64,000 bases of DNA from Rhodococcoides fascians A25f (GTDB taxonomy: Bacteria > Actinomycetota > Actinomycetes > Mycobacteriales > Mycobacteriaceae). Positions 1 through 64,000 of this stretch are shown piece after piece; within the stretch, counting starts at the first letter, position 1; each line of letters opens with the position of its first letter. The notes under the pieces are model-generated. The model saw only the letters and a list, made by a program, of their open reading frames with translations. It was not told the DNA's origin and did not search any database. The position numbers and the translations under genes were made by a program. The DNA lies in assembly GCF_000760935.2 (NCBI RefSeq), contig NZ_CP049744.1:1894501-1958500 (forward strand), written 5' to 3'.

Positions 1-268
1 GCGGTCGTGGGGGTGTGCGCTCCATGGTGCCCGCCCAGTGCGATGTCTCGATTGTAAAAATCGGCCATCTTTTTGTACCGGTGCGCCATGCCGGTCGATC
101 CGGGCCTGGGGAGGTGGGTCTGCCGACCTGCAGAACTGCTACTGGTCAGTAACTTCGGCGCGTGGATGGAGTGATACCCCACTGCCCCGCACAGCAGCAG
201 ATTCGACCATTAAAGTCGAGGTTGGACGCATCCAAAAGACGACGTTGAAACTGAGGCAAAGGCGAAAC

Positions 269-2506
<2,238 letters not shown>

Positions 2507-2530
2507 TTCTTTCTGGCTCACCCCCATCAA

Positions 2531-2577
2531 ATGAATGGTCCATTCACGCGCTCAGACGTTGTGAATGGGCCATTCAT
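2531..2577. terminator. Long palindrome between convergent icd and cyclase genes
   Basis: A 17-bp arm (2531-2547) pairs with 2561-2577 around a 13-base loop, with one G-U pair as the only imperfection. CCCCA/TGGGG runs outside it could extend the stem. It starts 24 bases after the icd stop and lies between convergent genes, so a bidirectional rho-independent-type terminator is the simplest reading. It lacks a strong T-tract, as is common in actinobacteria. Confidence 0.7.
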
Positions 2578-2676
2578 TCGTATTGGGGTGCAACAACATT
2601 CGGTCCACAGCCCGCCCCGGTTGGGATCAATGCGACTTTCACGCGCTCAGACGTACTGAATGGCGCGTTCATTCGT
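2542..2676. repeat. Two diverged copies of a palindromic intergenic element
   Basis: The segment beginning TTCACGCGCTCAGACGT occurs at about 2543-2581 and again at about 2638-2676. Both copies continue with TGAATGG and end in TTCATTCGT. The second copy runs into the last codons and stop of the cyclase gene at 2669. Repetition of an element containing loop and right arm suggests a mobile or REP-like palindromic unit rather than chance. What it does beyond possible termination is unknown. Confidence 0.6.
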
Positions 2677-3502
2677 TCAGGGCGACCTCGGCAGCCGGCA
2701 ACACCGGCAGCGTCACCGGATACAACTGGAAACTTCCGCTCATTCCCTTGAGTTCGACGTCGCGGGGCGTTCCGAGACTCAGATCATGCGCCGCGCCGAT
2801 TGCATTGCGCACCGGTTCGCTGACCAAAATCTCACCGCCATCGGCCTGTCCTGCGACGCGTGCTGCCATGGCCACGTTGAGTCCGAAGAGGTCGTCGCCG
2901 CGTCGCACCGAACTGCCCACGTGCACGCCCATGCGGACGCGGATGCGGTCCCACCGATCGGGGTTCTCCAAGAGCGCTTCCTGCACCTTCACTCCGCAGC
3001 GCACCGCCTGCGCTGGGTCGGAGAAAGCGATCATGTATCCGTCGCCCTGGCTCTTCACCACGTGACCGCCGTGGTCGTCGACGTGTTTGCGGATCAGCTT
3101 GTTGTGCTTCTCGAGCAGTTTCACCCAGCCGCGGTCGCCCAGTTCCTCGTTGCGTGCGGTCGACCCCTCGATGTCGGAGAACATCACCACGATGTCGCCG
3201 TCGGCGGTCATGCGTGCCAGATCGGGGCGTTCCACCTTCGCCCAGCCGGCGAGATCCTCGACTGAGTTGCGGACCGTTGCGCCGAAGCCCTTGTTGATGA
3301 GCAAGTCCGTGGTGTGGAAGGCGGTTCTGATAGCGAAGGGAACCAGGCCGCGTCGCTTACGGCGTTGCTGGGATTCGAGAGCGCGGTCGAGTGCTCGGCG
3401 CGTGTGCTTCAACTTTCGGCGCGAGACGATCAGGACCACACCGAGTGCGATGATGGCGGCGAGCTCTACTCCGGCAACTATCCACAGGATCACGTCGCTC
3501 AT
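2669..3502 (-). CDS. Membrane-anchored class III adenylate/guanylate cyclase
   Basis: A 277-residue protein with one N-terminal transmembrane helix (about 5-27), a basic linker and a single class III nucleotide cyclase domain (about 100-260). Metal-binding aspartates fall in MFSDIEGST (D110) and KSQGDGYM (D154). K150 fits purine selection, and N209 with R215 in LNVAMAAR fit transition-state contacts, so it is probably catalytically active and makes cAMP. No HAMP domain is visible. The ATG overlaps the TGA of the upstream GlxA-like regulator gene (ATGA), indicating translational coupling. The last codons lie inside a repeated palindromic element. Confidence 0.9.
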
Positions 3503-4479
3503 CCTTGCCTGTCGACCGCACCTGTGGGCGCACAACCGACGGCGAATTGCCGTCGATATGCCGTCGGTGTCACCGCGAATGCCGAGCGGAAGTTCTGACG
3601 CAGAGTGACGGTGCTGCCGAATCCGCACAGGGCAGCGATGTTCTCGATACTGCGATCGGTCGTTTCGAGCAGGCTTCGCGCTTCCTCGAGTCGTTTGTCC
3701 AACACCCAGCGGGCCGGCGTGGACCCCGTCTCGAGCTGGAACTGACGGATGAAGCTGCGTCGGCTCATGCGCGCGTGTTCGGCCAGTCGCTCGATGGGCA
3801 TGGGCTCGTCGAGTCGCTCGAGTGCCCAGCTCTGTACGTCGGCTATCGCGGTATCGCCGGATGCCGCGATGACCGGCCGTTCGATGTACTGCGCCTGACC
3901 ACCGTCGCGATGGGGTGCGACCACCAGGCTGCGCGCCACACGCGTGGCGGCAGCCGAACCGAGGTGCTTGCGGACTATGTGCAGACAGGAATCGATCGAT
4001 GACGCGGTTCCCGCAGAGGTCATCACGTCTCCGTGGTCGATGTAGAGAACCGACTCGTCGACGCCGGCGTGTGCATTTCGCTCCCGCAGCTCGGTCATCT
4101 TGGTCCAGTGTGTGACTGCGGGGCGGCCTGCGAGTAGCCCGGTGTCTGCGACGGCGAACGAACCGAGGCACAGGCCCGCGATCTCTGCGCCTCGCGTATG
4201 TGCTCTGCGGAGTGCGTTCGAGAAGTCAGTGCCTATGTGAGGCAACGACTCCGGCCACGATGTCACGATGACGATATCGGCCCAGGCGACGGTATCGGGC
4301 CCTGCGATCTCACCGACCGGAAACCCCTCCTCGGTGCGGATCGAACCGGCTTCGTCGGACCACACTCGCGTCACCCAGTCCGCGGCGAGCCCGAGTCGGG
4401 TCACCTCGCCGAACACCATCAACGGCGCAGCGAGGTGGAACATCGTGATGCCATCGAACACATAGAGCGCGATGCGCAT
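3499..4479 (-). CDS. GlxA-family AraC-type transcriptional regulator
   Basis: A 326-residue regulator with an N-terminal DJ-1/PfpI (GATase1-like) domain (about 1-165; starts [19 protein letters not shown], with nucleophile-elbow region [16 protein letters not shown]) and a C-terminal AraC double helix-turn-helix (about 215-310; [21 protein letters not shown], then [18 protein letters not shown]). The family usually activates nearby catabolic or stress genes. It is divergent from the isochorismatase-family gene with 124 bases between them, so that gene is a likely target. It overlaps the following cyclase gene by four bases. The longer open frame upstream of the chosen ATG lacks family similarity. 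The ligand is unknown. Confidence 0.92.
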
Positions 4480-4603
4480 GGCCGACTCCGATCTCGAACG
4501 TTGGCGCAAATCCATCGAAAGTATGCATCCGTGCCACTCGTGAACGCAAGGTGTGCACCGGAGGATGAGAAGCGACCGAGAACGTCCACTGAGGGAGAAC
4601 AGC

Positions 4604-5236
4604 ATGACCGCACCGCGCAGGGCACTCATCGTCATCGACGTCCAGCAGGAGTACTTCGAGGGAGTGCTGCAGATCCAGTACCCGCCGCGAGACGAGTCGT
4701 TGGCCAACATCGTCCGCGCCATCGAAGCGGCTGTGGCGCAGGAACTTCCCGTTGCGATCGTGCAGCACGAGATGCCCGAGGGCGCACCGGCCTTCGTGAA
4801 GGGCACCCCGACATACGAGCTGCACCCCGATATTCAGGCCGTCGTGCAGCCGTCCTTCGAGCGGGTCGAGAAGAAGTACAGCAGCGTGTTCGCTGGAACC
4901 GGCGTCGCGAAGTGGTTGCAGGGCAACAACATCGACACTGTCACGATCGTCGGCTACATGACCAACAACTGCGACCTCGCCTCCAGTGCCGACGCCGAGG
5001 CGCTGGACCTGACCGTCGAGATCCTGTCCGACGCCACCGGCGCGATCAACCTCTCCAACGAGGCGGGCACCGTCTCGGCCGAGCAACTGCACAAGGCTCT
5101 GATGGTGCTCCTTCAGTCGAACTTCGCGGCGGTAGCGTCGACAGGTCAGTGGATCGACGCCGTCAAGGGTGGAACAGCTCTGACGGCAAGCAATTTGGTG
5201 GTCTCGGCAGCTCAGGGTAACGACGCAGTGGCCTGA
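4604..5236 (+). CDS. Isochorismatase-family cysteine hydrolase
   Basis: A 210-residue protein of the isochorismatase/nicotinamidase fold. The catalytic aspartate lies in LIVIDVQQEYF (D12) and the nucleophilic cysteine in GYMTNNCDLASS, the usual cis-peptide plus Cys arrangement. A good Shine-Dalgarno (gaggga) precedes the ATG. Members hydrolyse isochorismate, nicotinamide, ureides or similar amides. Substrate cannot be told from sequence, and no siderophore or NAD genes lie nearby. It is divergent from a GlxA-type regulator, a pairing that often means direct control. Confidence 0.9.
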   Translation: MTAPRRALIVIDVQQEYFEGVLQIQYPPRDESLANIVRAIEAAVAQELPVAIVQHEMPEGAPAFVKGTPTYELHPDIQAVVQPSFERVEKKYSSVFAGTGVAKWLQGNNIDTVTIVGYMTNNCDLASSADAEALDLTVEILSDATGAINLSNEAGTVSAEQLHKALMVLLQSNFAAVASTGQWIDAVKGGTALTASNLVVSAAQGNDAVA

Positions 5237-5256
5237 CGCTCGGTACGCTGGCTGCG

Positions 5257-5676
5257 GTGACCGTACGGGCGATTACCGACCACACGCTCGGTGCGTGGGT
5301 GATCAAGTGCAATCCGCACAAGACCGATCTGGCACCGATGGTCGAAGCCGGACGTGCTCACGAGCACTGGTGCGTCGCCGACAACTACCGAACGCGTCTG
5401 ATGGCACCCGGGCAACCCGTGCTGTTCTGGGTCAGTAGCCATCCGCGACGCGGGATCTGGGGTGCGGGTCGGTTGACCGGCACCCCGGTCCCCGGCCCGC
5501 AGTGGAAGGTCTCGACCAACATCACTCTGTTCGATGAGCCGATCCTCGCGTCGGATATTCGGTCCATCGAGGAGCTGTCGATGCTCGAGGTGTTTCGATC
5601 GCCGCAGCAATCCAACCCCTCGTGGGTCGACGCCTCCGCGTGGGCAGTGATCCGCCAGATGCTGCCTCTCGAATGA
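5257..5676 (+). CDS. EVE/PUA-like domain protein
   Basis: A 139-residue cytosolic protein with features of the EVE domain, a PUA-related fold thought to bind modified nucleotides. These are a W-x-IKCNP start, the core stretch VLFWVSSHPRRGIWGAGRLTG and a carboxy-terminal WxVIRQML-like end. The GTG start at 5257 follows the preceding gene by 20 bases, so the two may be cotranscribed. Assignment rests on visual motif similarity. No catalytic residues are expected, and a role in restricting or sensing modified DNA/RNA is only inferred from the family. Confidence 0.6.
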   Translation: MTVRAITDHTLGAWVIKCNPHKTDLAPMVEAGRAHEHWCVADNYRTRLMAPGQPVLFWVSSHPRRGIWGAGRLTGTPVPGPQWKVSTNITLFDEPILASDIRSIEELSMLEVFRSPQQSNPSWVDASAWAVIRQMLPLE

Positions 5677-5688
5677 TGTGATGGCGTC

Positions 5689-6661
5689 ATGACACTGGAG
5701 GACGAGCCGACACTGCACGGAATGTTGGATGTAGGGGATGGTCAACGCATCTACTGGGAGCAACGGGGTCCGTCCGACGGCGTCCCGGCGGTCTACCTGC
5801 ACGGCGGACCAGGCGGGACCCTGAACGCCAGTCAGTTTCGTCGACACTTCGACCTGTCCCGTGTTCGCGCAGTCGGATTCGAGCAGCGCGGGTGCGGACG
5901 GTCCACTCCGCACGCGTCGGATCCCTCGACGTCGTTGGCTACCAACACCACTGCGCACCTGATCGCCGATATCGAAGCCCTGCGTGATCACCTCGGCATC
6001 GACGCCTGGATCGTCAACGGCGCGTCCTGGGGATCAACCCTCGCCGTCGCCTACGCCCTTGCACATCCGACGCGTGTCCTCGGCATTGTCTTGTGCGCCG
6101 TCACTACGACCGGTCGTGAAGAGGTCGACTGGATCACCGAGGGCGTCGGCGCGATCTTCCCCGAGGCGTGGGATCGTTTCGCTACCTTCGCCGAGCAGGC
6201 CGGCGTCGGCTATGGCCGCGGGCACGGTCGAATCGTCGACGCCTACGACCGTCTGTTGAATTCATCCGACCTTGCACTGCGCGACAGTGCATCCCGAGAA
6301 TGGGCATTGTGGGAAGACGTCCACATTTCGATCGGCACCGGCTGTATCAGACGCGATCCCAGGTGGGAGGATGACCAATTCCGGCTGGCCCTTCGTGCGG
6401 CTGACGGCGCACTACTGGTCGCACGACGGGTTCTGCGATCCGCCTCTCCTCGATCGTGCCGGCGGTCTACGCGATGTCCCGGGCGTCCTGATCCACGGCC
6501 GACGCGACGTATCCGGACCCGCCCTCACTGCGTGGCGTCTGCACCGGAAGTGGCCCGGATCGACACTCATCGTCGACGAGGGTGACGGGCACGGGGGCAG
6601 GTCCATGGCCGCGCAGTGGGACGCTGCGAACGAGGAACTGGTCGATCGGGCCCAGAGGTGA
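5689..6661 (+). pseudogene. Prolyl iminopeptidase-like alpha/beta hydrolase, frameshifted
   Basis: The first 235 or so residues read as a prolyl aminopeptidase: oxyanion loop HGGPGG (38-43), then GFEQRGCGRSTPHA, then nucleophile elbow GASWGS with S113. Around 6387-6391 (GGCCC) the frame is lost. The natural C-terminus (FVRLTAHYWSHDGF, then LIHGRRDVSGP with the acid and DEGDGHGG with the histidine) continues in the +1-shifted frame to a stop at 6661. Removing one C restores a roughly 323-residue enzyme of normal length. As it stands the protein would lack its Asp and His. The shift may be a real mutation or a homopolymer error. The start follows the EVE-like gene by 12 bases. Confidence 0.8.
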
Positions 6662-6665
6662 CCGC

Positions 6666-7340
6666 ATGGTGCATGATCGAGAGGTGACTTCCTTCCCGAT
6701 TGTCGATCTGACTCCCGACGAACTGCTGACCACGACGCGCACCGTCCGCAAGCGCCTGGACCTGACGCGGCCGGTGCCGATTGAGCTGATCAAGGAATGT
6801 CTCGAGATCGCGCTGCAGGCACCGTCCGGCTCGAACAAGCAGGGGTGGCAGTGGGTCGTCGTCACCGATCCTGATCTTCGTGCCCGCATCGGTGCGATCT
6901 ACGGCGAACTGTTCGCCGAGTATCAGGCATCGAAGCATTCCGCTTCGGCCTTGTTCGCCGACGATCCGGAACGTGCCTCGGTGCAGAAGCGCGTCGGAGA
7001 CAGTGCCGGATGGCTCGGCGAGCACATGGGTGAAGTTCCGGTGCTGCTGATTCCGTGCATCCAGGCCGGCAAGACGCTTCCGGCAGGAAACCAAGCGGGA
7101 CTGTGGGGTTCGCTGCTACCTGCTGTGTGGAACTACGCATTGGCCGCACGCGCTCGTGGCCTCGGAACGGCCTGGACGACAATCCATCTCGCGAAGGAAG
7201 CCGAGATCTCCGAGCTACTCGGCATCCCCGAGGGATTCCACCAGGGTGCGCTCATTCCAACGGCGTACTACACGGGTGAGACGTTCAAGATCGCTCCGCG
7301 GGATCCGATCGAGACGGTGCTGCACGTCGATCGCTGGTAG
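6666..7340 (+). CDS. Nitroreductase-family FMN oxidoreductase
   Basis: A product of about 224 residues of the FMN-dependent nitroreductase superfamily. RTVRKRLDL provides the FMN-phosphate arginines, APSGSNKQGWQWVVV is the canonical flavin-binding loop, and GLGTAWTT with LGIPEGFHQGALIPTAYY forms the C-terminal core. It likely reduces nitro, quinone or enone compounds with NAD(P)H. ATG 6666 is used; a GTG at 6684 (starting MTSFPIVDLTP) is an equally plausible start. It follows the damaged iminopeptidase by four bases, so the two probably share a transcript. The 200 bases downstream are AT-richer and contain no supported gene. Confidence 0.88.
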   Translation: MVHDREVTSFPIVDLTPDELLTTTRTVRKRLDLTRPVPIELIKECLEIALQAPSGSNKQGWQWVVVTDPDLRARIGAIYGELFAEYQASKHSASALFADDPERASVQKRVGDSAGWLGEHMGEVPVLLIPCIQAGKTLPAGNQAGLWGSLLPAVWNYALAARARGLGTAWTTIHLAKEAEISELLGIPEGFHQGALIPTAYYTGETFKIAPRDPIETVLHVDRW

Positions 7341-7542
7341 TCGAATCGGCTCGGCGCAGCTGTGTATTCGGCGAACAACGACAAACAAGACCGATCGCGT
7401 CGGCGTGGAATATGAGGTTTGCGCTCACTGGGCGGTTATCGACAATTGGGTGTTTTGTCGCCAATTAGGCTTTGCACGTATCGATTTCGTGACGCTTGGC
7501 TGCGAGTCGACGCGATCGGCGGTAGCAGGCTGAGCAGAGTTG

Positions 7543-9315
7543 ATGGCGTATGTTGAATGCTGGGAAGGATTTGGTCCGTTCGAGCAGATCGGCGGGTGCG
7601 TCACGGGCAGTTCAGACTACGAGGCAAAGACCGGCGACAGCGCAGCCATGCACCACCGGAAGCGGTGTCTCGGGCGCCTGATACCCGGATCGTCTTTTGC
7701 CGTGTTCGATGGTGTCCATATTCTGCGGCGACTGACACTGGCGACTTCTTTCGCCTGCTGCTGGATGCTGTTCTTCGCGCTAACTCCATGGTGGATCGGC
7801 AACACCATCGACGCAATTGTTGCGTCGAGTACGACCGTCACGGACATCGTGCACCGTTGTGCCGTGCTTTTGGCGATCGCCGCCGGTGGCGCGGTGGCGA
7901 TACTTGCCGAAGAACGCACCAGCATGCTCCTCCGTGTCGAGTGCGAAGTCTCGCTCATGCGTGTGCTGTCGAGGCGGACGTCCAACCTGGGAGTTGCACC
8001 ATCGGCATACAGCGCCGTCAACCTCGGCATGGTGGATATCAGCAGCGTCGCCAACGGGGTTTCCGCACTCGCTCGCGGCATCGGCGGGCTGATCGCGGTG
8101 CTGTTGGTCGGGGGCGCCATGCTGGCCACGTCGTGGCAGCTCGGCCTGGTAATCCTGGTCGGTGCGGTCATCGCACTGATATCGAACGATGTTGTGCTGC
8201 TGAACTATCGGCGTCGTCAGGTGACGCAACGCAAACGAAGTGACGACCTGACGCAGGTTGCCCGAGACATCGGTGGTGGTGCCAGGGTAATCCGAGGTTT
8301 GGGCGCTGCGCAGACCTTTCTACAGCGTTATGCTGCGTCGTCTCAGGCGCTTCAGCGATCCGGAACCGATCTTTCGAAAGCCGATGCGCAAGCGTCGGCA
8401 TTCCGAGGGGTGGTGTCGGGAATCTATAAGATCGTCACTGTCGCCGTCGGTGCGAAGCTGGCGCTGTCGGGCACGATCACGGTGGGCAACGTCGTCACCG
8501 CATACGGGTACACCGTATTTCTGAGCAATCCGCTGAACTACATCATGCGGGCTCGTCAGCTCAGGGCAGCCGGCGTCATTTCGCAACAGCGAATCGAAGA
8601 ATGGTTGGCCGACAATCCCATCAGTCATACACCCGCAGTTCGTCAGCAGGACTTCCCTGCAGCGTTGAAGCGGCTCGAGTCGGTAATCGGCGCGTCGATC
8701 ACCCCAGGCGCATACACGGGCGTGACGTCGTTGGATGTGCGCGACTGGCACGCCACCAGCCTCGAACTCGCCAATGCCACCTTTGGTCGGCACCAGACGG
8801 TTCAGATCGTGGGCACCGAAGATTATTTGTTCTCCGGAACGTTGCGTGAAGTACTTACTCCACCATGTGACGGTCTGGGCGACAACGGGTTCGAGGACGT
8901 CGAGCGGCAACCTTCGGCGGTGGCAGCCGCGATGGCATCCGACATACTCGCGGCCCTTCCGGATGGCGTCGATAGTGACATGACTGCAGGTGCGATGGAG
9001 TTTTCGGGCGGCGAGCGGCAGCGCCTGCGGCTTGCCAGGGCGCTGAGTACTGCACCCGAGGTGCTTGTTCTGGTGGATCCCACGGCTGCGTTGGATGTCT
9101 CTACCGAGTCCGCCGTCGTGTCGCGTATCCGTGAACTGCGTGCCGGCCGGACGACAGTCGTTCTGACACACAGTGTCCCGCATCTGGTGCACGCCGACCG
9201 AGTCGTCGTGCTCGGGGGTGCAGGAGACGACGTCGCCGCTGTGGGCACGCACCGAGACCTTCTGCAATTGCCGGAATATCGAGGGCTGGTCCGCCGGCTG
9301 CGAGGTGAAGCGTAG
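7543..9315 (+). CDS. ABC exporter half-transporter with degenerate ATPase domain
   Basis: About 590 residues: six membrane helices of the type IV exporter fold, then a nucleotide-binding domain. This domain has a good signature (FSGGERQRLRLARAL, about 487-501) and H-loop (VVLTHS), but no recognisable Walker A P-loop. Its Walker B reads VLVLVDPTAALD, with proline where the catalytic glutamate should be. It would offer only its signature face to a partner. The stop overlaps the next gene's GTG (TAGTG), and that protein has the opposite defects, so the two surely form a heterodimer. The start is uncertain: TTG 7540, ATG 7543 or ATG 7648; the last gives a more usual distance to the first helix. 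Substrate unknown. Confidence 0.85.
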   Translation: MAYVECWEGFGPFEQIGGCVTGSSDYEAKTGDSAAMHHRKRCLGRLIPGSSFAVFDGVHILRRLTLATSFACCWMLFFALTPWWIGNTIDAIVASSTTVTDIVHRCAVLLAIAAGGAVAILAEERTSMLLRVECEVSLMRVLSRRTSNLGVAPSAYSAVNLGMVDISSVANGVSALARGIGGLIAVLLVGGAMLATSWQLGLVILVGAVIALISNDVVLLNYRRRQVTQRKRSDDLTQVARDIGGGARVIRGLGAAQTFLQRYAASSQALQRSGTDLSKADAQASAFRGVVSGIYKIVTVAVGAKLALSGTITVGNVVTAYGYTVFLSNPLNYIMRARQLRAAGVISQQRIEEWLADNPISHTPAVRQQDFPAALKRLESVIGASITPGAYTGVTSLDVRDWHATSLELANATFGRHQTVQIVGTEDYLFSGTLREVLTPPCDGLGDNGFEDVERQPSAVAAAMASDILAALPDGVDSDMTAGAMEFSGGERQRLRLARALSTAPEVLVLVDPTAALDVSTESAVVSRIRELRAGRTTVVLTHSVPHLVHADRVVVLGGAGDDVAAVGTHRDLLQLPEYRGLVRRLRGEA

Positions 9316-11093
9316 TGCCCGCATCGGTGATTCCTGTTGCGGATCGGTCCGAGGTCCGCCGCGCAGCTGTCTTCATTCTGCGTCGGCATCGGAGCATGGC
9401 GCTGGCGTCGCTGTTGGCGTACGCCGCGTCGGTGGCGGCTGGACTGCTGTCGCCCTACCTCCTCGGCCTGGTGGTGGATCAGGTTCGGAACGGGACCGAT
9501 CGAGTGTGGGCGATCGCAGGCTGGATGCTGGCCGCGTTGGCGATCGAGGCCGTCACGCTGTGGTTGGCCACGTACCTGTCCGGCGCGCTGGCCGAGACGA
9601 TCGCGGCAGAACTCCGGGAGGACGCCATCAGGTCGGTCCTCGCGGCACCGTTGGCGACGGTGGAAGCGATTCCTGTCGGCGAACTACTCAGCCGGGTGAC
9701 CAGGGATATCGATGCATTGGTGCGGGGCACTCGTAATTCGTTGCCCGCGGTGATCGTCACCTCTCTGATGATGGTGATGACGCTCGGTGCGATGGTCCTA
9801 CTCGGGTGGAAATATCTCGTTGCGTTTCTGCTGTGCCTGCCGATCTTGATTCCCGTGACCCGTTGGTTCCTGCGTAGATCCCGCCCCGCCTTCCTGGCGA
9901 ACCAAGCTGCAAAGGCTGTCGCGACGCAGGTATTGGCAGAGTCCGGTGCCGGAGCCCCCACCTTGGCTCGGCACGGCTGGGGGTCGTGGTGGGACAGGCG
10001 GATCGTCGACGCCTGCAACGACGTCCGCGATGCTGAACGGGGCGTTTTGCGATTGCAGTCGACCTTCTGGGTGATCGCCGATTTCGGTCGCACTGTTCCG
10101 ATTGCCACGGTGCTGCTACTCGGCGGGATTGCTTACCTCCACGATGCAACGCCACTTGCTGCAGTGACGGCCGGAGCTTTGTACGCGCAGAATTTGGCTG
10201 TTCACATCGACACCGTGCTCGCCCATCAGAATCAACTCCAGGTAGGCGGGGCGGCGTTCGCTCGCATCTTGGGCTTGCAGGGATTTGTTCACAGCAGTGC
10301 CTCCGGAAAGGTACTGGAAAGCCACAATATCGACGGTCGCACTTCCGTCGACACCACTGCCGATCTCATCGTGTCGGAAGTGTTCTTTTCGTATCCCTGC
10401 GATCCATCCCGCGGGTCGGTCCGTGACGTACTGAAAGGCATCACGCTGACGGTCCCCGCCGGTCAGCGAGTTGCCATCGTCGGGCCGTCAGGCGCTGGGA
10501 AAACTACCTTGGGACGGGTGATCTCGGGACTCGATGCCCCTCGATCCGGGGGTGTTCGGTACGGCGACGTTCCGCTGGCGGAATTGCCCTCCGAGGTAGT
10601 GCGTCGAACGGTGGGAATGCTCTCGCAACACTCTTTCGTATTCAGTGGCAGTGTTGCCGACAACCTGCGCATTGCCGCGCCGACGGCTAACGACGAGAAC
10701 CTCGCTGAGGTTCTGGCAGCAGTAGGCGCGGCGAGCCTGCTGAACACTTTCATGTTGGACCGGCCGATTGCGGAAGGACCACGGCCGCTGACTCCTGTCG
10801 AGGAACAGCAGCTTTCGTTGGCGCGCATGGTGTTGGCGAAACCGCAGGTGGTCGTTTTGGACGAGGCAACGGCGCAGTTCGATCCGCTCACCGCTCGCCA
10901 TCTCGAAACAGCGGTCCGGCAGCTCCTCTTCGGAAGTACCATCATCACCATTGCGCACCGGCTGCGCATTGCGCAGGACGCCGATCGGGTCTTGGTCATG
11001 TCCGCTGGTGCGATCGTGCAGGACGGCACTCATGATCAGCTCATCGCCCGTGACGGCCCGTACCGCACGCTGTGGTCGGACTGGGAAAACTGA
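9315..11093 (+). CDS. ABC exporter half-transporter, partner with intact Walker motifs
   Basis: A 592-residue half-exporter with a transmembrane domain (about 25-300) and an NBD carrying an intact Walker A (GPSGAGKTT, about 390-398) and Walker B with catalytic Glu (VVVLDEATAQFD, about 512). The signature is degenerate, reading LTPVEEQQLSLAR instead of LSGGQ. Combined with the upstream half, exactly one composite ATP site is complete: this protein's Walker A/B with the partner's FSGGE. It starts with GTG overlapping the partner's stop by one base. It likely exports a lipid, peptide or drug-like compound. It is convergent with a response regulator gene 25 bases downstream. Confidence 0.92.
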   Translation: MPASVIPVADRSEVRRAAVFILRRHRSMALASLLAYAASVAAGLLSPYLLGLVVDQVRNGTDRVWAIAGWMLAALAIEAVTLWLATYLSGALAETIAAELREDAIRSVLAAPLATVEAIPVGELLSRVTRDIDALVRGTRNSLPAVIVTSLMMVMTLGAMVLLGWKYLVAFLLCLPILIPVTRWFLRRSRPAFLANQAAKAVATQVLAESGAGAPTLARHGWGSWWDRRIVDACNDVRDAERGVLRLQSTFWVIADFGRTVPIATVLLLGGIAYLHDATPLAAVTAGALYAQNLAVHIDTVLAHQNQLQVGGAAFARILGLQGFVHSSASGKVLESHNIDGRTSVDTTADLIVSEVFFSYPCDPSRGSVRDVLKGITLTVPAGQRVAIVGPSGAGKTTLGRVISGLDAPRSGGVRYGDVPLAELPSEVVRRTVGMLSQHSFVFSGSVADNLRIAAPTANDENLAEVLAAVGAASLLNTFMLDRPIAEGPRPLTPVEEQQLSLARMVLAKPQVVVLDEATAQFDPLTARHLETAVRQLLFGSTIITIAHRLRIAQDADRVLVMSAGAIVQDGTHDQLIARDGPYRTLWSDWEN

Positions 11094-11118
11094 CGACTGT
11101 TCAGCCTGGATCCGCCAC

Positions 11119-11775
11119 CTACGGATCGCTGTGACTGCGCAGGTAGGCCACCACAGCCATGACGCGTCGGCTCATACCGGTGGAGTTCGCCAATCCGAGT
11201 TTGTCGAACACAGCGTTGATGTGTTTTTCGACCGAGCTCACCGAGATGTACAGATCGGCCGCTATTCGCGCATTGGTGAGACCTTGCGCCATCAGCTCGA
11301 GAACACCGCGCTCTCGGGGAGTAAGTCGTTCGAGTGGATTCGATCGCGTGGAGCGTGACAACAGCTGTCGCACCACTTCCGGGTCGAAGGCGGTCCCGCC
11401 GTCGGCAACCCTGTTCAGAGCGTCCAGAAACTCGTCGACTTGCGCGACGCGGTCTTTCAGCAGATATCCGACCTTGCCTCCGGATCCGCTGATCAGCTCT
11501 GCCGCGTAGCGGTTTTCGACGTACTGGGAGAGTACGAGCACCGCCACGTCCGGCCATCGATCGCGAATCGTCAGTGCTGCCCGTAGTCCCTCCTCGCTGT
11601 GATCGGGAGGCATCCGGACGTCGGTGACCACGATGTCCGGACGATCTTGTTCCACGGCGGCGAGGAGAGCATCGGCGTCGCCCACGGACGCGATCACGTC
11701 GTGGCCCTCGTCGACCAGCAGGCGCACCAGACCCTCACGCAGCAACGTGGAGTCCTCGGCGACGATCACCCGCAC
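11119..11775 (-). CDS. NarL/LuxR-type response regulator
   Basis: A 218-residue response regulator. The receiver domain (about 1-120) has acidic pocket VAEDS, phosphoacceptor D52 in VVTDVRMPP and the conserved lysine in YLLKDRV. The C-terminal LuxR helix-turn-helix (about 150-210) contains LTPRERGVLELMAQGLTNARIA and the recognition segment VSSVEKHINAVFDKLGL. The GTG start at 11775 lies inside the 3' end of the kinase gene (10-base overlap), so translation is coupled. It should be phosphorylated by the adjacent kinase. Targets are unknown; the convergent ABC exporter is a candidate by position. Confidence 0.94.
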   Translation of the reverse strand: MRVIVAEDSTLLREGLVRLLVDEGHDVIASVGDADALLAAVEQDRPDIVVTDVRMPPDHSEEGLRAALTIRDRWPDVAVLVLSQYVENRYAAELISGSGGKVGYLLKDRVAQVDEFLDALNRVADGGTAFDPEVVRQLLSRSTRSNPLERLTPRERGVLELMAQGLTNARIAADLYISVSSVEKHINAVFDKLGLANSTGMSRRVMAVVAYLRSHSDP

Positions 11776-12985
11776 GGGACGCTCGCCGTCACGACAGTCG
11801 GGCCGCCGACCGGGCTGTGCACGGTCAGGATGCCGTCCATTGCCGCGACACGACGGGACAGTCCGGACAGGCCGGACCCGCACGGGTCGGCCCCGCCGGC
11901 CCGTCGTCGACGATGGTTGCGAGAACGCGGTCGAACCTCTGATGGGTCACGGAAACCTCCACCAGTCGAGGCGAGGCGTGCTTGGCTGCGTTGGTCACCG
12001 CCTCCGAGATGACGAAGTAGAGAACCGTCTCCACCGCCGGACGTAACGTCTCCGTCAGTTCGTACGTGAATCGGACAGGGACACTTGCCCGTTCGGCCAT
12101 CGTCTCGACCGCTGTGTGCAGACCGGCCTGATCCAGCGCGATCGGGTACACCCGGTTGGCGACCTCGCGCAGCTCGCTGATCGCTTCCTGGGATGCGACG
12201 TGGGCTTGGGTGAGGAGCTCGTGCAATTTCTCGGGTTCTTCGGCGCGACGAGCCCGGCCGATCAGCATCCCCACCGCCACCAACTGCTGCTGCACACCGT
12301 CGTGCAGGTCGCGCTCGATGCGGCGGCGTTCGTCGTCGATGGCATCGACCACGTGATCGCGGCTGCTCGTCAGCTCGGCCACCCGCTGGTGCAGCAACCG
12401 ATCCGACTGCCGGCCGAGTACATGGACGGCGAACCAGCGGTCCAGCGAGCCCACCCCGGCCACCCCGACAACCGCGACGAAGATCAGGAGAGTTCCGGGC
12501 AGCGACACCAGCGCTACGAGTCCACCGTCGACCCGGTCGGAGTTCTCGACCAGCCCCCAGCTGCCGTTCAGGATCCACGCCGAGACCATCGAGCCGGCCA
12601 CGAAGACACACAGAATCAGGAAGAGGACCACGCCGGTTCCGAGCAGTCCGATCGTCCAGCGCACACCGAGATACCAGCGACAGCGGCGAGGTGTCAGCAC
12701 GTCTGTGTGGAGTGTGCCGTGAAAGCGCGTGATCCGCCGAATCTCCCACTCGCTCAAACCAAGTGCGCCCCGATCGACTGCAGCCCTCAACGGCAGTCCC
12801 CACCGACCGAGGACGCGCGCCAGCGCGAGGGCGAGTACTGCTGCCACGGTGAACAGGAGGGCCGGGACCGCCGTGACGCTACCGAGCAGAACTCCGGTCA
12901 GTGCCGTGAGCCAACGCCGCAGAACCGAGCTGATCGACATTCGATCCGCCAGGTCGGGTGGGGACACGCCATGGTTTGCCAGCAC
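11766..12985 (-). pseudogene. DesK/NarX-type sensor histidine kinase, frameshifted near C-terminus
   Basis: A sensor kinase with several N-terminal membrane helices (about 30-60, 110-140 and 155-180), a HisKA_3 dimerisation domain with the phosphoacceptor histidine in RDLHDGVQQQL (H228 from the GTG start), and a HATPase domain with N-box EAVTNAAKHA. After ATIVDDG the frame breaks at a short C-run (11900-11902 on the plus strand). The expected GGADPCGSGLSGLSRRV and GGPTVV continue in another frame to a stop at 11766. One extra G restores the kinase. The GTG at 12985 or an ATG at 12940 (better spaced to a purine-rich site) could start it. Confidence 0.8.
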
Positions 12986-13019
12986 TCGAGCAGCGTAACC
13001 GAGCGTGGGGCCGCTGATA

Positions 13020-13035
13020 TTGCGGAAAACCGCAA
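13020..13035. promoter_or_regulatory. Perfect small hairpin upstream of the kinase and dedA
   Basis: A six-base perfect stem, TTGCGG/CCGCAA, encloses an AAAA loop in the divergent 171-base gap between the sensor-kinase start and the DedA start. It could be an operator or a leader hairpin. Nothing else identifies it. Confidence 0.3.
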
Positions 13036-13156
13036 GGTTTCACGGAGGCAACCCCAGTCATGTTCGACGGTATTCCTCGATGTCCCGCAGTCAGGAAGTT
13101 CATAGCGTTTTCAGCGTCCTTCCTGACACACGACACCGACGAACAGGGGAATTGCA

Positions 13157-13813
13157 ATGTCCAACTTACTGATTGCTGCAGCTGCCGAAACCGAGCAACT
13201 CGACGGGCTGGCCGGATGGGCGGTCGGTGTCATGGACGCGCTCGGCGGCCCCGGTGCCGCCGTTGTCGTCGGCGCCGACAACCTGTTCCCGCCGATCCCG
13301 AGCGAACTCGTTCTCCCACTTGCCGGGTTCTCGGCCAGTCAGGGAGTGTTCTCCTTCGGTGCCGCGCTCTTCTGGACGACGCTCGGCTCGGTCCTGGGCG
13401 CGATCATCGTCTACGCGGTGGGCGCACTCATCGGACGTGAGCGCACGCGAGCACTGGTGGCGCGGATCCCACTGATCAAGGCCAGCGACTTCGACCGAAC
13501 GGAAGCGTGGTTCGCCAAGCACGGATCGAAGGCAGTGTTGCTGGGCCGCATGGTCCCGCTGTTTCGCAGCTTCATCTCCCTGCCGGCCGGAATCGAGCGG
13601 ATGGGAATGACGAAGTTCCTCGTACTCACCACAATCGGCAGTCTGATCTGGAACACCATTTTCGTCACCGCGGGCTATCAGCTGGGCGAGAACTGGCACC
13701 TGGTCGACGCGTATGCCGAAATCCTGCAGAAGATCGTCGTCATGACGGTCGCGATTGCTGTCGTCGTCTTCGTGGCCTTGCGGTTGCGGTCTCGCCGCCG
13801 GGCCGGTCTGTGA
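13157..13813 (+). CDS. DedA-family membrane protein
   Basis: A 218-residue integral membrane protein of the DedA/SNARE-associated (VTT) family, linked to lipid flipping and envelope homeostasis. Family signs include DNLFPPIPSELVLPLAGF near the N-terminus, the reentrant-loop motif GRMVPLFRSFISLPAGIERM and downstream helices ending in a basic tail RLRSRRRAG. ATG 13157 has a reasonable gaacaggggaatt leader. It stands alone: divergent from the two-component genes and convergent with the ParB-like gene. A strong hairpin containing its stop codon follows. Confidence 0.93.
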   Translation: MSNLLIAAAAETEQLDGLAGWAVGVMDALGGPGAAVVVGADNLFPPIPSELVLPLAGFSASQGVFSFGAALFWTTLGSVLGAIIVYAVGALIGRERTRALVARIPLIKASDFDRTEAWFAKHGSKAVLLGRMVPLFRSFISLPAGIERMGMTKFLVLTTIGSLIWNTIFVTAGYQLGENWHLVDAYAEILQKIVVMTVAIAVVVFVALRLRSRRRAGL

Positions 13814-13826
13814 CGCCGGCCCGGCG
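13796..13826 (+). terminator. GC-rich hairpin at the dedA stop
   Basis: Perfect 11-bp arms CGCCGGGCCGG (13796-13806) and CCGGCCCGGCG (13816-13826) flank a nine-base loop that contains most of the stop codon. The position at the end of a monocistronic gene facing a convergent gene supports a terminator role, without a T-tract. Confidence 0.65.
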
Positions 13827-13871
13827 ACATGACTTGGATCTACCGCGACGTGGGACTGACGCGACGTGGAA

Positions 13872-14939
13872 CTAGCGGGGCAGTCCTAACTTGTACTGCA
13901 AGGCGTAGGCCAGTTTGCCGGGCTTGGCGTCCGAGTACGGGGCCGAGAGCTTCCCGAATTCGCCCTTGGTGGCTGCCTTCCCGTCGTTCCATGCGTCCAG
14001 AGCGCCGAGTTCCGCTGCGGTTCGGCCACTGTCGATCACAGTGTCTTTCGGGGCCGCCACCTGAGCGCGGGAGACAGACTCGACGGTGTTCAGGTAGCTC
14101 GCCAGGTTGTTGCTGTCCCAGCCGCTGATATCGACAGAGCCGGAGTCGCGAACCCATGCACCCCAATAGAATTCCTGGAAGGGGATGGTGCCGGGGGTGA
14201 AGCCGATGTCGCGGGCGAAGTACATCAGGCTGCGGTACTTGTCGTTCTGGAACTTGGCGAGGCCGACTCCTGATGGAAGCTGCTCCACGGGAACCTCGTT
14301 GCCGTCGACGTCGTAGTTCCATACCCACTTCTCGGCCTTCATTCGCGCCCAGAAATCAGCAGGGCTCAGGTCACTGAGGTTCGCGACCACCCGCAGGCGA
14401 AGGTGCAGATTCGGTCCGCCGTCGGCCGTTTCGTAGAACGAGGTGAGCGTGTGGTGCCCGTCGGTCAGGTACGGCACACCGCCCGGCCCGATGACGACCG
14501 TCTTCATGGGCGCGATGGTGTCGGGCGTTTCCTGGCCGACGGGGACGGTGCAGGTGAACGACGACGGATTGTCCAGTCGGGCATCGGGCAACGCGGAGGC
14601 GGCCTCTTCCTGGCCGTTGGCCTCGCACCAGTCGTCGAATTTCTTGTTGATCTCGTCTTTGCCGAGGGTGTACCGACCGAGCTTGTAGTACACCTCGTCG
14701 TACCCGAGCGACGGTTGCGTCGCATGCACTTCGCCGATCGGGAGGTCGAGAAGCTCACCGGCTTCGGCACATTGGTAGCCGAGGCCTGCGGACGATCCGG
14801 TCGGGATGAGGTCTGCGACCTGACACAGCGGCGACGCGGTCCGGGCCGGAGCGGCCGTGGCAACGCCGCCCATGGACGCGGAGACGACAGAGACCAGTGC
14901 GAGTGTGCCCAGTCGGGCAGCTCTACGAAGCGAGGCCAT
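13872..14939 (-). CDS. Secreted ParB/Srx-fold nuclease-like protein
   Basis: A 355-residue exported protein. Residues 1-30 form a Sec signal peptide ending near ATAAPA. The mature part contains a ParB/sulfiredoxin-like fold of the exported type, with LPIGEVHATQPSLGYDEVYYKLGRY followed by PYLTDGHHTLTSFYE, where the DGHH motif occupies the catalytic position of ParB-like nucleases. The remainder is alpha-rich, ends in YALQYKLGLPR and has no recognised domain. Members are common in environmental bacteria, but their extracellular role is not established; nuclease activity is a family-based guess. The start has a moderate leader and the gene appears to be transcribed alone. Confidence 0.75.
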   Translation of the reverse strand: MASLRRAARLGTLALVSVVSASMGGVATAAPARTASPLCQVADLIPTGSSAGLGYQCAEAGELLDLPIGEVHATQPSLGYDEVYYKLGRYTLGKDEINKKFDDWCEANGQEEAASALPDARLDNPSSFTCTVPVGQETPDTIAPMKTVVIGPGGVPYLTDGHHTLTSFYETADGGPNLHLRLRVVANLSDLSPADFWARMKAEKWVWNYDVDGNEVPVEQLPSGVGLAKFQNDKYRSLMYFARDIGFTPGTIPFQEFYWGAWVRDSGSVDISGWDSNNLASYLNTVESVSRAQVAAPKDTVIDSGRTAAELGALDAWNDGKAATKGEFGKLSAPYSDAKPGKLAYALQYKLGLPR

Positions 14940-15078
14940 TCGTGAAACTCCTATGAGTGCGAGTGAAGTTCCCCGGAGACTGTCGCACTCCGGTCACCGG
15001 CCGATGTCGCGGAACCGAACCACAGATGGTCTGGAGGTGAACGCACCACATCGCAGACACAGCCCTGGGATGGTGGTG

Positions 15079-16305
15079 TCAGAACTCGGCTTCAGGGTGC
15101 CGCAGTGGCGAGAATGCCACTATGGCTGCGGCGATGGCGAATACGACGATGACGCCGATCAGGGTGGGTCGTTCACCGATCATGCTGACCAACAGGCCTG
15201 CGATCACGGCACCGACGGCCGCCATGGTGCGGTTGACGGAGCGACTGGCGGCATTCACACGCCCGAGCGGCTCATCCGGGGTCAGCGCTTGCCAGTACCC
15301 CATCTCGTTCGCGTTCTCCGCTCCCGCCGCGAGGCCTTGCAGGCCGAGGGCTGCGAAAACCAGAACATGGCCGACCGTTGTATCGGTTGCGAGGGCTACG
15401 AGAATCCAGGCGAGGGGATACAACGTGCGGGCGAGGATGACTGCTGGACCCGAGCCGATTCGCTTGCCAAGCGTGTGGGCAATGGATGCTCCGAAGAGGC
15501 TGGCCGCACCGAACGTCGTCAGCAGCAATCCGTAGGTGTCGGCGCTGAACCCGAGTGAGCGAAGCGGGAAGAGCGACAGCACGGTCAATGCGGCTCCGTT
15601 GGCGAGGAACCACACGTGTGTCGAGACAGCGAGCGGGTTGAGCGTGCGGTGGCGATACGTGAACTTCAGACCGTCACGTACTTCGCGGGTCAGGTTGCGG
15701 GCGGGAGCAGTAGGTCGAGGCTCGTCCACATCGAGACTGGAATTGAGTGCTGCATCGATGAGATAGCTGATGGCATCGACGGCAATCACCAGGGGAGCGC
15801 CGATCAGGCCTACGAGTCCGCCTCCGACTGTCGGTCCCAATGTTGTTGCTGCCGCGTCGGCTTGGTCGAGTCGAGCGTTCGCCTGCACCAGTTGACTGCG
15901 TGGCACCAACCGAGGCAGCAACGACTGCATCGCAGCGAATCCGAACACCGAGAAGGATCCGTACAAGAGCAACACGATGATCAGTACCCAGATGTGAAGT
16001 AGGCCTGCGAGCCACAGGAGCGGTACAGCGCCGAGCGTCACTGCGCGGCCGACGCTGGCCCACACCAGAATCGGCTTGCGACGCCACCGATCGACGTACA
16101 CCCCGGCGACCAACCCGAGTACCGCGTAGGGGATGAACTGTGCAGCGTTCACCACACCGACCTCGAAGGGTGTCGCGTCCAGAAGCTGCACGACCAAGAT
16201 GGGCATCGCAACCGCTGTCACCGACGAGCCGGCCGAGCTGATCACTGCGGCCGTCAGAAACCGGCGAAACGACGAACGACGGCCCGGCGTCGAAACGTCA
16301 CTCAC
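15079..16305 (-). CDS. MFS transporter, MFS_3/EntS-like exporter
   Basis: A 408-residue major facilitator protein with about 12 helices. It has the motif-A-like loop GVYVDRWRRKPILVW after helix 2 and the VQANARLDQADAAATTLGP helix-5 region characteristic of the MFS_3 (enterobactin exporter/macrolide efflux-like) branch. The start is GTG 16305. It lies 33 bases downstream of the acetyltransferase gene on the same strand, so the two likely form an operon, a combination seen with drug-modifying and drug-exporting pairs. Substrate cannot be deduced. Confidence 0.9.
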   Translation of the reverse strand: MSDVSTPGRRSSFRRFLTAAVISSAGSSVTAVAMPILVVQLLDATPFEVGVVNAAQFIPYAVLGLVAGVYVDRWRRKPILVWASVGRAVTLGAVPLLWLAGLLHIWVLIIVLLLYGSFSVFGFAAMQSLLPRLVPRSQLVQANARLDQADAAATTLGPTVGGGLVGLIGAPLVIAVDAISYLIDAALNSSLDVDEPRPTAPARNLTREVRDGLKFTYRHRTLNPLAVSTHVWFLANGAALTVLSLFPLRSLGFSADTYGLLLTTFGAASLFGASIAHTLGKRIGSGPAVILARTLYPLAWILVALATDTTVGHVLVFAALGLQGLAAGAENANEMGYWQALTPDEPLGRVNAASRSVNRTMAAVGAVIAGLLVSMIGERPTLIGVIVVFAIAAAIVAFSPLRHPEAEF

Positions 16306-16338
16306 GGGTTCTACTCACGATGCCTCCGCACCACCGAC

Positions 16339-16869
16339 TCAGCGATCTTCGCGCAACATCGCGTAGACGAGGGTGTCGGTCCATTCACCCTTGCACCACC
16401 AGTTCTGGCGGAAGTGCGCTTCCTGACGCATCCCGACCCGCGCCGCCAACCGGGCCGACGCGTCGTTGCGGCCATCCAGCTGTGCGCTGATCCGGTGAAT
16501 CTGGGGTAGCGAGAACACGTGCTCGACCAGCGCGTTCACTGCCTCGGTGGCGTATCCGCGGCCCGCGACGTCGGGGGAGAACGTCCACCCGAGCTCGACG
16601 AGGGCCGGGGATCCGTCGACCAACCATGCCTCGACGTTGCCCACCACCGTTCCCTCGTGTTCGACGACCATCGCGAGTGCCTGGGTGTGCAGTCCTGATC
16701 GCTTCATCCGTTTGCCCACTGCCGCAACGGCATCGGCGTGTGTCCACGCTTCGTGCAGAAGGTAGCGGCAGACTTCCGGGTCGCTGTAGTACGCGAGAAT
16801 CCGGTCTGCGTCGTCGGGTTCGTACAGACGAAGGGTCAGACGCTCGGTGTGGATGGGCTCGACAGTCAT
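16339..16869 (-). CDS. GNAT-family N-acetyltransferase (RimJ/RimL type)
   Basis: A 176-residue acetyltransferase. It opens HTERLTLRLYEPDDADRI, a RimJ/L-type start. The acetyl-CoA pyrophosphate loop is AGRGYATEAV and the C-terminal N-D-A-S-A-R-L-A-ARVGM segment matches motif B. It probably acetylates a protein N-terminus or a small amine. ATG 16869 was chosen because the longer upstream frame lacks similarity. It is followed after 33 bases by an MFS exporter gene, hinting at a detoxification pair, although this is inference only. It is divergent from the ssu operon. Confidence 0.9.
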   Translation of the reverse strand: MTVEPIHTERLTLRLYEPDDADRILAYYSDPEVCRYLLHEAWTHADAVAAVGKRMKRSGLHTQALAMVVEHEGTVVGNVEAWLVDGSPALVELGWTFSPDVAGRGYATEAVNALVEHVFSLPQIHRISAQLDGRNDASARLAARVGMRQEAHFRQNWWCKGEWTDTLVYAMLREDR

Positions 16870-16984
16870 AAGGCCGATTCTGCCCGACTTGCATTCACGC
16901 TGATTCGAACCCTGGTCGTAGACCCCGGTGTGATCGAAGGTGAGTAGTCGAACCTGCTCACACTCAACCGGAAGGCCTGTACCC

Positions 16985-17851
16985 ATGGTCATGACGTCGT
17001 ACGCCGCTCCCGCGGGACCCGTGGACACGCGCGTCGGCGATGCCTCCGACATCGGCGCCACACCCGTCTCGCCGAAAGACTCTGCGTGGCAGCGGTACCG
17101 ATGGACGGTGCTGCGCGCCCTGTCACCGGTTGTCCTCCTCGTCCTGTGGCAGATCGCCAGTGCTGCCGGAGTCCTCTCCGAACGAGTGCTGCCCGCACCG
17201 TCACTGATCTTCGACGCGGGTCTGGAATTGCTGCGCAACGGTGAATTGGCCGACGCGCTGGCTATTTCCGGAACGCGTGTTGTTCAGGGACTCCTGCTCG
17301 GCGGGCTGATCGGGGTTGCGCTCGGAGCGCTGGTCGGGCTGTCGAAGCTCGCCGAGGCAACCGTCGACCCGCCGTTGCAGATGCTGCGCGCGTTACCGCA
17401 CCTCGGCCTGATCCCGCTGTTCATCCTGTGGTTCGGGATCGGCGAGACTCCGAAGATCCTGCTGGTCGCTCTCGGAGTCGCGTTTCCGCTGTACCTCAAC
17501 ACGTTCTCGGCCATCCGTCAGATCGATCGCGACTTCCTCGACACGGCCGTCGTACTCGGGTTCTCGTGGCGTCAGCGGTTCACCACGATCATCCTGCCCA
17601 GCATCGCCCCACAGTTGTTGGTGGGACTTCGACAGTCGTTGGCTATCGCCTGGTTGTCGTTGATCGTGGCCGAGCAGATCAACGCCGAATCCGGACTGGG
17701 CTACATCATCAACAATGCGCGGGACTTCCTGCGGGTGGACACCATCATCTTCGGACTCGTCGTCTACGCGCTCATGGGAATCGCCACCGACGGCATCGTT
17801 CGAATCCTCGAAAAGCACGCCCTCCGTTACCGATTGGATGCCCGATCATGA
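16985..17851 (+). CDS. ssuC: Aliphatic sulfonate ABC transporter permease
   Basis: A 288-residue inner-membrane permease of the SsuC/TauC/NrtB family with about six helices. It has LLVLWQIASAAGVL near the N-terminus and a well-formed EAA loop (LDTAVVLGFSWRQRFTTIILPSIAPQLLVGL). It forms the channel for sulfonate uptake together with the next two genes. ATG 16985 has ggaagg ten bases upstream. The stop overlaps the ssuB start as ATGA. Order ssuC-ssuB-ssuA-ssuD is compact and unidirectional, consistent with one operon normally expressed under sulfate limitation. Confidence 0.93.
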   Translation: MVMTSYAAPAGPVDTRVGDASDIGATPVSPKDSAWQRYRWTVLRALSPVVLLVLWQIASAAGVLSERVLPAPSLIFDAGLELLRNGELADALAISGTRVVQGLLLGGLIGVALGALVGLSKLAEATVDPPLQMLRALPHLGLIPLFILWFGIGETPKILLVALGVAFPLYLNTFSAIRQIDRDFLDTAVVLGFSWRQRFTTIILPSIAPQLLVGLRQSLAIAWLSLIVAEQINAESGLGYIINNARDFLRVDTIIFGLVVYALMGIATDGIVRILEKHALRYRLDARS

Positions 17852-18567
17852 CCACGACAACCACGTCCGTCGCCACCTTGCACGGCATCGACAAGTTCTA
17901 CGGCTCCAGTCACGTGCTGAAGGGCGTCGACCTGTCCATCGAGCGAGGCGAAATCGTGTCGCTGGTCGGACGATCCGGCTCCGGCAAGTCGACCATTCTG
18001 CGCGTCCTGGCCGGACTGTCCACGGACCACACGGGTGAGCGGCATGTCGCCGGACATCCCGCGGTGGCGTTCCAGGAACCACGTCTGTTTCCGTGGCGGT
18101 CGGTCCGGCAGAATGTGTCCTACGGTCTGAACACCGCGGGCGTGACGGGCAACGAGGCACTGATCGCCGCGGATGCCACCCTCGACGAGGTAGGTCTCGC
18201 CGAGAAGAGGGACGCATGGCCACTCACACTGTCGGGTGGTCAAGCTCAGCGCGCAGCACTGGCGCGGGCGTTGGTGGGGGAGCCCGAACTGCTGCTCCTC
18301 GACGAACCGTTCGGCGCGCTGGACGCACTCACGCGGCTCACCATGCAGTCGCTCTTGCTCGATCTGTGGGGACGGCACGGCTTCGGCATTCTGCTGGTCA
18401 CCCACGACGTCGACGAGGCAATCGCCCTGGGGGACAGGGTGGTGGTGCTCGACGGGGGTGCCGTTTCCGAGACCGTCCCCGTCGACCTGCCTCGTCCCCG
18501 CGACCGGGGAACAGCCGGATTCTCTCGCATTCGCACTCACTTGCTCGGCGCTCTCGGCGTCCACTGA
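17848..18567 (+). CDS. ssuB: Aliphatic sulfonate ABC transporter ATPase
   Basis: A 239-residue ATPase with Walker A GRSGSGKST, Q-loop VAFQEPRLFPW (typical of the nitrate/taurine/sulfonate group), signature LSGGQAQRAALARAL, Walker B LLLLDEPFGALD and H-loop THDVDEA. It energises sulfonate import with SsuC and SsuA. The start overlaps the ssuC stop by four bases, and 28 bases separate it from ssuA. Everything seen is canonical. Confidence 0.94.
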   Translation: MTTTTTSVATLHGIDKFYGSSHVLKGVDLSIERGEIVSLVGRSGSGKSTILRVLAGLSTDHTGERHVAGHPAVAFQEPRLFPWRSVRQNVSYGLNTAGVTGNEALIAADATLDEVGLAEKRDAWPLTLSGGQAQRAALARALVGEPELLLLDEPFGALDALTRLTMQSLLLDLWGRHGFGILLVTHDVDEAIALGDRVVVLDGGAVSETVPVDLPRPRDRGTAGFSRIRTHLLGALGVH

Positions 18568-18595
18568 TTTTACTGATACGAAGGATCTTTCACGC

Positions 18596-19642
18596 ATGTC
18601 ATCACCCGCTCGACACCGATCTCTGCGCGCCCTCAGCGTGCTGGCCGCCCTGTCCCTGACGGTCGTCGGACTCACCGGCTGCGTCTCCCGTGGCAGCGAC
18701 ACCGCGACCACCGAAGCCCCGGCACTCGTCTCCAACGACCAGCTCGCCACGGTCACCCTCGACGTCGGCGACCAGAAGGGTGGCACCGAGGCGCTGCTTC
18801 GCGCATCGGGGGAGCTGGACTCGGCTCCCTACGATGTCGCGTTCTCCACCTTCACCTCCGGCCCGCCTCAGGTGGAGGCCGCAACGGCCGGCCAGATCGA
18901 CTTCGCGGTTACGGGCAACACGCCGCCGGTGTTCGGTGTGGCAGCCAACGCGCGCATCAAGGTCGTCTCCGCCTACAGCAACGATGCGAGTGGGGATCAG
19001 ATTCTCGTGCCGGCAGATTCGACTCTCGCGTCGTTCGCAGACCTGCGAGGTAAGAAGATCGCAGTGGGCAAGGGAAGTTCGGCGCACGGCCATGTGCTGC
19101 TCCAGCTGCAGAAGGCGGGCTTGACCACCGACGACGTTCAGCTGGTCTTTCTCCAGCCCGCCGATGCGCTGACGGCATTCACCTCCGGTGAGGTCGATGC
19201 CTGGGCGATCTGGGATCCGTTCACCGCGATAGCGCAGGTGCAGAACGGCTCGAAGACGCTGACGACCGCCGAGGGCGTCGCCAACGGTTACGGCTTCGGT
19301 ATCGCCTCGCAGCAGGCATTGGACGATCCCGCGAAGAACACTGCCCTCCAGGACTTCGTGGTTCGTCTGGCCAAGGCGTCCGCATGGGCGGAGGCCAATC
19401 CGGCCGAGTGGGCGGCGGCGTACTCCGCGGCCGTCGGAATCGACCCGGCTGCGGGTGAATTGGCGCAAGGACGAAGCCAGCGACCCGCAATTGCATTGGA
19501 CGACACTGTGATCGAGTCCGAGCAGGCGCTCTTCGATGCGTTCGTCAAGAGCGGAAGTATCCCCGGCGGCAACACGTTCGCAGACTTCGTCGACACGCGG
19601 TACAACGACGCCATCGCCGACGCGACCGCCTCGACCAACTGA
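18596..19642 (+). CDS. ssuA: Aliphatic sulfonate-binding lipoprotein
   Basis: A 348-residue solute-binding protein of the SsuA/NMT1 family. It has an N-terminal lipoprotein signal with lipobox LTGC (Cys about 24), then a periplasmic-binding fold with GGTEALLRASGEL, GQIDFAVTGNTPP and LRGKKIAVGKGSSAHGHVLLQL, where a family KGSSAH-like motif coordinates the sulfonate. It would be tethered outside the cytoplasmic membrane and feed SsuCB. The strong leader gatacgaaggatctttcacgc precedes the ATG. SsuD follows after 28 bases. Confidence 0.93.
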   Translation: MSSPARHRSLRALSVLAALSLTVVGLTGCVSRGSDTATTEAPALVSNDQLATVTLDVGDQKGGTEALLRASGELDSAPYDVAFSTFTSGPPQVEAATAGQIDFAVTGNTPPVFGVAANARIKVVSAYSNDASGDQILVPADSTLASFADLRGKKIAVGKGSSAHGHVLLQLQKAGLTTDDVQLVFLQPADALTAFTSGEVDAWAIWDPFTAIAQVQNGSKTLTTAEGVANGYGFGIASQQALDDPAKNTALQDFVVRLAKASAWAEANPAEWAAAYSAAVGIDPAAGELAQGRSQRPAIALDDTVIESEQALFDAFVKSGSIPGGNTFADFVDTRYNDAIADATASTN

Positions 19643-19670
19643 TCACCCACCACGTCGTAGGAGTTCACTC

Positions 19671-20780
19671 GTGACCGCACGCATCTTCTGGTTTCTCCCC
19701 ACCGCAGGCGACGGCCGCTCCATCGTCGGCGCGTCCCACGCATCCGGCAACCTCCGCGAACCGGTCGGGTTTCGTCGCCCGTCGCTGCGCTACCTCACCG
19801 AGGTCGCCCAGGCCGCGGACCGACTCGACTTCGAGGGTGTGCTGACCCCGACGGGAACGTGGTGCGAGGACGCATGGCTGACCACGGCCGCGTTGCTGCA
19901 GAGCACCCGACGGCTGAAGTTCCTCGTCGCCTTCCGCCCCGGCCTCACACCGCCCACGTTGGCGGCGCAGCAGGCCGCGACGTTGCAGCGGTTCTCGGAA
20001 GGGCGTGTGCTGTTCAACATCGTCACCGGTGGCGACGACGTCGAACAGCGTCGGTTCGGGGATTGGATCGATCACGATCGGCGCTACGCCCGTACCGACG
20101 AGTTCCTCGGACTCGTGCATCGAATCTGGACCGAGTCGTCGGTCGATCACGAGGGCGAGTTCTTCAGGGTCGCCGACGCTCGGGTGTCGGAAGCGCCGGA
20201 CCCGTTGCCCGAGTTCTGGTTCGGTGGTTCGTCCGATCCCGCTCTGGCCGTCGCCGCCAAGCACGTCCAGACGTATCTGACGTGGGGTGAGCCGCCCGCC
20301 GACGCTCGCGCCAAGATCGAGAAGGTACAGGCGCTGGCGGATGCCCAGGGCCGCAAGCTGACCTACGGCATCCGGCTGCACACCATCAGCCGCGACACGT
20401 CCGAAGAGGCGTGGGCCGTCGCGCAGAAGCTCCTCGACGAGCTCCCCGAGGAGCAGGTGTCCCAGGCACACGCGCTGCACTCGTCGTCGCAGTCCGAGGG
20501 CCAGCGGCGGATGGCGGCCCTGCACGGTGGCAGCAAGGACTCGCTCGAGATCTACCCAAACCTGTGGGCCGGTGTCGGCCTGGTTCGCGGCGGTGCGGGT
20601 ACGGCTCTGGTGGGCTCACACGAGGAGGTCGCGAATCTCATCGGGGAGTACCACGACGCCGGATTCGACGAGTTCATCCTCTCGGGCTACCCGCATCTCG
20701 AGGAGGCGTATCACTTCGCCGAGGGAGTGCGTCCCATCCTCGACGCGCGCGGAATCACCGTTCCGGCGCGCCGGGTGTAG
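19671..20780 (+). CDS. ssuD: FMNH2-dependent alkanesulfonate monooxygenase
   Basis: A 369-residue LLM-class flavin monooxygenase that cleaves C1-or-longer alkanesulfonates to aldehyde and sulfite using FMNH2 and O2. SsuD-specific stretches are RIFWFLPTAGDGR, RPSLRYLTEVAQAAD, GVLTPTGTWCEDAW (with the active-site cysteine region), LFNIVTGGDDVEQRRFGD and LSGYPHLEEAYHFAEGV. GTG 19671 is preceded by taggag. It needs reduced flavin from a separate reductase; two candidates lie on the opposite strand at 22.0-23.0 kb. It is convergent with ribBA. Confidence 0.94.
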   Translation: MTARIFWFLPTAGDGRSIVGASHASGNLREPVGFRRPSLRYLTEVAQAADRLDFEGVLTPTGTWCEDAWLTTAALLQSTRRLKFLVAFRPGLTPPTLAAQQAATLQRFSEGRVLFNIVTGGDDVEQRRFGDWIDHDRRYARTDEFLGLVHRIWTESSVDHEGEFFRVADARVSEAPDPLPEFWFGGSSDPALAVAAKHVQTYLTWGEPPADARAKIEKVQALADAQGRKLTYGIRLHTISRDTSEEAWAVAQKLLDELPEEQVSQAHALHSSSQSEGQRRMAALHGGSKDSLEIYPNLWAGVGLVRGGAGTALVGSHEEVANLIGEYHDAGFDEFILSGYPHLEEAYHFAEGVRPILDARGITVPARRV

Positions 20781-20801
20781 TTCTCGGTTCGAGTGGGTGG
20801 G

Positions 20802-22028
20802 CTACCAACCCTGGGCAACACTGCGGGGGAGCAGGTGGCCCATGTGAGCGCGCTTGGTTTCGAGGTAGTGAATGTTCGCCTGCGCCGCACCCACGATGAT
20901 CGGTAAGCGGGTACTGACATCGACACCGTGCGCTTCGAGGCCGCGAATCTTGTCCGGGTTGTTCGTCAGCAATCGAACGGTCGTCAGCCCGAGGTCGTGG
21001 AGAATGGCTGCCGCGCCGCCGTATTCGCGTCCATCGGCAGGCTCGTCGAGTTCGAGGTTGGCCTGCACGGTGTCGAATCCCTCGTCCTGAAGTCGGTATG
21101 CGGCAAGCTTCTTCAGCAACCCGATTCCGCGACCTTCGTGACCGCGGAGGTAGACGAGTACGCCTCCTTCGGTGGCGATCCGCTCGAGAGCGGTGGTGAG
21201 TTGTGGGCCGCATTCGCATCGCTGCGACAGGAACGATTCGCCGGTCAGACATTCCGAGTGAACGCGAACCATGGCGTCGTTGCGGACATCTCCCGAGACG
21301 AGCGCCACGTGCTCGGCGCCGGTTTCGAGGTCGAGGTAGCCGAACATCCGGAACTCGCCGTGCGGTGTGGTGAGAACGGTCTCCACGATTCGTTCCACAC
21401 GAGCGGGGACCGCCACCGGCGCGGGATCGACGAGCCGGCGATAAGCGATGAGTTCCTCGATGGTCAGTACCGGCAGATGCATGCGAGAGCCGAGGCGTTC
21501 GATCTCGTGGAACTGCATCATCGAACCGTCGTCGGCGACGAGTTCGGCAATCACACCTACCGCAGGAAGCCCGGCGAGCGCGCACAGGTCGACGGCTGCT
21601 TCGGTGTGACCCGGACGTTCGAGGACGCCACCGGGGCGTGCCCGGAGCGGTAGGACGTGGCCGGGACGGATGATGTCGGTGGCGACGGAACCGGGATCGG
21701 CCAGGACCTGCAGGGTTCTGGCTCGATCCGCAGCGCTGATTCCGGTGGTGATGCCCACGGCCGCATCGACAGTGACGGTGTAGGCGGTCTTCTTCGGGTC
21801 CTGATTGTTCGACACCATCGGCGGTAACTCCAGGGCGTCCGCGCGGGCGTCACTCATCGGAGCGCACAGCAGGCCCGAGGTGTTGCGGACGGTCCACGCC
21901 GTCCACGCAGGAGTGACCCGGTCGGCCGCGAGGATGACGTCGCCCTCGTTCTCGCGATCGGCCGAGTCGGTGACGAACACCGGCTTTCCGGCTCGAAGTG
22001 CATCGAGGGCATGCTCGACGGCACTCAT
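20802..22028 (-). CDS. ribBA: Bifunctional DHBP synthase / GTP cyclohydrolase II
   Basis: A 408-residue fusion making two riboflavin precursors. The N-terminal RibB domain (about 1-200) has DSADRENEGDVILAA and RPGHTEAAVDL. The C-terminal RibA domain has zinc ligands in SECLTGESFLSQRCECG and the catalytic RGHEGRGIGL. ATG 22028 (or the GTG one codon upstream) overlaps the flavin-reductase stop. This is not a rib operon: no ribE, ribH or ribD is adjacent. It sits instead with two flavin reductases next to eight flavin-dependent monooxygenases, so it probably boosts FMN supply when they are induced. A housekeeping copy elsewhere is expected. Confidence 0.93.
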   Translation of the reverse strand: MSAVEHALDALRAGKPVFVTDSADRENEGDVILAADRVTPAWTAWTVRNTSGLLCAPMSDARADALELPPMVSNNQDPKKTAYTVTVDAAVGITTGISAADRARTLQVLADPGSVATDIIRPGHVLPLRARPGGVLERPGHTEAAVDLCALAGLPAVGVIAELVADDGSMMQFHEIERLGSRMHLPVLTIEELIAYRRLVDPAPVAVPARVERIVETVLTTPHGEFRMFGYLDLETGAEHVALVSGDVRNDAMVRVHSECLTGESFLSQRCECGPQLTTALERIATEGGVLVYLRGHEGRGIGLLKKLAAYRLQDEGFDTVQANLELDEPADGREYGGAAAILHDLGLTTVRLLTNNPDKIRGLEAHGVDVSTRLPIIVGAAQANIHYLETKRAHMGHLLPRSVAQGW

Positions 22029-22525
22029 CACAGATCCACAGCGAGACGTCGGAACTTGCTGCCGTGAAACACTATCGGTGCAATACCGTCCTTGATCTCG
22101 AGTTCATTGATGCGCATCAGCACGATGTCGTGGTCACCGGCAGTGATCTGCTCGGTCACCGTGGCGTCGAGCCACATGCTCGCGCCGTCGATGAAGACTG
22201 CACCGTCGTCGGTCGTCGTCGTGGTCAATCCCTCGAAGCGGTTTCCGGTCTTCTGCGCGAGGGTTCGTGCGGCGACGTCGTGGAGCTCACCGAGGACGCT
22301 GATACCGATGCGCGGTGCTGCTGTGAACTTGGGCCACGTCGTCGAGGTGTCCTGTACGCAGAAGGCGACGAGAGGCGGATCGATGGAGACCGCGACGAAG
22401 CTGCTCGCTGCCATACCGACCTGTACCCCGTCGATTTCTGCGCAGACGGCGACAACACCACTGGGAAACTGCCCGAACGCGTTTCGTAGCACGGACTGGT
22501 CGAGGCTTGTGGTGGTCAGGGTCAT
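22028..22525 (-). CDS. HpaC/RutF-like flavin reductase
   Basis: A 165-residue reductase of the flavin reductase-like domain family, the small component of two-component monooxygenases. It has LRNAFGQFPSGVVAVCA at the N-terminus, MAASSFVAVSIDPPLVAFCV (flavin-binding), GISVLGE and a GDHDIVLMRI segment. It would reduce FMN with NAD(P)H and release FMNH2 to the nearby monooxygenases. It overlaps the upstream FMN reductase gene (ATGA) and the downstream ribBA, giving a tightly coupled three-gene operon. Two unrelated FMN reductase folds side by side is notable. Confidence 0.9.
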   Translation of the reverse strand: MTLTTTSLDQSVLRNAFGQFPSGVVAVCAEIDGVQVGMAASSFVAVSIDPPLVAFCVQDTSTTWPKFTAAPRIGISVLGELHDVAARTLAQKTGNRFEGLTTTTTDDGAVFIDGASMWLDATVTEQITAGDHDIVLMRINELEIKDGIAPIVFHGSKFRRLAVDL

Positions 22526-23028
22526 GATGCATCCGTTCGGGTTCGGGCTGCGGCGACGATGGTGTCGCCCCAGCGTGAGACGTAGTCGGCGATAAGAGAA
22601 TCGGTGGTGTAGGTGGAATCGATCAGGTAAAGCCCTGGGGCGGGGGTGATGGCGCCCAATTCGACCAGAACATGCTTGAGAAACATGTCCGGTGCCATCG
22701 CATGAGCGGGCCCGGCACCCAACATGAGTGGAACGGCAACGACATTCTGCAGGCCGGTGCCTCCGGCGAACTGGTCGAGGAACAGCTTGAGTACCCCGGT
22801 GTACGTCGCCTTGAAGGTCGGACTGGCGAAGACGACGAGATCCGACGAGGCGACGGATTCGACGGCGGCCGCCACTGCAGCATCGCCCCAGCCGAGCAGC
22901 CCGGCGCCGAGTGTGATCACGTCGACGGTATTGCCGGGCTCACCCGTCAGTGCGGTGGCGAGAACACGCGCCGCATCGAGGGTGCGCGACTCGGGTTTCG
23001 GATTGCCCGCTACTACAGTGATTTTCAT
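22522..23028 (-). CDS. NAD(P)H-dependent FMN reductase, SsuE/MsuE-like
   Basis: A 168-residue flavodoxin-fold reductase. It starts MKITVVAGNPKPESRTLDAA (phosphate loop) and contains VVFASPTFKATYTGVLKLFLDQF, diagnostic of the SsuE/MsuE family that supplies FMNH2 to SsuD and MsuD. ATG 23028 is chosen over the upstream extension, which lacks similarity. It is the first gene of the reductase-reductase-ribBA operon. A 158-base leader lies between it and the end of the monooxygenase gene upstream on the same strand. Confidence 0.92.
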   Translation of the reverse strand: MKITVVAGNPKPESRTLDAARVLATALTGEPGNTVDVITLGAGLLGWGDAAVAAAVESVASSDLVVFASPTFKATYTGVLKLFLDQFAGGTGLQNVVAVPLMLGAGPAHAMAPDMFLKHVLVELGAITPAPGLYLIDSTYTTDSLIADYVSRWGDTIVAAARTRTDAS

Positions 23029-23186
23029 TCGTGAACCTTTTCTTCGAGGCGACGGCACCAGCCAACACGTTGTGCGTGACGGTCCGGAGACTCCATCGTT
23101 GCGGAACCATTGCGCCGCTCCCAGCGGATGTTTCAGCGGTCTGTACTGCGGTGATATGGCACCCTGGCGATCACAACGCCACCACG

Positions 23187-24479
23187 TCAGAAGGCGGCGA
23201 GGTTCTCGCGGAACGTGGTTCGGGAGTATCCGTCGCGAATTGCTCCGCGTCGACGCAGTGCGGGAGCGAGACCGTCACTGATCTCGGAGATGACCTTGCG
23301 AGTAACGGGGGATGCGATGAGGAATCCGTCGCCGCCGACGAACTCCATTGCCTCCACCATCTTTTCGGCCACGGTTTCGGCCGTTCCGACGAGTTCCATG
23401 GATTCGGTCGTCGGGTAGTTGGCGACGATCTCGCGCAAAGTCTTGCCGGTTTTCGCCATGTCCGCCAACGTGCTCTGGTGCCCGTTGTACTGGGTCAGAT
23501 CCGGTACCGGTGCGTCGATGTCGAATTGCGAGAAGTCGGTGCTGCTGAAGTAGGACATCGCGGAGAGTATGCCGTCGATGTTGTTCTTCTGGACTTCGCG
23601 CATCCGGTCGCGCTTCACGGCGGCCTCGTCGTCGGTGTCGGCCATGATGGGACTCACCAGGAACAGCACTTTCACGTCGTCCGGCTTACGACCGTACTCG
23701 ACCAACCGTCGGCTGATGTCCTCTCGGTACTCCTTCATCGCGTCGAGTCCGCGGACGTTGGCGATGATGGTGTCCGCGTGTTTTGCACCGAATGCGCGGC
23801 CGGCGGCAGAGCCCCCTGCCTGGCAGATCACCGGGCGCCCCTGGGGACTGCGCGGAACGTTCAGCGGGCCTCTCGACGAGTAGTACTCACCCTCGAAGTC
23901 GATCCGATGGATCTTCTGGTGATCGGCGAACACTCCGGACTCCGGGTCGAGGACAAGAGCATCCTCGTCCCACGAATCCCACAACTGCGAGACGACGTCG
24001 ACCCATTCGTCGGCCATCTCGTATCTGAGATCGTGCTCGATCTGTTTGGGCAATCCGTAGTTCTGCGCGGCTCCGTCGGCGCTCGCGGTGACGAGGTTGA
24101 TCCCGACGCGGCCCTTGGTCACATGATCGAGGGTCGACATCAATCGTGCGGCGAGAAACGGTGGGTAGAACGTCGTTGCGACGGTGGCGATGATGCCGAT
24201 TCGTTCGGTGGCGTCGGCCATCAGTGGGACGAGTGGCATCGGGTCGAAACGCACGGTGGTCCCGCGTCGAACCGAGCTCTCGAAGGTTCCGCGGTACACG
24301 TCGGACAACACCGAGGAATCCTCGAGCATGATGTAGTCGAACCCGGCGCGCTCCAGGCTCTTTGCCGCATCGACGAACAGATCGGGGCGACCGATGTCCG
24401 ACGCCACGTTGCCCGACCACGGTTGGTTCCAGCCGTAGACTCCGAATCCGGTGGTGAAGAACCACCCGAGGTGCATCAT
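23187..24479 (-). CDS. NtaA/SnaA/DszA-family FMNH2 monooxygenase, paralogue 1
   Basis: A 430-residue group C flavin monooxygenase. The family opening MMHLGWFFTTGFGVYGWNQP, LERAGFDYIMLEDSS and TFYPPFLAARLMSTLDHV, then GRVGINLVT (NLVT rather than the GWN-VVT of most neighbours) and PVICQAGGSAAGRAFGAKHAD define it. It lies upstream of the FMN reductase-ribBA operon on the same strand and opposite to the other six paralogues. The ATGATG start has no Shine-Dalgarno but overlaps the stop of a short upstream ORF that has a good one, so translation is probably coupled. Substrate unknown; organosulfur is likely by context. Confidence 0.9.
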   Translation of the reverse strand: MMHLGWFFTTGFGVYGWNQPWSGNVASDIGRPDLFVDAAKSLERAGFDYIMLEDSSVLSDVYRGTFESSVRRGTTVRFDPMPLVPLMADATERIGIIATVATTFYPPFLAARLMSTLDHVTKGRVGINLVTASADGAAQNYGLPKQIEHDLRYEMADEWVDVVSQLWDSWDEDALVLDPESGVFADHQKIHRIDFEGEYYSSRGPLNVPRSPQGRPVICQAGGSAAGRAFGAKHADTIIANVRGLDAMKEYREDISRRLVEYGRKPDDVKVLFLVSPIMADTDDEAAVKRDRMREVQKNNIDGILSAMSYFSSTDFSQFDIDAPVPDLTQYNGHQSTLADMAKTGKTLREIVANYPTTESMELVGTAETVAEKMVEAMEFVGGDGFLIASPVTRKVISEISDGLAPALRRRGAIRDGYSRTTFRENLAAF

Positions 24480-24556
24480 CGGGCAACGCCCGAGTGGAGT
24501 CGATCGGTGGACAACTGCGTCGGCTCGACGCTGTCGGCGGAAGCGTGCTCGTTCAT
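24476..24556 (-). CDS. Possible 26-residue upstream ORF coupled to monooxygenase 1
   Basis: A short reading frame starting MNEHASADSVEP, preceded at proper spacing by gagagga, ends in a TGA embedded in the monooxygenase ATGATG start. The downstream gene lacks its own ribosome site, so reinitiation from this peptide is plausible. It has no cysteine run or other attenuator signature and may serve only to deliver ribosomes. Confidence 0.4.
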   Translation of the reverse strand: MNEHASADSVEPTQLSTDRLHSGVAR

Positions 24557-24638
24557 GCCAATCCTCTCGTGACGGTGGGCAACTCATCGGTTGCTCATGA
24601 ACGAAGCCTGCTGCAACGGGATTACTCAACGTGGCGCA

Positions 24639-24660
24639 GGCGTAAATGAGTTATTACGCC
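24639..24660. promoter_or_regulatory. Operator-like palindrome GGCGTAA-N8-TTACGCC, copy 1
   Basis: Perfect seven-base arms separated by eight bases, in the 341-base divergent region between the monooxygenase-1 leader ORF and the ABC importer operon. The same arms and spacing recur at 24791. Further half-site-like words (ataacgccg, gttacc, GGCGTTAATAAAGTTACGG at 24748-24766) lie between the two. The element probably binds a dimeric regulator acting on both divergent promoters. Confidence 0.7.
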
Positions 24661-24790
24661 GCGAACAACCGCTGCTCGAGCGGTTTGTCGGTTCCGATAA
24701 CGCCGCTCGATGCCGGCGTGCAGGGTTACCGAGACCTACGTCACTACGGCGTTAATAAAGTTACGGTGGCTCTGACCAGCGGATTCAGGC

Positions 24791-24812
24791 GGCGTAATAC
24801 TTCAGTTACGCC
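24791..24812. promoter_or_regulatory. Operator-like palindrome GGCGTAA-N8-TTACGCC, copy 2
   Basis: Identical arms and spacing to the element at 24639, with an unrelated spacer (TACTTCAG), so conservation is in the arms only, as expected of a protein site. It lies 85 bases before the start of the importer ATPase gene. The centres of the two sites are 152 bases apart. Confidence 0.7.
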
Positions 24813-24897
24813 GGAGGTCGCTTTCAGTAATGCGTGTCGAGAAAGCTGTGCGAACAAGCAGCAGATCTGCTGGAGACAACCGGCTTGGAGGATCTTG

Positions 24898-25725
24898 ATG
24901 AGTGGCAATTCGCGCACTGCGTACGCCGAGATCGACGTCGAACACCTGGGCAAGAGTTTCGATCGCACGGGATCCAGCACACCGGCTGTCGACGACATCG
25001 ACATGACGATCACGTCGAGTTCGGCAATCGGAATCGTCGGTGAGTCGGGATCCGGCAAGTCGACGTTGGTTCGGATGATGTGCGGGCTGCTCTCGCCGAC
25101 GACGGGTTCCGTGCGATACAACGGAGCCGAACTGAACGGTGTGCTGTCCTCGAAGGCAGGCAGGCGTGAATTCCGGTCGAAGGTGCAGTATGTCGCGCAG
25201 GACACGACATCGTCCTTCGATCCACGCCGAACACTGCGTGATGCGGTACGACTACCTGCCCTCCGGCTTCTCGGGATGGACACCAAGGCCGCAGACGCAC
25301 GAGTGGACGAGACATTGGAGTCCCTCGAAATTCACCCCTCGATGGCGGACCGGTATCCCTCGGAGGTCTCAGGAGGTCAACGGCAGCGTTTCTCGATAGC
25401 CCGGGCCTTGGTCGTTCGGCCCCGGATATTGCTGTGCGACGAGGTGGTGTCCGCGTTGGACGTCTCGGTTCAGGGCGCGATCCTGAACATGCTTCGTCGG
25501 TACTGCATCGAATCGGAGTGCGGACTGGTCTTCGTCTCGCACGGGCTCCCCGCAACAGCCTTCATCGCGCGCGACCTGGTCGTCATGCGGAACGGAGTCG
25601 TCGTCGAGCACGGCAGCACCGACGATGTCGTCGAGCGACCGCAGGACCCTTACACGGCGGAGCTGCTCGACGCGTACCGCGGTGACGAGGCAGTCGAGCA
25701 ACTCGCCGTGGCGGCTGCGCGATGA
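24898..25725 (+). CDS. Peptide/nickel-type ABC importer ATPase (DppF-like)
   Basis: A 275-residue ATPase with Walker A GESGSGKST, Q-loop YVAQDTTSSFDPRRT, signature VSGGQRQRFSIARAL, Walker B ILLCDEVVSALD and the oligopeptide-ABC tail PQDPYTAELLDAY. ATG 24898 follows ggagg at ideal spacing; the longer upstream frame crosses the operator region and is not coding. It is first of the ATPase-permease-permease-binding protein operon and overlaps the next gene (ATGA). The second ATPase that such importers need is not here but at 41.5 kb. Confidence 0.92.
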   Translation: MSGNSRTAYAEIDVEHLGKSFDRTGSSTPAVDDIDMTITSSSAIGIVGESGSGKSTLVRMMCGLLSPTTGSVRYNGAELNGVLSSKAGRREFRSKVQYVAQDTTSSFDPRRTLRDAVRLPALRLLGMDTKAADARVDETLESLEIHPSMADRYPSEVSGGQRQRFSIARALVVRPRILLCDEVVSALDVSVQGAILNMLRRYCIESECGLVFVSHGLPATAFIARDLVVMRNGVVVEHGSTDDVVERPQDPYTAELLDAYRGDEAVEQLAVAAAR

Positions 25726-26765
25726 AGACATTTCTCGGACGTCAACGGTGGTGGCTCGGCCGAGTGGCCGTCCTACCGCTGCATCTGCTGGTCTTCGCGG
25801 TCGCCGCGTTCTTCCTGGTACGCGCTATCCCGGGTGACCCGGCCCGCGAAGTGGTCGGTCCCGAAGCCACCGAAGCCGACTATCTGGCGACGAAGGCCGA
25901 ACTCGGTCTCGACGGCAGCCTGTGGTCTCAGTTGATGTCGTATCTGAGCGACCTGCTGCACTTCGACCTCGGCAACGCGATCATGACCGGCAGGCCGGTG
26001 ACAACCGATATCGCAGACCGGCTACCGGGCATGCTCGAACTCGCAGGAATTGCGTTCTTGTTTCTCCTGGCGATCACCTTGCTGCTGTCGGCAGTAGTCG
26101 TCTCCCGGCCCAGATCCATTGCTGCGCGGGCTGTTCGCGGTTACGCCCAGGCAGCCGGAGCCGTTCCGGAATTCGTCGTCGGAGTGGTCGGAATCTTCCT
26201 GTTCTACGCCACGCTGCAGGTGGTTCCCGCCCCTACCGGCCGAGTGCGGGCCGGACTGACCGAACCCGAGCCGCTCACCTCGTTCCCGCTGCTCGACGCG
26301 ATTCTGCGGGGAGACACCGTTGTGGTGTCCTCGATGGTCTCGCACCTGCTGCTCCCGATCGCTGTGCTGGTGCTCTCGGTCACCCCGATTCTGCTCAAAC
26401 AGCTTCTGACAGCTCTCGATTCGAGTCTCACCGCGCAACCGACGATGTTCAAGATCGCCACCGGCTCGGCCCGCAAGTACATCTATGCAAGTGCGTACCG
26501 GCGAGCATTGCCGCCGACCGTCGCGTTGTTCGGCATGGTCTTCGGTTCTCTACTCGGCGGTGCGGTCATCCTCGAGACCCTGTTCGGCCTCGGCGGCATG
26601 GGCCGATACGCCGTCGAGGCAGTCGCGGCGACGGATTTGATTGCGCTGCAGGGGTTCCTGCTCGTCGTCGCTGCAATCTCGCTGATCGTGTTCCTGTGTG
26701 TCGATCTCGTCAACATGTTGCTCGACCCGCGGCGCAAGCCGGGCCGAGCAGGAGGTGGTTCCTGA
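25722..26765 (+). CDS. Peptide/nickel-type ABC importer permease (DppB-like)
   Basis: A 347-residue permease. The family N-terminus (LPLHLLVFAVAAFFLVRAIPGDPAREVVGPEA) is followed by about six helices and the EAA-type loop ending in ILETLFGLGGMGRYAVEAV. It pairs with the DppC-like permease downstream to form the channel. It overlaps both neighbours: ATGA with the ATPase gene and TGATG with the next permease. Sequence gives no substrate; the DppB/OppB class also moves nickel, glutathione and sulfur compounds. Confidence 0.92.
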   Translation: MKTFLGRQRWWLGRVAVLPLHLLVFAVAAFFLVRAIPGDPAREVVGPEATEADYLATKAELGLDGSLWSQLMSYLSDLLHFDLGNAIMTGRPVTTDIADRLPGMLELAGIAFLFLLAITLLLSAVVVSRPRSIAARAVRGYAQAAGAVPEFVVGVVGIFLFYATLQVVPAPTGRVRAGLTEPEPLTSFPLLDAILRGDTVVVSSMVSHLLLPIAVLVLSVTPILLKQLLTALDSSLTAQPTMFKIATGSARKYIYASAYRRALPPTVALFGMVFGSLLGGAVILETLFGLGGMGRYAVEAVAATDLIALQGFLLVVAAISLIVFLCVDLVNMLLDPRRKPGRAGGGS

Positions 26766-27649
26766 TGGTTGCTCTGGTACCGAAGAAAGTCGAGTCCGAT
26801 ACTCGCAGTGCGAGGCCGCCGACACGGAGATCGGTCTCGGTCGGCACAATAGTGCTCTTCGTTCCGCTGGCCCTGATTCTGCTGATAACCCTGATCGGGC
26901 CGTGGATCGTCCCGTTCGATCCGACCAAGGTCGTCGGCGCACCCTCTCTGTCACCGGATTCCGAGTTCCTTCTCGGCACCGACTCCAACGGACTCGACGT
27001 GTTCTCGCGCACCATCGCCGGTGCCCGCATCGACGTGACGATCGCCCTCGCGGTCACGGTTGCCGCAACCGTGGCGGGAATTCTGATCGGTCTCACCATC
27101 GGAATGAACGAGGCAGGCCGCGGACTCGGCGGCTTTCTGGCCCGCGGCGCGGCGCGCTTCCTCGATCTGCTCGAAGCCGTTCCCACAGTGATCGTCGCCT
27201 TGGTTGTCGTGTCGTTCTTCGGAACGTCCTCGATCACCATGATTTTCACGCTCTCGATCATTCTCGCGCCGATTCAGGCGAGGCTCGTCCGCACCGAAGT
27301 ACTACGGGTGCGCGGCGACGCGTATCTCGACGCGGCCCGCCAAGCTGGATTGTCCGAGACGCAACTGGTGTTTCGACACGTGTTGCCCAACTCGTCGGTC
27401 CCCGCGCTGCAGAACGCCTCGGTCGTGTTCGGCATGACGATCATCCTCACCGCAGCGCTCGGCTTCCTCGGTGTCGGTCTGCCGCCGCCCACCCCCGAGT
27501 GGGGATCGATGATCACCCGCGGTGCAGGCGATGCCGCCATGGGAAAGCTGTGGTCGGCAGGCGCTCCCGCGTTCGCGCTGTGTCTGACCGTCGCCTCGGT
27601 GGCGATCGTCGGTCGTAGGTTGACCAAAGGCACCCGCCGCTCCCATTGA
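26765..27649 (+). CDS. Peptide/nickel-type ABC importer permease (DppC-like)
   Basis: A 294-residue permease with the DppC N-terminal extension, LLGTDSNGLDVFSRTIAGARIDV (family GTDxxGRDxxSR motif) and the EAA loop YLDAARQAGLSETQLVFRHVLPNS. It ends with GVGLPPPTPEWGSMI, typical of the family. ATG 26765 overlaps the upstream stop. A 134-base gap with a good gaaggagaac site precedes the binding-protein gene. Confidence 0.92.
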   Translation: MVALVPKKVESDTRSARPPTRRSVSVGTIVLFVPLALILLITLIGPWIVPFDPTKVVGAPSLSPDSEFLLGTDSNGLDVFSRTIAGARIDVTIALAVTVAATVAGILIGLTIGMNEAGRGLGGFLARGAARFLDLLEAVPTVIVALVVVSFFGTSSITMIFTLSIILAPIQARLVRTEVLRVRGDAYLDAARQAGLSETQLVFRHVLPNSSVPALQNASVVFGMTIILTAALGFLGVGLPPPTPEWGSMITRGAGDAAMGKLWSAGAPAFALCLTVASVAIVGRRLTKGTRRSH

Positions 27650-27783
27650 CAGCGGCCGTCTGCCGCAACGGACAGTGCGGTCCGCGAAAACCTCCCTTGT
27701 CCAATATCTCCCGCGATCGAAGCCACCGGCTCGACCGGCGATGACACCTGCACTCGTGCACCGAAGAAGGAGAACAAATCCTC

Positions 27784-29439
27784 GTGAAAACCTCTCATCG
27801 TCTTTCCATCGGACTCAGGTGGACGGTCCCGTTGCTCGTCGGTGCCCTCGCGTTGAGTGCCTGTTCGGACGGCGGAACCGAGTCCTCGGCGTCGACCCCC
27901 GGCGAAATCGTCGTGGTGACACCGGATCAGGCGTCGAATGTGGTGCGCGACTACGGCTACACCGCAGGCACCGACAATCAGGACGTCACCAACAATATGC
28001 ACGCCCAGCTGATTCGCAAGCCGTACGTCGAGGAGGACGGCTCGGATGCACTGGTGCAGGACTTCTACAATTTCGAGCCGTACCTGGCGGAGAGCTACGA
28101 GGTCAGCCCCGACCAGCTCGTCTACACCTTCTCCCTGAAGCAGGGCGTGATGAGTGCGCACGGCAACGAGCTCGACGCCGACGACGTGCTGTGGTCCTTC
28201 GAGCGCAAGTTCGCCACCCCGGGTGGCGGTATGGCCGGCTATTACAAGCCGATGTTGACCGACCCGGCAACCCAGATCACGAAGGTCGACGACTACACCG
28301 TCAGTTTCACGGTGGAGAAGGCCGGCTACGGACTGACGCTGTTGGCCAACCTGGCCGAGAACATCGGGTCGATCTACGACAGCAACTACCTCATCGAGAA
28401 CGCCACTCCCGAGGACCCGTACGCCGTCGCGTGGGGTGCCGAGGACATGATGCGCGGCAACTTCGGTTACGGCGCATACATGTTGGAGTCCGTCACTCCC
28501 GGCCAGGAGATCGTCATGACGGCGAACCCCAACTTCGTTCTCGGTGAGCCCGAGGTGAAGCGCATGATCCGACGCGTCGTGGCCGACCCCGCGACGAGAG
28601 CGAACATGGTCACCCGCGGCGACGCAGATGTCGCGCTGGCGTTGCGCTCGTCGGACCAGGCCACGCTGGAGAGCAACGACGCGGTGACCGTCCCGACGAC
28701 GACTTCGAATCAGTACCTGCTGTTCTCGATGAACACCACCACTGCGCCGTTCGACGACGTGCGCGTTCGCCAGGCGATGGCATACGCGATCCCGTACGAC
28801 CAGATCATGTCCGACGTCTTCTTCGGCAGGGCATACAAGTACAACCACGTACTCGACGACAAGGCACCGAACTGGGACGGGAGCGATCTTCCCCAGTACG
28901 ACAGCGACCCCGAGCGAGCCAAGTCGCTGCTGGCGGAGGCCGGCTTGACCGATGGTCTTGCGTTCACCCTCAGCGTCAACAATCAGCTTCCGGCGGCGCA
29001 GGACACGGCGATTCAGATCCAGTCGTTCGCGGCCGAAGCGGGCATCGACGTCACGATCGCGGAAGTGCCTGCAGCGCAGCTCAATGCCGACACCTTGGCC
29101 GGAAAGGTGCAGGCCAGCCTCAGCATCGGTGCATCGGTGACGATGACTCCGCCGTACTCGCTGCAGTTGCTCACCCAGCCGGGTGGCGGCTCCAATATCG
29201 CGCTGTGGAACGACCCCGAGTTCCTCGCGATGGTGGACCAAGGGCTCGATGCCGGTGATGCACTGAGCCCCGAGGCCGGAGTGTTCTGGAATCAGGCAGA
29301 GCTCCGCATGACCGAGCAGGCACCCTACATCTTCATCGCCAGGGTACGGCCCTCGGTGGCCCTCGACGCCGGCATCGGCGGGTTCGTACAGCGCACCGAT
29401 TTCCGGATCGACTACTCCAATCTGACGCTCGGTTCGTAG
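27784..29439 (+). CDS. Family 5 extracellular solute-binding lipoprotein (DppA-like)
   Basis: A 551-residue SBP_bac_5 protein. The signal peptide ends in lipobox LSAC, so it is lipid-anchored outside the membrane. Family signs are YVEEDGSDALVQDFYNFEPYLAESYEV, the LKQGVMSAHGNELDADDVLWSF motif and FDDVRVRQAMAYAIPYDQI. The GTG start has gaaggag upstream. It captures the ligand for the adjacent permeases. Genes for three monooxygenases follow, so the cargo is probably their substrate or a class of substrates. Confidence 0.93.
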   Translation: MKTSHRLSIGLRWTVPLLVGALALSACSDGGTESSASTPGEIVVVTPDQASNVVRDYGYTAGTDNQDVTNNMHAQLIRKPYVEEDGSDALVQDFYNFEPYLAESYEVSPDQLVYTFSLKQGVMSAHGNELDADDVLWSFERKFATPGGGMAGYYKPMLTDPATQITKVDDYTVSFTVEKAGYGLTLLANLAENIGSIYDSNYLIENATPEDPYAVAWGAEDMMRGNFGYGAYMLESVTPGQEIVMTANPNFVLGEPEVKRMIRRVVADPATRANMVTRGDADVALALRSSDQATLESNDAVTVPTTTSNQYLLFSMNTTTAPFDDVRVRQAMAYAIPYDQIMSDVFFGRAYKYNHVLDDKAPNWDGSDLPQYDSDPERAKSLLAEAGLTDGLAFTLSVNNQLPAAQDTAIQIQSFAAEAGIDVTIAEVPAAQLNADTLAGKVQASLSIGASVTMTPPYSLQLLTQPGGGSNIALWNDPEFLAMVDQGLDAGDALSPEAGVFWNQAELRMTEQAPYIFIARVRPSVALDAGIGGFVQRTDFRIDYSNLTLGS

Positions 29440-29454
29440 AGCGCACTCCCGCAG

Positions 29455-29497
29455 GCAGTTCGGTCGGTGGTCATATCGGGCTTCCCGACCGAACTGC
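29455..29497 (+). terminator. 13-bp hairpin after the binding-protein gene
   Basis: Perfect arms GCAGTTCGGTCGG (29455-29467) and CCGACCGAACTGC (29485-29497) flank a 17-base loop, 16 bases past the stop. It may terminate, or attenuate, the importer operon before the monooxygenase run, allowing different expression levels. No T-tract follows. Confidence 0.55.
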
Positions 29498-29616
29498 GTG
29501 CGGAAACGCCCGTGATTCGCGGCGAAATCCGACGGCTACCGAGAACGTGGCCGGGCGAAACATCCGCGCGGTGTAGTTGATCTACACCGAGGAAGAACGA
29601 CCAGCGAGGAACGAAT

Positions 29617-30930
29617 GTGACCATGACAGACAACAGATTTCATCTCGGTTGGTTCGGCAGCTTCGTACCGACGTCCTGGAACACCGCGTTCGAGGGTTCC
29701 GACAGTGGAGACTGGTTGAACGGAGATTTCTACGTCGACTTCGCCAAGACCCTCGAGCGCGCGTGCTTCGACTTCCTGCTCCTCGAGGATTCGTCGATGG
29801 TCTCCGATACCTACGGCGGCAGTTCGGAAGCGACCCTGAAGACCGGCGGGTGGGCACCGAAAGGTGATCCGATGGCATTGGCTCCCTTGCTCACCCGGGC
29901 CACCAGTCATCTCGGTATCGCCTTGACCGCATCGACGTCCTTCTATCCGCCCTATCTTCTCGCACGCTCGATCTCGTCGCTCGATCACCTGTCCTCGGGT
30001 CGTATCGGGTGGAACGTAGTGACCTCGAGCGAGGATCGTGCAGCCCAGAACTTCGGTATGGACGCGCTACCCCCGCACGACGAGCGCTACGTGCGCGCTG
30101 ACGAGTACGTGGAACTGGTCGAGAAGCTCTGGGACTCGTGGGATGCCGATGCTGTGGTGATGGACCGCGCAACGTCCACCTATGTCGACCACACCAAGGT
30201 CCACACCATCGACTTCCAGGGTAAGTACTACTCCTCACGCGGGCCGCTCAACACTCTGCCGTCACCGCAGGGGCGACCGGTCATCACGCAGGCGGGCGGC
30301 TCGCCTGCCGGCCGCGACTTCGCGGCCAAGCATGCGGACATGATCATGGCGCTGCCCAAAGGTGTTGCAGCGATGAAGGAGTACCGGTCCGACATCAGGC
30401 GCCGGATGGCACTACACGGCCGCGATCCCGATTCGGCGAAGGTGATGTACGTGGTCTCGCCCATCCTCGGTGAGACCCACGAGGATGCGCTTGCGCGTAA
30501 GGATCGCAAGGCGGCGGCGGTTCGAGCCAATCCTGCGGGTGTGCTCATCGGCTGGTCGGCGAGCATGGAGATCGACTTCTCCACGTTCGATCTCGACAAG
30601 CCGATGCCCGAGGACGTGCACACCAACGGACATCAGTCCACGTTGGAGAACTTCCGCAACTGGGCCGACGGTCGAACGCTCCGCGAGGCCTGCGTGGCCT
30701 ACCGAACCGAATCGATGGAGCTGGTCGGTACACCGGATGCTGTTGCCGCGCAGATGGGCGACGCCATGGCAGAGGTCGGCGGGGATGGCTTCTTGATCTG
30801 GAGCCAGCCGCACAACCGGCGGTACATCGGTGAGATCGCAGACGGACTCGTGCCCGCTCTACAGAGCCGAGGTCTGATGCGGACCGAGTACAGCAGCGAT
30901 CATCTGCGCGACAACCTGCTCGAATTCTGA
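29617..30930 (+). CDS. NtaA/SnaA/DszA-family FMNH2 monooxygenase, paralogue 2
   Basis: A 437-residue LLM-type monooxygenase: NRFHLGWFGSFVPTSWN opening, LERACFDFLLLEDSSMVSDTYGG, TSFYPPYLLARSISSLDHL, SGRIGWNVVTSSEDRAAQNFG and PVITQAGGSPAGRDFAAKHAD. It uses reduced FMN and O2 to attack an imported compound. The GTG at 29617 is favoured because gagga lies about seven bases upstream; the ATG at 29623 is too far. It is first of the six-gene monooxygenase run on this strand and, judged by shared stretches, most like paralogues 5 and 7. Confidence 0.9.
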   Translation: MTMTDNRFHLGWFGSFVPTSWNTAFEGSDSGDWLNGDFYVDFAKTLERACFDFLLLEDSSMVSDTYGGSSEATLKTGGWAPKGDPMALAPLLTRATSHLGIALTASTSFYPPYLLARSISSLDHLSSGRIGWNVVTSSEDRAAQNFGMDALPPHDERYVRADEYVELVEKLWDSWDADAVVMDRATSTYVDHTKVHTIDFQGKYYSSRGPLNTLPSPQGRPVITQAGGSPAGRDFAAKHADMIMALPKGVAAMKEYRSDIRRRMALHGRDPDSAKVMYVVSPILGETHEDALARKDRKAAAVRANPAGVLIGWSASMEIDFSTFDLDKPMPEDVHTNGHQSTLENFRNWADGRTLREACVAYRTESMELVGTPDAVAAQMGDAMAEVGGDGFLIWSQPHNRRYIGEIADGLVPALQSRGLMRTEYSSDHLRDNLLEF

Positions 30931-30962
30931 CCCTCTCACTCGTTTCGTATCTGGAGAAAACT

Positions 30963-32276
30963 ATGACTGCCAACAAATTTCACCTCGGATGGTTCCTCGG
31001 AGCCGGCTTCGGCGTTCAGTCCTGGAACCAGCCGTGGTCGGGTACCGGTGCGACCGACTGGATGATGCCCGATCAGTACGTGGACCTGGCGCACTCGCTT
31101 GAGCAGGCGTGTTTCGACTTCCTCATCATGGAGGACTCGGTGCAGGTCTCGGACACCTACAAGGGTTCGATGGAGTACTACCTGGCAACGGCATCCGCGG
31201 CACCGAAACACGATCCTGCCGTCCTCGCCGGAATCCTGTCGTACACGACGAAGCATCTCGGCATCGTTCCGACCCTGACCACCACCTTCTACCACCCGTA
31301 CACCGTGGCGCGTCTGATGTCGACGCTCGACCATATCGCCGAGGGACGAATCGGCTGGAACATCGTCACCGGCAGCAACACTCGCGCCGCGCAGAACTAC
31401 GGATTCGATATGCCCGAACACGATCTCCGCTACGACATCGCCGACGAGTTCGTCGAGCTCGCCTGCAAACTGTGGGACTCCTGGGAAGACGGAGCGGTGC
31501 ATGCGGACACCTCGGCGGGCGGCATCTACGCCGACCACGAGAAGGTCAACCGAATCGATTTCGAGGGCAAGTTCTTCAAGTCGAGGGGACCGCTGAACAC
31601 CATCCCCAGCCCGCAGCGTCGGCCGGTGTTTCTGCAGGCAGGTGGCTCGGACAAAGGCAAGGAGTTCGCCGCCAAGCATGCCGACGCCATCATCTCCAAT
31701 CCCCATGGCACCGAGAAGATGCGACGCTACCGCGAGGACATCCGCCAGGGTGCCGTCGAGGCCGGCCGCAACCCCGACGACGTCAAGGTGATGTACCTGA
31801 TCTCCCCGATCCTCGGTGAGACGACGGCCGAGGCCAAGGCCAAGCAGAAGCGTCGGGCAGATGCAGCGTCGAGCAATATCGACGCGCTCCTCGCCGGGCG
31901 TTCGCACCTGTCCGGTATCGATCTGAGCCAGTTCGACCTCGACGAGCCGCTGCCGGCAGATCTCGAAAGCAACGGGCACCGAAGCAGTTTCGCCGAGTTC
32001 AAAGGCGACGGAACGCAGACCCTACGCGAGCGCATCACCGGCCACAGCGCCATCGACACCCTGGATTTCGTCGGTACTCCCGACGACGTCGCCGACATGA
32101 TGGACGGCGTCATGCAGGAGGTGGGCGGCGACGGCTTCCTCATTGCGGGAGCTCCGATGAACCGGCGCTACGTCGCCGAGATCACCGACGGGTTGGTGCC
32201 CGCGCTCAAGCGACGTGGACTGACTCGAACGTCGTACGAGCACAGTCACTTCCGCGAGAACCTTCGCGCATTCTGA
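30963..32276 (+). CDS. NtaA/SnaA/DszA-family FMNH2 monooxygenase, paralogue 3
   Basis: A 437-residue monooxygenase with NKFHLGWFLGAGFGVQSWNQPWSG (closest in the opening to paralogue 1), LEQACFDFLIMEDSVQVSDTYKG, TTFYHPYTVARLMSTLDHI, GRIGWNIVTGSNTRAAQNYG and PVFLQAGGSDKGKEFAAKHAD. The histidine in TFYHP, where the others have TFYPP or SFYPP, and the PVFLQAGGS variant set it apart, suggesting different substrate contacts. It starts 32 bases after paralogue 2, with ctggag at good spacing. Confidence 0.9.
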   Translation: MTANKFHLGWFLGAGFGVQSWNQPWSGTGATDWMMPDQYVDLAHSLEQACFDFLIMEDSVQVSDTYKGSMEYYLATASAAPKHDPAVLAGILSYTTKHLGIVPTLTTTFYHPYTVARLMSTLDHIAEGRIGWNIVTGSNTRAAQNYGFDMPEHDLRYDIADEFVELACKLWDSWEDGAVHADTSAGGIYADHEKVNRIDFEGKFFKSRGPLNTIPSPQRRPVFLQAGGSDKGKEFAAKHADAIISNPHGTEKMRRYREDIRQGAVEAGRNPDDVKVMYLISPILGETTAEAKAKQKRRADAASSNIDALLAGRSHLSGIDLSQFDLDEPLPADLESNGHRSSFAEFKGDGTQTLRERITGHSAIDTLDFVGTPDDVADMMDGVMQEVGGDGFLIAGAPMNRRYVAEITDGLVPALKRRGLTRTSYEHSHFRENLRAF

Positions 32277-32313
32277 TCGACCGACCGTAGGTCTCGACAC
32301 AAGAGGAGAAGAC

Positions 32314-33603
32314 ATGTTCCACCTTGGTTGGTTCTTGAGCTGGCAGGTGCAGTCGTGGAACCAGATGTGGTCGGGGGAGGGCGGCACCGAATGGAACCAC
32401 CCCGAGCTGTACATCGACATGACTCGATCGCTCGAACGTGCCGGATTCGACTACATCATGTTCGAGGACGGTTCGTTCGTCCCGGACTCGTTCGGTGGTT
32501 CGTCCGAGTGGTGGCTGGCCAATGCGCGGTCGGTGCCCAAGCAGGACCCGAACTCGTTGCTTCCCATTCTGAGTCAGCACACCGAGCGTCTCGGCCTCAT
32601 CGCCACGATGACGACGTCGTTCCATCCGCCGTACATGGCGGCCCGCACGGCAGCCACGCTCGACCACCTCAGTAACGGGCGCGCCGGGGTCAATCTGGTG
32701 ACCTCGCACAACGTGCGCACGGCACAGAACTTCGGCTACGAGGAAATGTTCGAGCACGATCATCGGTACGAGATGGCCGACGAGTGGATCGACCTCGTCA
32801 AGCAACTGTGGTCCTCGTGGGAGCCGGACGCAGTGCGCCTAGACCGAGAAGCGGGCGTTTTCGCGGATTTCGCCAAGGTCCACAACATCGATTTCAAGGG
32901 CAAGTACCACTCGTCCCGCGGACCGCTGAACACCACTCCGACGCCGCAGGGCCGACCGGTGATCTGCCAGGCCGGCGGTTCTCCTGCAGGCCGCGGCTTC
33001 GCCGCCAAACACGCCGAAACCATTCTGGCTCAGGTCGAGAGCGTCGAGGCCATGAAGACGTACCGCGACGACGTCCGTGCCCGCATGATCGTGGAGGGGC
33101 GGGACCCAGATTCGTGCAAGATCATGTTCATCGTCAGCCCGGTACTCGGTGAGACTCAGCAAGAAGCGCAGGACAAGAACGAGCGGATCCTCGACGGCTT
33201 CCGCAACAACATCGACGTCAATCTGGCCTCGATGTCCTATGCGAGCGGTATCGACTTCTCGAAATTCGATCTGGACGCGCCGATTCCCACCGTCGAGACC
33301 AATGCGGGCCGGGGAACGATGGCCCTGATCGGTGCCAACACCACCGGGATGACACTGCGCGAGGCGGCGAGCTCGGACATCAGGAAGTCCGTGCAACTGA
33401 TCGGCACAGCCGACGCGGTGGCGGAGCAGATGGGTGATATCGCGGCCGAGGTCGGCGGTGACGGTTTCCTCATCGCAGGAAGCGTGAACCGGCGGTACAT
33501 CAGTGAGATCGCCGATGGTCTGGCGCCCGAGCTGCGTAAGCGTGGACTGATTCGTGACGGATATGCGCACGAACTGTTCCGCGACAACCTGATGGACTTC
33601 TGA
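32314..33603 (+). CDS. NtaA/SnaA/DszA-family FMNH2 monooxygenase, paralogue 4
   Basis: A 429-residue monooxygenase, MFHLGWFLSWQVQSWNQMWSG opening, LERAGFDYIMFEDGSFVPDSFGG (EDG instead of EDS), TSFHPPYMAARTAATLDHL and GRAGVNLVTSHNVRTAQNFG. It shares the NLVT variant with paralogue 1 and reads TSFHPP rather than SFYPP, marking a separate subgroup. PVICQAGGSPAGRGFAAKHAE is conserved. An aagaggagaag site precedes the ATG. Probably cotranscribed with neighbours (37- and 32-base gaps). Confidence 0.9.
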   Translation: MFHLGWFLSWQVQSWNQMWSGEGGTEWNHPELYIDMTRSLERAGFDYIMFEDGSFVPDSFGGSSEWWLANARSVPKQDPNSLLPILSQHTERLGLIATMTTSFHPPYMAARTAATLDHLSNGRAGVNLVTSHNVRTAQNFGYEEMFEHDHRYEMADEWIDLVKQLWSSWEPDAVRLDREAGVFADFAKVHNIDFKGKYHSSRGPLNTTPTPQGRPVICQAGGSPAGRGFAAKHAETILAQVESVEAMKTYRDDVRARMIVEGRDPDSCKIMFIVSPVLGETQQEAQDKNERILDGFRNNIDVNLASMSYASGIDFSKFDLDAPIPTVETNAGRGTMALIGANTTGMTLREAASSDIRKSVQLIGTADAVAEQMGDIAAEVGGDGFLIAGSVNRRYISEIADGLAPELRKRGLIRDGYAHELFRDNLMDF

Positions 33604-33635
33604 TCGTCGCTGCAGGGGTCGGCCCGTCGACGCAG

Positions 33636-35123
33636 GTGCGACCCGACTCGTATCCCTGGCGCGTGCTGTCGGTCACCGGACTCGGGATGAGCATCACGTT
33701 CGTATCGGTGTCGATGCTCCCCGTCGCTCTACCGGACATGAGTGCGGGACTCGGAGCCTCTGCAGCGCAAACCGATTGGTTCATACTCGCGTACCTGCTC
33801 ACCACGGCAGTGTTCATTCTGGTGCTCGGCAAACTCGCCGATCTTGTCGGACGCCGACCGGTGTATCTCGCAGGCTTGGCCTGTCTGACAGTCAGTGCCG
33901 CGGTGATCGCGTCGGCGACGGACCCCGACATCGTGATCGGCTTACGCGTCGTGCAGGGCATCGGCGCGGCGGCAGTGATCACCAACACCACTGCGCTTCT
34001 CGTCGAAGCGTTCGAGCCGCAGAAGCTCTCGATCGGTATCGGCTGGAACATCACGATCATGTCGCTCGCCATCTCTGTCGGACCGTTGCTCGGTGGCGTT
34101 CTGACCGAAACCGTCGGGTGGCGTGGGGTGTTCGGAATCGTGGTTCCGCTGGGCGTTGTCGGGACGGTCTGGGCATGGATCACCCTGCGCCGCACACCAC
34201 GTCCGACGGCCGGGGCACCCTTGGACTACGGCGGTGCGCTGGGCTCGATGGTCATCCTCGGTGGCCTGGTCTACGGGGTGAATCGCGGTGGCAGTGGCGG
34301 TTTCGGAGCGTGGCAGTCGGTGGTACCGCTGGCGTGCGTCGTGGTCGCTGTGCCGCTGTTCTGGTGGTGGGAGAAGCGAGCCGCAGATCCGATCGTGGAT
34401 CCGAAACTGCTGGCGGACAGATTCCGCGGCAGTGCCTACACCGCATCGTTCCTGGTGACGATGGCGGAAGGCGCGGTGGCCGTGACCATGTCGCTCTACC
34501 TGCAGAGTGTCGTGGGCTCGAGTCCCATCGACGCCGGATTGCAGATCACCGCACTTGCCGTCGGCACCACCGTGATGTCGCCGATCGCGGGCACGCTGGC
34601 CACGCGGGTATCGACGCGGACGTTGACGACGGTGTCCACGCTCGGCACCGCAACGGTGCTGTCGGTACTCGCCCTGCACATCGCGGGGCCGGCCCGGGAC
34701 GTTCCCATCGTTGCCCTGCTGTTCGCTCTCGGTCTCAGTGGCGGGATCTTCAAGACGGCAAATGCGTCGGCGATCAACGTGGGCGTGGCACCGAACCGTT
34801 CGGGAATGGCCAACGGACTTCGGGTGTCCCTCGACAACACTGCAGTCACCCTCAGCACAGCGCTCGCCCTGGTGCTCGCAGTGTCTGCACTTCCGCCGAC
34901 GCTGCGTGAATTGGTGTACTCCGGCGACAGCGACATGTTGCCGGACGGCGGATCCGATTCGTTGACATCGGGATTCGTCATCGCCGTGGCCGCCATGGCA
35001 TTCGCAGCGCTACTGGCGAGCGTGGCGTCGGGCCTGCGCGGAATCCATCCGAAGGAACCTGCCGAGCTGTCTCGGCTGCACAGAAGTGATCTACCCACAT
35101 CGAGAGCAAGGAGCACGGCATGA
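33636..35123 (+). CDS. MFS transporter, DHA2 (EmrB/QacA) family
   Basis: A 495-residue, 14-helix major facilitator exporter. Motif A reads GKLADLVGRRPVYLAG, and motif C-like sequence occurs in ISVGPLLGGVLTETVGWRGVF. It starts at GTG 33636; no better upstream codon exists, and the ATG at 33690 would delete helix 1. The stop overlaps paralogue 5's ATG (ATGA). Within an oxidation cluster it may expel a desulfurised carbon skeleton or toxic product rather than import substrate; direction is inferred from the family. Confidence 0.9.
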   Translation: MRPDSYPWRVLSVTGLGMSITFVSVSMLPVALPDMSAGLGASAAQTDWFILAYLLTTAVFILVLGKLADLVGRRPVYLAGLACLTVSAAVIASATDPDIVIGLRVVQGIGAAAVITNTTALLVEAFEPQKLSIGIGWNITIMSLAISVGPLLGGVLTETVGWRGVFGIVVPLGVVGTVWAWITLRRTPRPTAGAPLDYGGALGSMVILGGLVYGVNRGGSGGFGAWQSVVPLACVVVAVPLFWWWEKRAADPIVDPKLLADRFRGSAYTASFLVTMAEGAVAVTMSLYLQSVVGSSPIDAGLQITALAVGTTVMSPIAGTLATRVSTRTLTTVSTLGTATVLSVLALHIAGPARDVPIVALLFALGLSGGIFKTANASAINVGVAPNRSGMANGLRVSLDNTAVTLSTALALVLAVSALPPTLRELVYSGDSDMLPDGGSDSLTSGFVIAVAAMAFAALLASVASGLRGIHPKEPAELSRLHRSDLPTSRARSTA

Positions 35124-36409
35124 CCAAATTTCATCTGGGGTGGTTCACCAACTTCTCCAACCCGCCGTGGAACACCACCTGGGCCGGCGACGAAGGCAGG
35201 ACGTGGGCCAACGGCGAATTGCACGTCGACTTCGCCCGGTCACTCGAGCGAGCCTGCTTCGACTACATCATGCTCGAGGATTCGTCGATGGTCTCCGACG
35301 CCTTCGAGCAGACGTCGAGGGTGGACCTGAAGTACGGACTGTATGCGCCCAAACACGATCCGGTGACGCTGGTTCCGATGCTGACTGCGTCGACGAAGCA
35401 CATCGGCATCATCGCAACGTGCTCGACGTCCTTCTACCCGCCGTGGTTGCTCGCTCGACGGTTCTCCACCCTCGATCACCTCAGCGGCGGGCGCGTCGGC
35501 TGGAACGTTGTGACCTCCAGCGAGGACCGCGCCGCGCAGAACTACGGCATGGACAAGCTGGCCGAACACGACCAACGGTACGAGCGCGCCGACGAGTTCG
35601 TCGATCTCGTCAAGCAGTTGTGGGCTTCGTGGGAGGAGGACGCGATGGTCCTCGATAGGGACACCGGCACGTACGTCGATCACACGAAGGTCCATGTCAC
35701 GAACTTTCGCGGCAAGTACCACGCATCGCGCGGACCGCTGAATCTGCCGCGGTCACCGCAGGGCGAACCGGTGATCTGTCAGGCCGGTGGATCGCCGCGG
35801 GGTCGCGAATTCGCGGCGCGCAACGCGGAAACCATTCTCAGCGCGGCCAAGGACCCGGCCGCGATGAAGGCGTTCCGCGACGACATCCGAATGCGGATGG
35901 AGAAGGAGGGCCGCGATCCGGACAGCTGCAAGATCATGTTCATCACCCAGCCCGTGCTGGCGGATACCGAATCCGACGCGCGCGCCAAGGTGGAGCGCAT
36001 GACCGCCGACGTCGATTCACGCATCGAGTCGGCGCTGGGCCATATTTCGGCGCTGACCGAAATCGATCTGTCGACGTACGAACTGGACGAGGAGTTCCCC
36101 GAACTCTCCACCAACGGACACCGGACGACGCTCGGCGACTTCCTGTCCTACGGCAATACGCCGCGCAAAGCGGCACTGGGCTGGTCCATGAAGAACGTGC
36201 ACTACGTCGGCACCCCTGACTCTGTTGCCGAGCAGATGGGCGAGACGATGGACTTCGTCGGTGGTGACGGATTCCTGATCACCGGGAGCATCGGCCGACG
36301 CTACGTCGGCGAGATCACCGAAGGCCTCGTCCCCGCGCTGCAACGACGCGGCCTCGTCCGTACCGAATACGAGCACGACATGTTTCGTGAGAATCTCATG
36401 TCCTTCTGA
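35120..36409 (+). CDS. NtaA/SnaA/DszA-family FMNH2 monooxygenase, paralogue 5
   Basis: A 429-residue monooxygenase, TKFHLGWFTNFSNPPWNTTWAG opening, LERACFDYIMLEDSSMVSDAFEQ, TSFYPPWLLARRFSTLDHL, GRVGWNVVTSSEDRAAQNYG and PVICQAGGSPRGREFAARNAE. The ATG overlaps the preceding MFS stop, and the stop overlaps the next MFS start (TGATG), giving an MFS-monooxygenase-MFS sandwich under translational coupling. The SPRGRxFAARNA variant is shared with paralogue 7. Confidence 0.9.
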   Translation: MTKFHLGWFTNFSNPPWNTTWAGDEGRTWANGELHVDFARSLERACFDYIMLEDSSMVSDAFEQTSRVDLKYGLYAPKHDPVTLVPMLTASTKHIGIIATCSTSFYPPWLLARRFSTLDHLSGGRVGWNVVTSSEDRAAQNYGMDKLAEHDQRYERADEFVDLVKQLWASWEEDAMVLDRDTGTYVDHTKVHVTNFRGKYHASRGPLNLPRSPQGEPVICQAGGSPRGREFAARNAETILSAAKDPAAMKAFRDDIRMRMEKEGRDPDSCKIMFITQPVLADTESDARAKVERMTADVDSRIESALGHISALTEIDLSTYELDEEFPELSTNGHRTTLGDFLSYGNTPRKAALGWSMKNVHYVGTPDSVAEQMGETMDFVGGDGFLITGSIGRRYVGEITEGLVPALQRRGLVRTEYEHDMFRENLMSF

Positions 36410-37848
36410 TGCGGTTGCTACGCAGAGACTCGGTGGTACCGGGCCCGGTGTACGCGTTGGCCTTCGTCAACGTGTGCATCGGTCTCGGCTACGGCGTTGT
36501 GGCTCCGGTCATTCCGGTCTTCGCCAGAGACTTCGGGGTGTCCGATCTGGCGGCCTCGTCGGTGGTGAGCATCTACGCGTTCACCCGAGTGTTGGCGTCG
36601 TTCGGTGCATCCCGTCTGCTGATGAGGTTCGACGAACGCACGATCCTCACCGCGGGACTGCTGCTGGCCGCAACATCCTCGCTGGCAGCAGCATTCGCTC
36701 CGACGTTTCTGTCACTGTTGTTGCTCCGGGCCGTCGGCGGCGTCGGAACAGCGATGTTCACCGTGGCCGGGCAGCAGCTACTCTTCCGCTACAGCAGCCC
36801 GGAAACCGGAGGCAGAACTGCGTCCGTCTTCCAGTCCGGCTTCCTCATCGGCGGGGTACTGGGCCCGGTGATCGGCGGTGCGGTCGCTCTCGTCTCGCTT
36901 CGGGCACCGTTCCTCACCCACGCACTGACGCTGATCGTCGGGGTCGCCGTCGTCTGGTTCGCGTTCCGATCCAGTGACAAGAAGGACGCCGCAAACGGTG
37001 TCGCGCACGATACGACAACACGACCGGAGCCGATGACGCTGCGAAGTGCGCTCGGCCACCGTGGATTCCGTGCGTCGATCGCGTCGAACTTCGCCAACGG
37101 CTGGGTCGGCAACGGGGTGCGGTTCACCCTCATCCCGCTGTTCGTCGCGACGGTGATCGGCGGCAGCCCCTTCGTCTCGGGGTTGGTTCTCGTCGTCGGC
37201 GCCGTCGTGCAGATCGTCGTCGTGAAACCTGCGGGCAAACTCGTCGACAGCTGGGGTCGACGGCCCATGCTGGCCTTCGGATCCGGTCTGATTCTGCTCG
37301 GGATCGTCGTTCTCGCCCTCGTTCCGACTCTGCCGATCCTGGTGCTGACGATGGTGCTGTGGGGAGTGGGCGGCACGTGCGCCATGGTGGCGAGCGCTGC
37401 GACCGTCGGCGACGTGCTGGCGGGGCGAGGCGGCAGTCCCATTGCGGTGTACCAGGTCACGTTCGATGTCGGCACCATGCTCGGCCCGCTCGTCGCCGGT
37501 GCCGTCATCGCTCAGGCGTCCTACTCTCTCGCCTTCACCGCCTGCATCCCCGTCGCGGCGTTGGCCGTCATACTGGCACTTCGGCCGTGGCGGACCGTCG
37601 CCGTGTCGACCCCCGAATCGAAGGTGGTCGTCACCGAGGAATCCGCCGTCCCTGCCCCGACCATTCACGACCACCACTTTGGAAAAGAGGACCGATGTCA
37701 CAACCGTTCACTCTCGGTTGGTTCACCAACTACCTCGTCCCCGACTGGACCGGACCCTATGCCGGAACCGGTGGAACAGACTGGGCCGACGGAACTTTCG
37801 CTGTCGACGTCGTGCGCGCGCTCGAGCGAGCGGGAATCGACTTCGTGA
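36409..37848 (+). CDS. MFS transporter, 12-helix DHA1-like, with overlapping tail
   Basis: A 479-residue major facilitator protein: YALAFVNVCIGLGYGVVAPVIPVFARDFG opening, about 12 helices to near residue 410, then a hydrophilic tail. The last roughly 51 residues are encoded within the first 154 bases of paralogue 6 in another frame and look like shadow coding (Ser/Thr/Pro/Glu rich). No frame offers a stop before the next gene, so no simple frameshift explains it. The functional transporter probably ends near residue 415, and the tail is a by-product of a lost stop. Confidence 0.88.
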   Translation: MRLLRRDSVVPGPVYALAFVNVCIGLGYGVVAPVIPVFARDFGVSDLAASSVVSIYAFTRVLASFGASRLLMRFDERTILTAGLLLAATSSLAAAFAPTFLSLLLLRAVGGVGTAMFTVAGQQLLFRYSSPETGGRTASVFQSGFLIGGVLGPVIGGAVALVSLRAPFLTHALTLIVGVAVVWFAFRSSDKKDAANGVAHDTTTRPEPMTLRSALGHRGFRASIASNFANGWVGNGVRFTLIPLFVATVIGGSPFVSGLVLVVGAVVQIVVVKPAGKLVDSWGRRPMLAFGSGLILLGIVVLALVPTLPILVLTMVLWGVGGTCAMVASAATVGDVLAGRGGSPIAVYQVTFDVGTMLGPLVAGAVIAQASYSLAFTACIPVAALAVILALRPWRTVAVSTPESKVVVTEESAVPAPTIHDHHFGKEDRCHNRSLSVGSPTTSSPTGPDPMPEPVEQTGPTELSLSTSCARSSERESTS

Positions 37849-39008
37849 TGCTGGAGGATTCGACCGCGCTGACCGATATCTACGGCGGCACGTTCGAGTC
37901 CGAACTGAAATGGACGCCCCGGGCACCGAAGCACGACCCGATGGCACTGGCCTCGCGCCTGGCGTACGAGACCGACCGAATCGGCATCGTCGTCACCGCG
38001 TCCACGAGTTTCTACCCGCCGTTCTTGCTCACCCGGCTGCTGTCGACCCTCGACCACCTCAGTCGCGGACGGATGGGGTGGAACATCGTCACCTCGACCG
38101 GGGACCGAGCGGCACAGAACTTCGGCAAGGACACGCTGCCGACCCACGATGCCAGGTACGAGATCGCCGAGGAATTCGTCGACGTCGCGAATCAGCTGTG
38201 GGCGTCCTGGGACGCCGATGCCGCATCCCCGATCGGCCCCGGCCTCGAGTCCTACGTGGACCACACCAAGGTCAGAACCATCGATCACGTCGGCGAGCAC
38301 TTCTCGGTCCGCGGCCCGCTCAACACCCTGCCGAGTCCGCAGGGCAAGCCGGTGCTGTGCCAAGCGGGAGCGTCGAAGTCCGGGATCGATCTCGCGGCGC
38401 GAGTCGCCGATCTTGTTGTCGCCGCGCCGAAGGGGCGAGACGCAATGCGCGAGTACCGAAACACGGTGCGGGCCCGTGCCGCAGAATTCGGACGCAACCC
38501 CGACGACATCAAGGTTCTCTACATGGTGACGCCGATTCTGGGGGAGACCGAGGACGACGCGAAGCGCAAGGCCGAGCGCTACTACCAGGCGACCGATGCC
38601 GCCATCGCACGCCGGCTGATCATGCTGTCCGGGGACATCGACTTCTCGACATTCGATGTTGACCAACCGATTCCGGACGACCTGAAGACCGAGGGGAGCA
38701 CCAGCATTCTGGACAACCTGCAGAAATGGGCGAACGGCAGGTCGATTCGCGAGACCGTGGCCACGGAACGTACAGAATCGTTGCGGCTCGTCGGCACATC
38801 GGCCGCTGTGGCAGACGAGATGGAAAGTGTGATCGACGAAGTCGGCGGGGACGGCTTCCTGTTCTTCGGAGGTGGCGGTGGAGTGCTCAATCGTCGGTAC
38901 GTCGACGACGTGTGCGACGGGCTGATGCCCGAACTCGCACGACGGGGCGTCGCAGGCACCGGATACCGTGGTGGCAATCTCCGTGAGCACCTGGCAGGTG
39001 CCCGATGA
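37695..39008 (+). CDS. NtaA/SnaA/DszA-family FMNH2 monooxygenase, paralogue 6
   Basis: A 437-residue monooxygenase and the most divergent of the set: QPFTLGWFTNYLVPDWTGPYAG (TLGWF for HLGWF), LERAGIDFVMLEDSTALTDIYGG, TSFYPPFLLTRLLSTLDHL and GRMGWNIVTSTGDRAAQNFG. PVLCQAGASKSGIDLAARVAD lacks the usual QAGGSxxGR, and a glycine-rich insert FFGGGGGVLNRRYV appears near the C-terminus. aagagga lies before the ATG, inside the coding tail of the preceding MFS gene. It overlaps paralogue 7 (ATGA). Confidence 0.9.
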   Translation: MSQPFTLGWFTNYLVPDWTGPYAGTGGTDWADGTFAVDVVRALERAGIDFVMLEDSTALTDIYGGTFESELKWTPRAPKHDPMALASRLAYETDRIGIVVTASTSFYPPFLLTRLLSTLDHLSRGRMGWNIVTSTGDRAAQNFGKDTLPTHDARYEIAEEFVDVANQLWASWDADAASPIGPGLESYVDHTKVRTIDHVGEHFSVRGPLNTLPSPQGKPVLCQAGASKSGIDLAARVADLVVAAPKGRDAMREYRNTVRARAAEFGRNPDDIKVLYMVTPILGETEDDAKRKAERYYQATDAAIARRLIMLSGDIDFSTFDVDQPIPDDLKTEGSTSILDNLQKWANGRSIRETVATERTESLRLVGTSAAVADEMESVIDEVGGDGFLFFGGGGGVLNRRYVDDVCDGLMPELARRGVAGTGYRGGNLREHLAGAR

Positions 39009-40333
39009 GTACACCGCGCATGCATCTGGGCTGGTTCACCAGCTTTCGTCCACCGGTGTGGAGCTCGCACTGGACCGGATCCGATTCCGATTCCTGGGCG
39101 GACGGGCGTTTTCACGTCGAGATGGCCCAGGCGCTCGAGCGTGCAGGGTTCGATTATCTGATGCTCGAGGATTCGTCCATGGTGTCCGACATCTACGGCG
39201 GCACGACGGAGTTCGATCTGGCGAAGGCGCAGTATGCGCCGAAGCACGATCCGGTCGCACTGGTGCCGATGTTGGCCGCGGCAACGTCGAGACTCGGGAT
39301 CGTGACCACGATGTCCACCAGCTTCTACCCGCCCTACCTGCTGGCGCGGGTGGTGTCGACTCTCGATCACATGTCCCACGGACGGGTGGGGTGGAACGTG
39401 GTGACGTCGAGTGAGGACCGCGCCGCCCAGAACTTCGGCATGGACGCACTGCCGCCACACGACGAACGGTACGAGCGCGCCGAGGAATTCGTCGAGGCAG
39501 TCGACGCGCTCTGGAAGTCGTGGGAACCCGACGCGCTGATGATGGACAAGGCATCGAACACCTACGTCGATCACACCAAGGTGCACGACGCGAATTACGT
39601 CGGCAAGTTCCACCGCACGCGTGGGCCGCTCAACACGCTGCCGATGCCCCAGGGCAGGCCGGTGATCTGCCAGGCCGGTGGATCTCCGCGCGGACGCGCA
39701 TTCGCCGCTCGCAATGCCGACACCATCATCTGCCAGGCTCAGGGCATCGAGGCGATGAAGGCCTATCGCGAGGACGTTCGGGCGATGGCCTCGGACGCAG
39801 GCCGCGATCCGGATTCGATCAAGATTCTCTACATCGTGTCCCCGGTGCTGGGTGAGACCGACCGCGAAGCTCGCGAACTCGATGAGCGGTCTCGCGAGGC
39901 CACCGATGGACGTGTGCACGCTGCGCTGGCGCATATTTCCGCGGTGACAGGCAACGACCTGTCGACGATGGACATCGATGCCCCGCCACCGGAGCTGACG
40001 ACCAACGGTCACCGTACGACGCTCGCAGATTTTCTCGCGGGTTCGGGTAGCAGCAAGTTCAACGAGGACGGAACTCCGAAGACGTTGCGCCAGTTGGCTG
40101 CCACGTGGTCGATCACGTCGGTGCCGCTGGTGGGCACGCCCGACACCGTGGCCGCACAGATGGAGGACGTCATCGATGCTGTCGGTGGTGACGGCTTCCT
40201 GATGACCGGTCGGCTCGGGCGTCGGTATTACACCGAGGTAACCGACGGGCTGGTGCCTGCTTTGCGTCGCCGCGGATTGGTACGAGATACGTATGCATAC
40301 AAGCAGTTCCGCGACAATCTGCTGGACTTCTGA
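39005..40333 (+). CDS. NtaA/SnaA/DszA-family FMNH2 monooxygenase, paralogue 7
   Basis: A 442-residue monooxygenase: RMHLGWFTSFRPPVWSSHWTG, LERAGFDYLMLEDSSMVSDIYGG, TSFYPPYLLARVVSTLDHM, GRVGWNVVTSSEDRAAQNFG and PVICQAGGSPRGRAFAARNAD. It carries a short insert (AGSGSSKFNEDGTPKTLRQL, about 343-362) absent from the others. It is the last gene of the run and is followed at once by a perfect convergent terminator. Closest by eye to paralogues 2 and 5. Confidence 0.9.
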   Translation: MSTPRMHLGWFTSFRPPVWSSHWTGSDSDSWADGRFHVEMAQALERAGFDYLMLEDSSMVSDIYGGTTEFDLAKAQYAPKHDPVALVPMLAAATSRLGIVTTMSTSFYPPYLLARVVSTLDHMSHGRVGWNVVTSSEDRAAQNFGMDALPPHDERYERAEEFVEAVDALWKSWEPDALMMDKASNTYVDHTKVHDANYVGKFHRTRGPLNTLPMPQGRPVICQAGGSPRGRAFAARNADTIICQAQGIEAMKAYREDVRAMASDAGRDPDSIKILYIVSPVLGETDREARELDERSREATDGRVHAALAHISAVTGNDLSTMDIDAPPPELTTNGHRTTLADFLAGSGSSKFNEDGTPKTLRQLAATWSITSVPLVGTPDTVAAQMEDVIDAVGGDGFLMTGRLGRRYYTEVTDGLVPALRRRGLVRDTYAYKQFRDNLLDF

Positions 40334-40339
40334 CTGATC

Positions 40340-40378
40340 GACACCAGGGGGTCGGTATTCGCACGACCCCCTGGTGTC
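40340..40378. terminator. Perfect 15-bp bidirectional terminator
   Basis: Arms at 40340-40354 (GACACCAGGGGGTCG) and 40364-40378 are exact inverted repeats around a nine-base loop. The element begins seven bases after the paralogue 7 stop and overlaps the stop codon of the convergent GntR gene, so it should end transcription from both sides. It is one of the longest perfect stems in the window. Confidence 0.85.
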
Positions 40379-41228
40379 AGTTCAGGGTGGTGGTACCGGC
40401 AGTGACCGTAGATCCGATGATGGCGACTCGGTCGGCTCGGAAGTGAGTGAAACTGAGCTCTGACGGACGGCCATCGGTATCTCGAGTGATCAACTCGCGC
40501 AACAGTACCGGTGATCCCACTTGCATCTCGAGTAGCTCGGCCGCCCGTTCCTGGCACGAGATGGCCTCGACGACGGAGCTGCTTCCGCCGTAGGTGGTGC
40601 CGAAGATTCGATGATGCGCGACGGAAATCGGTGGGAACTCCGAGTGGTTGCTTTCGATGCGTTCGGTGAACTCGTCGATGTCGAAGTCTGTGATGCAGTA
40701 GCCGACGCGAAGGTAGAGCGGCTTCGAGTTCATTCGGCCGATCTGTTCCAGCAGAATCACCGACTCCACGTCGGTACCGATGAACTCCTGAATGACCGCA
40801 GGTGCAGTGATGCGTCTGCATTCCAGTGTCTCCACCGTCAGTCGGCCTGCGTCCGGCATGCCCGCCCACGCTCTCGGGCCCACTTCGCCGTCGCGTACGG
40901 CCACGATGTCGTGGGCGATCGACGTCCCTGCTCGGCGTGCGCGCAGTACGACGCCGTCGTCGGCAAGCATCTGAAGTGCTTTGCGCACAGCGTTTCTCGT
41001 TGCTCCCAACGTCTCGATCAGATGTTGCTCGGAGAGAACCTCGTCGTGCGGCATCGTTCCGCGGCGGATTCCCGAGCGGATCAGTTCGTACACACGGCGG
41101 GGGGAGGTGACGGACTTCTCGCCGCGGTTCGATTGCGCGCGAATGTATCTCGCGCGTTGCTCATCGGCCTGTCTGCGTAGATGGGCGGCAACGGAGCCGG
41201 ATTGGTCGTCGAAGAAGGGGCGAGTCAT
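40377..41228 (-). CDS. GntR-family regulator, HutC (UTRA) subfamily
   Basis: A 283-residue regulator with a roughly 40-residue N-terminal extension, a GntR winged helix (about 40-105; VYELIRSGIRRGTMPHDEVLSEQHLIETLGATRNAVRKAL) and a C-terminal UTRA ligand-sensing domain (about 125-280) ending in SELSFTHFRADRVAI. It is divergent from the detached importer ATPase and convergent with the monooxygenase run, so it is the best local candidate to control the cluster. Its ligand may be a cluster substrate. Whether it binds the GGCGTAA palindromes is untested. Confidence 0.92.
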   Translation of the reverse strand: MTRPFFDDQSGSVAAHLRRQADEQRARYIRAQSNRGEKSVTSPRRVYELIRSGIRRGTMPHDEVLSEQHLIETLGATRNAVRKALQMLADDGVVLRARRAGTSIAHDIVAVRDGEVGPRAWAGMPDAGRLTVETLECRRITAPAVIQEFIGTDVESVILLEQIGRMNSKPLYLRVGYCITDFDIDEFTERIESNHSEFPPISVAHHRIFGTTYGGSSSVVEAISCQERAAELLEMQVGSPVLLRELITRDTDGRPSELSFTHFRADRVAIIGSTVTAGTTTLN

Positions 41229-41348
41229 CTGTCATCGCCTTTCGGGGATGCGCATGGGAGATCCGAGGTGGCCGCGACGTCGAGATCACCGATGATGACT
41301 ACGAGCATATCGGACATCGGGGTTCGACCCGTTGTCTGCGCTGCGGCC

Positions 41349-41372
41349 TTAACGAAGAAATTTACGAACAAA
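41349..41372. promoter_or_regulatory. Tandem 12-bp direct repeat in the GntR/ATPase divergent region
   Basis: TTAACGAAGAAA (41349-41360) is followed directly by TTTACGAACAAA (41361-41372), 10 of 12 bases the same. It is AT-rich against a GC-rich background and sits midway between the divergent starts at 41228 and 41508. It could be a promoter-proximal regulator site or an UP-like element. Confidence 0.4.
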
Positions 41373-41408
41373 TACCCGCTCAGAGGCGTATGGACGCGGC
41401 GCACGAGT

Positions 41409-41430
41409 TGCGTAATGCGCTGTTTACCGC
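41409..41430. promoter_or_regulatory. Degenerate third copy of the GGCGTAA-N8-TTACGCC element
   Basis: TGCGTAA-TGCGCTGT-TTACCGC preserves the seven-eight-seven spacing and the inner bases CGTAA/TTAC of the sites at 24639 and 24791. It lies 77 bases upstream of the detached ATPase gene, a position like copy 2 before its operon (85 bases). This links the two halves of the importer to one regulator. Confidence 0.5.
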
Positions 41431-41507
41431 CGACGCGGCTCAGGGAAACACCGTGCCGCGACCATTGGCACCGTACTTAATCGACGGCGTATCGGCAGGA
41501 GTTCCCT

Positions 41508-42425
41508 ATGACGACAACCGCAGAGCGAGAATCGCTTTCGCTTTCCAGTCGCGATCATGACACCGATGACTACTCGCTGGTAACCGACCGGCCGGTTCTC
41601 GGTGTCGAGGATCTCACTGTGACGTACGGAACCGGTGACTCTGCGGTGGTCGCGGTGAGGAAGGCATCGTTCGAGATTGCACCCGGCGAGCGAGTTGCTC
41701 TGGTGGGTGAATCGGGTTCGGGGAAGTCGACCTTGGCCATGACGATCGCTGGATTGCTCGACGTATCGGCGGGCGCAACAGTCGAATCGACGCGTCTCGA
41801 ATTCGAGGGCAGCCCGGCCCGGCCGGAGACCGGTCGCAGCGTGCCACGGCGAACCGACGGAATTGCGATGGTGTTTCAGGACGCCATGACGGCACTCGAT
41901 CCGGTGTGGACCATCGGGGGCCAGTTCAAGCACGTGCTCGCGGGAGCGGGAATCAAGGGCAGGCGTGAGCGTGCGGATACCACCGCGTACTGGTTGAACA
42001 AGGTTGGGCTCTCCGACACACGACGGGTGATGCGGAGTCGGCCGTACGAGTTGTCCGGCGGAATGCGTCAACGAGTGATGACGGCTTTGGCGTTGTGCGG
42101 GTCTCCGCGTCTGCTGATTGCCGACGAGCCGACCAGCGCGCTCGATGCATCTCTTGCTCGCGGAACGATGGAGCTGCTGCAGAACCTGACCCAGGAGCAG
42201 GGGACTGCGCTACTCATCGTCAGTCACGACATCAAGCTGTGCCTCGAATTCTCCGACACCATGCTGGTGATGTACCGGGGCGAGTTGGTGGAGCAGAAGG
42301 CGTCCGCGGAAATCGTCGCAACCGCGACGCATCCGTACACTAAGGGTCTGTTGGGTTGCGTCCCCACTCTTGCGAATCGCTCGGCGACGCGACTCCCCGT
42401 GCTCCGGGACTTCATGACTGCTTGA
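41508..42425 (+). CDS. Peptide/nickel-type ABC importer ATPase (DppD-like), detached
   Basis: A 305-residue ATPase with Walker A GESGSGKST, Q-loop MVFQDAMTALDPVWT (family QDPxxxLNP-like), signature LSGGMRQRVMTALAL, Walker B LLIADEPTSALD and tail ATHPYTKGLLGCVPTL. It is the DppD type missing from the operon at 24.9 kb, which has only a DppF type. Together they make the usual two-ATPase importer. aggag precedes the ATG. It is monocistronic, divergent from the GntR gene and followed by a short hairpin shared with the convergent lipoprotein gene. Confidence 0.92.
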   Translation: MTTTAERESLSLSSRDHDTDDYSLVTDRPVLGVEDLTVTYGTGDSAVVAVRKASFEIAPGERVALVGESGSGKSTLAMTIAGLLDVSAGATVESTRLEFEGSPARPETGRSVPRRTDGIAMVFQDAMTALDPVWTIGGQFKHVLAGAGIKGRRERADTTAYWLNKVGLSDTRRVMRSRPYELSGGMRQRVMTALALCGSPRLLIADEPTSALDASLARGTMELLQNLTQEQGTALLIVSHDIKLCLEFSDTMLVMYRGELVEQKASAEIVATATHPYTKGLLGCVPTLANRSATRLPVLRDFMTA

Positions 42426-42437
42426 CCCTCCGGGTCA
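42423..42437. terminator. Small hairpin spanning two convergent stops
   Basis: TGACCC-TCC-GGGTCA is a perfect six-base stem with a three-base loop. Its arms contain both the ATPase stop (TGA at 42423) and the stop of the convergent lipoprotein gene (42435-42437). A compact bidirectional terminator is likely, though short. Confidence 0.5.
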
Positions 42438-43073
42438 GTTCCAGGTCGCCTGCTGCATCGACAGCACAAATCCGTGTCCGTCGCCCGCGTCGCAGATCAT
42501 GGCCTCGACTCGGGAGTAGCAGGTGTAGCCGTTGAACGAGATGGATGTGTTGTAGTCCAACGGCTGAGCGTTCTCGACTCCGAATGCGCCCTGGTTGAAG
42601 CACATCGGCGTCACTCTGCCCGAGTCCAGGAAGAACCCCTTGCTCATTTCGTCGGCCGAGAACGGTGGCTTGTCGCAGTCCGCGCCGTCGGGCACGGGAG
42701 CGTCCGTGGCCTGGCAGCCCGACGAGAACTCCGTGGACCCGAGCTTGCAATAGACGTTTCCCGACGGCGATTTCCAGCCGACTTCGTTGTTGATCGCGGC
42801 GTATCGGGTGGGATCGACCGGGGTGATCGGTGTTGTCTCGGTCGATGGTGTTGTGACAGAACCGGAGTCGGGTTCACTGCTGATCGGGGGCTGAACGCTG
42901 GAGACCGGTGGCGACGCGTCGTTCGATGCAGTCGGCGCACCCCCGACCACAGTGGGGATGACCGACGGCATTGCATCCGTCGGTGCGTCCGAACTGTCAC
43001 ATCCCGTAAAAAGAATGCCGGCACACCCAATGGCCAGGGCGGAGACAACGGTGCGAATCCTGTTGCGCGTCAT
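42435..43073 (-). CDS. Lipoprotein with C-terminal SPSGN-type Cys-rich module, copy 3
   Basis: A 212-residue lipoprotein of unknown function: signal peptide with lipobox FTGC, a Ser/Thr/Pro-rich linker (about 25-85), then a cysteine-containing module with GWKSPSGNVYCKLGS, SSGCQATDAPVPDGADC, CFNQGAFGVENAQPLDY and CYSRVEAMICDAGDGHGF. The cysteines probably form disulfides outside the membrane. The ATG overlaps the stop of the upstream paralogue (TGATG). Its closest relative is that neighbour, indicating tandem duplication. Confidence 0.75.
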   Translation of the reverse strand: MTRNRIRTVVSALAIGCAGILFTGCDSSDAPTDAMPSVIPTVVGGAPTASNDASPPVSSVQPPISSEPDSGSVTTPSTETTPITPVDPTRYAAINNEVGWKSPSGNVYCKLGSTEFSSGCQATDAPVPDGADCDKPPFSADEMSKGFFLDSGRVTPMCFNQGAFGVENAQPLDYNTSISFNGYTCYSRVEAMICDAGDGHGFVLSMQQATWN

Positions 43074-43708
43074 CAGTTCGACGTCGCTTGCTGCATCGAC
43101 AACACGAATCCGTGCCCGCCGCCCGCGTCGCAGATCATCGCTTCGGCGCGGGAGAAGCACGTCATCCCGTTGAACGTGATGGAGGTGTTGTATTCCAACG
43201 TCTGCGCGTTCTCGACTCCGAATTCGCCTTGGTTGAAACAGGTCGGCGTCACCTTGCCCGGCGTCATGTAGAAGCCCTTACTGAGCTGGTCGATCGTGAA
43301 CGACGGGTTGACGCAATTCGCGCCGTCCGGTACCGGAGCATCTCCCGACTGGCAACCGGACGAGAATTCGAACGCGCCGATCTTGCAATAGATCTTGCCC
43401 GAGGGGGACTTCCACCCGACCTGGTCGCCGTACGCGGTGTAGCGGGCCGGGTCGACGGGTGTGATCGGTGCGGTGTTGTTGACGGGGTTCGCGGGGTTCT
43501 GCGCTGGATCGGTGGACTCCGGTGCGGCGGCGGTGTCCGTGGTGTCGACCGGAGGGTTTGCAATGGTCACCTGAGGCGGCGCGGGAATTTGCGACGCGGC
43601 GGTGGGGGCCGCGGTCGGAGCAGCAGTGGGGGCATCCTCGCCGCCACAGGCCGTCAGTGCGAAAGTGAGGGCAGCAGTGGCTGCGAGTAGGACTGTTCTG
43701 CGTAACAT
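43073..43708 (-). CDS. Lipoprotein with C-terminal SPSGN-type Cys-rich module, copy 2
   Basis: A 211-residue lipoprotein (lipobox LTAC) with a low-complexity linker containing tandem PTAA units, then GWKSPSGKIYCKIGA, SSGCQSGDAPVPDGANC, CFNQGEFGVENAQTLEY and CFSRAEAMICDAGGGHGF, the same cysteine pattern as the next gene. AAGGAG placed seven bases before ATG 43708 decides this start over an ATG five codons upstream that lacks a site. Exported and membrane-anchored; function unknown. Confidence 0.75.
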   Translation of the reverse strand: MLRRTVLLAATAALTFALTACGGEDAPTAAPTAAPTAASQIPAPPQVTIANPPVDTTDTAAAPESTDPAQNPANPVNNTAPITPVDPARYTAYGDQVGWKSPSGKIYCKIGAFEFSSGCQSGDAPVPDGANCVNPSFTIDQLSKGFYMTPGKVTPTCFNQGEFGVENAQTLEYNTSITFNGMTCFSRAEAMICDAGGGHGFVLSMQQATSN

Positions 43709-43722
43709 TCGGAGCTCCTTCA

Positions 43723-44394
43723 TCAGAAAGCGATGTTGGCGTCGCGGGAGATCATGAAGCCTCTGTCGCCGTCGTAGCAGGTGATACCGGCTTCGGTGGA
43801 CCGGCAGAAATTGCCGGTCACTCCGATGACCTGGCCGTATTCCAGAACTCGAGGGCCAGGATTCCCGCCGAAGAAGATTCCCTGGTTGGTGCAGATCTGT
43901 TCGACTGTGCCGCCTTCGCGGATCTGCACCCCGTAGGTGTTGTTCTCGGTATTGAGGCATTCCCGGCCGGTGTTGCCTGGTACCGAGTAGCGGACCTGAC
44001 AGCCCACGATCGTCCCGGGTGCATTGGCCGAATTGAATGCGCAGAACACATTCCCACTGGGGGACTGGAAGAAGTACTGGCTGCCGGCCTCCTCGAAATC
44101 GCGCGCATCGACGTTGACGTCGTCGCGGTTGGGAGCGGGCGCCACAGCGGCAGGTCCCGAATCGGCCGGCTGATCCGGTGCCGGAGTTACCACCTCCGGA
44201 GCCTCGACCGCTGGTCCGTCCGTTCCGGCGCCACCGCCCACGTCGGGGGAGTCGGCGGCTGACGGAGCGGGCGCTGCGCTGGTGACCGGTGCTGGATCGG
44301 TGCTGGTCGGCTCCTGGGAACCACACGCGGTGGTTCCCAGGGTGGTCGCGGCGACCAGGGCACACATGGCCACGATGTTGCGGACTTGCCTCAT
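43723..44394 (-). CDS. Lipoprotein with C-terminal SPSGN-type Cys-rich module, copy 1
   Basis: A 223-residue lipoprotein with lipobox TTAC, a Pro/Ala/Asp-rich linker (about 25-90) and a more diverged version of the module: YFFQSPSGNVFCAFNS, then CQVRYSVPG, ICTNQGIFFGG and the ending CRSTEAGITCYDGDRGFMIS. ATG 44394 is preferred, with gagga nine bases upstream. It is first of a three-gene operon of related lipoproteins reading toward 42.4 kb. Function unknown. Confidence 0.75.
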   Translation of the reverse strand: MRQVRNIVAMCALVAATTLGTTACGSQEPTSTDPAPVTSAAPAPSAADSPDVGGGAGTDGPAVEAPEVVTPAPDQPADSGPAAVAPAPNRDDVNVDARDFEEAGSQYFFQSPSGNVFCAFNSANAPGTIVGCQVRYSVPGNTGRECLNTENNTYGVQIREGGTVEQICTNQGIFFGGNPGPRVLEYGQVIGVTGNFCRSTEAGITCYDGDRGFMISRDANIAF

Positions 44395-44657
44395 TCGTTC
44401 GTCCTCACCGGTGGCTGCGAAGTGCATCACCTCTTGGCACTTTTATCGAGCAGGCCAAGTGGTCTGTTAACGTCTTTCGTGTCACGACCGCGTCACGAAT
44501 CGGTATACGGCTGGACTATCGGCCATTTCGCCTGCGAGTGTGAAACGACGGAACACTCAAGAACCAGTTGATGTTTCAGCTTCAACCTGAGACGCCTGGT
44601 GTGAGACTTGTTCTTGTCTGGAATCACGTTGTGTGACATCGACGAAAGGCATACAGA

Positions 44658-45185
44658 TTGCGAAAGTCATTGCAACGAGCGGTAGTAGCGACGGCACTCA
44701 CTGTTCCCCTGGTGTTCGGTATCGGGGTGGGTACGGCAGCAGCGGCCCCGCAGGTGACGAATCTGCAAGTGCCGATCGTGACCGGGTTCCAGATCGCTCC
44801 CGGAGCCGTCCCCGGCGGGTTCTTCCAGACCATTCCGATGAAAGCCACCGTGGGTGACGAGCCCGGTGTTGCCCGCTTCTCGGCGGCGAACATCGCCCCG
44901 TTCGCCGACCAGTATCCCTACCGGTATCTGAACCTGACCTGGCGGAACTTGGCGACGGGTGCAACGGGCGCGGCCGATCTTCGGCATTGGCAAGACGATC
45001 CGACACCGCCGGCGGAAGGTCCCTACGGCAGGGAAGATCTTCCGCTCGAGGTGGTCGCGAACACCGGCTCGGGTCCGGTCGTGGTGACGGTGACGCACAC
45101 CCGGGACTACTCGAACGGCGGTCAGTGGGGCTCTCCGTACCTCGACACTCTTCTCCCCGGTGCCGGCGTAGTACTGGTCCCCTGA
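44658..45185 (+). CDS. Small secreted protein, tandem paralogue A
   Basis: A 175-residue exported protein with a Sec signal (about 1-30, ending AAAAP) and an all-beta-looking mature part: VPIVTGFQIAPGAVPGGFFQTIPMKATVGDEPG, LNLTWRNLATGATGAADLRHW and a closing VVVTVTHTRDY plus PGAGVVLVP. TTG 44658 is the start because its leader (cgaaaggcatacaga) aligns base for base with that of the ATG-started paralogue 25 bases downstream. No known domain. It may be a cell-wall-associated protein of mycolata. Confidence 0.7.
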   Translation: MRKSLQRAVVATALTVPLVFGIGVGTAAAAPQVTNLQVPIVTGFQIAPGAVPGGFFQTIPMKATVGDEPGVARFSAANIAPFADQYPYRYLNLTWRNLATGATGAADLRHWQDDPTPPAEGPYGREDLPLEVVANTGSGPVVVTVTHTRDYSNGGQWGSPYLDTLLPGAGVVLVP

Positions 45186-45210
45186 TTCGAGCGCGAACGA
45201 AAGGCACACA

Positions 45211-45735
45211 ATGCGAACATCTTTGCGACGCGGAGTAGTGGCGCTGGCGCTCTCCGTGCCTCTGGTTCTCGGTGTGGGAGTGGGCGAGGCGACGGCGGCA
45301 ACCACGACGTCCGAGCTTCTGGTCCCCGTCGTCACCGGGCCGGAGTTCGGACCGGCTGGGGTTCCAGGTGGACTCGTTCAGACGATTCCGATCAAGGCGA
45401 CAGTCGGTGAGAAGCCGGGTGAGGTGCGCTTCGCGGCTGCAGACATCAGGCCGTACTACTACCAGTTCAATTACCGCTTCCTGACGGTGAACTGGCGCAA
45501 TCTCGCCACCGGTGCCGTCGGAGCGGTCGATATACGGCACTGGGAAGCCCTCGAGGACCCATCGCTACCGATCAACGCGGAGCCGAGATATCCGGTCAAT
45601 CTGCCTCTCGAAGCGACCGCGCAGACCGGTGCGGGCCCGGTGGTCGTGACGGTCACCCACAACCGTGAGCAGTGGCAAGCCCCGCCGGCATCGAACGCTC
45701 TGATCCCTGGGTTGGGTGTGTTGTTCGTGCCCTGA
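45211..45735 (+). CDS. Small secreted protein, tandem paralogue B
   Basis: A 174-residue exported protein with signal peptide ending near EATAAT. It is clearly related along its length to the upstream gene: LLVPVVTGPEFGPAGVPGGLVQTIPIKATVGEKPG, LTVNWRNLATGAVGAVDIRHW, PVVVTVTHNREQW and PGLGVLFVP. The 25-base gap implies cotranscription after a tandem duplication. Function unknown. Confidence 0.72.
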   Translation: MRTSLRRGVVALALSVPLVLGVGVGEATAATTTSELLVPVVTGPEFGPAGVPGGLVQTIPIKATVGEKPGEVRFAAADIRPYYYQFNYRFLTVNWRNLATGAVGAVDIRHWEALEDPSLPINAEPRYPVNLPLEATAQTGAGPVVVTVTHNREQWQAPPASNALIPGLGVLFVP

Positions 45736-45756
45736 TCCGACGGTTGCGCGAGGCGG

Positions 45757-46230
45757 TCAGGTGCCCAGATCGCCCGCGATATCGGCGGCAGCGAGCATGG
45801 AAACAAGCACGGGCACGACGCGTTTCGCGGCAATTCGGTAGTCGCCGCGGCCCTGCTGCTCGACGATGTTCGCCGAACTCAGCGTCTTGAGGTGGTGATA
45901 GACCTGACCGGAGGAGCCGACTCCCACCGCCGCGTGCAGATCCGCCGCGTTCGCGGGGCCGCGTAGCAGCGTTCGGACGATCCGCAACCGCACCGGATGT
46001 CCCAGAGCCGCAAGCACTTCTGATGCCGACGGGACGGGTAACTCCACGATGGCGTCGGGGGAGTATCCGATGTCCCAGCGGACCGTGCCGTACAGGTGCA
46101 CGTCGCCTTGGTAGGCGATCATGCCGCCTGTCGTTTCCCTGGCCTCTGGCTGCTCAGGGGCGTCGCGTCGTTCCAGCTCGGCGACGCGGGCTTCCAGCTC
46201 TGCCAGTCTCGACTCGAACTCTGTGCTCAC
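45757..46230 (-). CDS. ArsR-like winged-helix regulator with N-terminal coiled coil
   Basis: A 157-residue regulator: short coiled coil (SRLAELEARVAELERRD, about 6-22), a roughly 40-residue linker, then an ArsR-type winged helix (LAALGHPVRLRIVRTLLRG followed by GVGSSGQVYHHLKTLSSANIVEQ and the wing GRGDYRIA). No metal-binding cysteine motif is present, so it is not a typical metal sensor. The GTG start overlaps the stop of the serine-hydrolase gene (GTGA), so it is the distal gene of that operon and probably regulates it through the palindrome at 47.36 kb. Confidence 0.85.
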   Translation of the reverse strand: MSTEFESRLAELEARVAELERRDAPEQPEARETTGGMIAYQGDVHLYGTVRWDIGYSPDAIVELPVPSASEVLAALGHPVRLRIVRTLLRGPANAADLHAAVGVGSSGQVYHHLKTLSSANIVEQQGRGDYRIAAKRVVPVLVSMLAAADIAGDLGT

Positions 46231-47336
46231 ACCACGCAGGCTATCCGGTCCAGAACCTCCGTCGAGAGCATCGCCTCGATGATGAGTTGCTGCTGCGTGC
46301 CGGTTCCGGCCATGGCTTGATCGAATCGGTCGGCCGACAGTCCGTCGGTGAGCCACACCGCCGTCGCGACTGTTCCGTCGTTGCGGCGCAGCTCGAATCC
46401 CTGGGTCAGGACACCGGGGAGGCTGCCACCTTTGAACCCGACACCGCGGACGCTGTCGCCGGCAGGTTGCCATTCCAGTTGGCGCAGAATGGTGTCGGAT
46501 GCCGCGCCGTAGGTCCCGTCCGTGAAGGCGCGATACATTCCGTTCAATTCTTCGGCCGAACCGCCGCGGAAACTGCTCTCGACCCTGGCGGCCTGGTCCT
46601 CGTAGATCGGCACTTGCACGGACGCCTCGACCTGGGCCCGGAACTGCGGGTCGAACGCCCACTTCTGAGCGGTCTCCCAGGTATCTGCATCGGCGAGTTC
46701 GGGATCGAAGACCGAGAGCATGTCGGCCACCATGCTCGGTAGCTCGAAGTTCTCCCAACCTCCGGTTGCTGCGGCGTCGACGAGGGCCTGATCGCCGAGT
46801 CGGTATCGGAGGTAGTCGGGCACCGAGTTGTCGCTCTCCTGGATCATGGCCGACACCATGGCGTCGATACGAACCGTGGCATTGGGGTCGGTTGCGTTGG
46901 TGCCGGCGTTCGCAATGCCCAATCGGGTCAAGGCCTTCGGGTGAGCGTTGGCGTCGGTGCCAGGCACGTACCAGCGTTCCCAATCCGATAGGGCCACTTG
47001 CTCATTGGGGTCGATGGTGCCGTTCGTGACTGCCTGGGCGTACGCGGCGAGATGCACGACCTTGATCGCGGATGCGAGTACCTGCTCTTGGTCGGCCCGA
47101 TGTTCGACGGTTCGGCCGCGACCGTCGTCGATGACGAGGCCGACGGTGTCGGGCGCTTGATCGATCAGTCCGATCCACCCGTCCTCGGTGGCGAGGTCGG
47201 TGGACGTGACGGGAGCGCAGTTATCCGGCGTCGGGTTAGTGGTGGCGGTCGTTGCGGTTGCGTCGTTGTCGGTGGCGCATCCGCCCACCAACAGCGCAGC
47301 TACACAAGCTGTCGATATCCAGGTCGAGCGTCGCAT
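46227..47336 (-). CDS. Class A beta-lactamase-like serine hydrolase lipoprotein
   Basis: A 369-residue lipoprotein (lipobox VGGC) with a penicillin-recognising fold. S-x-x-K lies in LASAIKVVH, the SDN-like motif in QESDNSVPDYL, and KGG (for KTG) in VGFKGGSLPG. The spacing fits class A beta-lactamases and related D-alanyl hydrolases, but the motifs are non-standard and the protein is longer than resistance enzymes, so beta-lactam hydrolysis is unproven. It is coupled to a downstream ArsR-like regulator, and a strong palindromic operator sits just upstream of its start. Confidence 0.83.
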   Translation of the reverse strand: MRRSTWISTACVAALLVGGCATDNDATATTATTNPTPDNCAPVTSTDLATEDGWIGLIDQAPDTVGLVIDDGRGRTVEHRADQEQVLASAIKVVHLAAYAQAVTNGTIDPNEQVALSDWERWYVPGTDANAHPKALTRLGIANAGTNATDPNATVRIDAMVSAMIQESDNSVPDYLRYRLGDQALVDAAATGGWENFELPSMVADMLSVFDPELADADTWETAQKWAFDPQFRAQVEASVQVPIYEDQAARVESSFRGGSAEELNGMYRAFTDGTYGAASDTILRQLEWQPAGDSVRGVGFKGGSLPGVLTQGFELRRNDGTVATAVWLTDGLSADRFDQAMAGTGTQQQLIIEAMLSTEVLDRIACVV

Positions 47337-47351
47337 CGAGGTCTCCCATCC

Positions 47352-47383
47352 GTTATTCCGTTATTCCGTAATTCCGGAATAAC
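47352..47383. promoter_or_regulatory. Operator GTTATTCCG-N6-CGGAATAAC with an extra half-site
   Basis: Perfect nine-base arms at 47360-47368 and 47375-47383 around TAATTC, plus an additional direct copy of the left arm at 47352-47360. It lies 15-47 bases before the serine-hydrolase start, where a repressor would block transcription. The ArsR-like protein encoded at the end of this operon is the obvious candidate ligand. Confidence 0.7.
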
Positions 47384-47426
47384 CATAGAAGATGGTGGAG
47401 TGTTCTGACAACCCTGCTTCTGGCCT

Positions 47427-48461
47427 TCATTCGATGCCTGTTAGTGCCGACAGTGCTTCGCTGGGGATTGCGCGGTAGTACCCGAAACCCGCGGCGCGTT
47501 GGCAACCGTCGAGCTCGAAGGACACGAATGATCGGCCCGAGCCGTCAGGACGGCGTAGTTCGGTCGATGCAATGCGGGTACTGATCTCGTTGCAGGCCGG
47601 TGCGAGGGGTGCGTTCGCTACCGACCTGACGATCGATGCGCTCTCCGCTCGGCCGAGAGTCGTCGAAGTCCCAGCCGCAGAAACGATGGAGTCCGGTGGT
47701 AGTCCCTCGGCAGCCAGAGGATTCGATGTACGAACTGTGCACAACTGCAACTGGTCCACATCTTCTATCGGCATCACCAACGACGGAACCACCGGACCAT
47801 CTTGTGACCGTTCGCGTTCCTCGGCAGCAGCCACGTCCTCCGGTGTCGTGTTGTCGAAACCCTGTCCGTACGGACTGCTTTCGCACGAGGTGTTGTACCG
47901 ATTGTCGATGCCAGTCGGGTGAGGCGACCTGGACACTTCGTTGAGGTCGGCGAGTGCTTCCATCGGTGCGTTCTGTAGACCGCACGGGCTCGCCGGCCAT
48001 GCCGGTCGAAACGCTTCGCTGGCCTCGTTCACGAACCACAGGCCGACCGCCGGATCCATGGCATACACACACGAAGCCACGACGCCGTCGGGAAAGCGCT
48101 TCGAATCGGCCGAAAACGCAGTATCGACGGCGTCGATATTGCCTTCGAGCCGTACCGAGTCGACCGTCATGCCCCCGGCTTCGTCGGTGCCCCGCTCACA
48201 TCTCACCACTGCAACCGGCTGAAAAGTGGCCGGTGGGTATCCCGGATCTGGTGCATCGGACGTCAGCGCCGGATCCCATGGCCCCGAGCCAGTCAGTCTT
48301 GTGTAGATGTTCTGGGCCAGACAGTCAGGGGAGGAAGCAATTGTCGCTGTAGGCGGGCGGTACGAGACGTCGTCAGTGAACGGGTTCAGGCTCGACGAGC
48401 ACGCCGTCGACGCCAACACCACGGTGCCGACGAGAATCAGCGGAGACCTCACGCGGCTCAT
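47427..48461 (-). CDS. Lipoprotein of unknown function
   Basis: A 344-residue exported lipoprotein (lipobox STAC, residues about 18-21). The mature part has several cysteines and recognisable blocks FQPVAVVRCERGTD, DSKRFPDGVVASCVYAMDPAVGLWFVNEASEAFRPAWP and SFVSFELDGCQRAAGF, but no family I can name; similar proteins are likely in other mycolata. It lies 39 bases downstream of a small membrane-protein gene on the same strand and may be cotranscribed with it. Confidence 0.7.
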   Translation of the reverse strand: MSRVRSPLILVGTVVLASTACSSSLNPFTDDVSYRPPTATIASSPDCLAQNIYTRLTGSGPWDPALTSDAPDPGYPPATFQPVAVVRCERGTDEAGGMTVDSVRLEGNIDAVDTAFSADSKRFPDGVVASCVYAMDPAVGLWFVNEASEAFRPAWPASPCGLQNAPMEALADLNEVSRSPHPTGIDNRYNTSCESSPYGQGFDNTTPEDVAAAEERERSQDGPVVPSLVMPIEDVDQLQLCTVRTSNPLAAEGLPPDSIVSAAGTSTTLGRAESASIVRSVANAPLAPACNEISTRIASTELRRPDGSGRSFVSFELDGCQRAAGFGYYRAIPSEALSALTGIE

Positions 48462-48500
48462 GACGGAAGGGTAGCTGCCGAGGACACCGTGAGCGACGGT

Positions 48501-49109
48501 TCACGACCTGAACGACTGTGTGGCCTCGTCTGTCGTGCTGTCCGCTCTCCGAACGAGGTGGCCGGTCGCGCGAAACGTGAACAACAGCCCGGTGACGGTA
48601 GCCCCCACTACGTCGCTCGTGCGGTAGTCCGAATTGTTGGCACATACGCGTACGAACTCTCTCTGCGGGATCGGTCGCTCCCGCACGATGAGTTCTCCTG
48701 ACGTGCCGTCGGTTTCGCGGGGGTCGTCGCCCGGGACCCTGTTGACGATCGAGCCACAGACGACTCGGTTGTTTCCTACGCTTTCATTGGACACCGAGAA
48801 AGGAGTCAGCAGGGCCCACCCGGCGGAAAGCAGGGCGGCAGTAGCGATCAGGCCACAGGCCAGTGCCCACAGTGCGCGCAGCTTTTGCGGCCGTCGCACC
48901 CGCCACCAGCAGTAATTGGCCGCTCCGCCGAATGCGGCGAGCAGAAACCACCATTGCCAATCCGAATTGAAGACCAACCAATACGTTGACACCACGAGGA
49001 TCACCCAGAATGCCGTGGTGAACCATTTGGGATGCACCTGACCGAAACGCCCGTGCAGCTGCATGCTCATCGCCACATCATGACCGCTTGCCGGCGGGTG
49101 CGTCGTCAC
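48501..49109 (-). CDS. Small membrane protein of unknown function
   Basis: Up to 202 residues with three hydrophobic segments (about 30-48, 52-68 and 80-102), a basic cytoplasmic loop (RVRRPQKLR) and a hydrophilic segment with two cysteines, followed by one weak hydrophobic stretch. Start is uncertain: GTG 49109, GTG 49076 or ATG 49070, none with a clear ribosome site. No family recognised. Linked by position to the lipoprotein gene downstream. Confidence 0.6.
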   Translation of the reverse strand: MTTHPPASGHDVAMSMQLHGRFGQVHPKWFTTAFWVILVVSTYWLVFNSDWQWWFLLAAFGGAANYCWWRVRRPQKLRALWALACGLIATAALLSAGWALLTPFSVSNESVGNNRVVCGSIVNRVPGDDPRETDGTSGELIVRERPIPQREFVRVCANNSDYRTSDVVGATVTGLLFTFRATGHLVRRADSTTDEATQSFRS

Positions 49110-49152
49110 GAGCGGGCGGAAGTCGGTCTGAGGTGCGTTGGTACTAGGCCGT

Positions 49153-49926
49153 TCAAAACAATGTGGGTGCGGTGTACCGACCGTGTCGTGCTTCGTTCAA
49201 GCGGGCGCTCCAGCGCTGCACGAGCCACATTTCGACGAGTTCGGGGCTGGTGTCGATGTCGGTGGCCCATGCGGTGATGAGTTCGACGTAGCGGTCGTAA
49301 CGGCGGCGAGTGAAGCCGGTGACGGACGGGTCTTCGAGCCACCCTTCGTGGATGAGTGTCGACACTCCGTATTGGTCGATCAGCTGCGCCGGTCCGCCAT
49401 AGACCGACGCCTTCACCGCCCACAAGAACGTGGCCATCAAGGACATTCCGACGCCCGGTGCGTCGGGCCAGCCGGACCAGGTCGAGTTCGGATGGTCGGG
49501 CATTACGCGGTTGCGGACACAGCTGTCGAGCATGGCAAGAGTCTTGGCGACGGGGTTCTCGTCGGGACGGCTGAGGTGCGGGTTCATGATGTCCGGGAAT
49601 CGGCGCATCGCTCTGCGGTGCCGGTGGCTGCCCTGCCAGGCCGCGCAGAGAAACAGCAGTCCGAGCGAATCGTGTTCGCCTACAGCCAGATCGGTGCCGA
49701 ACCGAAGATCGTTTCGCTGCACGGTGGCATCGCCGTACTCGACGATTTCGCCGTCTAGGTTGCGGCCGCGCAGCCGTAGATCATGACCTGCCCTGTCGAG
49801 GTGGCCGTTCCACCAATCCAGGTCCACCTCCACACCGTCGTCGAGGACATGGAGGTCGTAGCTGCGGTGCTGACACCACTGCACACAGGCCGTCGGCGGC
49901 GGGAACCCCTCGTCGAGTCGTGACAT
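49153..49926 (-). CDS. Hypothetical cytosolic protein
   Basis: A 257-residue soluble protein with many Trp, Asp and Arg residues, a Trp/Asp-rich N-terminal third (VDLDWWNGHLDRAG) and a helical C-terminal half (YDRYVELITAWATDIDTSPELVEMWLVQRWSARL). The frame has GC-rich third positions like its neighbours, supporting real coding. I do not recognise the family. It marks the left edge of the accessory region. Confidence 0.6.
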   Translation of the reverse strand: MSRLDEGFPPPTACVQWCQHRSYDLHVLDDGVEVDLDWWNGHLDRAGHDLRLRGRNLDGEIVEYGDATVQRNDLRFGTDLAVGEHDSLGLLFLCAAWQGSHRHRRAMRRFPDIMNPHLSRPDENPVAKTLAMLDSCVRNRVMPDHPNSTWSGWPDAPGVGMSLMATFLWAVKASVYGGPAQLIDQYGVSTLIHEGWLEDPSVTGFTRRRYDRYVELITAWATDIDTSPELVEMWLVQRWSARLNEARHGRYTAPTLF

Positions 49927-50961
49927 ACCGCCATCGAAGCATCGGGTACCGACAGTTCGCAGCAGCCGTTACTTGGCAGGGGTCACTCGGATTTCACTCT
50001 GAGTGGGTTCCGGCTGGCGCCGCGAGTGCTGAATGAACTATTGGTGTGCCGGAGGTGGATGCCGGGGTGATCATCGCGAGCAGTTCGTCGAAGCGACAGA
50101 TGATTCAGCGGATGGGTCCGATTCTGCGGCTCGACGGTCGGCCTATGGCGTTCGTGTTTATGTAGGTGGCGGGACGAACGAGGATCCTTCGCTGGGTGCG
50201 CACAAGGCGGCTCTGGATGGGTTGACGGGGGTGGCCGAGGAATTCGTGGACGTCGATATCGCTGATGCGGGTGCGTTGTTGGCGAGCGGGCTGGATCAGT
50301 CGACCCCGATTCTGCCGGAACCGCTGGTGCAGCCGACGAATATCCAGCCGATCGTGATTGCGCAGTCAAAGATGATGTCGCCGAGGGTGTCTGCGGCACG
50401 ATCCAAGACGTAAAGGAGATCCTGCCGGAGGTGCGGTATGGGCTGCCGGATCGGCTCCATGGGATTCTGCGGTGCTTGGCGGCAATCGACGTTCGAGAGG
50501 CCTCGGTGTTGATCAGGCGTCACGGCATCGACAGGGCGAACTCCGCGCACGTTATCGCAGGTGTCGGTGGAGATCAGACTCAAGCGTACGGTCATCGAAA
50601 CGCCTCAAGAAGCGGGTGTTGAAGTCGTTGGAGCGGAGGGCAGGCAGGATCGTGGCTGGCCTGGTGCCTCGGTAGCTGCACGGCTCCACACCACTGACGA
50701 TCCCGACTGCCTACGTCAGTGCGATGGTTGTGCTGGATGACCATGACGCGGCCGGAATTATCGATGAATCTGTGCGTTCCCAAGTGCAAATGGCAGTACG
50801 TCGAGTTGTCCTCAGTTGTGCGCAGCAAGATTGAGCCTGTTCGGCCAGGTGTTCCCGCAACCCTGGGCGTGGTGCCTTCCTGCTGCTGAGCGACACCGCT
50901 ACGGTAGTGGAAACACCGACGAGCAAGCTCGTCTGCCACAGGCGTAGGAGTAGAACCGCAA
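49927..50961. other. 1-kb region with no supported gene, left flank of the defence island
   Basis: Several overlapping frames of 60-140 codons exist on both strands, but none shows consistent codon bias, a good start or a recognisable domain. The longest plus-strand stretch (50033-50413) could be a decayed gene. The last 100 or so bases before 50962 must hold the hsd promoter. This looks like degraded sequence at an integration boundary, but no repeats or tRNA were seen. Confidence 0.4.
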
Positions 50962-52539
50962 ATGTCATCTTCAACTCGAGAAGGCCAGAGAGCCGAGCTG
51001 CACAAAACCATCTGGCGGATCGCCAACGATCTTCGTGGAAGCGTCGACGGCTGGGACTTCAAGACCTACGTCTTGGGTATGCTTTTTTACCGATTCATCT
51101 CCGAAAATTTGACCGTATACCTGAACACGCTTGAGATCCAAGCTGGGGACGCGAGCTTCGAATATTCAAAACTCGCTGATGCGAATGCCGAGTTTGGCCG
51201 CAAGGATACTGTCGAGGAAAAGGGCTTCTACATACTACCGTCTGAGCTTTTTCAGAACGTCCGTGAACGCGCTGCACAGGACGTCAATCTGAACGAGACC
51301 CTGGAGCGAGTTTTCAAGAATATCGAAGGTTCGGCGGTCGGGACTGACAGCGAAGACGACCTCAAAGGTCTATTCGACGATCTTGATGTTAATAGCTCCA
51401 AGCTCGGCAATACCGTCGCCAAACGCAACGCGAAGTTAGTCAAACTGCTCGACGCAATCGGGGATCTGCCGCTTGGTAATTTCGGGGACAACTCGATCGA
51501 CCTCTTTGGCGATGCCTACGAGTATCTGATGCAGATGTACGCTTCGCAGGCCGGTAAGTCGGGCGGTGAGTATTACACGCCGCAGGAAGTCTCCGAAGTG
51601 CTCGCAAAGATCACCGTCGCGGGAAAGAAGCGGGTCAACCGGGTCTACGACCCAGCTGCCGGGTCGGGATCGCTTCTACTCAAGTTCGTCAAGGTGCTCG
51701 GCAGGGAGAACGTAGGCGGATTCTACGGCCAGGAGATCAGTCTGACCACCTACAACCTTGCTCGCATCAACATGTTTTTGCACGACGTAAACTACGAAAA
51801 GTTCAACATCGCCCACGGTGACACACTCACCGACCCCGCGCACTGGGATGACGAGCCGTTCGAAGCGATTGTCTCTAATCCGCCCTATTCGATCAAGTGG
51901 GAGGGCGACGCCAACCCGTTGCTGATCAACGATGAACGATTCGCCCCTGCGGGAGTGCTTGCGCCGAAGTCCAAGGCCGACTTGGCGTTTACCATGCATA
52001 TCCTGTCGTGGCTGGCGGTCAACGGCACGGCGGCGATTGTCGAGTTCCCGGGAGTGCTGTACCGCGGTGGTGCGGAGGCAAAGATCCGCAAGTACCTGAT
52101 CGATAGCAACTACATCGATGCTGTGATCCAGCTACCTCCAGATCTGTTCTTCGGCACCACGATTGCGACATGCATCATTGTGCTGAAGAAGTCCAAGAAA
52201 GACAACAGCGTTCTGTTTGTCGACGCTTCGGCCGAGTTTGAGCGCCTCGGCAATAAGAATAAGCTGCTTCCGGAGAACCAAGATCACATCCTCGACACTC
52301 TTGCAGCTCGCGTGGACGCAGACCACCTTGCGAAGCTGGTGGCAAATGAGGATATCTCCATCAACGACTACAACATCGCAGTGTCCAGCTACGTCGAGCA
52401 CGAAAACCTTAGTGAGACCGTCGACATAATCGAACTGAATGCCGAGATCGCTCGGATCGTGGCACGGCAGGCCGAGTTGCGGACGGCGATTGATGCGATC
52501 GTTGCAGGTCTGGAAGGAGCCGGATATGAGACTGAGTGA
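50962..52539 (+). CDS. hsdM: Type I restriction-modification DNA methyltransferase subunit
   Basis: A 525-residue N6-adenine methyltransferase subunit. It has the N-terminal HsdM helical domain (LHKTIWRIANDLRGSVDGWDFK), YTPQEVSEVL (204), SAM-binding motif DPAAGSGSLLL (230) and catalytic NPPY (306). With HsdS it methylates the recognition site; with HsdR it forms the restriction complex. The size fits the type IC (EcoR124I-like) group. The 3' end overlaps the following accessory gene by 14 bases. Base composition is less GC-rich than the flanks. Confidence 0.96.
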   Translation: MSSSTREGQRAELHKTIWRIANDLRGSVDGWDFKTYVLGMLFYRFISENLTVYLNTLEIQAGDASFEYSKLADANAEFGRKDTVEEKGFYILPSELFQNVRERAAQDVNLNETLERVFKNIEGSAVGTDSEDDLKGLFDDLDVNSSKLGNTVAKRNAKLVKLLDAIGDLPLGNFGDNSIDLFGDAYEYLMQMYASQAGKSGGEYYTPQEVSEVLAKITVAGKKRVNRVYDPAAGSGSLLLKFVKVLGRENVGGFYGQEISLTTYNLARINMFLHDVNYEKFNIAHGDTLTDPAHWDDEPFEAIVSNPPYSIKWEGDANPLLINDERFAPAGVLAPKSKADLAFTMHILSWLAVNGTAAIVEFPGVLYRGGAEAKIRKYLIDSNYIDAVIQLPPDLFFGTTIATCIIVLKKSKKDNSVLFVDASAEFERLGNKNKLLPENQDHILDTLAARVDADHLAKLVANEDISINDYNIAVSSYVEHENLSETVDIIELNAEIARIVARQAELRTAIDAIVAGLEGAGYETE

Positions 52540-53338
52540 AGTGCTTAGCCGTTCGGTCGATCGGGCAAACGATCCGCTGCAAGTAGAGAATTTTTTAGGT
52601 TCAAAGCGTATTGCTCGAGGTGCTCACCGCAACGTGGACGTTGGCACCGTGTTCAGGAACTATGAGTGCGAAACCTGCAAGGACCAGCGCTCATTCCAGT
52701 CTCGCGGCAAGCTCTCGTGCTTGGTTATGGGAGGCCACAGTGCAAGTATTGACACCGTTCTCGGCTGCCCAGGATGTTCTCAACGGGTCGGTGCCTGGTT
52801 TATCATCCGATGCGTTAGAGGCGACCTTTTCAGCCCCGCCCCGATGGTTTGTCTCGATCGAATGGTAGAGCACCGCAAGGTCCAACCTGTTCAGGATGAC
52901 GAGGTCGTGCTTGACCCGTATCAGCTTCTTCAGCGGGCCATCGTCGCTCATCAAGTCGGATTGGGAGCCGGGGCAATGGTTTATCTGAGGAAGATCATGG
53001 AAGTAGTTACACACGCAGCGGCAGCTGCATATGAACTGCCGATCGAAGGAAAGAATGGTGGACGCAAGCCGTTTGCTCATCTACTCAAGGAAGTCGACGA
53101 AGAGGCTCGAATAATCCCAGTTCAGTTCTCGGGGCAGGGATATGACCTATTCTCTGAGCTCAGCAACCAGATACATGGTAACGGCACCGAAGCGGATGCT
53201 GTTAGTCGTTTTGGTCCCTGTAGGGCATTGATTGAAGGTATTCTTAGCAACATCGAACTGAACAGCAAAATCGATATGGCGATACAACAACTCGGCTGGA
53301 ACGATGTACAGACTAGCGAAGCAGGGGTTGTCGCGTGA
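52526..53338 (+). CDS. Accessory protein in the hsd operon, zinc ribbon plus DUF4145-like
   Basis: A 270-residue protein not normally part of type I systems. N-terminal CETC (about 52-55) and CPGC (about 84-87) pairs suggest a zinc ribbon. The second half has AIVAHQVGLGAGAMVYLRKIMEVV and LFSELSNQIHGN, resembling the helical DUF4145 domain often found beside restriction genes. aaggag precedes the ATG. It overlaps hsdM by 14 bases and hsdS by four (GTGA), so it is fully embedded in the operon. A role in regulating restriction or as an additional defence component is inference. Confidence 0.7.
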   Translation: MRLSEVLSRSVDRANDPLQVENFLGSKRIARGAHRNVDVGTVFRNYECETCKDQRSFQSRGKLSCLVMGGHSASIDTVLGCPGCSQRVGAWFIIRCVRGDLFSPAPMVCLDRMVEHRKVQPVQDDEVVLDPYQLLQRAIVAHQVGLGAGAMVYLRKIMEVVTHAAAAAYELPIEGKNGGRKPFAHLLKEVDEEARIIPVQFSGQGYDLFSELSNQIHGNGTEADAVSRFGPCRALIEGILSNIELNSKIDMAIQQLGWNDVQTSEAGVVA

Positions 53339-54504
53339 ATTCCTTCAATGAGCTGATCGGCAGGCTAAAACTCGACGGCGTTCCATTCAAGACGCTTGGT
53401 GACGTCGGGACGTTTGTCCGGGGTAATGGTCTCCAGAAGAAGGATCTTACCGATGAAGGTGTTCCCGCCGTCCACTATGGCCAAATCCACACCCACTATG
53501 GGGTGTGGGCGACCGAGACGAAATCATTCACTTCAAAAGGCCTCGCGGCAAAGCTGCGCCATGCGAAGCCAGGTGATCTGCTAATTGCTACGACGAGCGA
53601 AGACGACCACGCTGTCGCGAAGGCAACGGCCTGGCTGGGCGAATCAGATGTCGTATTGAGTGGCGACGCATACATATACAGTCATACGCTCGAACCGAAA
53701 TACGTTGCGTATTTTTTTCAATCCGAACAATTCGAGAGTCAGAAGCGGCGATACGTATCGGGAACCAAGGTGCGACGAGTATCGGGTGCAAGTCTGGCTA
53801 AAGTTCGCATCCCCGTGCCGCCTCGCGAGGTTCAGCGGGAGATTGCACGAATACTGGATCAGTTTGTTCAGCTGGAAGCGGAGCTGGAAGCGGAGCTGGA
53901 AGCCCGCCGCCGCCAGTACGGGTACTATCGCAACAGTATGGTAACCAAGAGCAGGTTCCGGTTAAGTGATTGGGTTCCGCTCGAAAACGTGGCTTCGATC
54001 CGGGCTGGGAATAGGCCGGAATCAATCAGTCACGTGGGCGATATACCGTACATAAACGCAGGTAATGAACCGTCTGGATTTACCGAGTCTGCCAACACGC
54101 ACGGTGGGGCGGTGACCATTCCTTCACGAGGACAAGGCAGTGCCGGGCATGTCGGTTTCCAGAATGCAGAATTCTGGTGTGGGCCTCTCTGTTACCGAGT
54201 AGTCAGCTCCAATCCTGAGGTCTTAGACAAGTTTCTCTACTACTTTTTGAAAAATATACAAGAGGAGATAGTTGCCTTGAGGAAAGTGGGAAGTATTCCC
54301 GCAGTAAATAAATCGGATCTCGGAAAAGTTCTTGTCCCGGTGGTTGCTATCGATGAGCAGCTCCGTACGGTTGCGGCTCTCGATAGATTCGATGCGCTTG
54401 TAAATGACTCAGGTGTTGGCCTTCCTGCAGAGCTCGCAGCCCGCCGCGAGCAGTATAAGTACTACCGCGACAAGCTCCTTACCTTCGAGGAGTCCACAGC
54501 ATGA
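53335..54504 (+). CDS. hsdS: Type I restriction-modification specificity subunit
   Basis: A 389-residue HsdS with two target recognition domains (about 15-170 and 205-365), each followed by a coiled-coil dimerisation segment: QLEAELEAELEARRRQYGYYR and LPAELAARREQYKYYRDKLL. The first spacer contains three tandem 12-bp units encoding (Q/E)LEA. TRD1 includes LTDEGVPAVHYGQIHTHYGV and TRD2 DIPYINAGNEPSGF. The TRDs, especially the second, are AT-richer than surrounding genes, as expected of frequently exchanged domains. The stop overlaps the hsdR ATG. Confidence 0.94.
   Translation: MNSFNELIGRLKLDGVPFKTLGDVGTFVRGNGLQKKDLTDEGVPAVHYGQIHTHYGVWATETKSFTSKGLAAKLRHAKPGDLLIATTSEDDHAVAKATAWLGESDVVLSGDAYIYSHTLEPKYVAYFFQSEQFESQKRRYVSGTKVRRVSGASLAKVRIPVPPREVQREIARILDQFVQLEAELEAELEARRRQYGYYRNSMVTKSRFRLSDWVPLENVASIRAGNRPESISHVGDIPYINAGNEPSGFTESANTHGGAVTIPSRGQGSAGHVGFQNAEFWCGPLCYRVVSSNPEVLDKFLYYFLKNIQEEIVALRKVGSIPAVNKSDLGKVLVPVVAIDEQLRTVAALDRFDALVNDSGVGLPAELAARREQYKYYRDKLLTFEESTA
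53869..53904 (+). repeat. Three tandem 12-bp units in the hsdS central spacer
   Basis: CAGCTGGAAGCG, GAGCTGGAAGCG and GAGCTGGAAGCC lie head to tail and encode QLEA-ELEA-ELEA (residues 179-190). In EcoR124I-type systems the number of four-residue (TAEL) units at this place sets the spacing between the two half-sites recognised. Slippage here could therefore switch specificity without losing the reading frame. Confidence 0.85.
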
Positions 54505-57500
54505 GTGAGGCAACGCCACGCAAGTACGACCCGATTGCCGTTTCGGCAGAGAGTACGGTGGTCGCCGAGTACGTGCCGGGTGCGGCGTCGGAGGCTGGGC
54601 ATCAATCGGAAGCTGCGCTTGAGCACGAGCTAATTAGGCTAATGGAGTCGCAGGCGTACGAATACCTGCCGATCGCCTCGGATGAGCAGCTGACTGCGAA
54701 CCTGCGGCTGCAGCTTGAGCTGTTGAACTACATCACGTTCTCGGATGCGGAGTGGACCGACTTCTTGGACAACAAGATTGCCGGGAAGAGCGACGGCATC
54801 GCCGAGAAGACGGTGCGTATCCAGGAAGATCATGTGCAGATCCTCAAGCGCGACGACGGTTCTACAAAGAACATCGCATTTCTGGATAAGCACAACATCC
54901 ACAACAACAGATTGCAGGTCATCAACCAATACGAGGTCGATCGTGCCGACTCTGCCGACGAGGAGGGTGCGGGTGGTCGGTACGCGAACCGCTATGACGT
55001 GACCATCCTGGTCAACGGGTTGCCGATGGTGCATGTCGAGCTTAAGCGGCGCGGTGTTGATATTCGTGAGGCGTTCAATCAGATAGATCGATACCAGCGA
55101 GACAGTTTTTGGTCAGGCACAGGTCTTTTCGAATATGTGCAGTTGTTTGTCATTAGTAACGGCACATTGACGAAGTACTACTCTAATACCACCCGCAACG
55201 CGCACTTGAACGAGCAAAAGAAGGCGACGAAGGGCCGCAAGAGTTCGAACTCATTCGAGTTCACGTCGTGGTGGGCGGATGCGCAAAATAAGCCGATCCA
55301 AGACCTGACGTCGTTCGTGAAAACTTTCTTCGCTAAGCACACGCTACTTAACATCCTTACCCGCTACTGCGTCCTGACCGCCGACCGTCTGCTGCTCGTC
55401 ATGCGGCCTTACCAGATCGTTGCAACCGAACGAATCTTGCAGCGTATCGACATCGCCATCAACTACAAGCAACTCGGCACCATCGCAGCCGGCGGCTACG
55501 TGTGGCACACCACAGGGTCGGGCAAGACGTTGACATCGTTCAAGACAGCACAGCTTGCCTCCAAACTTCCGAGTGTGGAGAAAGTGCTGTTTGTCGTGGA
55601 CCGCAAGGATCTCGACTATCAGACGATGCGCGAGTACGACCGCTTCCAGAAAGGTGCGGCAAACTCCAACACCTCGACGGCAGTGCTGAAGAAGCAGCTC
55701 GAAGACCCGACCGCGCGGATCATTATCACGACGATCCAGAAGCTCTCGACCTTCGTCAAAGCCAACAAGAATCATGCGATAGCCAACGAGCACGTCGTAA
55801 TCATTTTCGACGAGTGTCACCGTTCGCAGTTCGGTGACATGCACACCGACATCACAAAAATGTTCAAGTGCTACAACCTGTTTGGCTTCACCGGAACACC
55901 GATCTTTGCCGAAAACAGCGGCAGCGGAGGCAACCCACAGTTCAAGACCACTGAACAAGCCTTCGGTGGGAAATTGCACGTCTACACGATCGTCGACGCG
56001 ATCACCGACAAGAATGTGCTGCCCTTCCGGATCGACTACATCAACACAATCAAGGTCGGTAACGTCGTCGACAAAGAAGTATCGGCGATCGACCGTGAAA
56101 AGGCGCTGCTCGATCCTCGCCGCATCGATGAGATCGTCAAGTACACACTGGAGCACTTCGAACAGAAGACGAAACGAGCATCAACCTACGAGCATTCCGT
56201 GGTGACCAACGTCCCGCAGTCGACACGTACGCGACGCCAAGCCGAAGCGTTGCGTGAACGCAAACGTGTACGCGGCTTTAACGCAATTTTTGCGACTGCG
56301 TCGATAAGGGCGGCACGGATCTACTACAACGTGTTGACATCGGAGCAGGAGAAGCTCCCAGCTGGTAAGCGACTGAAAATTGGGTTGATCTATTCCTACG
56401 GCGCGAATGAGGCCGTCGACGATGATGTCATCGATGATGAAGGGTTTGAGACCGAGGATTTGCCGATCGACGCCCGCTCCGCGTTGGAAGATGCGATCAT
56501 CGACTACAACGAGATGTTCGGTACCAGCTACGACACGAGCGCCGACAAGTTCCAGAACTACTACAAGGATCTCTCGCAGCGACTGAAGAACCGCGAGCTC
56601 GATCTGGTGATCGTGGTCAATATGTTCCTCACCGGATTCGATGCGACGACGCTGAACACATTGTTCGTGGACAAGAATCTGCGCGCACATGGACTGATCC
56701 AGGCGTATTCGCGGACCAACCGCATCCTGAACTCGGTGAAGACCTACGGTAACATCGTGGCGTTCCGTGATCTCGAAGACGCCACAAACAATGCGCTAGA
56801 GCTTTTCGGCAACAAGGACGCCCGAGGTGTCGTGGTACTCAAGCCATTCGGCGACTACTACGAGCAGTACTCCGACAGGGTCAATGAAACGCTATCAAAG
56901 TTCCCACTTGGACAACCAATTATCGGGGAGCAAGCTCAAAGAGAGTTTATCGCGCTCTTCGGTCATATTCTGCGGCTCGAGAACATCCTCACTTCATTTG
57001 ACGACTTCGCTGGCAACGAGATCCTGACTGAACGCCAGGGTCAGGACTACCGCAGTGTCTACCTCGACCTTTACGCCGAGTTCCGCAAGGGTACCGACGC
57101 CGACAAAGAGCTGATCAACGACGATGTGGTGTTCGAGGTCGAGCTGATCAAGCAGGTCGAGATTAACGTCGATTACATTCTCATGCTCGTCGCCAAGTAT
57201 TGCGAGGATCACGGTGGGAATGACGAGGACAAGGAGATCCGTGCTGAGATCTCCCGTGCGGTTGATGCCAGCCCCACGTTGCGCAACAAGAAGGATCTCA
57301 TCGAGGACTTTGTCGACTCCGTGTCCGTCGATGAGGCTGTCGACGAAGAGTGGCAGGCATTCATTGCAGTCAAGAGCGAAGCTGAGCTGGCCAAGATCAT
57401 TGAGGATGAGAATCTCCACGCCGACAACACGCGCGCCTTCGTCCATACGGCGTTCCGCGATGGAGCACTGCGCACAAGTGGTACGGCGATTACGAAGGTA

Positions 57501-57611
57501 CTGCCGCCGGTCTCCCGATTCGCGAGAGGCGGCGGTCACGGAGAGAAAAAGCAACGCGTGATCCAGAAGCTGTCCGCGTTCTTCGAGAGGTTCTTCGGCT
57601 TGAGTGCCTGA
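54501..57611 (+). CDS. hsdR: Type I restriction endonuclease/translocase subunit
   Basis: A 1036-residue motor-nuclease. The N-terminal PD-(D/E)xK domain has RYDVTIL and VELKRRG (E180, K182). SF2 helicase motifs are TTGSGKT (about 337-343), DECHRSQFG (D437), GFTGTPIF and the C-terminal VNMFLTGFDATTLNTLFVDK plus GLIQAYSRTNR. It translocates DNA and cuts unmethylated invaders. Length and motifs are complete, with no frameshift. It is last of the four-gene operon; no clear terminator was seen after the stop. Confidence 0.96.
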   Translation: MSEATPRKYDPIAVSAESTVVAEYVPGAASEAGHQSEAALEHELIRLMESQAYEYLPIASDEQLTANLRLQLELLNYITFSDAEWTDFLDNKIAGKSDGIAEKTVRIQEDHVQILKRDDGSTKNIAFLDKHNIHNNRLQVINQYEVDRADSADEEGAGGRYANRYDVTILVNGLPMVHVELKRRGVDIREAFNQIDRYQRDSFWSGTGLFEYVQLFVISNGTLTKYYSNTTRNAHLNEQKKATKGRKSSNSFEFTSWWADAQNKPIQDLTSFVKTFFAKHTLLNILTRYCVLTADRLLLVMRPYQIVATERILQRIDIAINYKQLGTIAAGGYVWHTTGSGKTLTSFKTAQLASKLPSVEKVLFVVDRKDLDYQTMREYDRFQKGAANSNTSTAVLKKQLEDPTARIIITTIQKLSTFVKANKNHAIANEHVVIIFDECHRSQFGDMHTDITKMFKCYNLFGFTGTPIFAENSGSGGNPQFKTTEQAFGGKLHVYTIVDAITDKNVLPFRIDYINTIKVGNVVDKEVSAIDREKALLDPRRIDEIVKYTLEHFEQKTKRASTYEHSVVTNVPQSTRTRRQAEALRERKRVRGFNAIFATASIRAARIYYNVLTSEQEKLPAGKRLKIGLIYSYGANEAVDDDVIDDEGFETEDLPIDARSALEDAIIDYNEMFGTSYDTSADKFQNYYKDLSQRLKNRELDLVIVVNMFLTGFDATTLNTLFVDKNLRAHGLIQAYSRTNRILNSVKTYGNIVAFRDLEDATNNALELFGNKDARGVVVLKPFGDYYEQYSDRVNETLSKFPLGQPIIGEQAQREFIALFGHILRLENILTSFDDFAGNEILTERQGQDYRSVYLDLYAEFRKGTDADKELINDDVVFEVELIKQVEINVDYILMLVAKYCEDHGGNDEDKEIRAEISRAVDASPTLRNKKDLIEDFVDSVSVDEAVDEEWQAFIAVKSEAELAKIIEDENLHADNTRAFVHTAFRDGALRTSGTAITKVLPPVSRFARGGGHGEKKQRVIQKLSAFFERFFGLSA

Positions 57612-58339
57612 GGTGTCCAGTGAGCGTGAGTGAACACGGACCGACTTGCTGCACTGCTTCCGTCGCGCTTGAGCGCGCCTGAATCATGACAAAGGGCATG
57701 GTTGTGGACAAGAAGAAGGTCGACCACGCGTGGAAGAGGAAGGCCTACAGGTGCAGATCTACCTTCCACTCAGACACCCTGTGTCAGCTCCTGCCCGCAG
57801 ATCGAGCCGGTGCTCCGAAGGCTGTGTGGGCAACGACTTTTTTGTTCGACTTCTCGATCGACGGGAAGTGACTAGACTTGGCGGCCGTGACCTGGATCGA
57901 GAAGACCTAACACCGCAAACGCCGTCAACGACGTCTCGGCACCCTACTCCGATCGACTTTAAGACAATCAACCGGGCCGCGCACGCAGCCTGAATCACTG
58001 AACCCCACCAGTTTGCCGAAGTGGTGGGCAGTCCCGGTTGCCTCGCGCGTGCCGCAGGCGGATTTGTACTCGTGGAGGCGGTCGAGGACCATTGCAGTGC
58101 GCGCTCGCCTCGCTCGGCCGGGTAACACCTCGACATGCGCTTCAACTTTCACAAAGAACGAAGTGGCGTCAAACCCGGGACGGTCCGCCCATCCGGCCTG
58201 CTAGATGTTGGGGATCTGGGTAACCATCACTACCAAATGTTGGGGTTCGGCAAGCGTGTCGCGTGATTTTCTCCCAGGTCGGGCCATACAGTAGTTCGTG
58301 GGAAAGTGACCGGTCAGACTTCAACCGCTAGGGGGCACA
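57612..58339. other. 728-bp gap between the hsd and Pycsar loci
   Basis: Only short, low-quality frames occur on either strand, with no recognisable product. A nine-base direct repeat ATGTTGGGG at 58204-58212 and 58237-58245 lies about 100 bases before the cyclase gene and could be part of its promoter region. A GGGGG run ten bases before ATG 58340 serves as a ribosome site. Otherwise nothing seen. Confidence 0.4.
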
Positions 58340-59068
58340 ATGATGTACCCGACCATCTCAACTAGCGTCAGCGACATCATCACGGCCAGCTGGAATATCT
58401 CGAAGGGCACCGTGGTCCCAGAAACCGATGACATCGTAATGAAGAACGGCGGACGAAGAGTCGAGGCGACGTACGCTTATGCTGACCTCGCGGACTCAAG
58501 CAAGATCGCTCAAGCTCTCAATCCAGAGGTCGCGGCTAAGATAATCCGCTCTTTCGTTAACAGCGCTACTCGCATCTTCCGCTTCTACGATGGCGAGATT
58601 CGGTCATTCGACGGCGACCGCGTGATGGCTATTTTTATCGGTGAGAAGAAGAACTGGAATGCTGTTCGGTCGGCTTACGCGATTAGCTGGGCCGTACATG
58701 ACGTCATCCGTCCGAAACTCAAAGAACACTGGGATTGGTCCACCACGCCGGGCGGGTTATACAACATCAGCCACCGTGTCGGCATTGACACAGGTGAGTC
58801 TCTGATCGTTCGTGGTGGTGCTCGTGACAACAGCGACCTCATCTCAGTTGGCGCAGCACCCAACATCGCTGCCAAACTCAGCGACTTAAAGTTCGGCCAT
58901 TCGACGTACGCCACCGACCGCGTTATCGATGCGCTTGACGGCGATGACTTGCTCTATTACGAGAACAACCGGCTACGCCTGCGATGCTTCGAACGACTCA
59001 ATAGTCGTGTCGAGATAGGCGGTACCTACAACACGGTCTACGGTTCTAGCGTGTACTGGGGAATATAG
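58340..59068 (+). CDS. pycC: Pycsar pyrimidine nucleotide cyclase
   Basis: A 242-residue soluble cyclase of the PycC group, which makes cCMP or cUMP on phage infection to trigger an effector. The class III fold is recognisable from YAYADLADSS (metal Asp D49), EIRSFDGDRVMAIF (metal Asp D93), HRVGIDTGESLIVRGG and ISVGAAPNIAAKLSD (N175; lysine 179 where adenylate cyclases have Arg). The SFDGDRVMAIF and APNIAAKLS signatures are those of PycC rather than ordinary adenylate cyclases. The stop overlaps the effector's GTG (TAGTG). Which pyrimidine is used cannot be told. Confidence 0.85.
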   Translation: MMYPTISTSVSDIITASWNISKGTVVPETDDIVMKNGGRRVEATYAYADLADSSKIAQALNPEVAAKIIRSFVNSATRIFRFYDGEIRSFDGDRVMAIFIGEKKNWNAVRSAYAISWAVHDVIRPKLKEHWDWSTTPGGLYNISHRVGIDTGESLIVRGGARDNSDLISVGAAPNIAAKLSDLKFGHSTYATDRVIDALDGDDLLYYENNRLRLRCFERLNSRVEIGGTYNTVYGSSVYWGI

Positions 59069-59562
59069 TGAACGACAACCCCATCGAGAACGCCTGGAAG
59101 ATCCACGCCGCTCTGGTCGACTGGACAGGCAAGGTCGACACAAAAGCCTCATTCACACTCACGATCGAAAGCGCATTGTTAGCTGGGGTAATGGCCTTGT
59201 CAGGCGAAAACCGGGCGTTAAGCAACTTGCGCGGCCTTCCCGCGTTCCTATACGTGGTAGGTATCAGCCTGCTGGTCGTGGCGGTCTGCTACGCAGTGCT
59301 GGTCGTTCGGCCACGGCTTCGCTCGAAGAACCTGACGGCCGAAGCGCGTCAGCACTACATCTACTTCGGACACCTTCGTGAACGTAAGCCGTCCTTGGTG
59401 CGCGACCACCTGGAGAACACGCCGGTTCTGCCGGTGTTGTCGAAACAATTAGTCGAGATGAGCAAGATCGCATGGGACAAGCACAAGATGGTGCAGCGGT
59501 CGATGACGATCGCACCGCTCGGCCTTGTCGCGCTGCTCTTCGCTGCTGCCCTATCCAGTTAA
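59068..59562 (+). CDS. pycTM: Pycsar transmembrane effector (PycTM-like)
   Basis: A 164-residue membrane protein matching the Pycsar effector (DUF5706-type) layout. The N-terminal amphipathic helix ends in the hallmark VDTKAS (23-28), followed by membrane helices at about 29-46 and 57-80, a cytoplasmic segment with YIYFGHLRERKPS and a C-terminal helix at about 145-163. On binding the cyclic pyrimidine it is expected to oligomerise and damage the membrane, killing the infected cell. GTG 59068 overlaps the cyclase stop by one base. Pairing with PycC makes the assignment strong. Confidence 0.85.
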   Translation: MNDNPIENAWKIHAALVDWTGKVDTKASFTLTIESALLAGVMALSGENRALSNLRGLPAFLYVVGISLLVVAVCYAVLVVRPRLRSKNLTAEARQHYIYFGHLRERKPSLVRDHLENTPVLPVLSKQLVEMSKIAWDKHKMVQRSMTIAPLGLVALLFAAALSS

Positions 59563-59699
59563 ATAAGCCAAGATTGATTATCTTCGTGCAAATGGTCCGG
59601 TAATATTCGCGATACCCGCCCACCTGGATCGACTCGGTCCTCGGAAGTCTTGTAGCTCGTCCCTACCGGTCTTGCGTTTCGCATACAGGTCAACTGACG

Positions 59700-60077
59700 T
59701 CACCCGAAGGCGATGCGAAGCCCGACGCTCGCTGTGGCCCCACCGGCGCTGAGGATGAAGTTGTGTCGTCCTTCGTCGCGGAACACCATTTGCATCGACA
59801 GGAACCAGAATCGATTCTCGCCGGTGAAGCCGGCACCGGGGATCTGCAAGCCTCGCTGATTGACGATGTGTTCCCCGTTCGCGTCGAGCACTTCGAGAGT
59901 CGCAGGAAAGTCCTTACCGATGTCGTCGGGCCCGGTCTGTAGGAGCGCTACCAGACGGCATTCGAGCATGCGGGTATCGCGCGGGACTGTGCAGGAATCC
60001 CATACACCGCCGAGAATGTCGAGCATGTCGTTGGAGGCGCGCGCGTACTCGGCGAAGAACAAGCCGGTGATGATCAT
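59700..60077 (-). CDS. DUF6941-like hypothetical protein
   Basis: A 125-residue protein opening with GLFFAEYARASNDMLDILGGVWDS, the typical start of a small uncharacterised beta-rich family (DUF6941-like), with FPATLEVLDANGEHI and HNFILSAGGATASVGLRIAFG completing the fold. A strong aaggaggt lies upstream of ATG 60077. Function unknown. It seems to be transcribed alone, opposite in direction to both neighbours. Confidence 0.6.
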   Translation of the reverse strand: MIITGLFFAEYARASNDMLDILGGVWDSCTVPRDTRMLECRLVALLQTGPDDIGKDFPATLEVLDANGEHIVNQRGLQIPGAGFTGENRFWFLSMQMVFRDEGRHNFILSAGGATASVGLRIAFG

Positions 60078-60255
60078 CGGCTTCGCCTACCTCCTTCGAT
60101 CGACACTGGCTTCTGAGTGTTCGCGACACACGGGGTCAACAGTCTCGGTCCGAACATCGAATCATGCGTTTTCGCGCGGAGTTCCCTGCGATACTGAGCC
60201 GACATGGCCTGTGCCGGGGGCGGGTCCAAGCATTCTCGACCGGTTCGGAGTTGCC

Positions 60256-60825
60256 ATGTCCACGAGAACGTTCATTGCAATCACCGCAATAGCTCTCGCT
60301 TGCGTCGGCTGCTCCAGCAACCCAACCGAGACACCGAGCGATGCTGTTTCTGCGACGAGCAGCTCGAGCGCTACTGTGTCGGTAGTGCCTAGCTCCACCG
60401 TGGTCGCTCCGGCTGCACCTGAGCCGCCGCCTGTTCCTCAGCCTCAACCGGTCACGTTCGAGTGTGGGGATTTGGATCTGTACCAGTCCGGCACTGCGTT
60501 GTATTCGGACGGAACAACAGGGTACGAAGCCGAATGCGACACGTACGTCGCGCCTGCGGCTCCTGAATTGAGATATTGCGATTACGGCGGCACTGCAGTC
60601 TTCACCGATGGCTCGTACTCGGTGAACGACCCGAGATGTGCTGCGACCGCGCCGTCGCCCGAGTCCGGGTATCCGTACAACGAGTCCGAAGATCGAAACG
60701 GTGATGGCGTCGTGAATGGATATGAGCGGTGCGGAGTTCTGTGTGGAGAGGAACCGACCAGCGGAGACATACAAACCCAGCATGGCTGCGAGCAGGGCTA
60801 CATCACCGGTCCGCAGTGTCAATAG
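60256..60825 (+). CDS. Lipoprotein with C-terminal EF-hand-like loop
   Basis: A 189-residue lipoprotein: signal peptide with lipobox VGC-S (Cys about 19), Ser/Thr/Pro-rich linker (about 22-75), a cysteine-containing region with DLDLYQSGTALYSDG and YGGTAVFTDGSYSVND, and near the end DRNGDGVVNGYE, which fits a calcium-binding EF-hand loop. It ends in a short cysteine-rich tail. The longer frame upstream is non-coding; ATG 60256 gives a proper signal peptide. Function unknown. Confidence 0.7.
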   Translation: MSTRTFIAITAIALACVGCSSNPTETPSDAVSATSSSSATVSVVPSSTVVAPAAPEPPPVPQPQPVTFECGDLDLYQSGTALYSDGTTGYEAECDTYVAPAAPELRYCDYGGTAVFTDGSYSVNDPRCAATAPSPESGYPYNESEDRNGDGVVNGYERCGVLCGEEPTSGDIQTQHGCEQGYITGPQCQ

Positions 60826-60915
60826 AGCGACCCGCGATCGGCATTTTCCGTATTGAGGTTCGCCCGTACGGCATAGTGACCACCACTGTCCGACGCGGTC
60901 GAAGGTGGAAGCTCT

Positions 60916-61347
60916 GTGAGGAACGCGCTGAGAAGCGGCAGCGACAAGTGGGTCGTCGTCGATGTCGAGACTTCGGGTCTGAAGGCGTCCCGTGATCGGG
61001 TACTCAGCGTGGCCGCTCTGACGGTCGACGAGGACGGACGGGTCGGACGCGAACTGTCGACTCTGGTCAACCCGGGCTGCGATCCCGGTCCGGTGCACAT
61101 CCACAAACTGACGCCCGAACGACTTGCCGGTGCACCGACGTTCGACACGATCGCCCCGCGACTCATGGATTTGCTGGACGGTCGAACCATGGTCGCGCAC
61201 AACGCGAGTTTCGACCACGGCTTCTTGAAGCTCGAATCGATGCGTGCGGGCATCGACATTCCGACGAATCAACGGCTGTGGCTGTCGCTCTGTCGAAGAT
61301 TGTTGACGCAGCGCCACGAGCTGGTGACCTACATCCACACGCCGTAG
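60916..61347 (+). CDS. DnaQ-like 3'-5' exonuclease domain, 3'-truncated
   Basis: A 143-residue remnant of a DEDDh exonuclease. Exo I (VVVDVETSGL) and Exo II (VAHNASFDHGFL) are intact, but the protein ends at HELVTYIHTP before Exo III (HDAxxD), so catalysis is unlikely. The normal family protein is about 50-60 residues longer. The break lies where GC content begins to drop toward the next, AT-rich gene, suggesting that an insertion or deletion removed its 3' end. GTG 60916 start. Confidence 0.75.
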   Translation: MRNALRSGSDKWVVVDVETSGLKASRDRVLSVAALTVDEDGRVGRELSTLVNPGCDPGPVHIHKLTPERLAGAPTFDTIAPRLMDLLDGRTMVAHNASFDHGFLKLESMRAGIDIPTNQRLWLSLCRRLLTQRHELVTYIHTP

Positions 61348-61714
61348 ACTGGTGCTGAAAATCGCATCGCGTTACACCCTGCTCTGTGGTCGATTAACTG
61401 TCAGGCGATCATTGGAGGTCGCAGGACACGCATCACTCGTGGTGTTGCAAACCGAGGGAACTTCGGAGCAGGCTAGCCAGGTCGCGCCAGGGTGCTCTGA
61501 CCGGCTTGAGCATCATTCAGTCGGATGATATCTGATTCGAGTTTGTGCCTCGGCCTCGTCCGACTGTCCTGATTGAGCTACTGTAGCTGCGAGCTGATGA
61601 AATGCCTACTTCTGTTTTCTGTCTGTACTGAGGTGCAGCCTAGCCTTCCGGGCCTCCGTAGTCTGTTCAAATTTTATCTGAAGCTGGAAATATAAAATTC
61701 TCGTCCTTGGGGGG
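61348..61714. other. Intergenic transition to AT-rich DNA
   Basis: No gene is supported here. GC content falls along the segment. The last 50 bases are AT-rich (ttcaaattttatctg, aatataaaattc) and probably carry the promoter of the large membrane-protein gene, with a GGGGGG run immediately before its ATG. No terminal inverted repeat or duplicated target site was recognised. Confidence 0.4.
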
Positions 61715-63799
61715 ATGGAAGCTTTGTCGCAAAACCAGTTTGACGCCCTGTTGGCCGACTACACGGCGGTCCGCGATGACGAACGCGAGCTTTTGAATCA
61801 GCAAGTAACTCTATTCGGTGCCGTGGTGGCTACTCTTACCCTCTTTGGTGCGCTGGTAGTTGGTTTGGGTGAGAGCATAAATCTACCTGACGAGATTGCT
61901 GCTGTTTCCCCATTGGTACCGCTGTCTCTAATCTGCCTTTTACAGATTGTTGGATCGCAGGCGACGGTCAGGAGCTTTTACGCTCGATCAGTAGAGCGCG
62001 AGATTCGAGCGCTACTACCTGTAAACGGCGCATTGGGGTCATACCCACGACTCGACGCAATCTCGTATCGAGAACTGATGGACACGTTGAATTCGCTTAG
62101 TCGCGGAGGAAGAATCCCAAGAATTTTAACTATCATTGTTTTTTCGTCTGTGGCAATTGTCTTTATTGGTTTAGTTGTCTATATGGCTCGCGAGTTCGAT
62201 TTCTATCTGAAAATTGCTATGTTAGCATTCTATGGCACCGCAACGTTGATGTTGCTGGTTGAAGCTTTTCGGGCAACTGTGTTTGGCCGTGCGTATTTTA
62301 AGTCGATTGTGAACCACACAGTTCTCCGTAAGACGCTACCTTTAACGCCGCTTCCGCCGCCTATTGCACCTCCATCCGGCGAGCGATCGTTATTGTCGTA
62401 TCTTCTTTTGCCACGGCCGGCTGATCTAGCGAAATCCGTATTCTTTGTGTTGGGAATTCTTACCCTCCTGTCAGTGAATCCGGAAGTGGCTCGTGAGCAA
62501 TACTTTTGGCAACGCGCACTTGTTCTGTTCCTTGTGTTGGAAATTGTCGTCTATCAATGCAGGTATCAGTGGAACGACTTACGGGGTCTGGGTGAGGACG
62601 CCGCAGCCCCTGCTGCAGTGCAACGCGGTCGAATACCGACGACGGGCCGATCTCTAAGTTTGACGGTGTCTATTGTGCTGGCCGCTATGGGGCTCCGGCT
62701 ATTTGTAGCTTTTATGGCATGCGCCTTCGATTTTGTCTCATTCTCGGAACATGTGGTACCAATGGTCATTGGCGTTTTCGGTCTAGGAGCAATTTACGAA
62801 TATCTTCGAAATCGCGAGCGGGTGTCATATATCCCAACGGTAGCTGGCCCGCTTACTGCAGCACGTGGAGCAACCATATTTGCGGTATGTGTTGTGGTGG
62901 GTCTCGGCTATCCCCTCCGAGCCGCTATTGGGTACTTCATGGGCGGAAGCGCCGTAAATTCGGACCGTGAGGTTCCTTGGGATTGGAAGTGGCCGAAGTA
63001 TTGGGAACTCGATGCACCTTACTTTACGGCTCTGGACTTCAATGCACCTCTTGTCTTAGTTTTGCTGCTATTGTTTTCGGTAGGTATTGTATTTGTATCC
63101 ATGACCTGGTGTTTGGAAGCAGGATCCTTCAGCTCGAATTTCTACCTTTCAGGCGGAAAAGAGAATATTGTTGTTGATCGGGATATTGGCAAGAAGCCCC
63201 ACCTGCTGGCCATGTTCGGTCATACCGAATGGGAGACTCATGTTTTTGGAGATCCGACGCCCCCCTCCGGCCTGCTAGTATCTTTTGACGGTCGTACGGT
63301 GCAATGGATGAAGTATCAAAGTCGTCCACTTGCAATTTGGAATGTTGCCTCGATCAGTGCTTGTTTATTTGGTTTAGGCTACGTTATCTCCATCTGGCAG
63401 GCGAATGCATTCTCGCTTGAGTATTATTTGTCCGTTGGTTTATTCTTTATCACCGCTCTCGCCATTCTTCTCTTGAAAACTAAGAGTCGGAAACTGCGCT
63501 CGACGATCTGGCTAATGTTCATTCTATCGACTCTGGTCATAGTCAAATCCCAAAATGGCAGCTGGCCTCTTGTATGGAATTATGGAGAGTCAATAGGACT
63601 GTCGCTTCCGGCAATGGTCGTCAGATCCTCACTTTCTGTCTGCGCCCTCGTGTGTCCATTGTTGGTTCACGAATTCTTTCGCAATTCGTCATATCGGGAT
63701 CTGGCGTTTCCGAAAATTAAAATCAGAAAATTGGTTACTTCAGCAATGACGTCCTTGGTGATCTTCGTTGTTGGATCCGAGACGGCATCAAGAATGTAG
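61715..63799 (+). CDS. Large multi-pass membrane protein of unknown function, AT-rich
   Basis: A 694-residue integral membrane protein with about 14 hydrophobic segments. An N-terminal soluble helix (DALLADYTAVRDDERELLNQQ) leads into a first helix pair, then further pairs, a proline-rich loop (LPLTPLPPPIAPPSGE, about 209-224) and a non-membrane segment (about 465-535) before four C-terminal helices. No transporter, channel or enzyme motif was recognised. Codon use is far less GC-biased than in the rest of the window, indicating recent transfer. It neighbours a truncated exonuclease and lies about 2 kb past a Pycsar system, so a defence or mobile-element role is possible but unproven. Confidence 0.65.
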   Translation: MEALSQNQFDALLADYTAVRDDERELLNQQVTLFGAVVATLTLFGALVVGLGESINLPDEIAAVSPLVPLSLICLLQIVGSQATVRSFYARSVEREIRALLPVNGALGSYPRLDAISYRELMDTLNSLSRGGRIPRILTIIVFSSVAIVFIGLVVYMAREFDFYLKIAMLAFYGTATLMLLVEAFRATVFGRAYFKSIVNHTVLRKTLPLTPLPPPIAPPSGERSLLSYLLLPRPADLAKSVFFVLGILTLLSVNPEVAREQYFWQRALVLFLVLEIVVYQCRYQWNDLRGLGEDAAAPAAVQRGRIPTTGRSLSLTVSIVLAAMGLRLFVAFMACAFDFVSFSEHVVPMVIGVFGLGAIYEYLRNRERVSYIPTVAGPLTAARGATIFAVCVVVGLGYPLRAAIGYFMGGSAVNSDREVPWDWKWPKYWELDAPYFTALDFNAPLVLVLLLLFSVGIVFVSMTWCLEAGSFSSNFYLSGGKENIVVDRDIGKKPHLLAMFGHTEWETHVFGDPTPPSGLLVSFDGRTVQWMKYQSRPLAIWNVASISACLFGLGYVISIWQANAFSLEYYLSVGLFFITALAILLLKTKSRKLRSTIWLMFILSTLVIVKSQNGSWPLVWNYGESIGLSLPAMVVRSSLSVCALVCPLLVHEFFRNSSYRDLAFPKIKIRKLVTSAMTSLVIFVVGSETASRM

Positions 63800-63927
63800 G
63801 ACACCAGTGGTGAGTGGTGAGCATTGCCCCGAATCCCTACTACGTGACTGCGGAGAACTTAACAATGCGGCCGGCGCAGGTTCAATGAGGCCGGGGGGTG
63901 GGTGCCATTGGGCAACCACTAGAGGGC

Positions 63928-64000
63928 ATGAGAGTCGTGATCAGCGGCGACACGCACATTCCGCGATTGCGTTTGGCCGCACAGCTCACCGAAGCGGGCC
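63928..64000 (+). CDS. Metallophosphoesterase (YfcE-like), cut by window end
   Basis: The first 24 codons read MRVVISGDTHIPRLRLAAQL, matching the N-terminus of calcineurin-like phosphoesterases of the YfcE/MJ0936 type, where the D-T-H supplies two metal ligands. agaggg precedes the ATG at good spacing. GC content is back to the genome norm here. The remainder lies outside the window. Confidence 0.6.
   Translation, partial: MRVVISGDTHIPRLRLAAQLTEAG

Follow-up and report, generated by a model that had tools for sequence, protein, structure and literature searches.

Gene content of the array

The window analysed here, a 64,000-nucleotide stretch of the Rhodococcoides fascians A25f genome, carries at positions 23187–40333 and in the flanks seven intact flavin monooxygenase genes (LLM1–LLM7), two MFS genes, two FMN reductase genes and an extra RibBA gene, together with importer and regulatory features.

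16985..20780, forward: ssuCBAD sulfonate module, a neighbour of the array
20802..22028, reverse: extra RibBA, riboflavin precursor synthesis; second copy at C1:3015248
22028..22525, reverse: flavin reductase (domain match PF01613; HsaB/HpaC/RutF-like)
22522..23028, reverse: SsuE-like NAD(P)H FMN reductase (domain match PF03358), 3' of LLM1
23187..24479, reverse: LLM1, monooxygenase facing away from the importer operon (TIGR03860, 403 bits for a version with a longer start; start refined; placed in trees)
24639..24660, no strand: operator-like palindrome GGCGTAA-N8-TTACGCC, site 1, LLM1/OppF gap
24791..24812, no strand: operator-like palindrome GGCGTAA-N8-TTACGCC, site 2, LLM1/OppF gap
24898..25725, forward: OppF-type ATPase
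25722..26765, forward: OppB-type permease
26762..27649, forward: OppC-type permease, start uncertain
27784..29439, forward: OppA/DppA-type substrate-binding lipoprotein
29623..30930, forward: LLM2 (TIGR03860, 419 bits)
30963..32276, forward: LLM3 (TIGR03860, 405 bits)
32314..33603, forward: LLM4 (TIGR03860, 398 bits)
33636..35123, forward: MFS1, DHA2/EmrB-like transporter
35120..36409, forward: LLM5 (TIGR03860, 419 bits)
36409..37848, forward: MFS2, end of reading frame overlapping LLM6
37695..39008, forward: LLM6 (TIGR03860, 383 bits; ATG start refined)
39005..40333, forward: LLM7 (TIGR03860, 410 bits)
40377..41228, reverse: GntR/UTRA regulator, HutC/PhnF-type (PF00392 and PF07702)
41409..41430, no strand: third operator-like site, three mismatches, GCGTAA-N8-TTAC core, GntR/OppD gap
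41508..42425, forward: OppD-type ATPase, last gene of the array and fifth of the importer

A preliminary description of this DNA had placed seven monooxygenases here, and seven full-length reading frames were found in those positions, as were the two MFS transporters, two flavin reductases, RibBA and ssu module reported beside them. Starts were refined for LLM1 (24479), LLM2 (29623) and LLM6 (an ATG at 37695, inside the MFS2 reading frame). The flanking ABC importer is also present, but is of the oligopeptide/dipeptide (Opp/Dpp) type, not the sulfonate type, and consists of OppFBCA and a distant OppD that lies outside 23187–40333. The two reductase genes adjacent to the array are candidate suppliers of FMNH2 in trans, and, with two DHBP-synthase (RibBA) loci in the genome, the array RibBA is an extra copy.

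Relationships of the seven monooxygenases

All seven proteins score 383–419 bits against TIGR03860 (NtaA/DmoA family), above its curated whole-protein cut-off of 279.7 bits, and share 42–60% pairwise identity. None is identified as SsuD (TIGR03565, 60–73 bits against an equivalog cut-off of 518.2), SfnG (TIGR04021, 65–85 against 382.95) or RutA (TIGR03612, 63–82 against 498.3). The motif differences previously noted among the paralogues are real when the sequences are compared, with GWN(V/I)VT in five, GINLVT in LLM1 and GVNLVT in LLM4, and with FYHP in LLM3 and FHPP in LLM4. The supposed loss of QAGGS from the sixth paralogue does not hold, however, as the QAGAS of LLM6 falls at a position where BdsA (QAGLS) and YtnJ (QAGSS) also vary.

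The seven form a single clade (support 100/100; SH-aLRT 100 in another tree), with BdsA (DszA), YtnJ, DmoA, LadA, HcbA1 and RcaE all outside it. The phylogeny that the preliminary description had proposed was run with DszA, as BdsA, among the references, SeuA-C and characterised NtaA being left out of the trees, and it set the seven apart from BdsA. No clade member with a known function was found. Among 8000 candidates scored, 7826 matched LLM7 at E ≤ 1e-20, and names among the best 120 included dibenzothiophene desulfurization enzyme A, nitrilotriacetate monooxygenase family and long-chain alkane monooxygenase; judged by the trees, these relatives bear the names of enzymes outside their clade.

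BdsA is nonetheless among the best PDB sequence matches (214–271 bits for LLM1, LLM6 and LLM7, the three compared), and the seven resemble DszA/BdsA in their TIGR03860-type sequence and length and in the FMN site. With the FMN-contact residues of BdsA as listed in PMC5819316, the V137, R159 and Y160 columns are kept in 90 of 90 clade rows and H156 in 77, and all four residues are present in the seven. The S139 column has S in five of them, A in LLM1 and G in LLM3, and L230, a backbone contact, is G or A. The substrate residues, in contrast, differ: F12 alone is kept, while every one of the seven has a replacement or a gap at H20, F56, F246, V248 and H316; the V372 column says little, being a gap in the seven and in most references alike. 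No DszB or DszC companion was found among the array genes scanned. The separate clade and the replaced substrate residues do not support 'DszA-type', as the enzymes had in part been called, as a functional label.

Other characterised systems share parts of this arrangement. The YtnJ/CmoJ and YxeK operons of Bacillus, for salvage of S-alkyl- and 2-succino-cysteine, combine few monooxygenases with a dedicated amino-acid-type ABC importer, and the ytm operon includes the flavin-related gene ribR. Some of these operons have an M20-type amidohydrolase, as in clade relatives L058, L062, L064 and L082, but YtnJ, the member of the two that was compared, lies outside the clade. The Corynebacterium SeuABC/SsuD enzymes for sulfonates and sulfonate esters provide a case of several tandem actinobacterial FMN monooxygenases, although SsuD is far from the seven by the TIGR03565 scores above. 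EDTA and NTA systems link ABC import with an FMN reductase, and the seven share with EmoA and NtaA a family name. That name, the Opp/Dpp-type importer and the primary-amine oxidase genes that the R. erythropolis R138 plasmid carries near two clade members, at distances of about 1.5 and 8 kb, would fit catabolism of chelators or xenobiotics, such as NTA/EDTA-like polyamino acids, herbicides or other carbon sources. This is nevertheless quite unlikely, given that EmoA is a distant match by bit score (129–158 bits for LLM1, LLM6 and LLM7, the lowest among full-length TIGR03860-type PDB matches) and that the best PDB matches of OppA are of HbpA/DppA type, with no named chelator binder among those listed except the nickel-binding NikA lower down.

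Conservation and a candidate regulon

Seven further Rhodococcus/Rhodococcoides loci show synteny for LLM2–LLM7 and the importer, and the order OppA-LLM2-LLM3-LLM4-MFS-LLM5-MFS is kept in Pseudonocardia, with two LLM genes inserted. As LLM2, LLM3, LLM4 and LLM5 have orthologues in the Pseudonocardia locus L014 and LLM1 in L020/L042, recent tandem duplication was rejected, and on this comparison the paralogues are old; the placement of LLM7 in the tree is weak. Values of dN/dS between 0.003 and 0.118 across all seven genes indicate strong purifying selection and rule out pseudogenes or decay. Together with the shared synteny, they mark the grouping as no product of chance. The spread of the array is patchy but syntenic. 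The RibBA-reductase-SsuE module lies beside it in five of nine genomes, the other four having no flavin module there, while the ssu module adjoins it in four of the nine (the window genome and three close relatives), is absent beside the remaining five, and is judged no constant part of the array. Further afield, clade members in Nocardia, Nocardioides and several alphaproteobacteria again have RibB/RibBA, SsuE-like or PF01613 genes as neighbours, and many clade monooxygenases lie next to genes for importers of the Opp, amino-acid or urea/sulfonate type.

The 5.9-Mb genome has just two exact copies of the palindrome GGCGTAA-N8-TTACGCC, and both lie in the LLM1/OppF gap. The arms are conserved across nine genomes while the spacer changes. 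Across 17 related loci, intergenic DNA shows a 19-fold higher density of the palindrome core than genic DNA does (27 versus 10 matches), and the core ranks first of 60 permuted palindromes. In R. trifolii the flavin module and OppF point directly away from each other, with an operator-like site between them. The ssu module has no such site at up to three mismatches. Because conserved operator-like sites are shared by both ends, the array looks like one regulon, and the GntR/UTRA protein, in which PF00392 and PF07702 both exceed their cut-offs, is the candidate binder. Control by an FMN riboswitch was discarded, no Rfam element being matched anywhere in the window.

The earlier view of a dedicated, expanded array with its own uptake, flavin supply and regulator is strengthened by the extra RibBA and by the operator-like sites that link both ends. 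We give roughly an even chance that the array is a substrate-responsive scavenging regulon combining import, flavin supply, seven monooxygenases and GntR control. The Opp/Dpp-type importer would take up a class of small molecules, uptake being the predicted direction, and the two flavin reductases and extra RibBA would maintain a reduced FMN pool, from which the seven diverged, putatively two-component (group C) FMN monooxygenases, with FMNH2 and O2, would cleave carbon–heteroatom bonds, each acting on different members of the imported class. The MFS proteins may transport products or substrates, and the GntR/UTRA protein would bind the palindromes in the LLM1/OppF gap and next to OppD, repressing the array until an inducer comes.

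The same genes might instead form a tailoring or detoxification cluster for specialised metabolites with no nutrient regulon, since the two MFS genes resemble drug efflux families, and plasmid relatives adjoin the fas locus of pFiD188 and, in Sphingobium, P450 and cyclohexanone-monooxygenase genes. However, no biosynthetic core gene was found among the array genes scanned, and the importer of five genes, the RibBA, the pair of reductases, the strong constraint and the patchy yet syntenic distribution make this very improbable.

Among the open PubMed Central papers listed by searches, none was a study of the array or the clade. The host is plant- and soil-associated, and the conserved block holds seven related yet different enzymes predicted to insert oxygen; with a candidate operator, importer and regulator in hand, their substrates are directly testable. 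Assigning those substrates could extend to an entire branch of group C monooxygenases and explain why a single genome maintains seven.

Sulfur and nitrogen compounds as candidate substrates

According to the organosulfur reading already put forward, the seven enzymes would free sulfite from sulfonates, sulfones, sulfonate esters or thioethers when sulfur is limiting. The ssuCBAD module does adjoin the array in this genome and in three close relatives, BdsA is the nearest PDB relative for two of the three monooxygenases compared, and in Marinibacterium (L082) ssuA and ssuD lie about 6–7 kb from a clade gene. Annotated 'nitrilotriacetate monooxygenases' are also described as up on dibenzothiophene in Rhodococcus IGTS8 (PMC8557817) and on non-sulfate sulfur sources in Gordonia NB4-1Y (PMC7661421), an induction that was counted toward this reading, although the induced proteins could not be placed in the clade of the seven. 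Against it stand the inconstant ssu module with no operator-like site, the replacement of most BdsA substrate residues and a scarcity of sulfur genes: sulfur-type markers occur near 2 of 65 clade loci versus 7 of 21 non-clade loci (p = 0.0006), with a marker set that is partly circular (9 of 12 from non-clade loci, three from the window and L082) and with L089-L091 excluded, whose inclusion would mean three more ssu loci from the same genus. When only best hits to markers from other loci are counted, the figures are 0 of 65 and 5 of 21 (L002, L003, L103, L108 and L109). No SfnB/acyl-CoA-dehydrogenase-type companion was matched within 6 kb of the 65 clade loci. Overall, organosulfur substrates are possible but doubtful.

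Somewhat likelier substrates are nitrogen compounds, namely cyclic amides, ureides or amines, on which the enzymes would act as RutA does, and from gene neighbourhoods C–N oxygenolysis is weakly favoured over C–S. Ureide, amide and nitrate genes occur near 14 of 65 clade loci versus 1 of 21 non-clade loci, a difference that is not significant (Fisher p = 0.10) and rests on a partly circular marker set (13 of 15 marker proteins from clade loci); with best hits to other-locus markers only, the counts are 4 of 65 (L019, L047, L058, L082) and 0 of 21, and L032, L038 and L056 also match another locus's nitrogen marker at 35–47%. For example, RutA-like genes lie near the monooxygenases of L018, L019 and L038, hydantoinase-type M20 genes in L056, L058 and L062, a creatininase and a urea-type SBP in L081, a urea-type SBP in L038, whose ABC ATPase and clade monooxygenase are encoded in one reading frame, and nitrate/nitrite-reductase-like genes upstream in L054, some nitrogen neighbours being up to 5.8 kb off or on the opposite strand.

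RutA/RutF carries out two-component FMN oxygenolysis with a flavin reductase, and oxygenolysis via a flavin-N5-oxide is common to RutA, DszA and HcbA1, as described in PMC7662398. The seven resemble RutA/RutF in their predicted two-component type and in the RutA-like genes near three clade relatives, but lie far below the TIGR03612 cut-off, and no rut pathway gene was found among the array genes scanned. A more specific proposal, tentative and on balance improbable, is that the clade represents a new group of enzymes, which would use FMN-peroxide chemistry like that of RutA, but independently of RutA, to open cyclic amides, ureides or other N-heterocycles after their import, the array serving combinatorial nitrogen scavenging with one ring per paralogue under a GntR operator shared across several actinobacterial families.

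Some neighbourhoods are mixed. The nearest named catabolic module within the window is ssu, L054 further encodes a flavoprotein annotated as sulfite reductase alpha, and the non-clade locus L110 likewise lies among hydantoinases.

Layout, distribution and conservation of the array

The window (C1:1894501-1958500 of the 5.89-Mb Rhodococcoides fascians A25f genome) carries seven NtaA/DmoA-type flavin monooxygenases (LLM1-LLM7, 23187..40333), all of which passed the TIGR03860 cut-off by profile score and which share 42-60% identity with one another. The genome as a whole returned 50 PF00296 matches, and 27 TIGR03860 matches were reported for it (23 of 53 first-look candidates scored). From left to right, the genes are arranged as follows:

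ssuCBAD, plus strand
RibBA, PF01613 flavin reductase, SsuE-like reductase and LLM1, all minus strand
divergent gap
OppF-OppB-OppC-OppA-LLM2-LLM3-LLM4-MFS1-LLM5-MFS2-LLM6-LLM7, plus strand
GntR/UTRA regulator, minus strand
second divergent gap
OppD, plus strand

The dedicated uptake, flavin supply and regulator proposed in the preliminary description are all present, as an oligopeptide/dipeptide-type ABC importer (Opp), RibBA with two reductases, and GntR/UTRA. Genes from LLM2 to LLM7 are separated by some tens of bases at most or overlap, and are therefore likely to share a single transcript; the 3' part of the MFS2 reading frame overlaps LLM6 by 154 bases. Where LLM7 and GntR converge, a terminator-like inverted repeat with 13-bp arms (40342-40376) separates the two. 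The OppA/LLM2 gap holds a hairpin (29455-29497), perhaps with a role in mRNA stability or attenuation, whose stem, judged by eye, is kept in all seven aligned loci showing the gap, with compensatory changes in one (L010).

The array is real and conserved. Its nearest matches are in Rhodococcus and Rhodococcoides; for example, LLM5 is 100% identical in Rhodococcus sp. 06-462-5 and IEGM 1381, 96% in R. kyotonense and 94% in R. fascians A44A. Synteny of LLM2-LLM7, importer and GntR extends to each of the seven other loci fetched from these genera (L007-L013). Over all seven LLMs, dN/dS was 0.003-0.118 (five comparisons per gene), estimated by simple counting with synonymous sites that are partly saturated. 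Within the genus, 9 of 37 genomes, counting A25f itself, have an OppA orthologue of at least 87% identity, and two more have a match at 44%; the array is therefore accessory. LLM2-like proteins are rare more widely: the order yielded them in 7 of 150 genomes (E <= 1e-90) and the phylum in 3 of 396 (E <= 1e-115), A25f included in both counts. The gene order in Pseudonocardia kujensis, OppA-LLM2-(LLM)-LLM3-LLM4-MFS1-(LLM)-LLM5-MFS2, matches the window with extra LLMs, and comparable clusters of Opp importer, LLM and GntR genes occur in Nocardia (L023), Cryobacterium (L018, L042), Frondihabitans (L020), a Microbacteriaceae genome (L019) and Pseudonocardia pini (L028).

Operator-like palindromes and the flavin genes

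Exact copies of GGCGTAA-N8-TTACGCC occur only twice in the genome, at window positions 24639 and 24791, and the next-best sites carry two mismatches. At up to two mismatches genome-wide, a reversed-pattern control (16 per strand) outnumbered the palindrome (7), so that the exact copies alone are distinctive; within the window, six sites were found at up to three mismatches, against a shuffled mean of 1.98, and six were reached in 3 of 100 shuffles. All nine genomes compared (the window and L089-L096) have the palindrome between LLM1 (or SsuE) and OppF, with two copies in eight (0-2 mismatches) and one copy with one mismatch in R. trifolii; across these genomes the arms are conserved while the spacers change. 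The otherwise variable GntR/OppD gap keeps GCGTAAT-N4-TGTTTAC across an eight-locus alignment, one base off in L010.

Another 17 loci, 15 from other genera and two being distant clusters of the same genus, were scanned for the shorter form CGTAA-N8-TTACG at up to two mismatches (gene calls by custom script): 37.6 kb of intergenic sequence held 27 matches and 268.5 kb of genic sequence 10, and some of the intergenic matches do not adjoin array genes. Its intergenic-to-genic ratio (2.7) was the highest in a comparison with 60 letter-permuted palindromes, the next being 1.1. The array is probably co-regulated, and GntR is the natural candidate to bind the palindrome.

The SsuE-reductase-RibBA module is missing beside the array in four of nine genomes. 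The A25f genome has two DHBP-synthase loci, and as the one outside the window is a full-length RibBA (53% identical to the window copy), the window RibBA is an extra copy. RibB/RibBA, SsuE-like or PF01613 genes recur beside LLMs from the same clade as the seven, namely in Nocardia higoensis, Nocardioides (reductases only), Hansschlegelia, Pseudooceanicola, Methylobrevis, Chthonobacter and a Rhizobium MAG. In R. trifolii, LLM1 lies at the opposite end of the array and the flavin module is divergent from OppF across the operator-like site, suggesting that the flavin genes share the array's control.

Phylogenetic placement and active-site residues

Trees were built from 43 loci, the seven LLMs and seven references. 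Proteins shorter than 380 or longer than 500 residues (e.g. a fused reading frame in L038), those with short alignments, and the SsuD-like protein of Marinibacterium L082 were left out. The seven LLMs fell inside one clade of 90 rows in the 109-row tree (SH-aLRT 100, stem 0.74) and of 47 rows in a careful 63-row subset (support 100/100), while BdsA, YtnJ, 7e36 chain B, RcaE, HcbA1, LadA and DmoA fell outside it; several rows in both trees are long-branched and of unsure placement. In the smaller tree, other genera supply well-supported orthologues or near-orthologues of LLM1-LLM6, and weakly supported ones of LLM7. Among the sequences compared, no characterised enzyme was found in the clade.

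The preliminary DszA-type label does not hold, as all seven LLMs sit in the fully supported clade without BdsA, itself DszA-type, and keep none of its substrate residues but F12. At positions taken from the BdsA study (PMC5819316), V137, H156, R159 and Y160 are conserved in all seven, S139 in five and L230 in none; of the substrate residues, H20, F56, F246, V248 and H316 are kept in none, and the V372 column is a gap, as in most references. The references differ among themselves at most substrate columns, though all keep F56; their WR(H/N) stretch is W(N/T/S) in the seven LLMs, with E-D for their F-x-x-D. For the three LLMs compared, PDB sequence scores were nearly level over BdsA, YtnJ, DmoA and others, with EmoA lowest among full-length family matches; the best match of LLM6 was 3sdo, not BdsA.

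The genome also encodes relatives of DmoA (55%; L068:2461-3852) and HcbA1 (54%; L005:8225-9634), and an eighth, plasmid-borne clade member (G000:C2:106070-107374). The latter lies in a 4.75-kb stretch that matches R. fascians pFiD188, next to the fas locus there, at 96.7% identity, and A25f may therefore carry a related plasmid. Beside the Microbacteriaceae array, a long-branched LLM (L019:1685) groups with the riboflavin lyase RcaE.

Neighbouring genes and the candidate substrate

RutA-like LLMs occur near clade members in L018, L019 and Hansschlegelia L038 (324, 265 and 385 bits, all below the 498 cut-off), hydantoinase/carbamoylase-type M20 genes in L056, L058 and L062, and DUF1989 genes in L022 and L032. 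Scores above cut-off were obtained in Salipiger L081 for a creatininase (314, cut-off 235) and a urea-type SBP (383, cut-off 334), and in L038 for a urea-type SBP (535, cut-off 334); in L038, a single 760-residue frame (9023-11305) spans both an ABC ATPase and a clade LLM. L031 has a creatininase-family gene that stays below the equivalog cut-offs. L054 has genes resembling nitrate and nitrite reductases, likewise below cut-offs, and a flavoprotein that exceeds the cut-off for sulfite reductase alpha. Neighbours favouring sulfur are ssuA and ssuD in L082 and the window's own ssu genes.

Nitrogen markers lay within 6 kb of 14/65 clade loci versus 1/21 non-clade loci (p = 0.10) and sulfur markers of 2/65 versus 7/21 (p = 0.0006), counts that are partly circular because the markers were chosen post hoc from these loci (nitrogen 13/15 from clade, sulfur 9/12 from non-clade loci), each set favouring its side of origin. 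The 65 include close relatives but not L089-L091, also ssu-bearing; the controls combine nine loci already collected with 12 hand-picked plasmid loci. When only best matches to markers from other loci were counted, nitrogen stood at 4/65 versus 0/21 and sulfur at 0/65 versus 5/21, pointing the same way. The neighbourhoods thus lean weakly towards nitrogen compounds as substrates over sulfur compounds, and the preliminary inference of organosulfur oxidation is somewhat weakened.

At the level of the family, induction of 'nitrilotriacetate monooxygenases' is reported on a non-sulfate sulfur source in IGTS8 (PMC8557817) and on such sources in Gordonia NB4-1Y (PMC7661421), and a table of a dibenzothiophene study on G. 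alkanivorans 135 includes one of its NtaA/DmoA-family proteins (PMC11852219). Nitrogen limitation induces a DppB gene in M. smegmatis (PMC4617892), which shows no more than that importers of the Dpp type can contribute to nitrogen supply.

A second monooxygenase island (G000:C1:1129226-1188967) combines further Opp-type importers and several non-clade LLMs with ssuABC-like genes and one SfnB-like gene (34%). This region is possibly the organosulfur island of the genome and would make a natural contrast to the array. A clade LLM of R. erythropolis R138 has phytanoyl-CoA-dioxygenase-family genes on either side (L084:9071-12272), and similar genes lie near the Sphingobium relative (L080).
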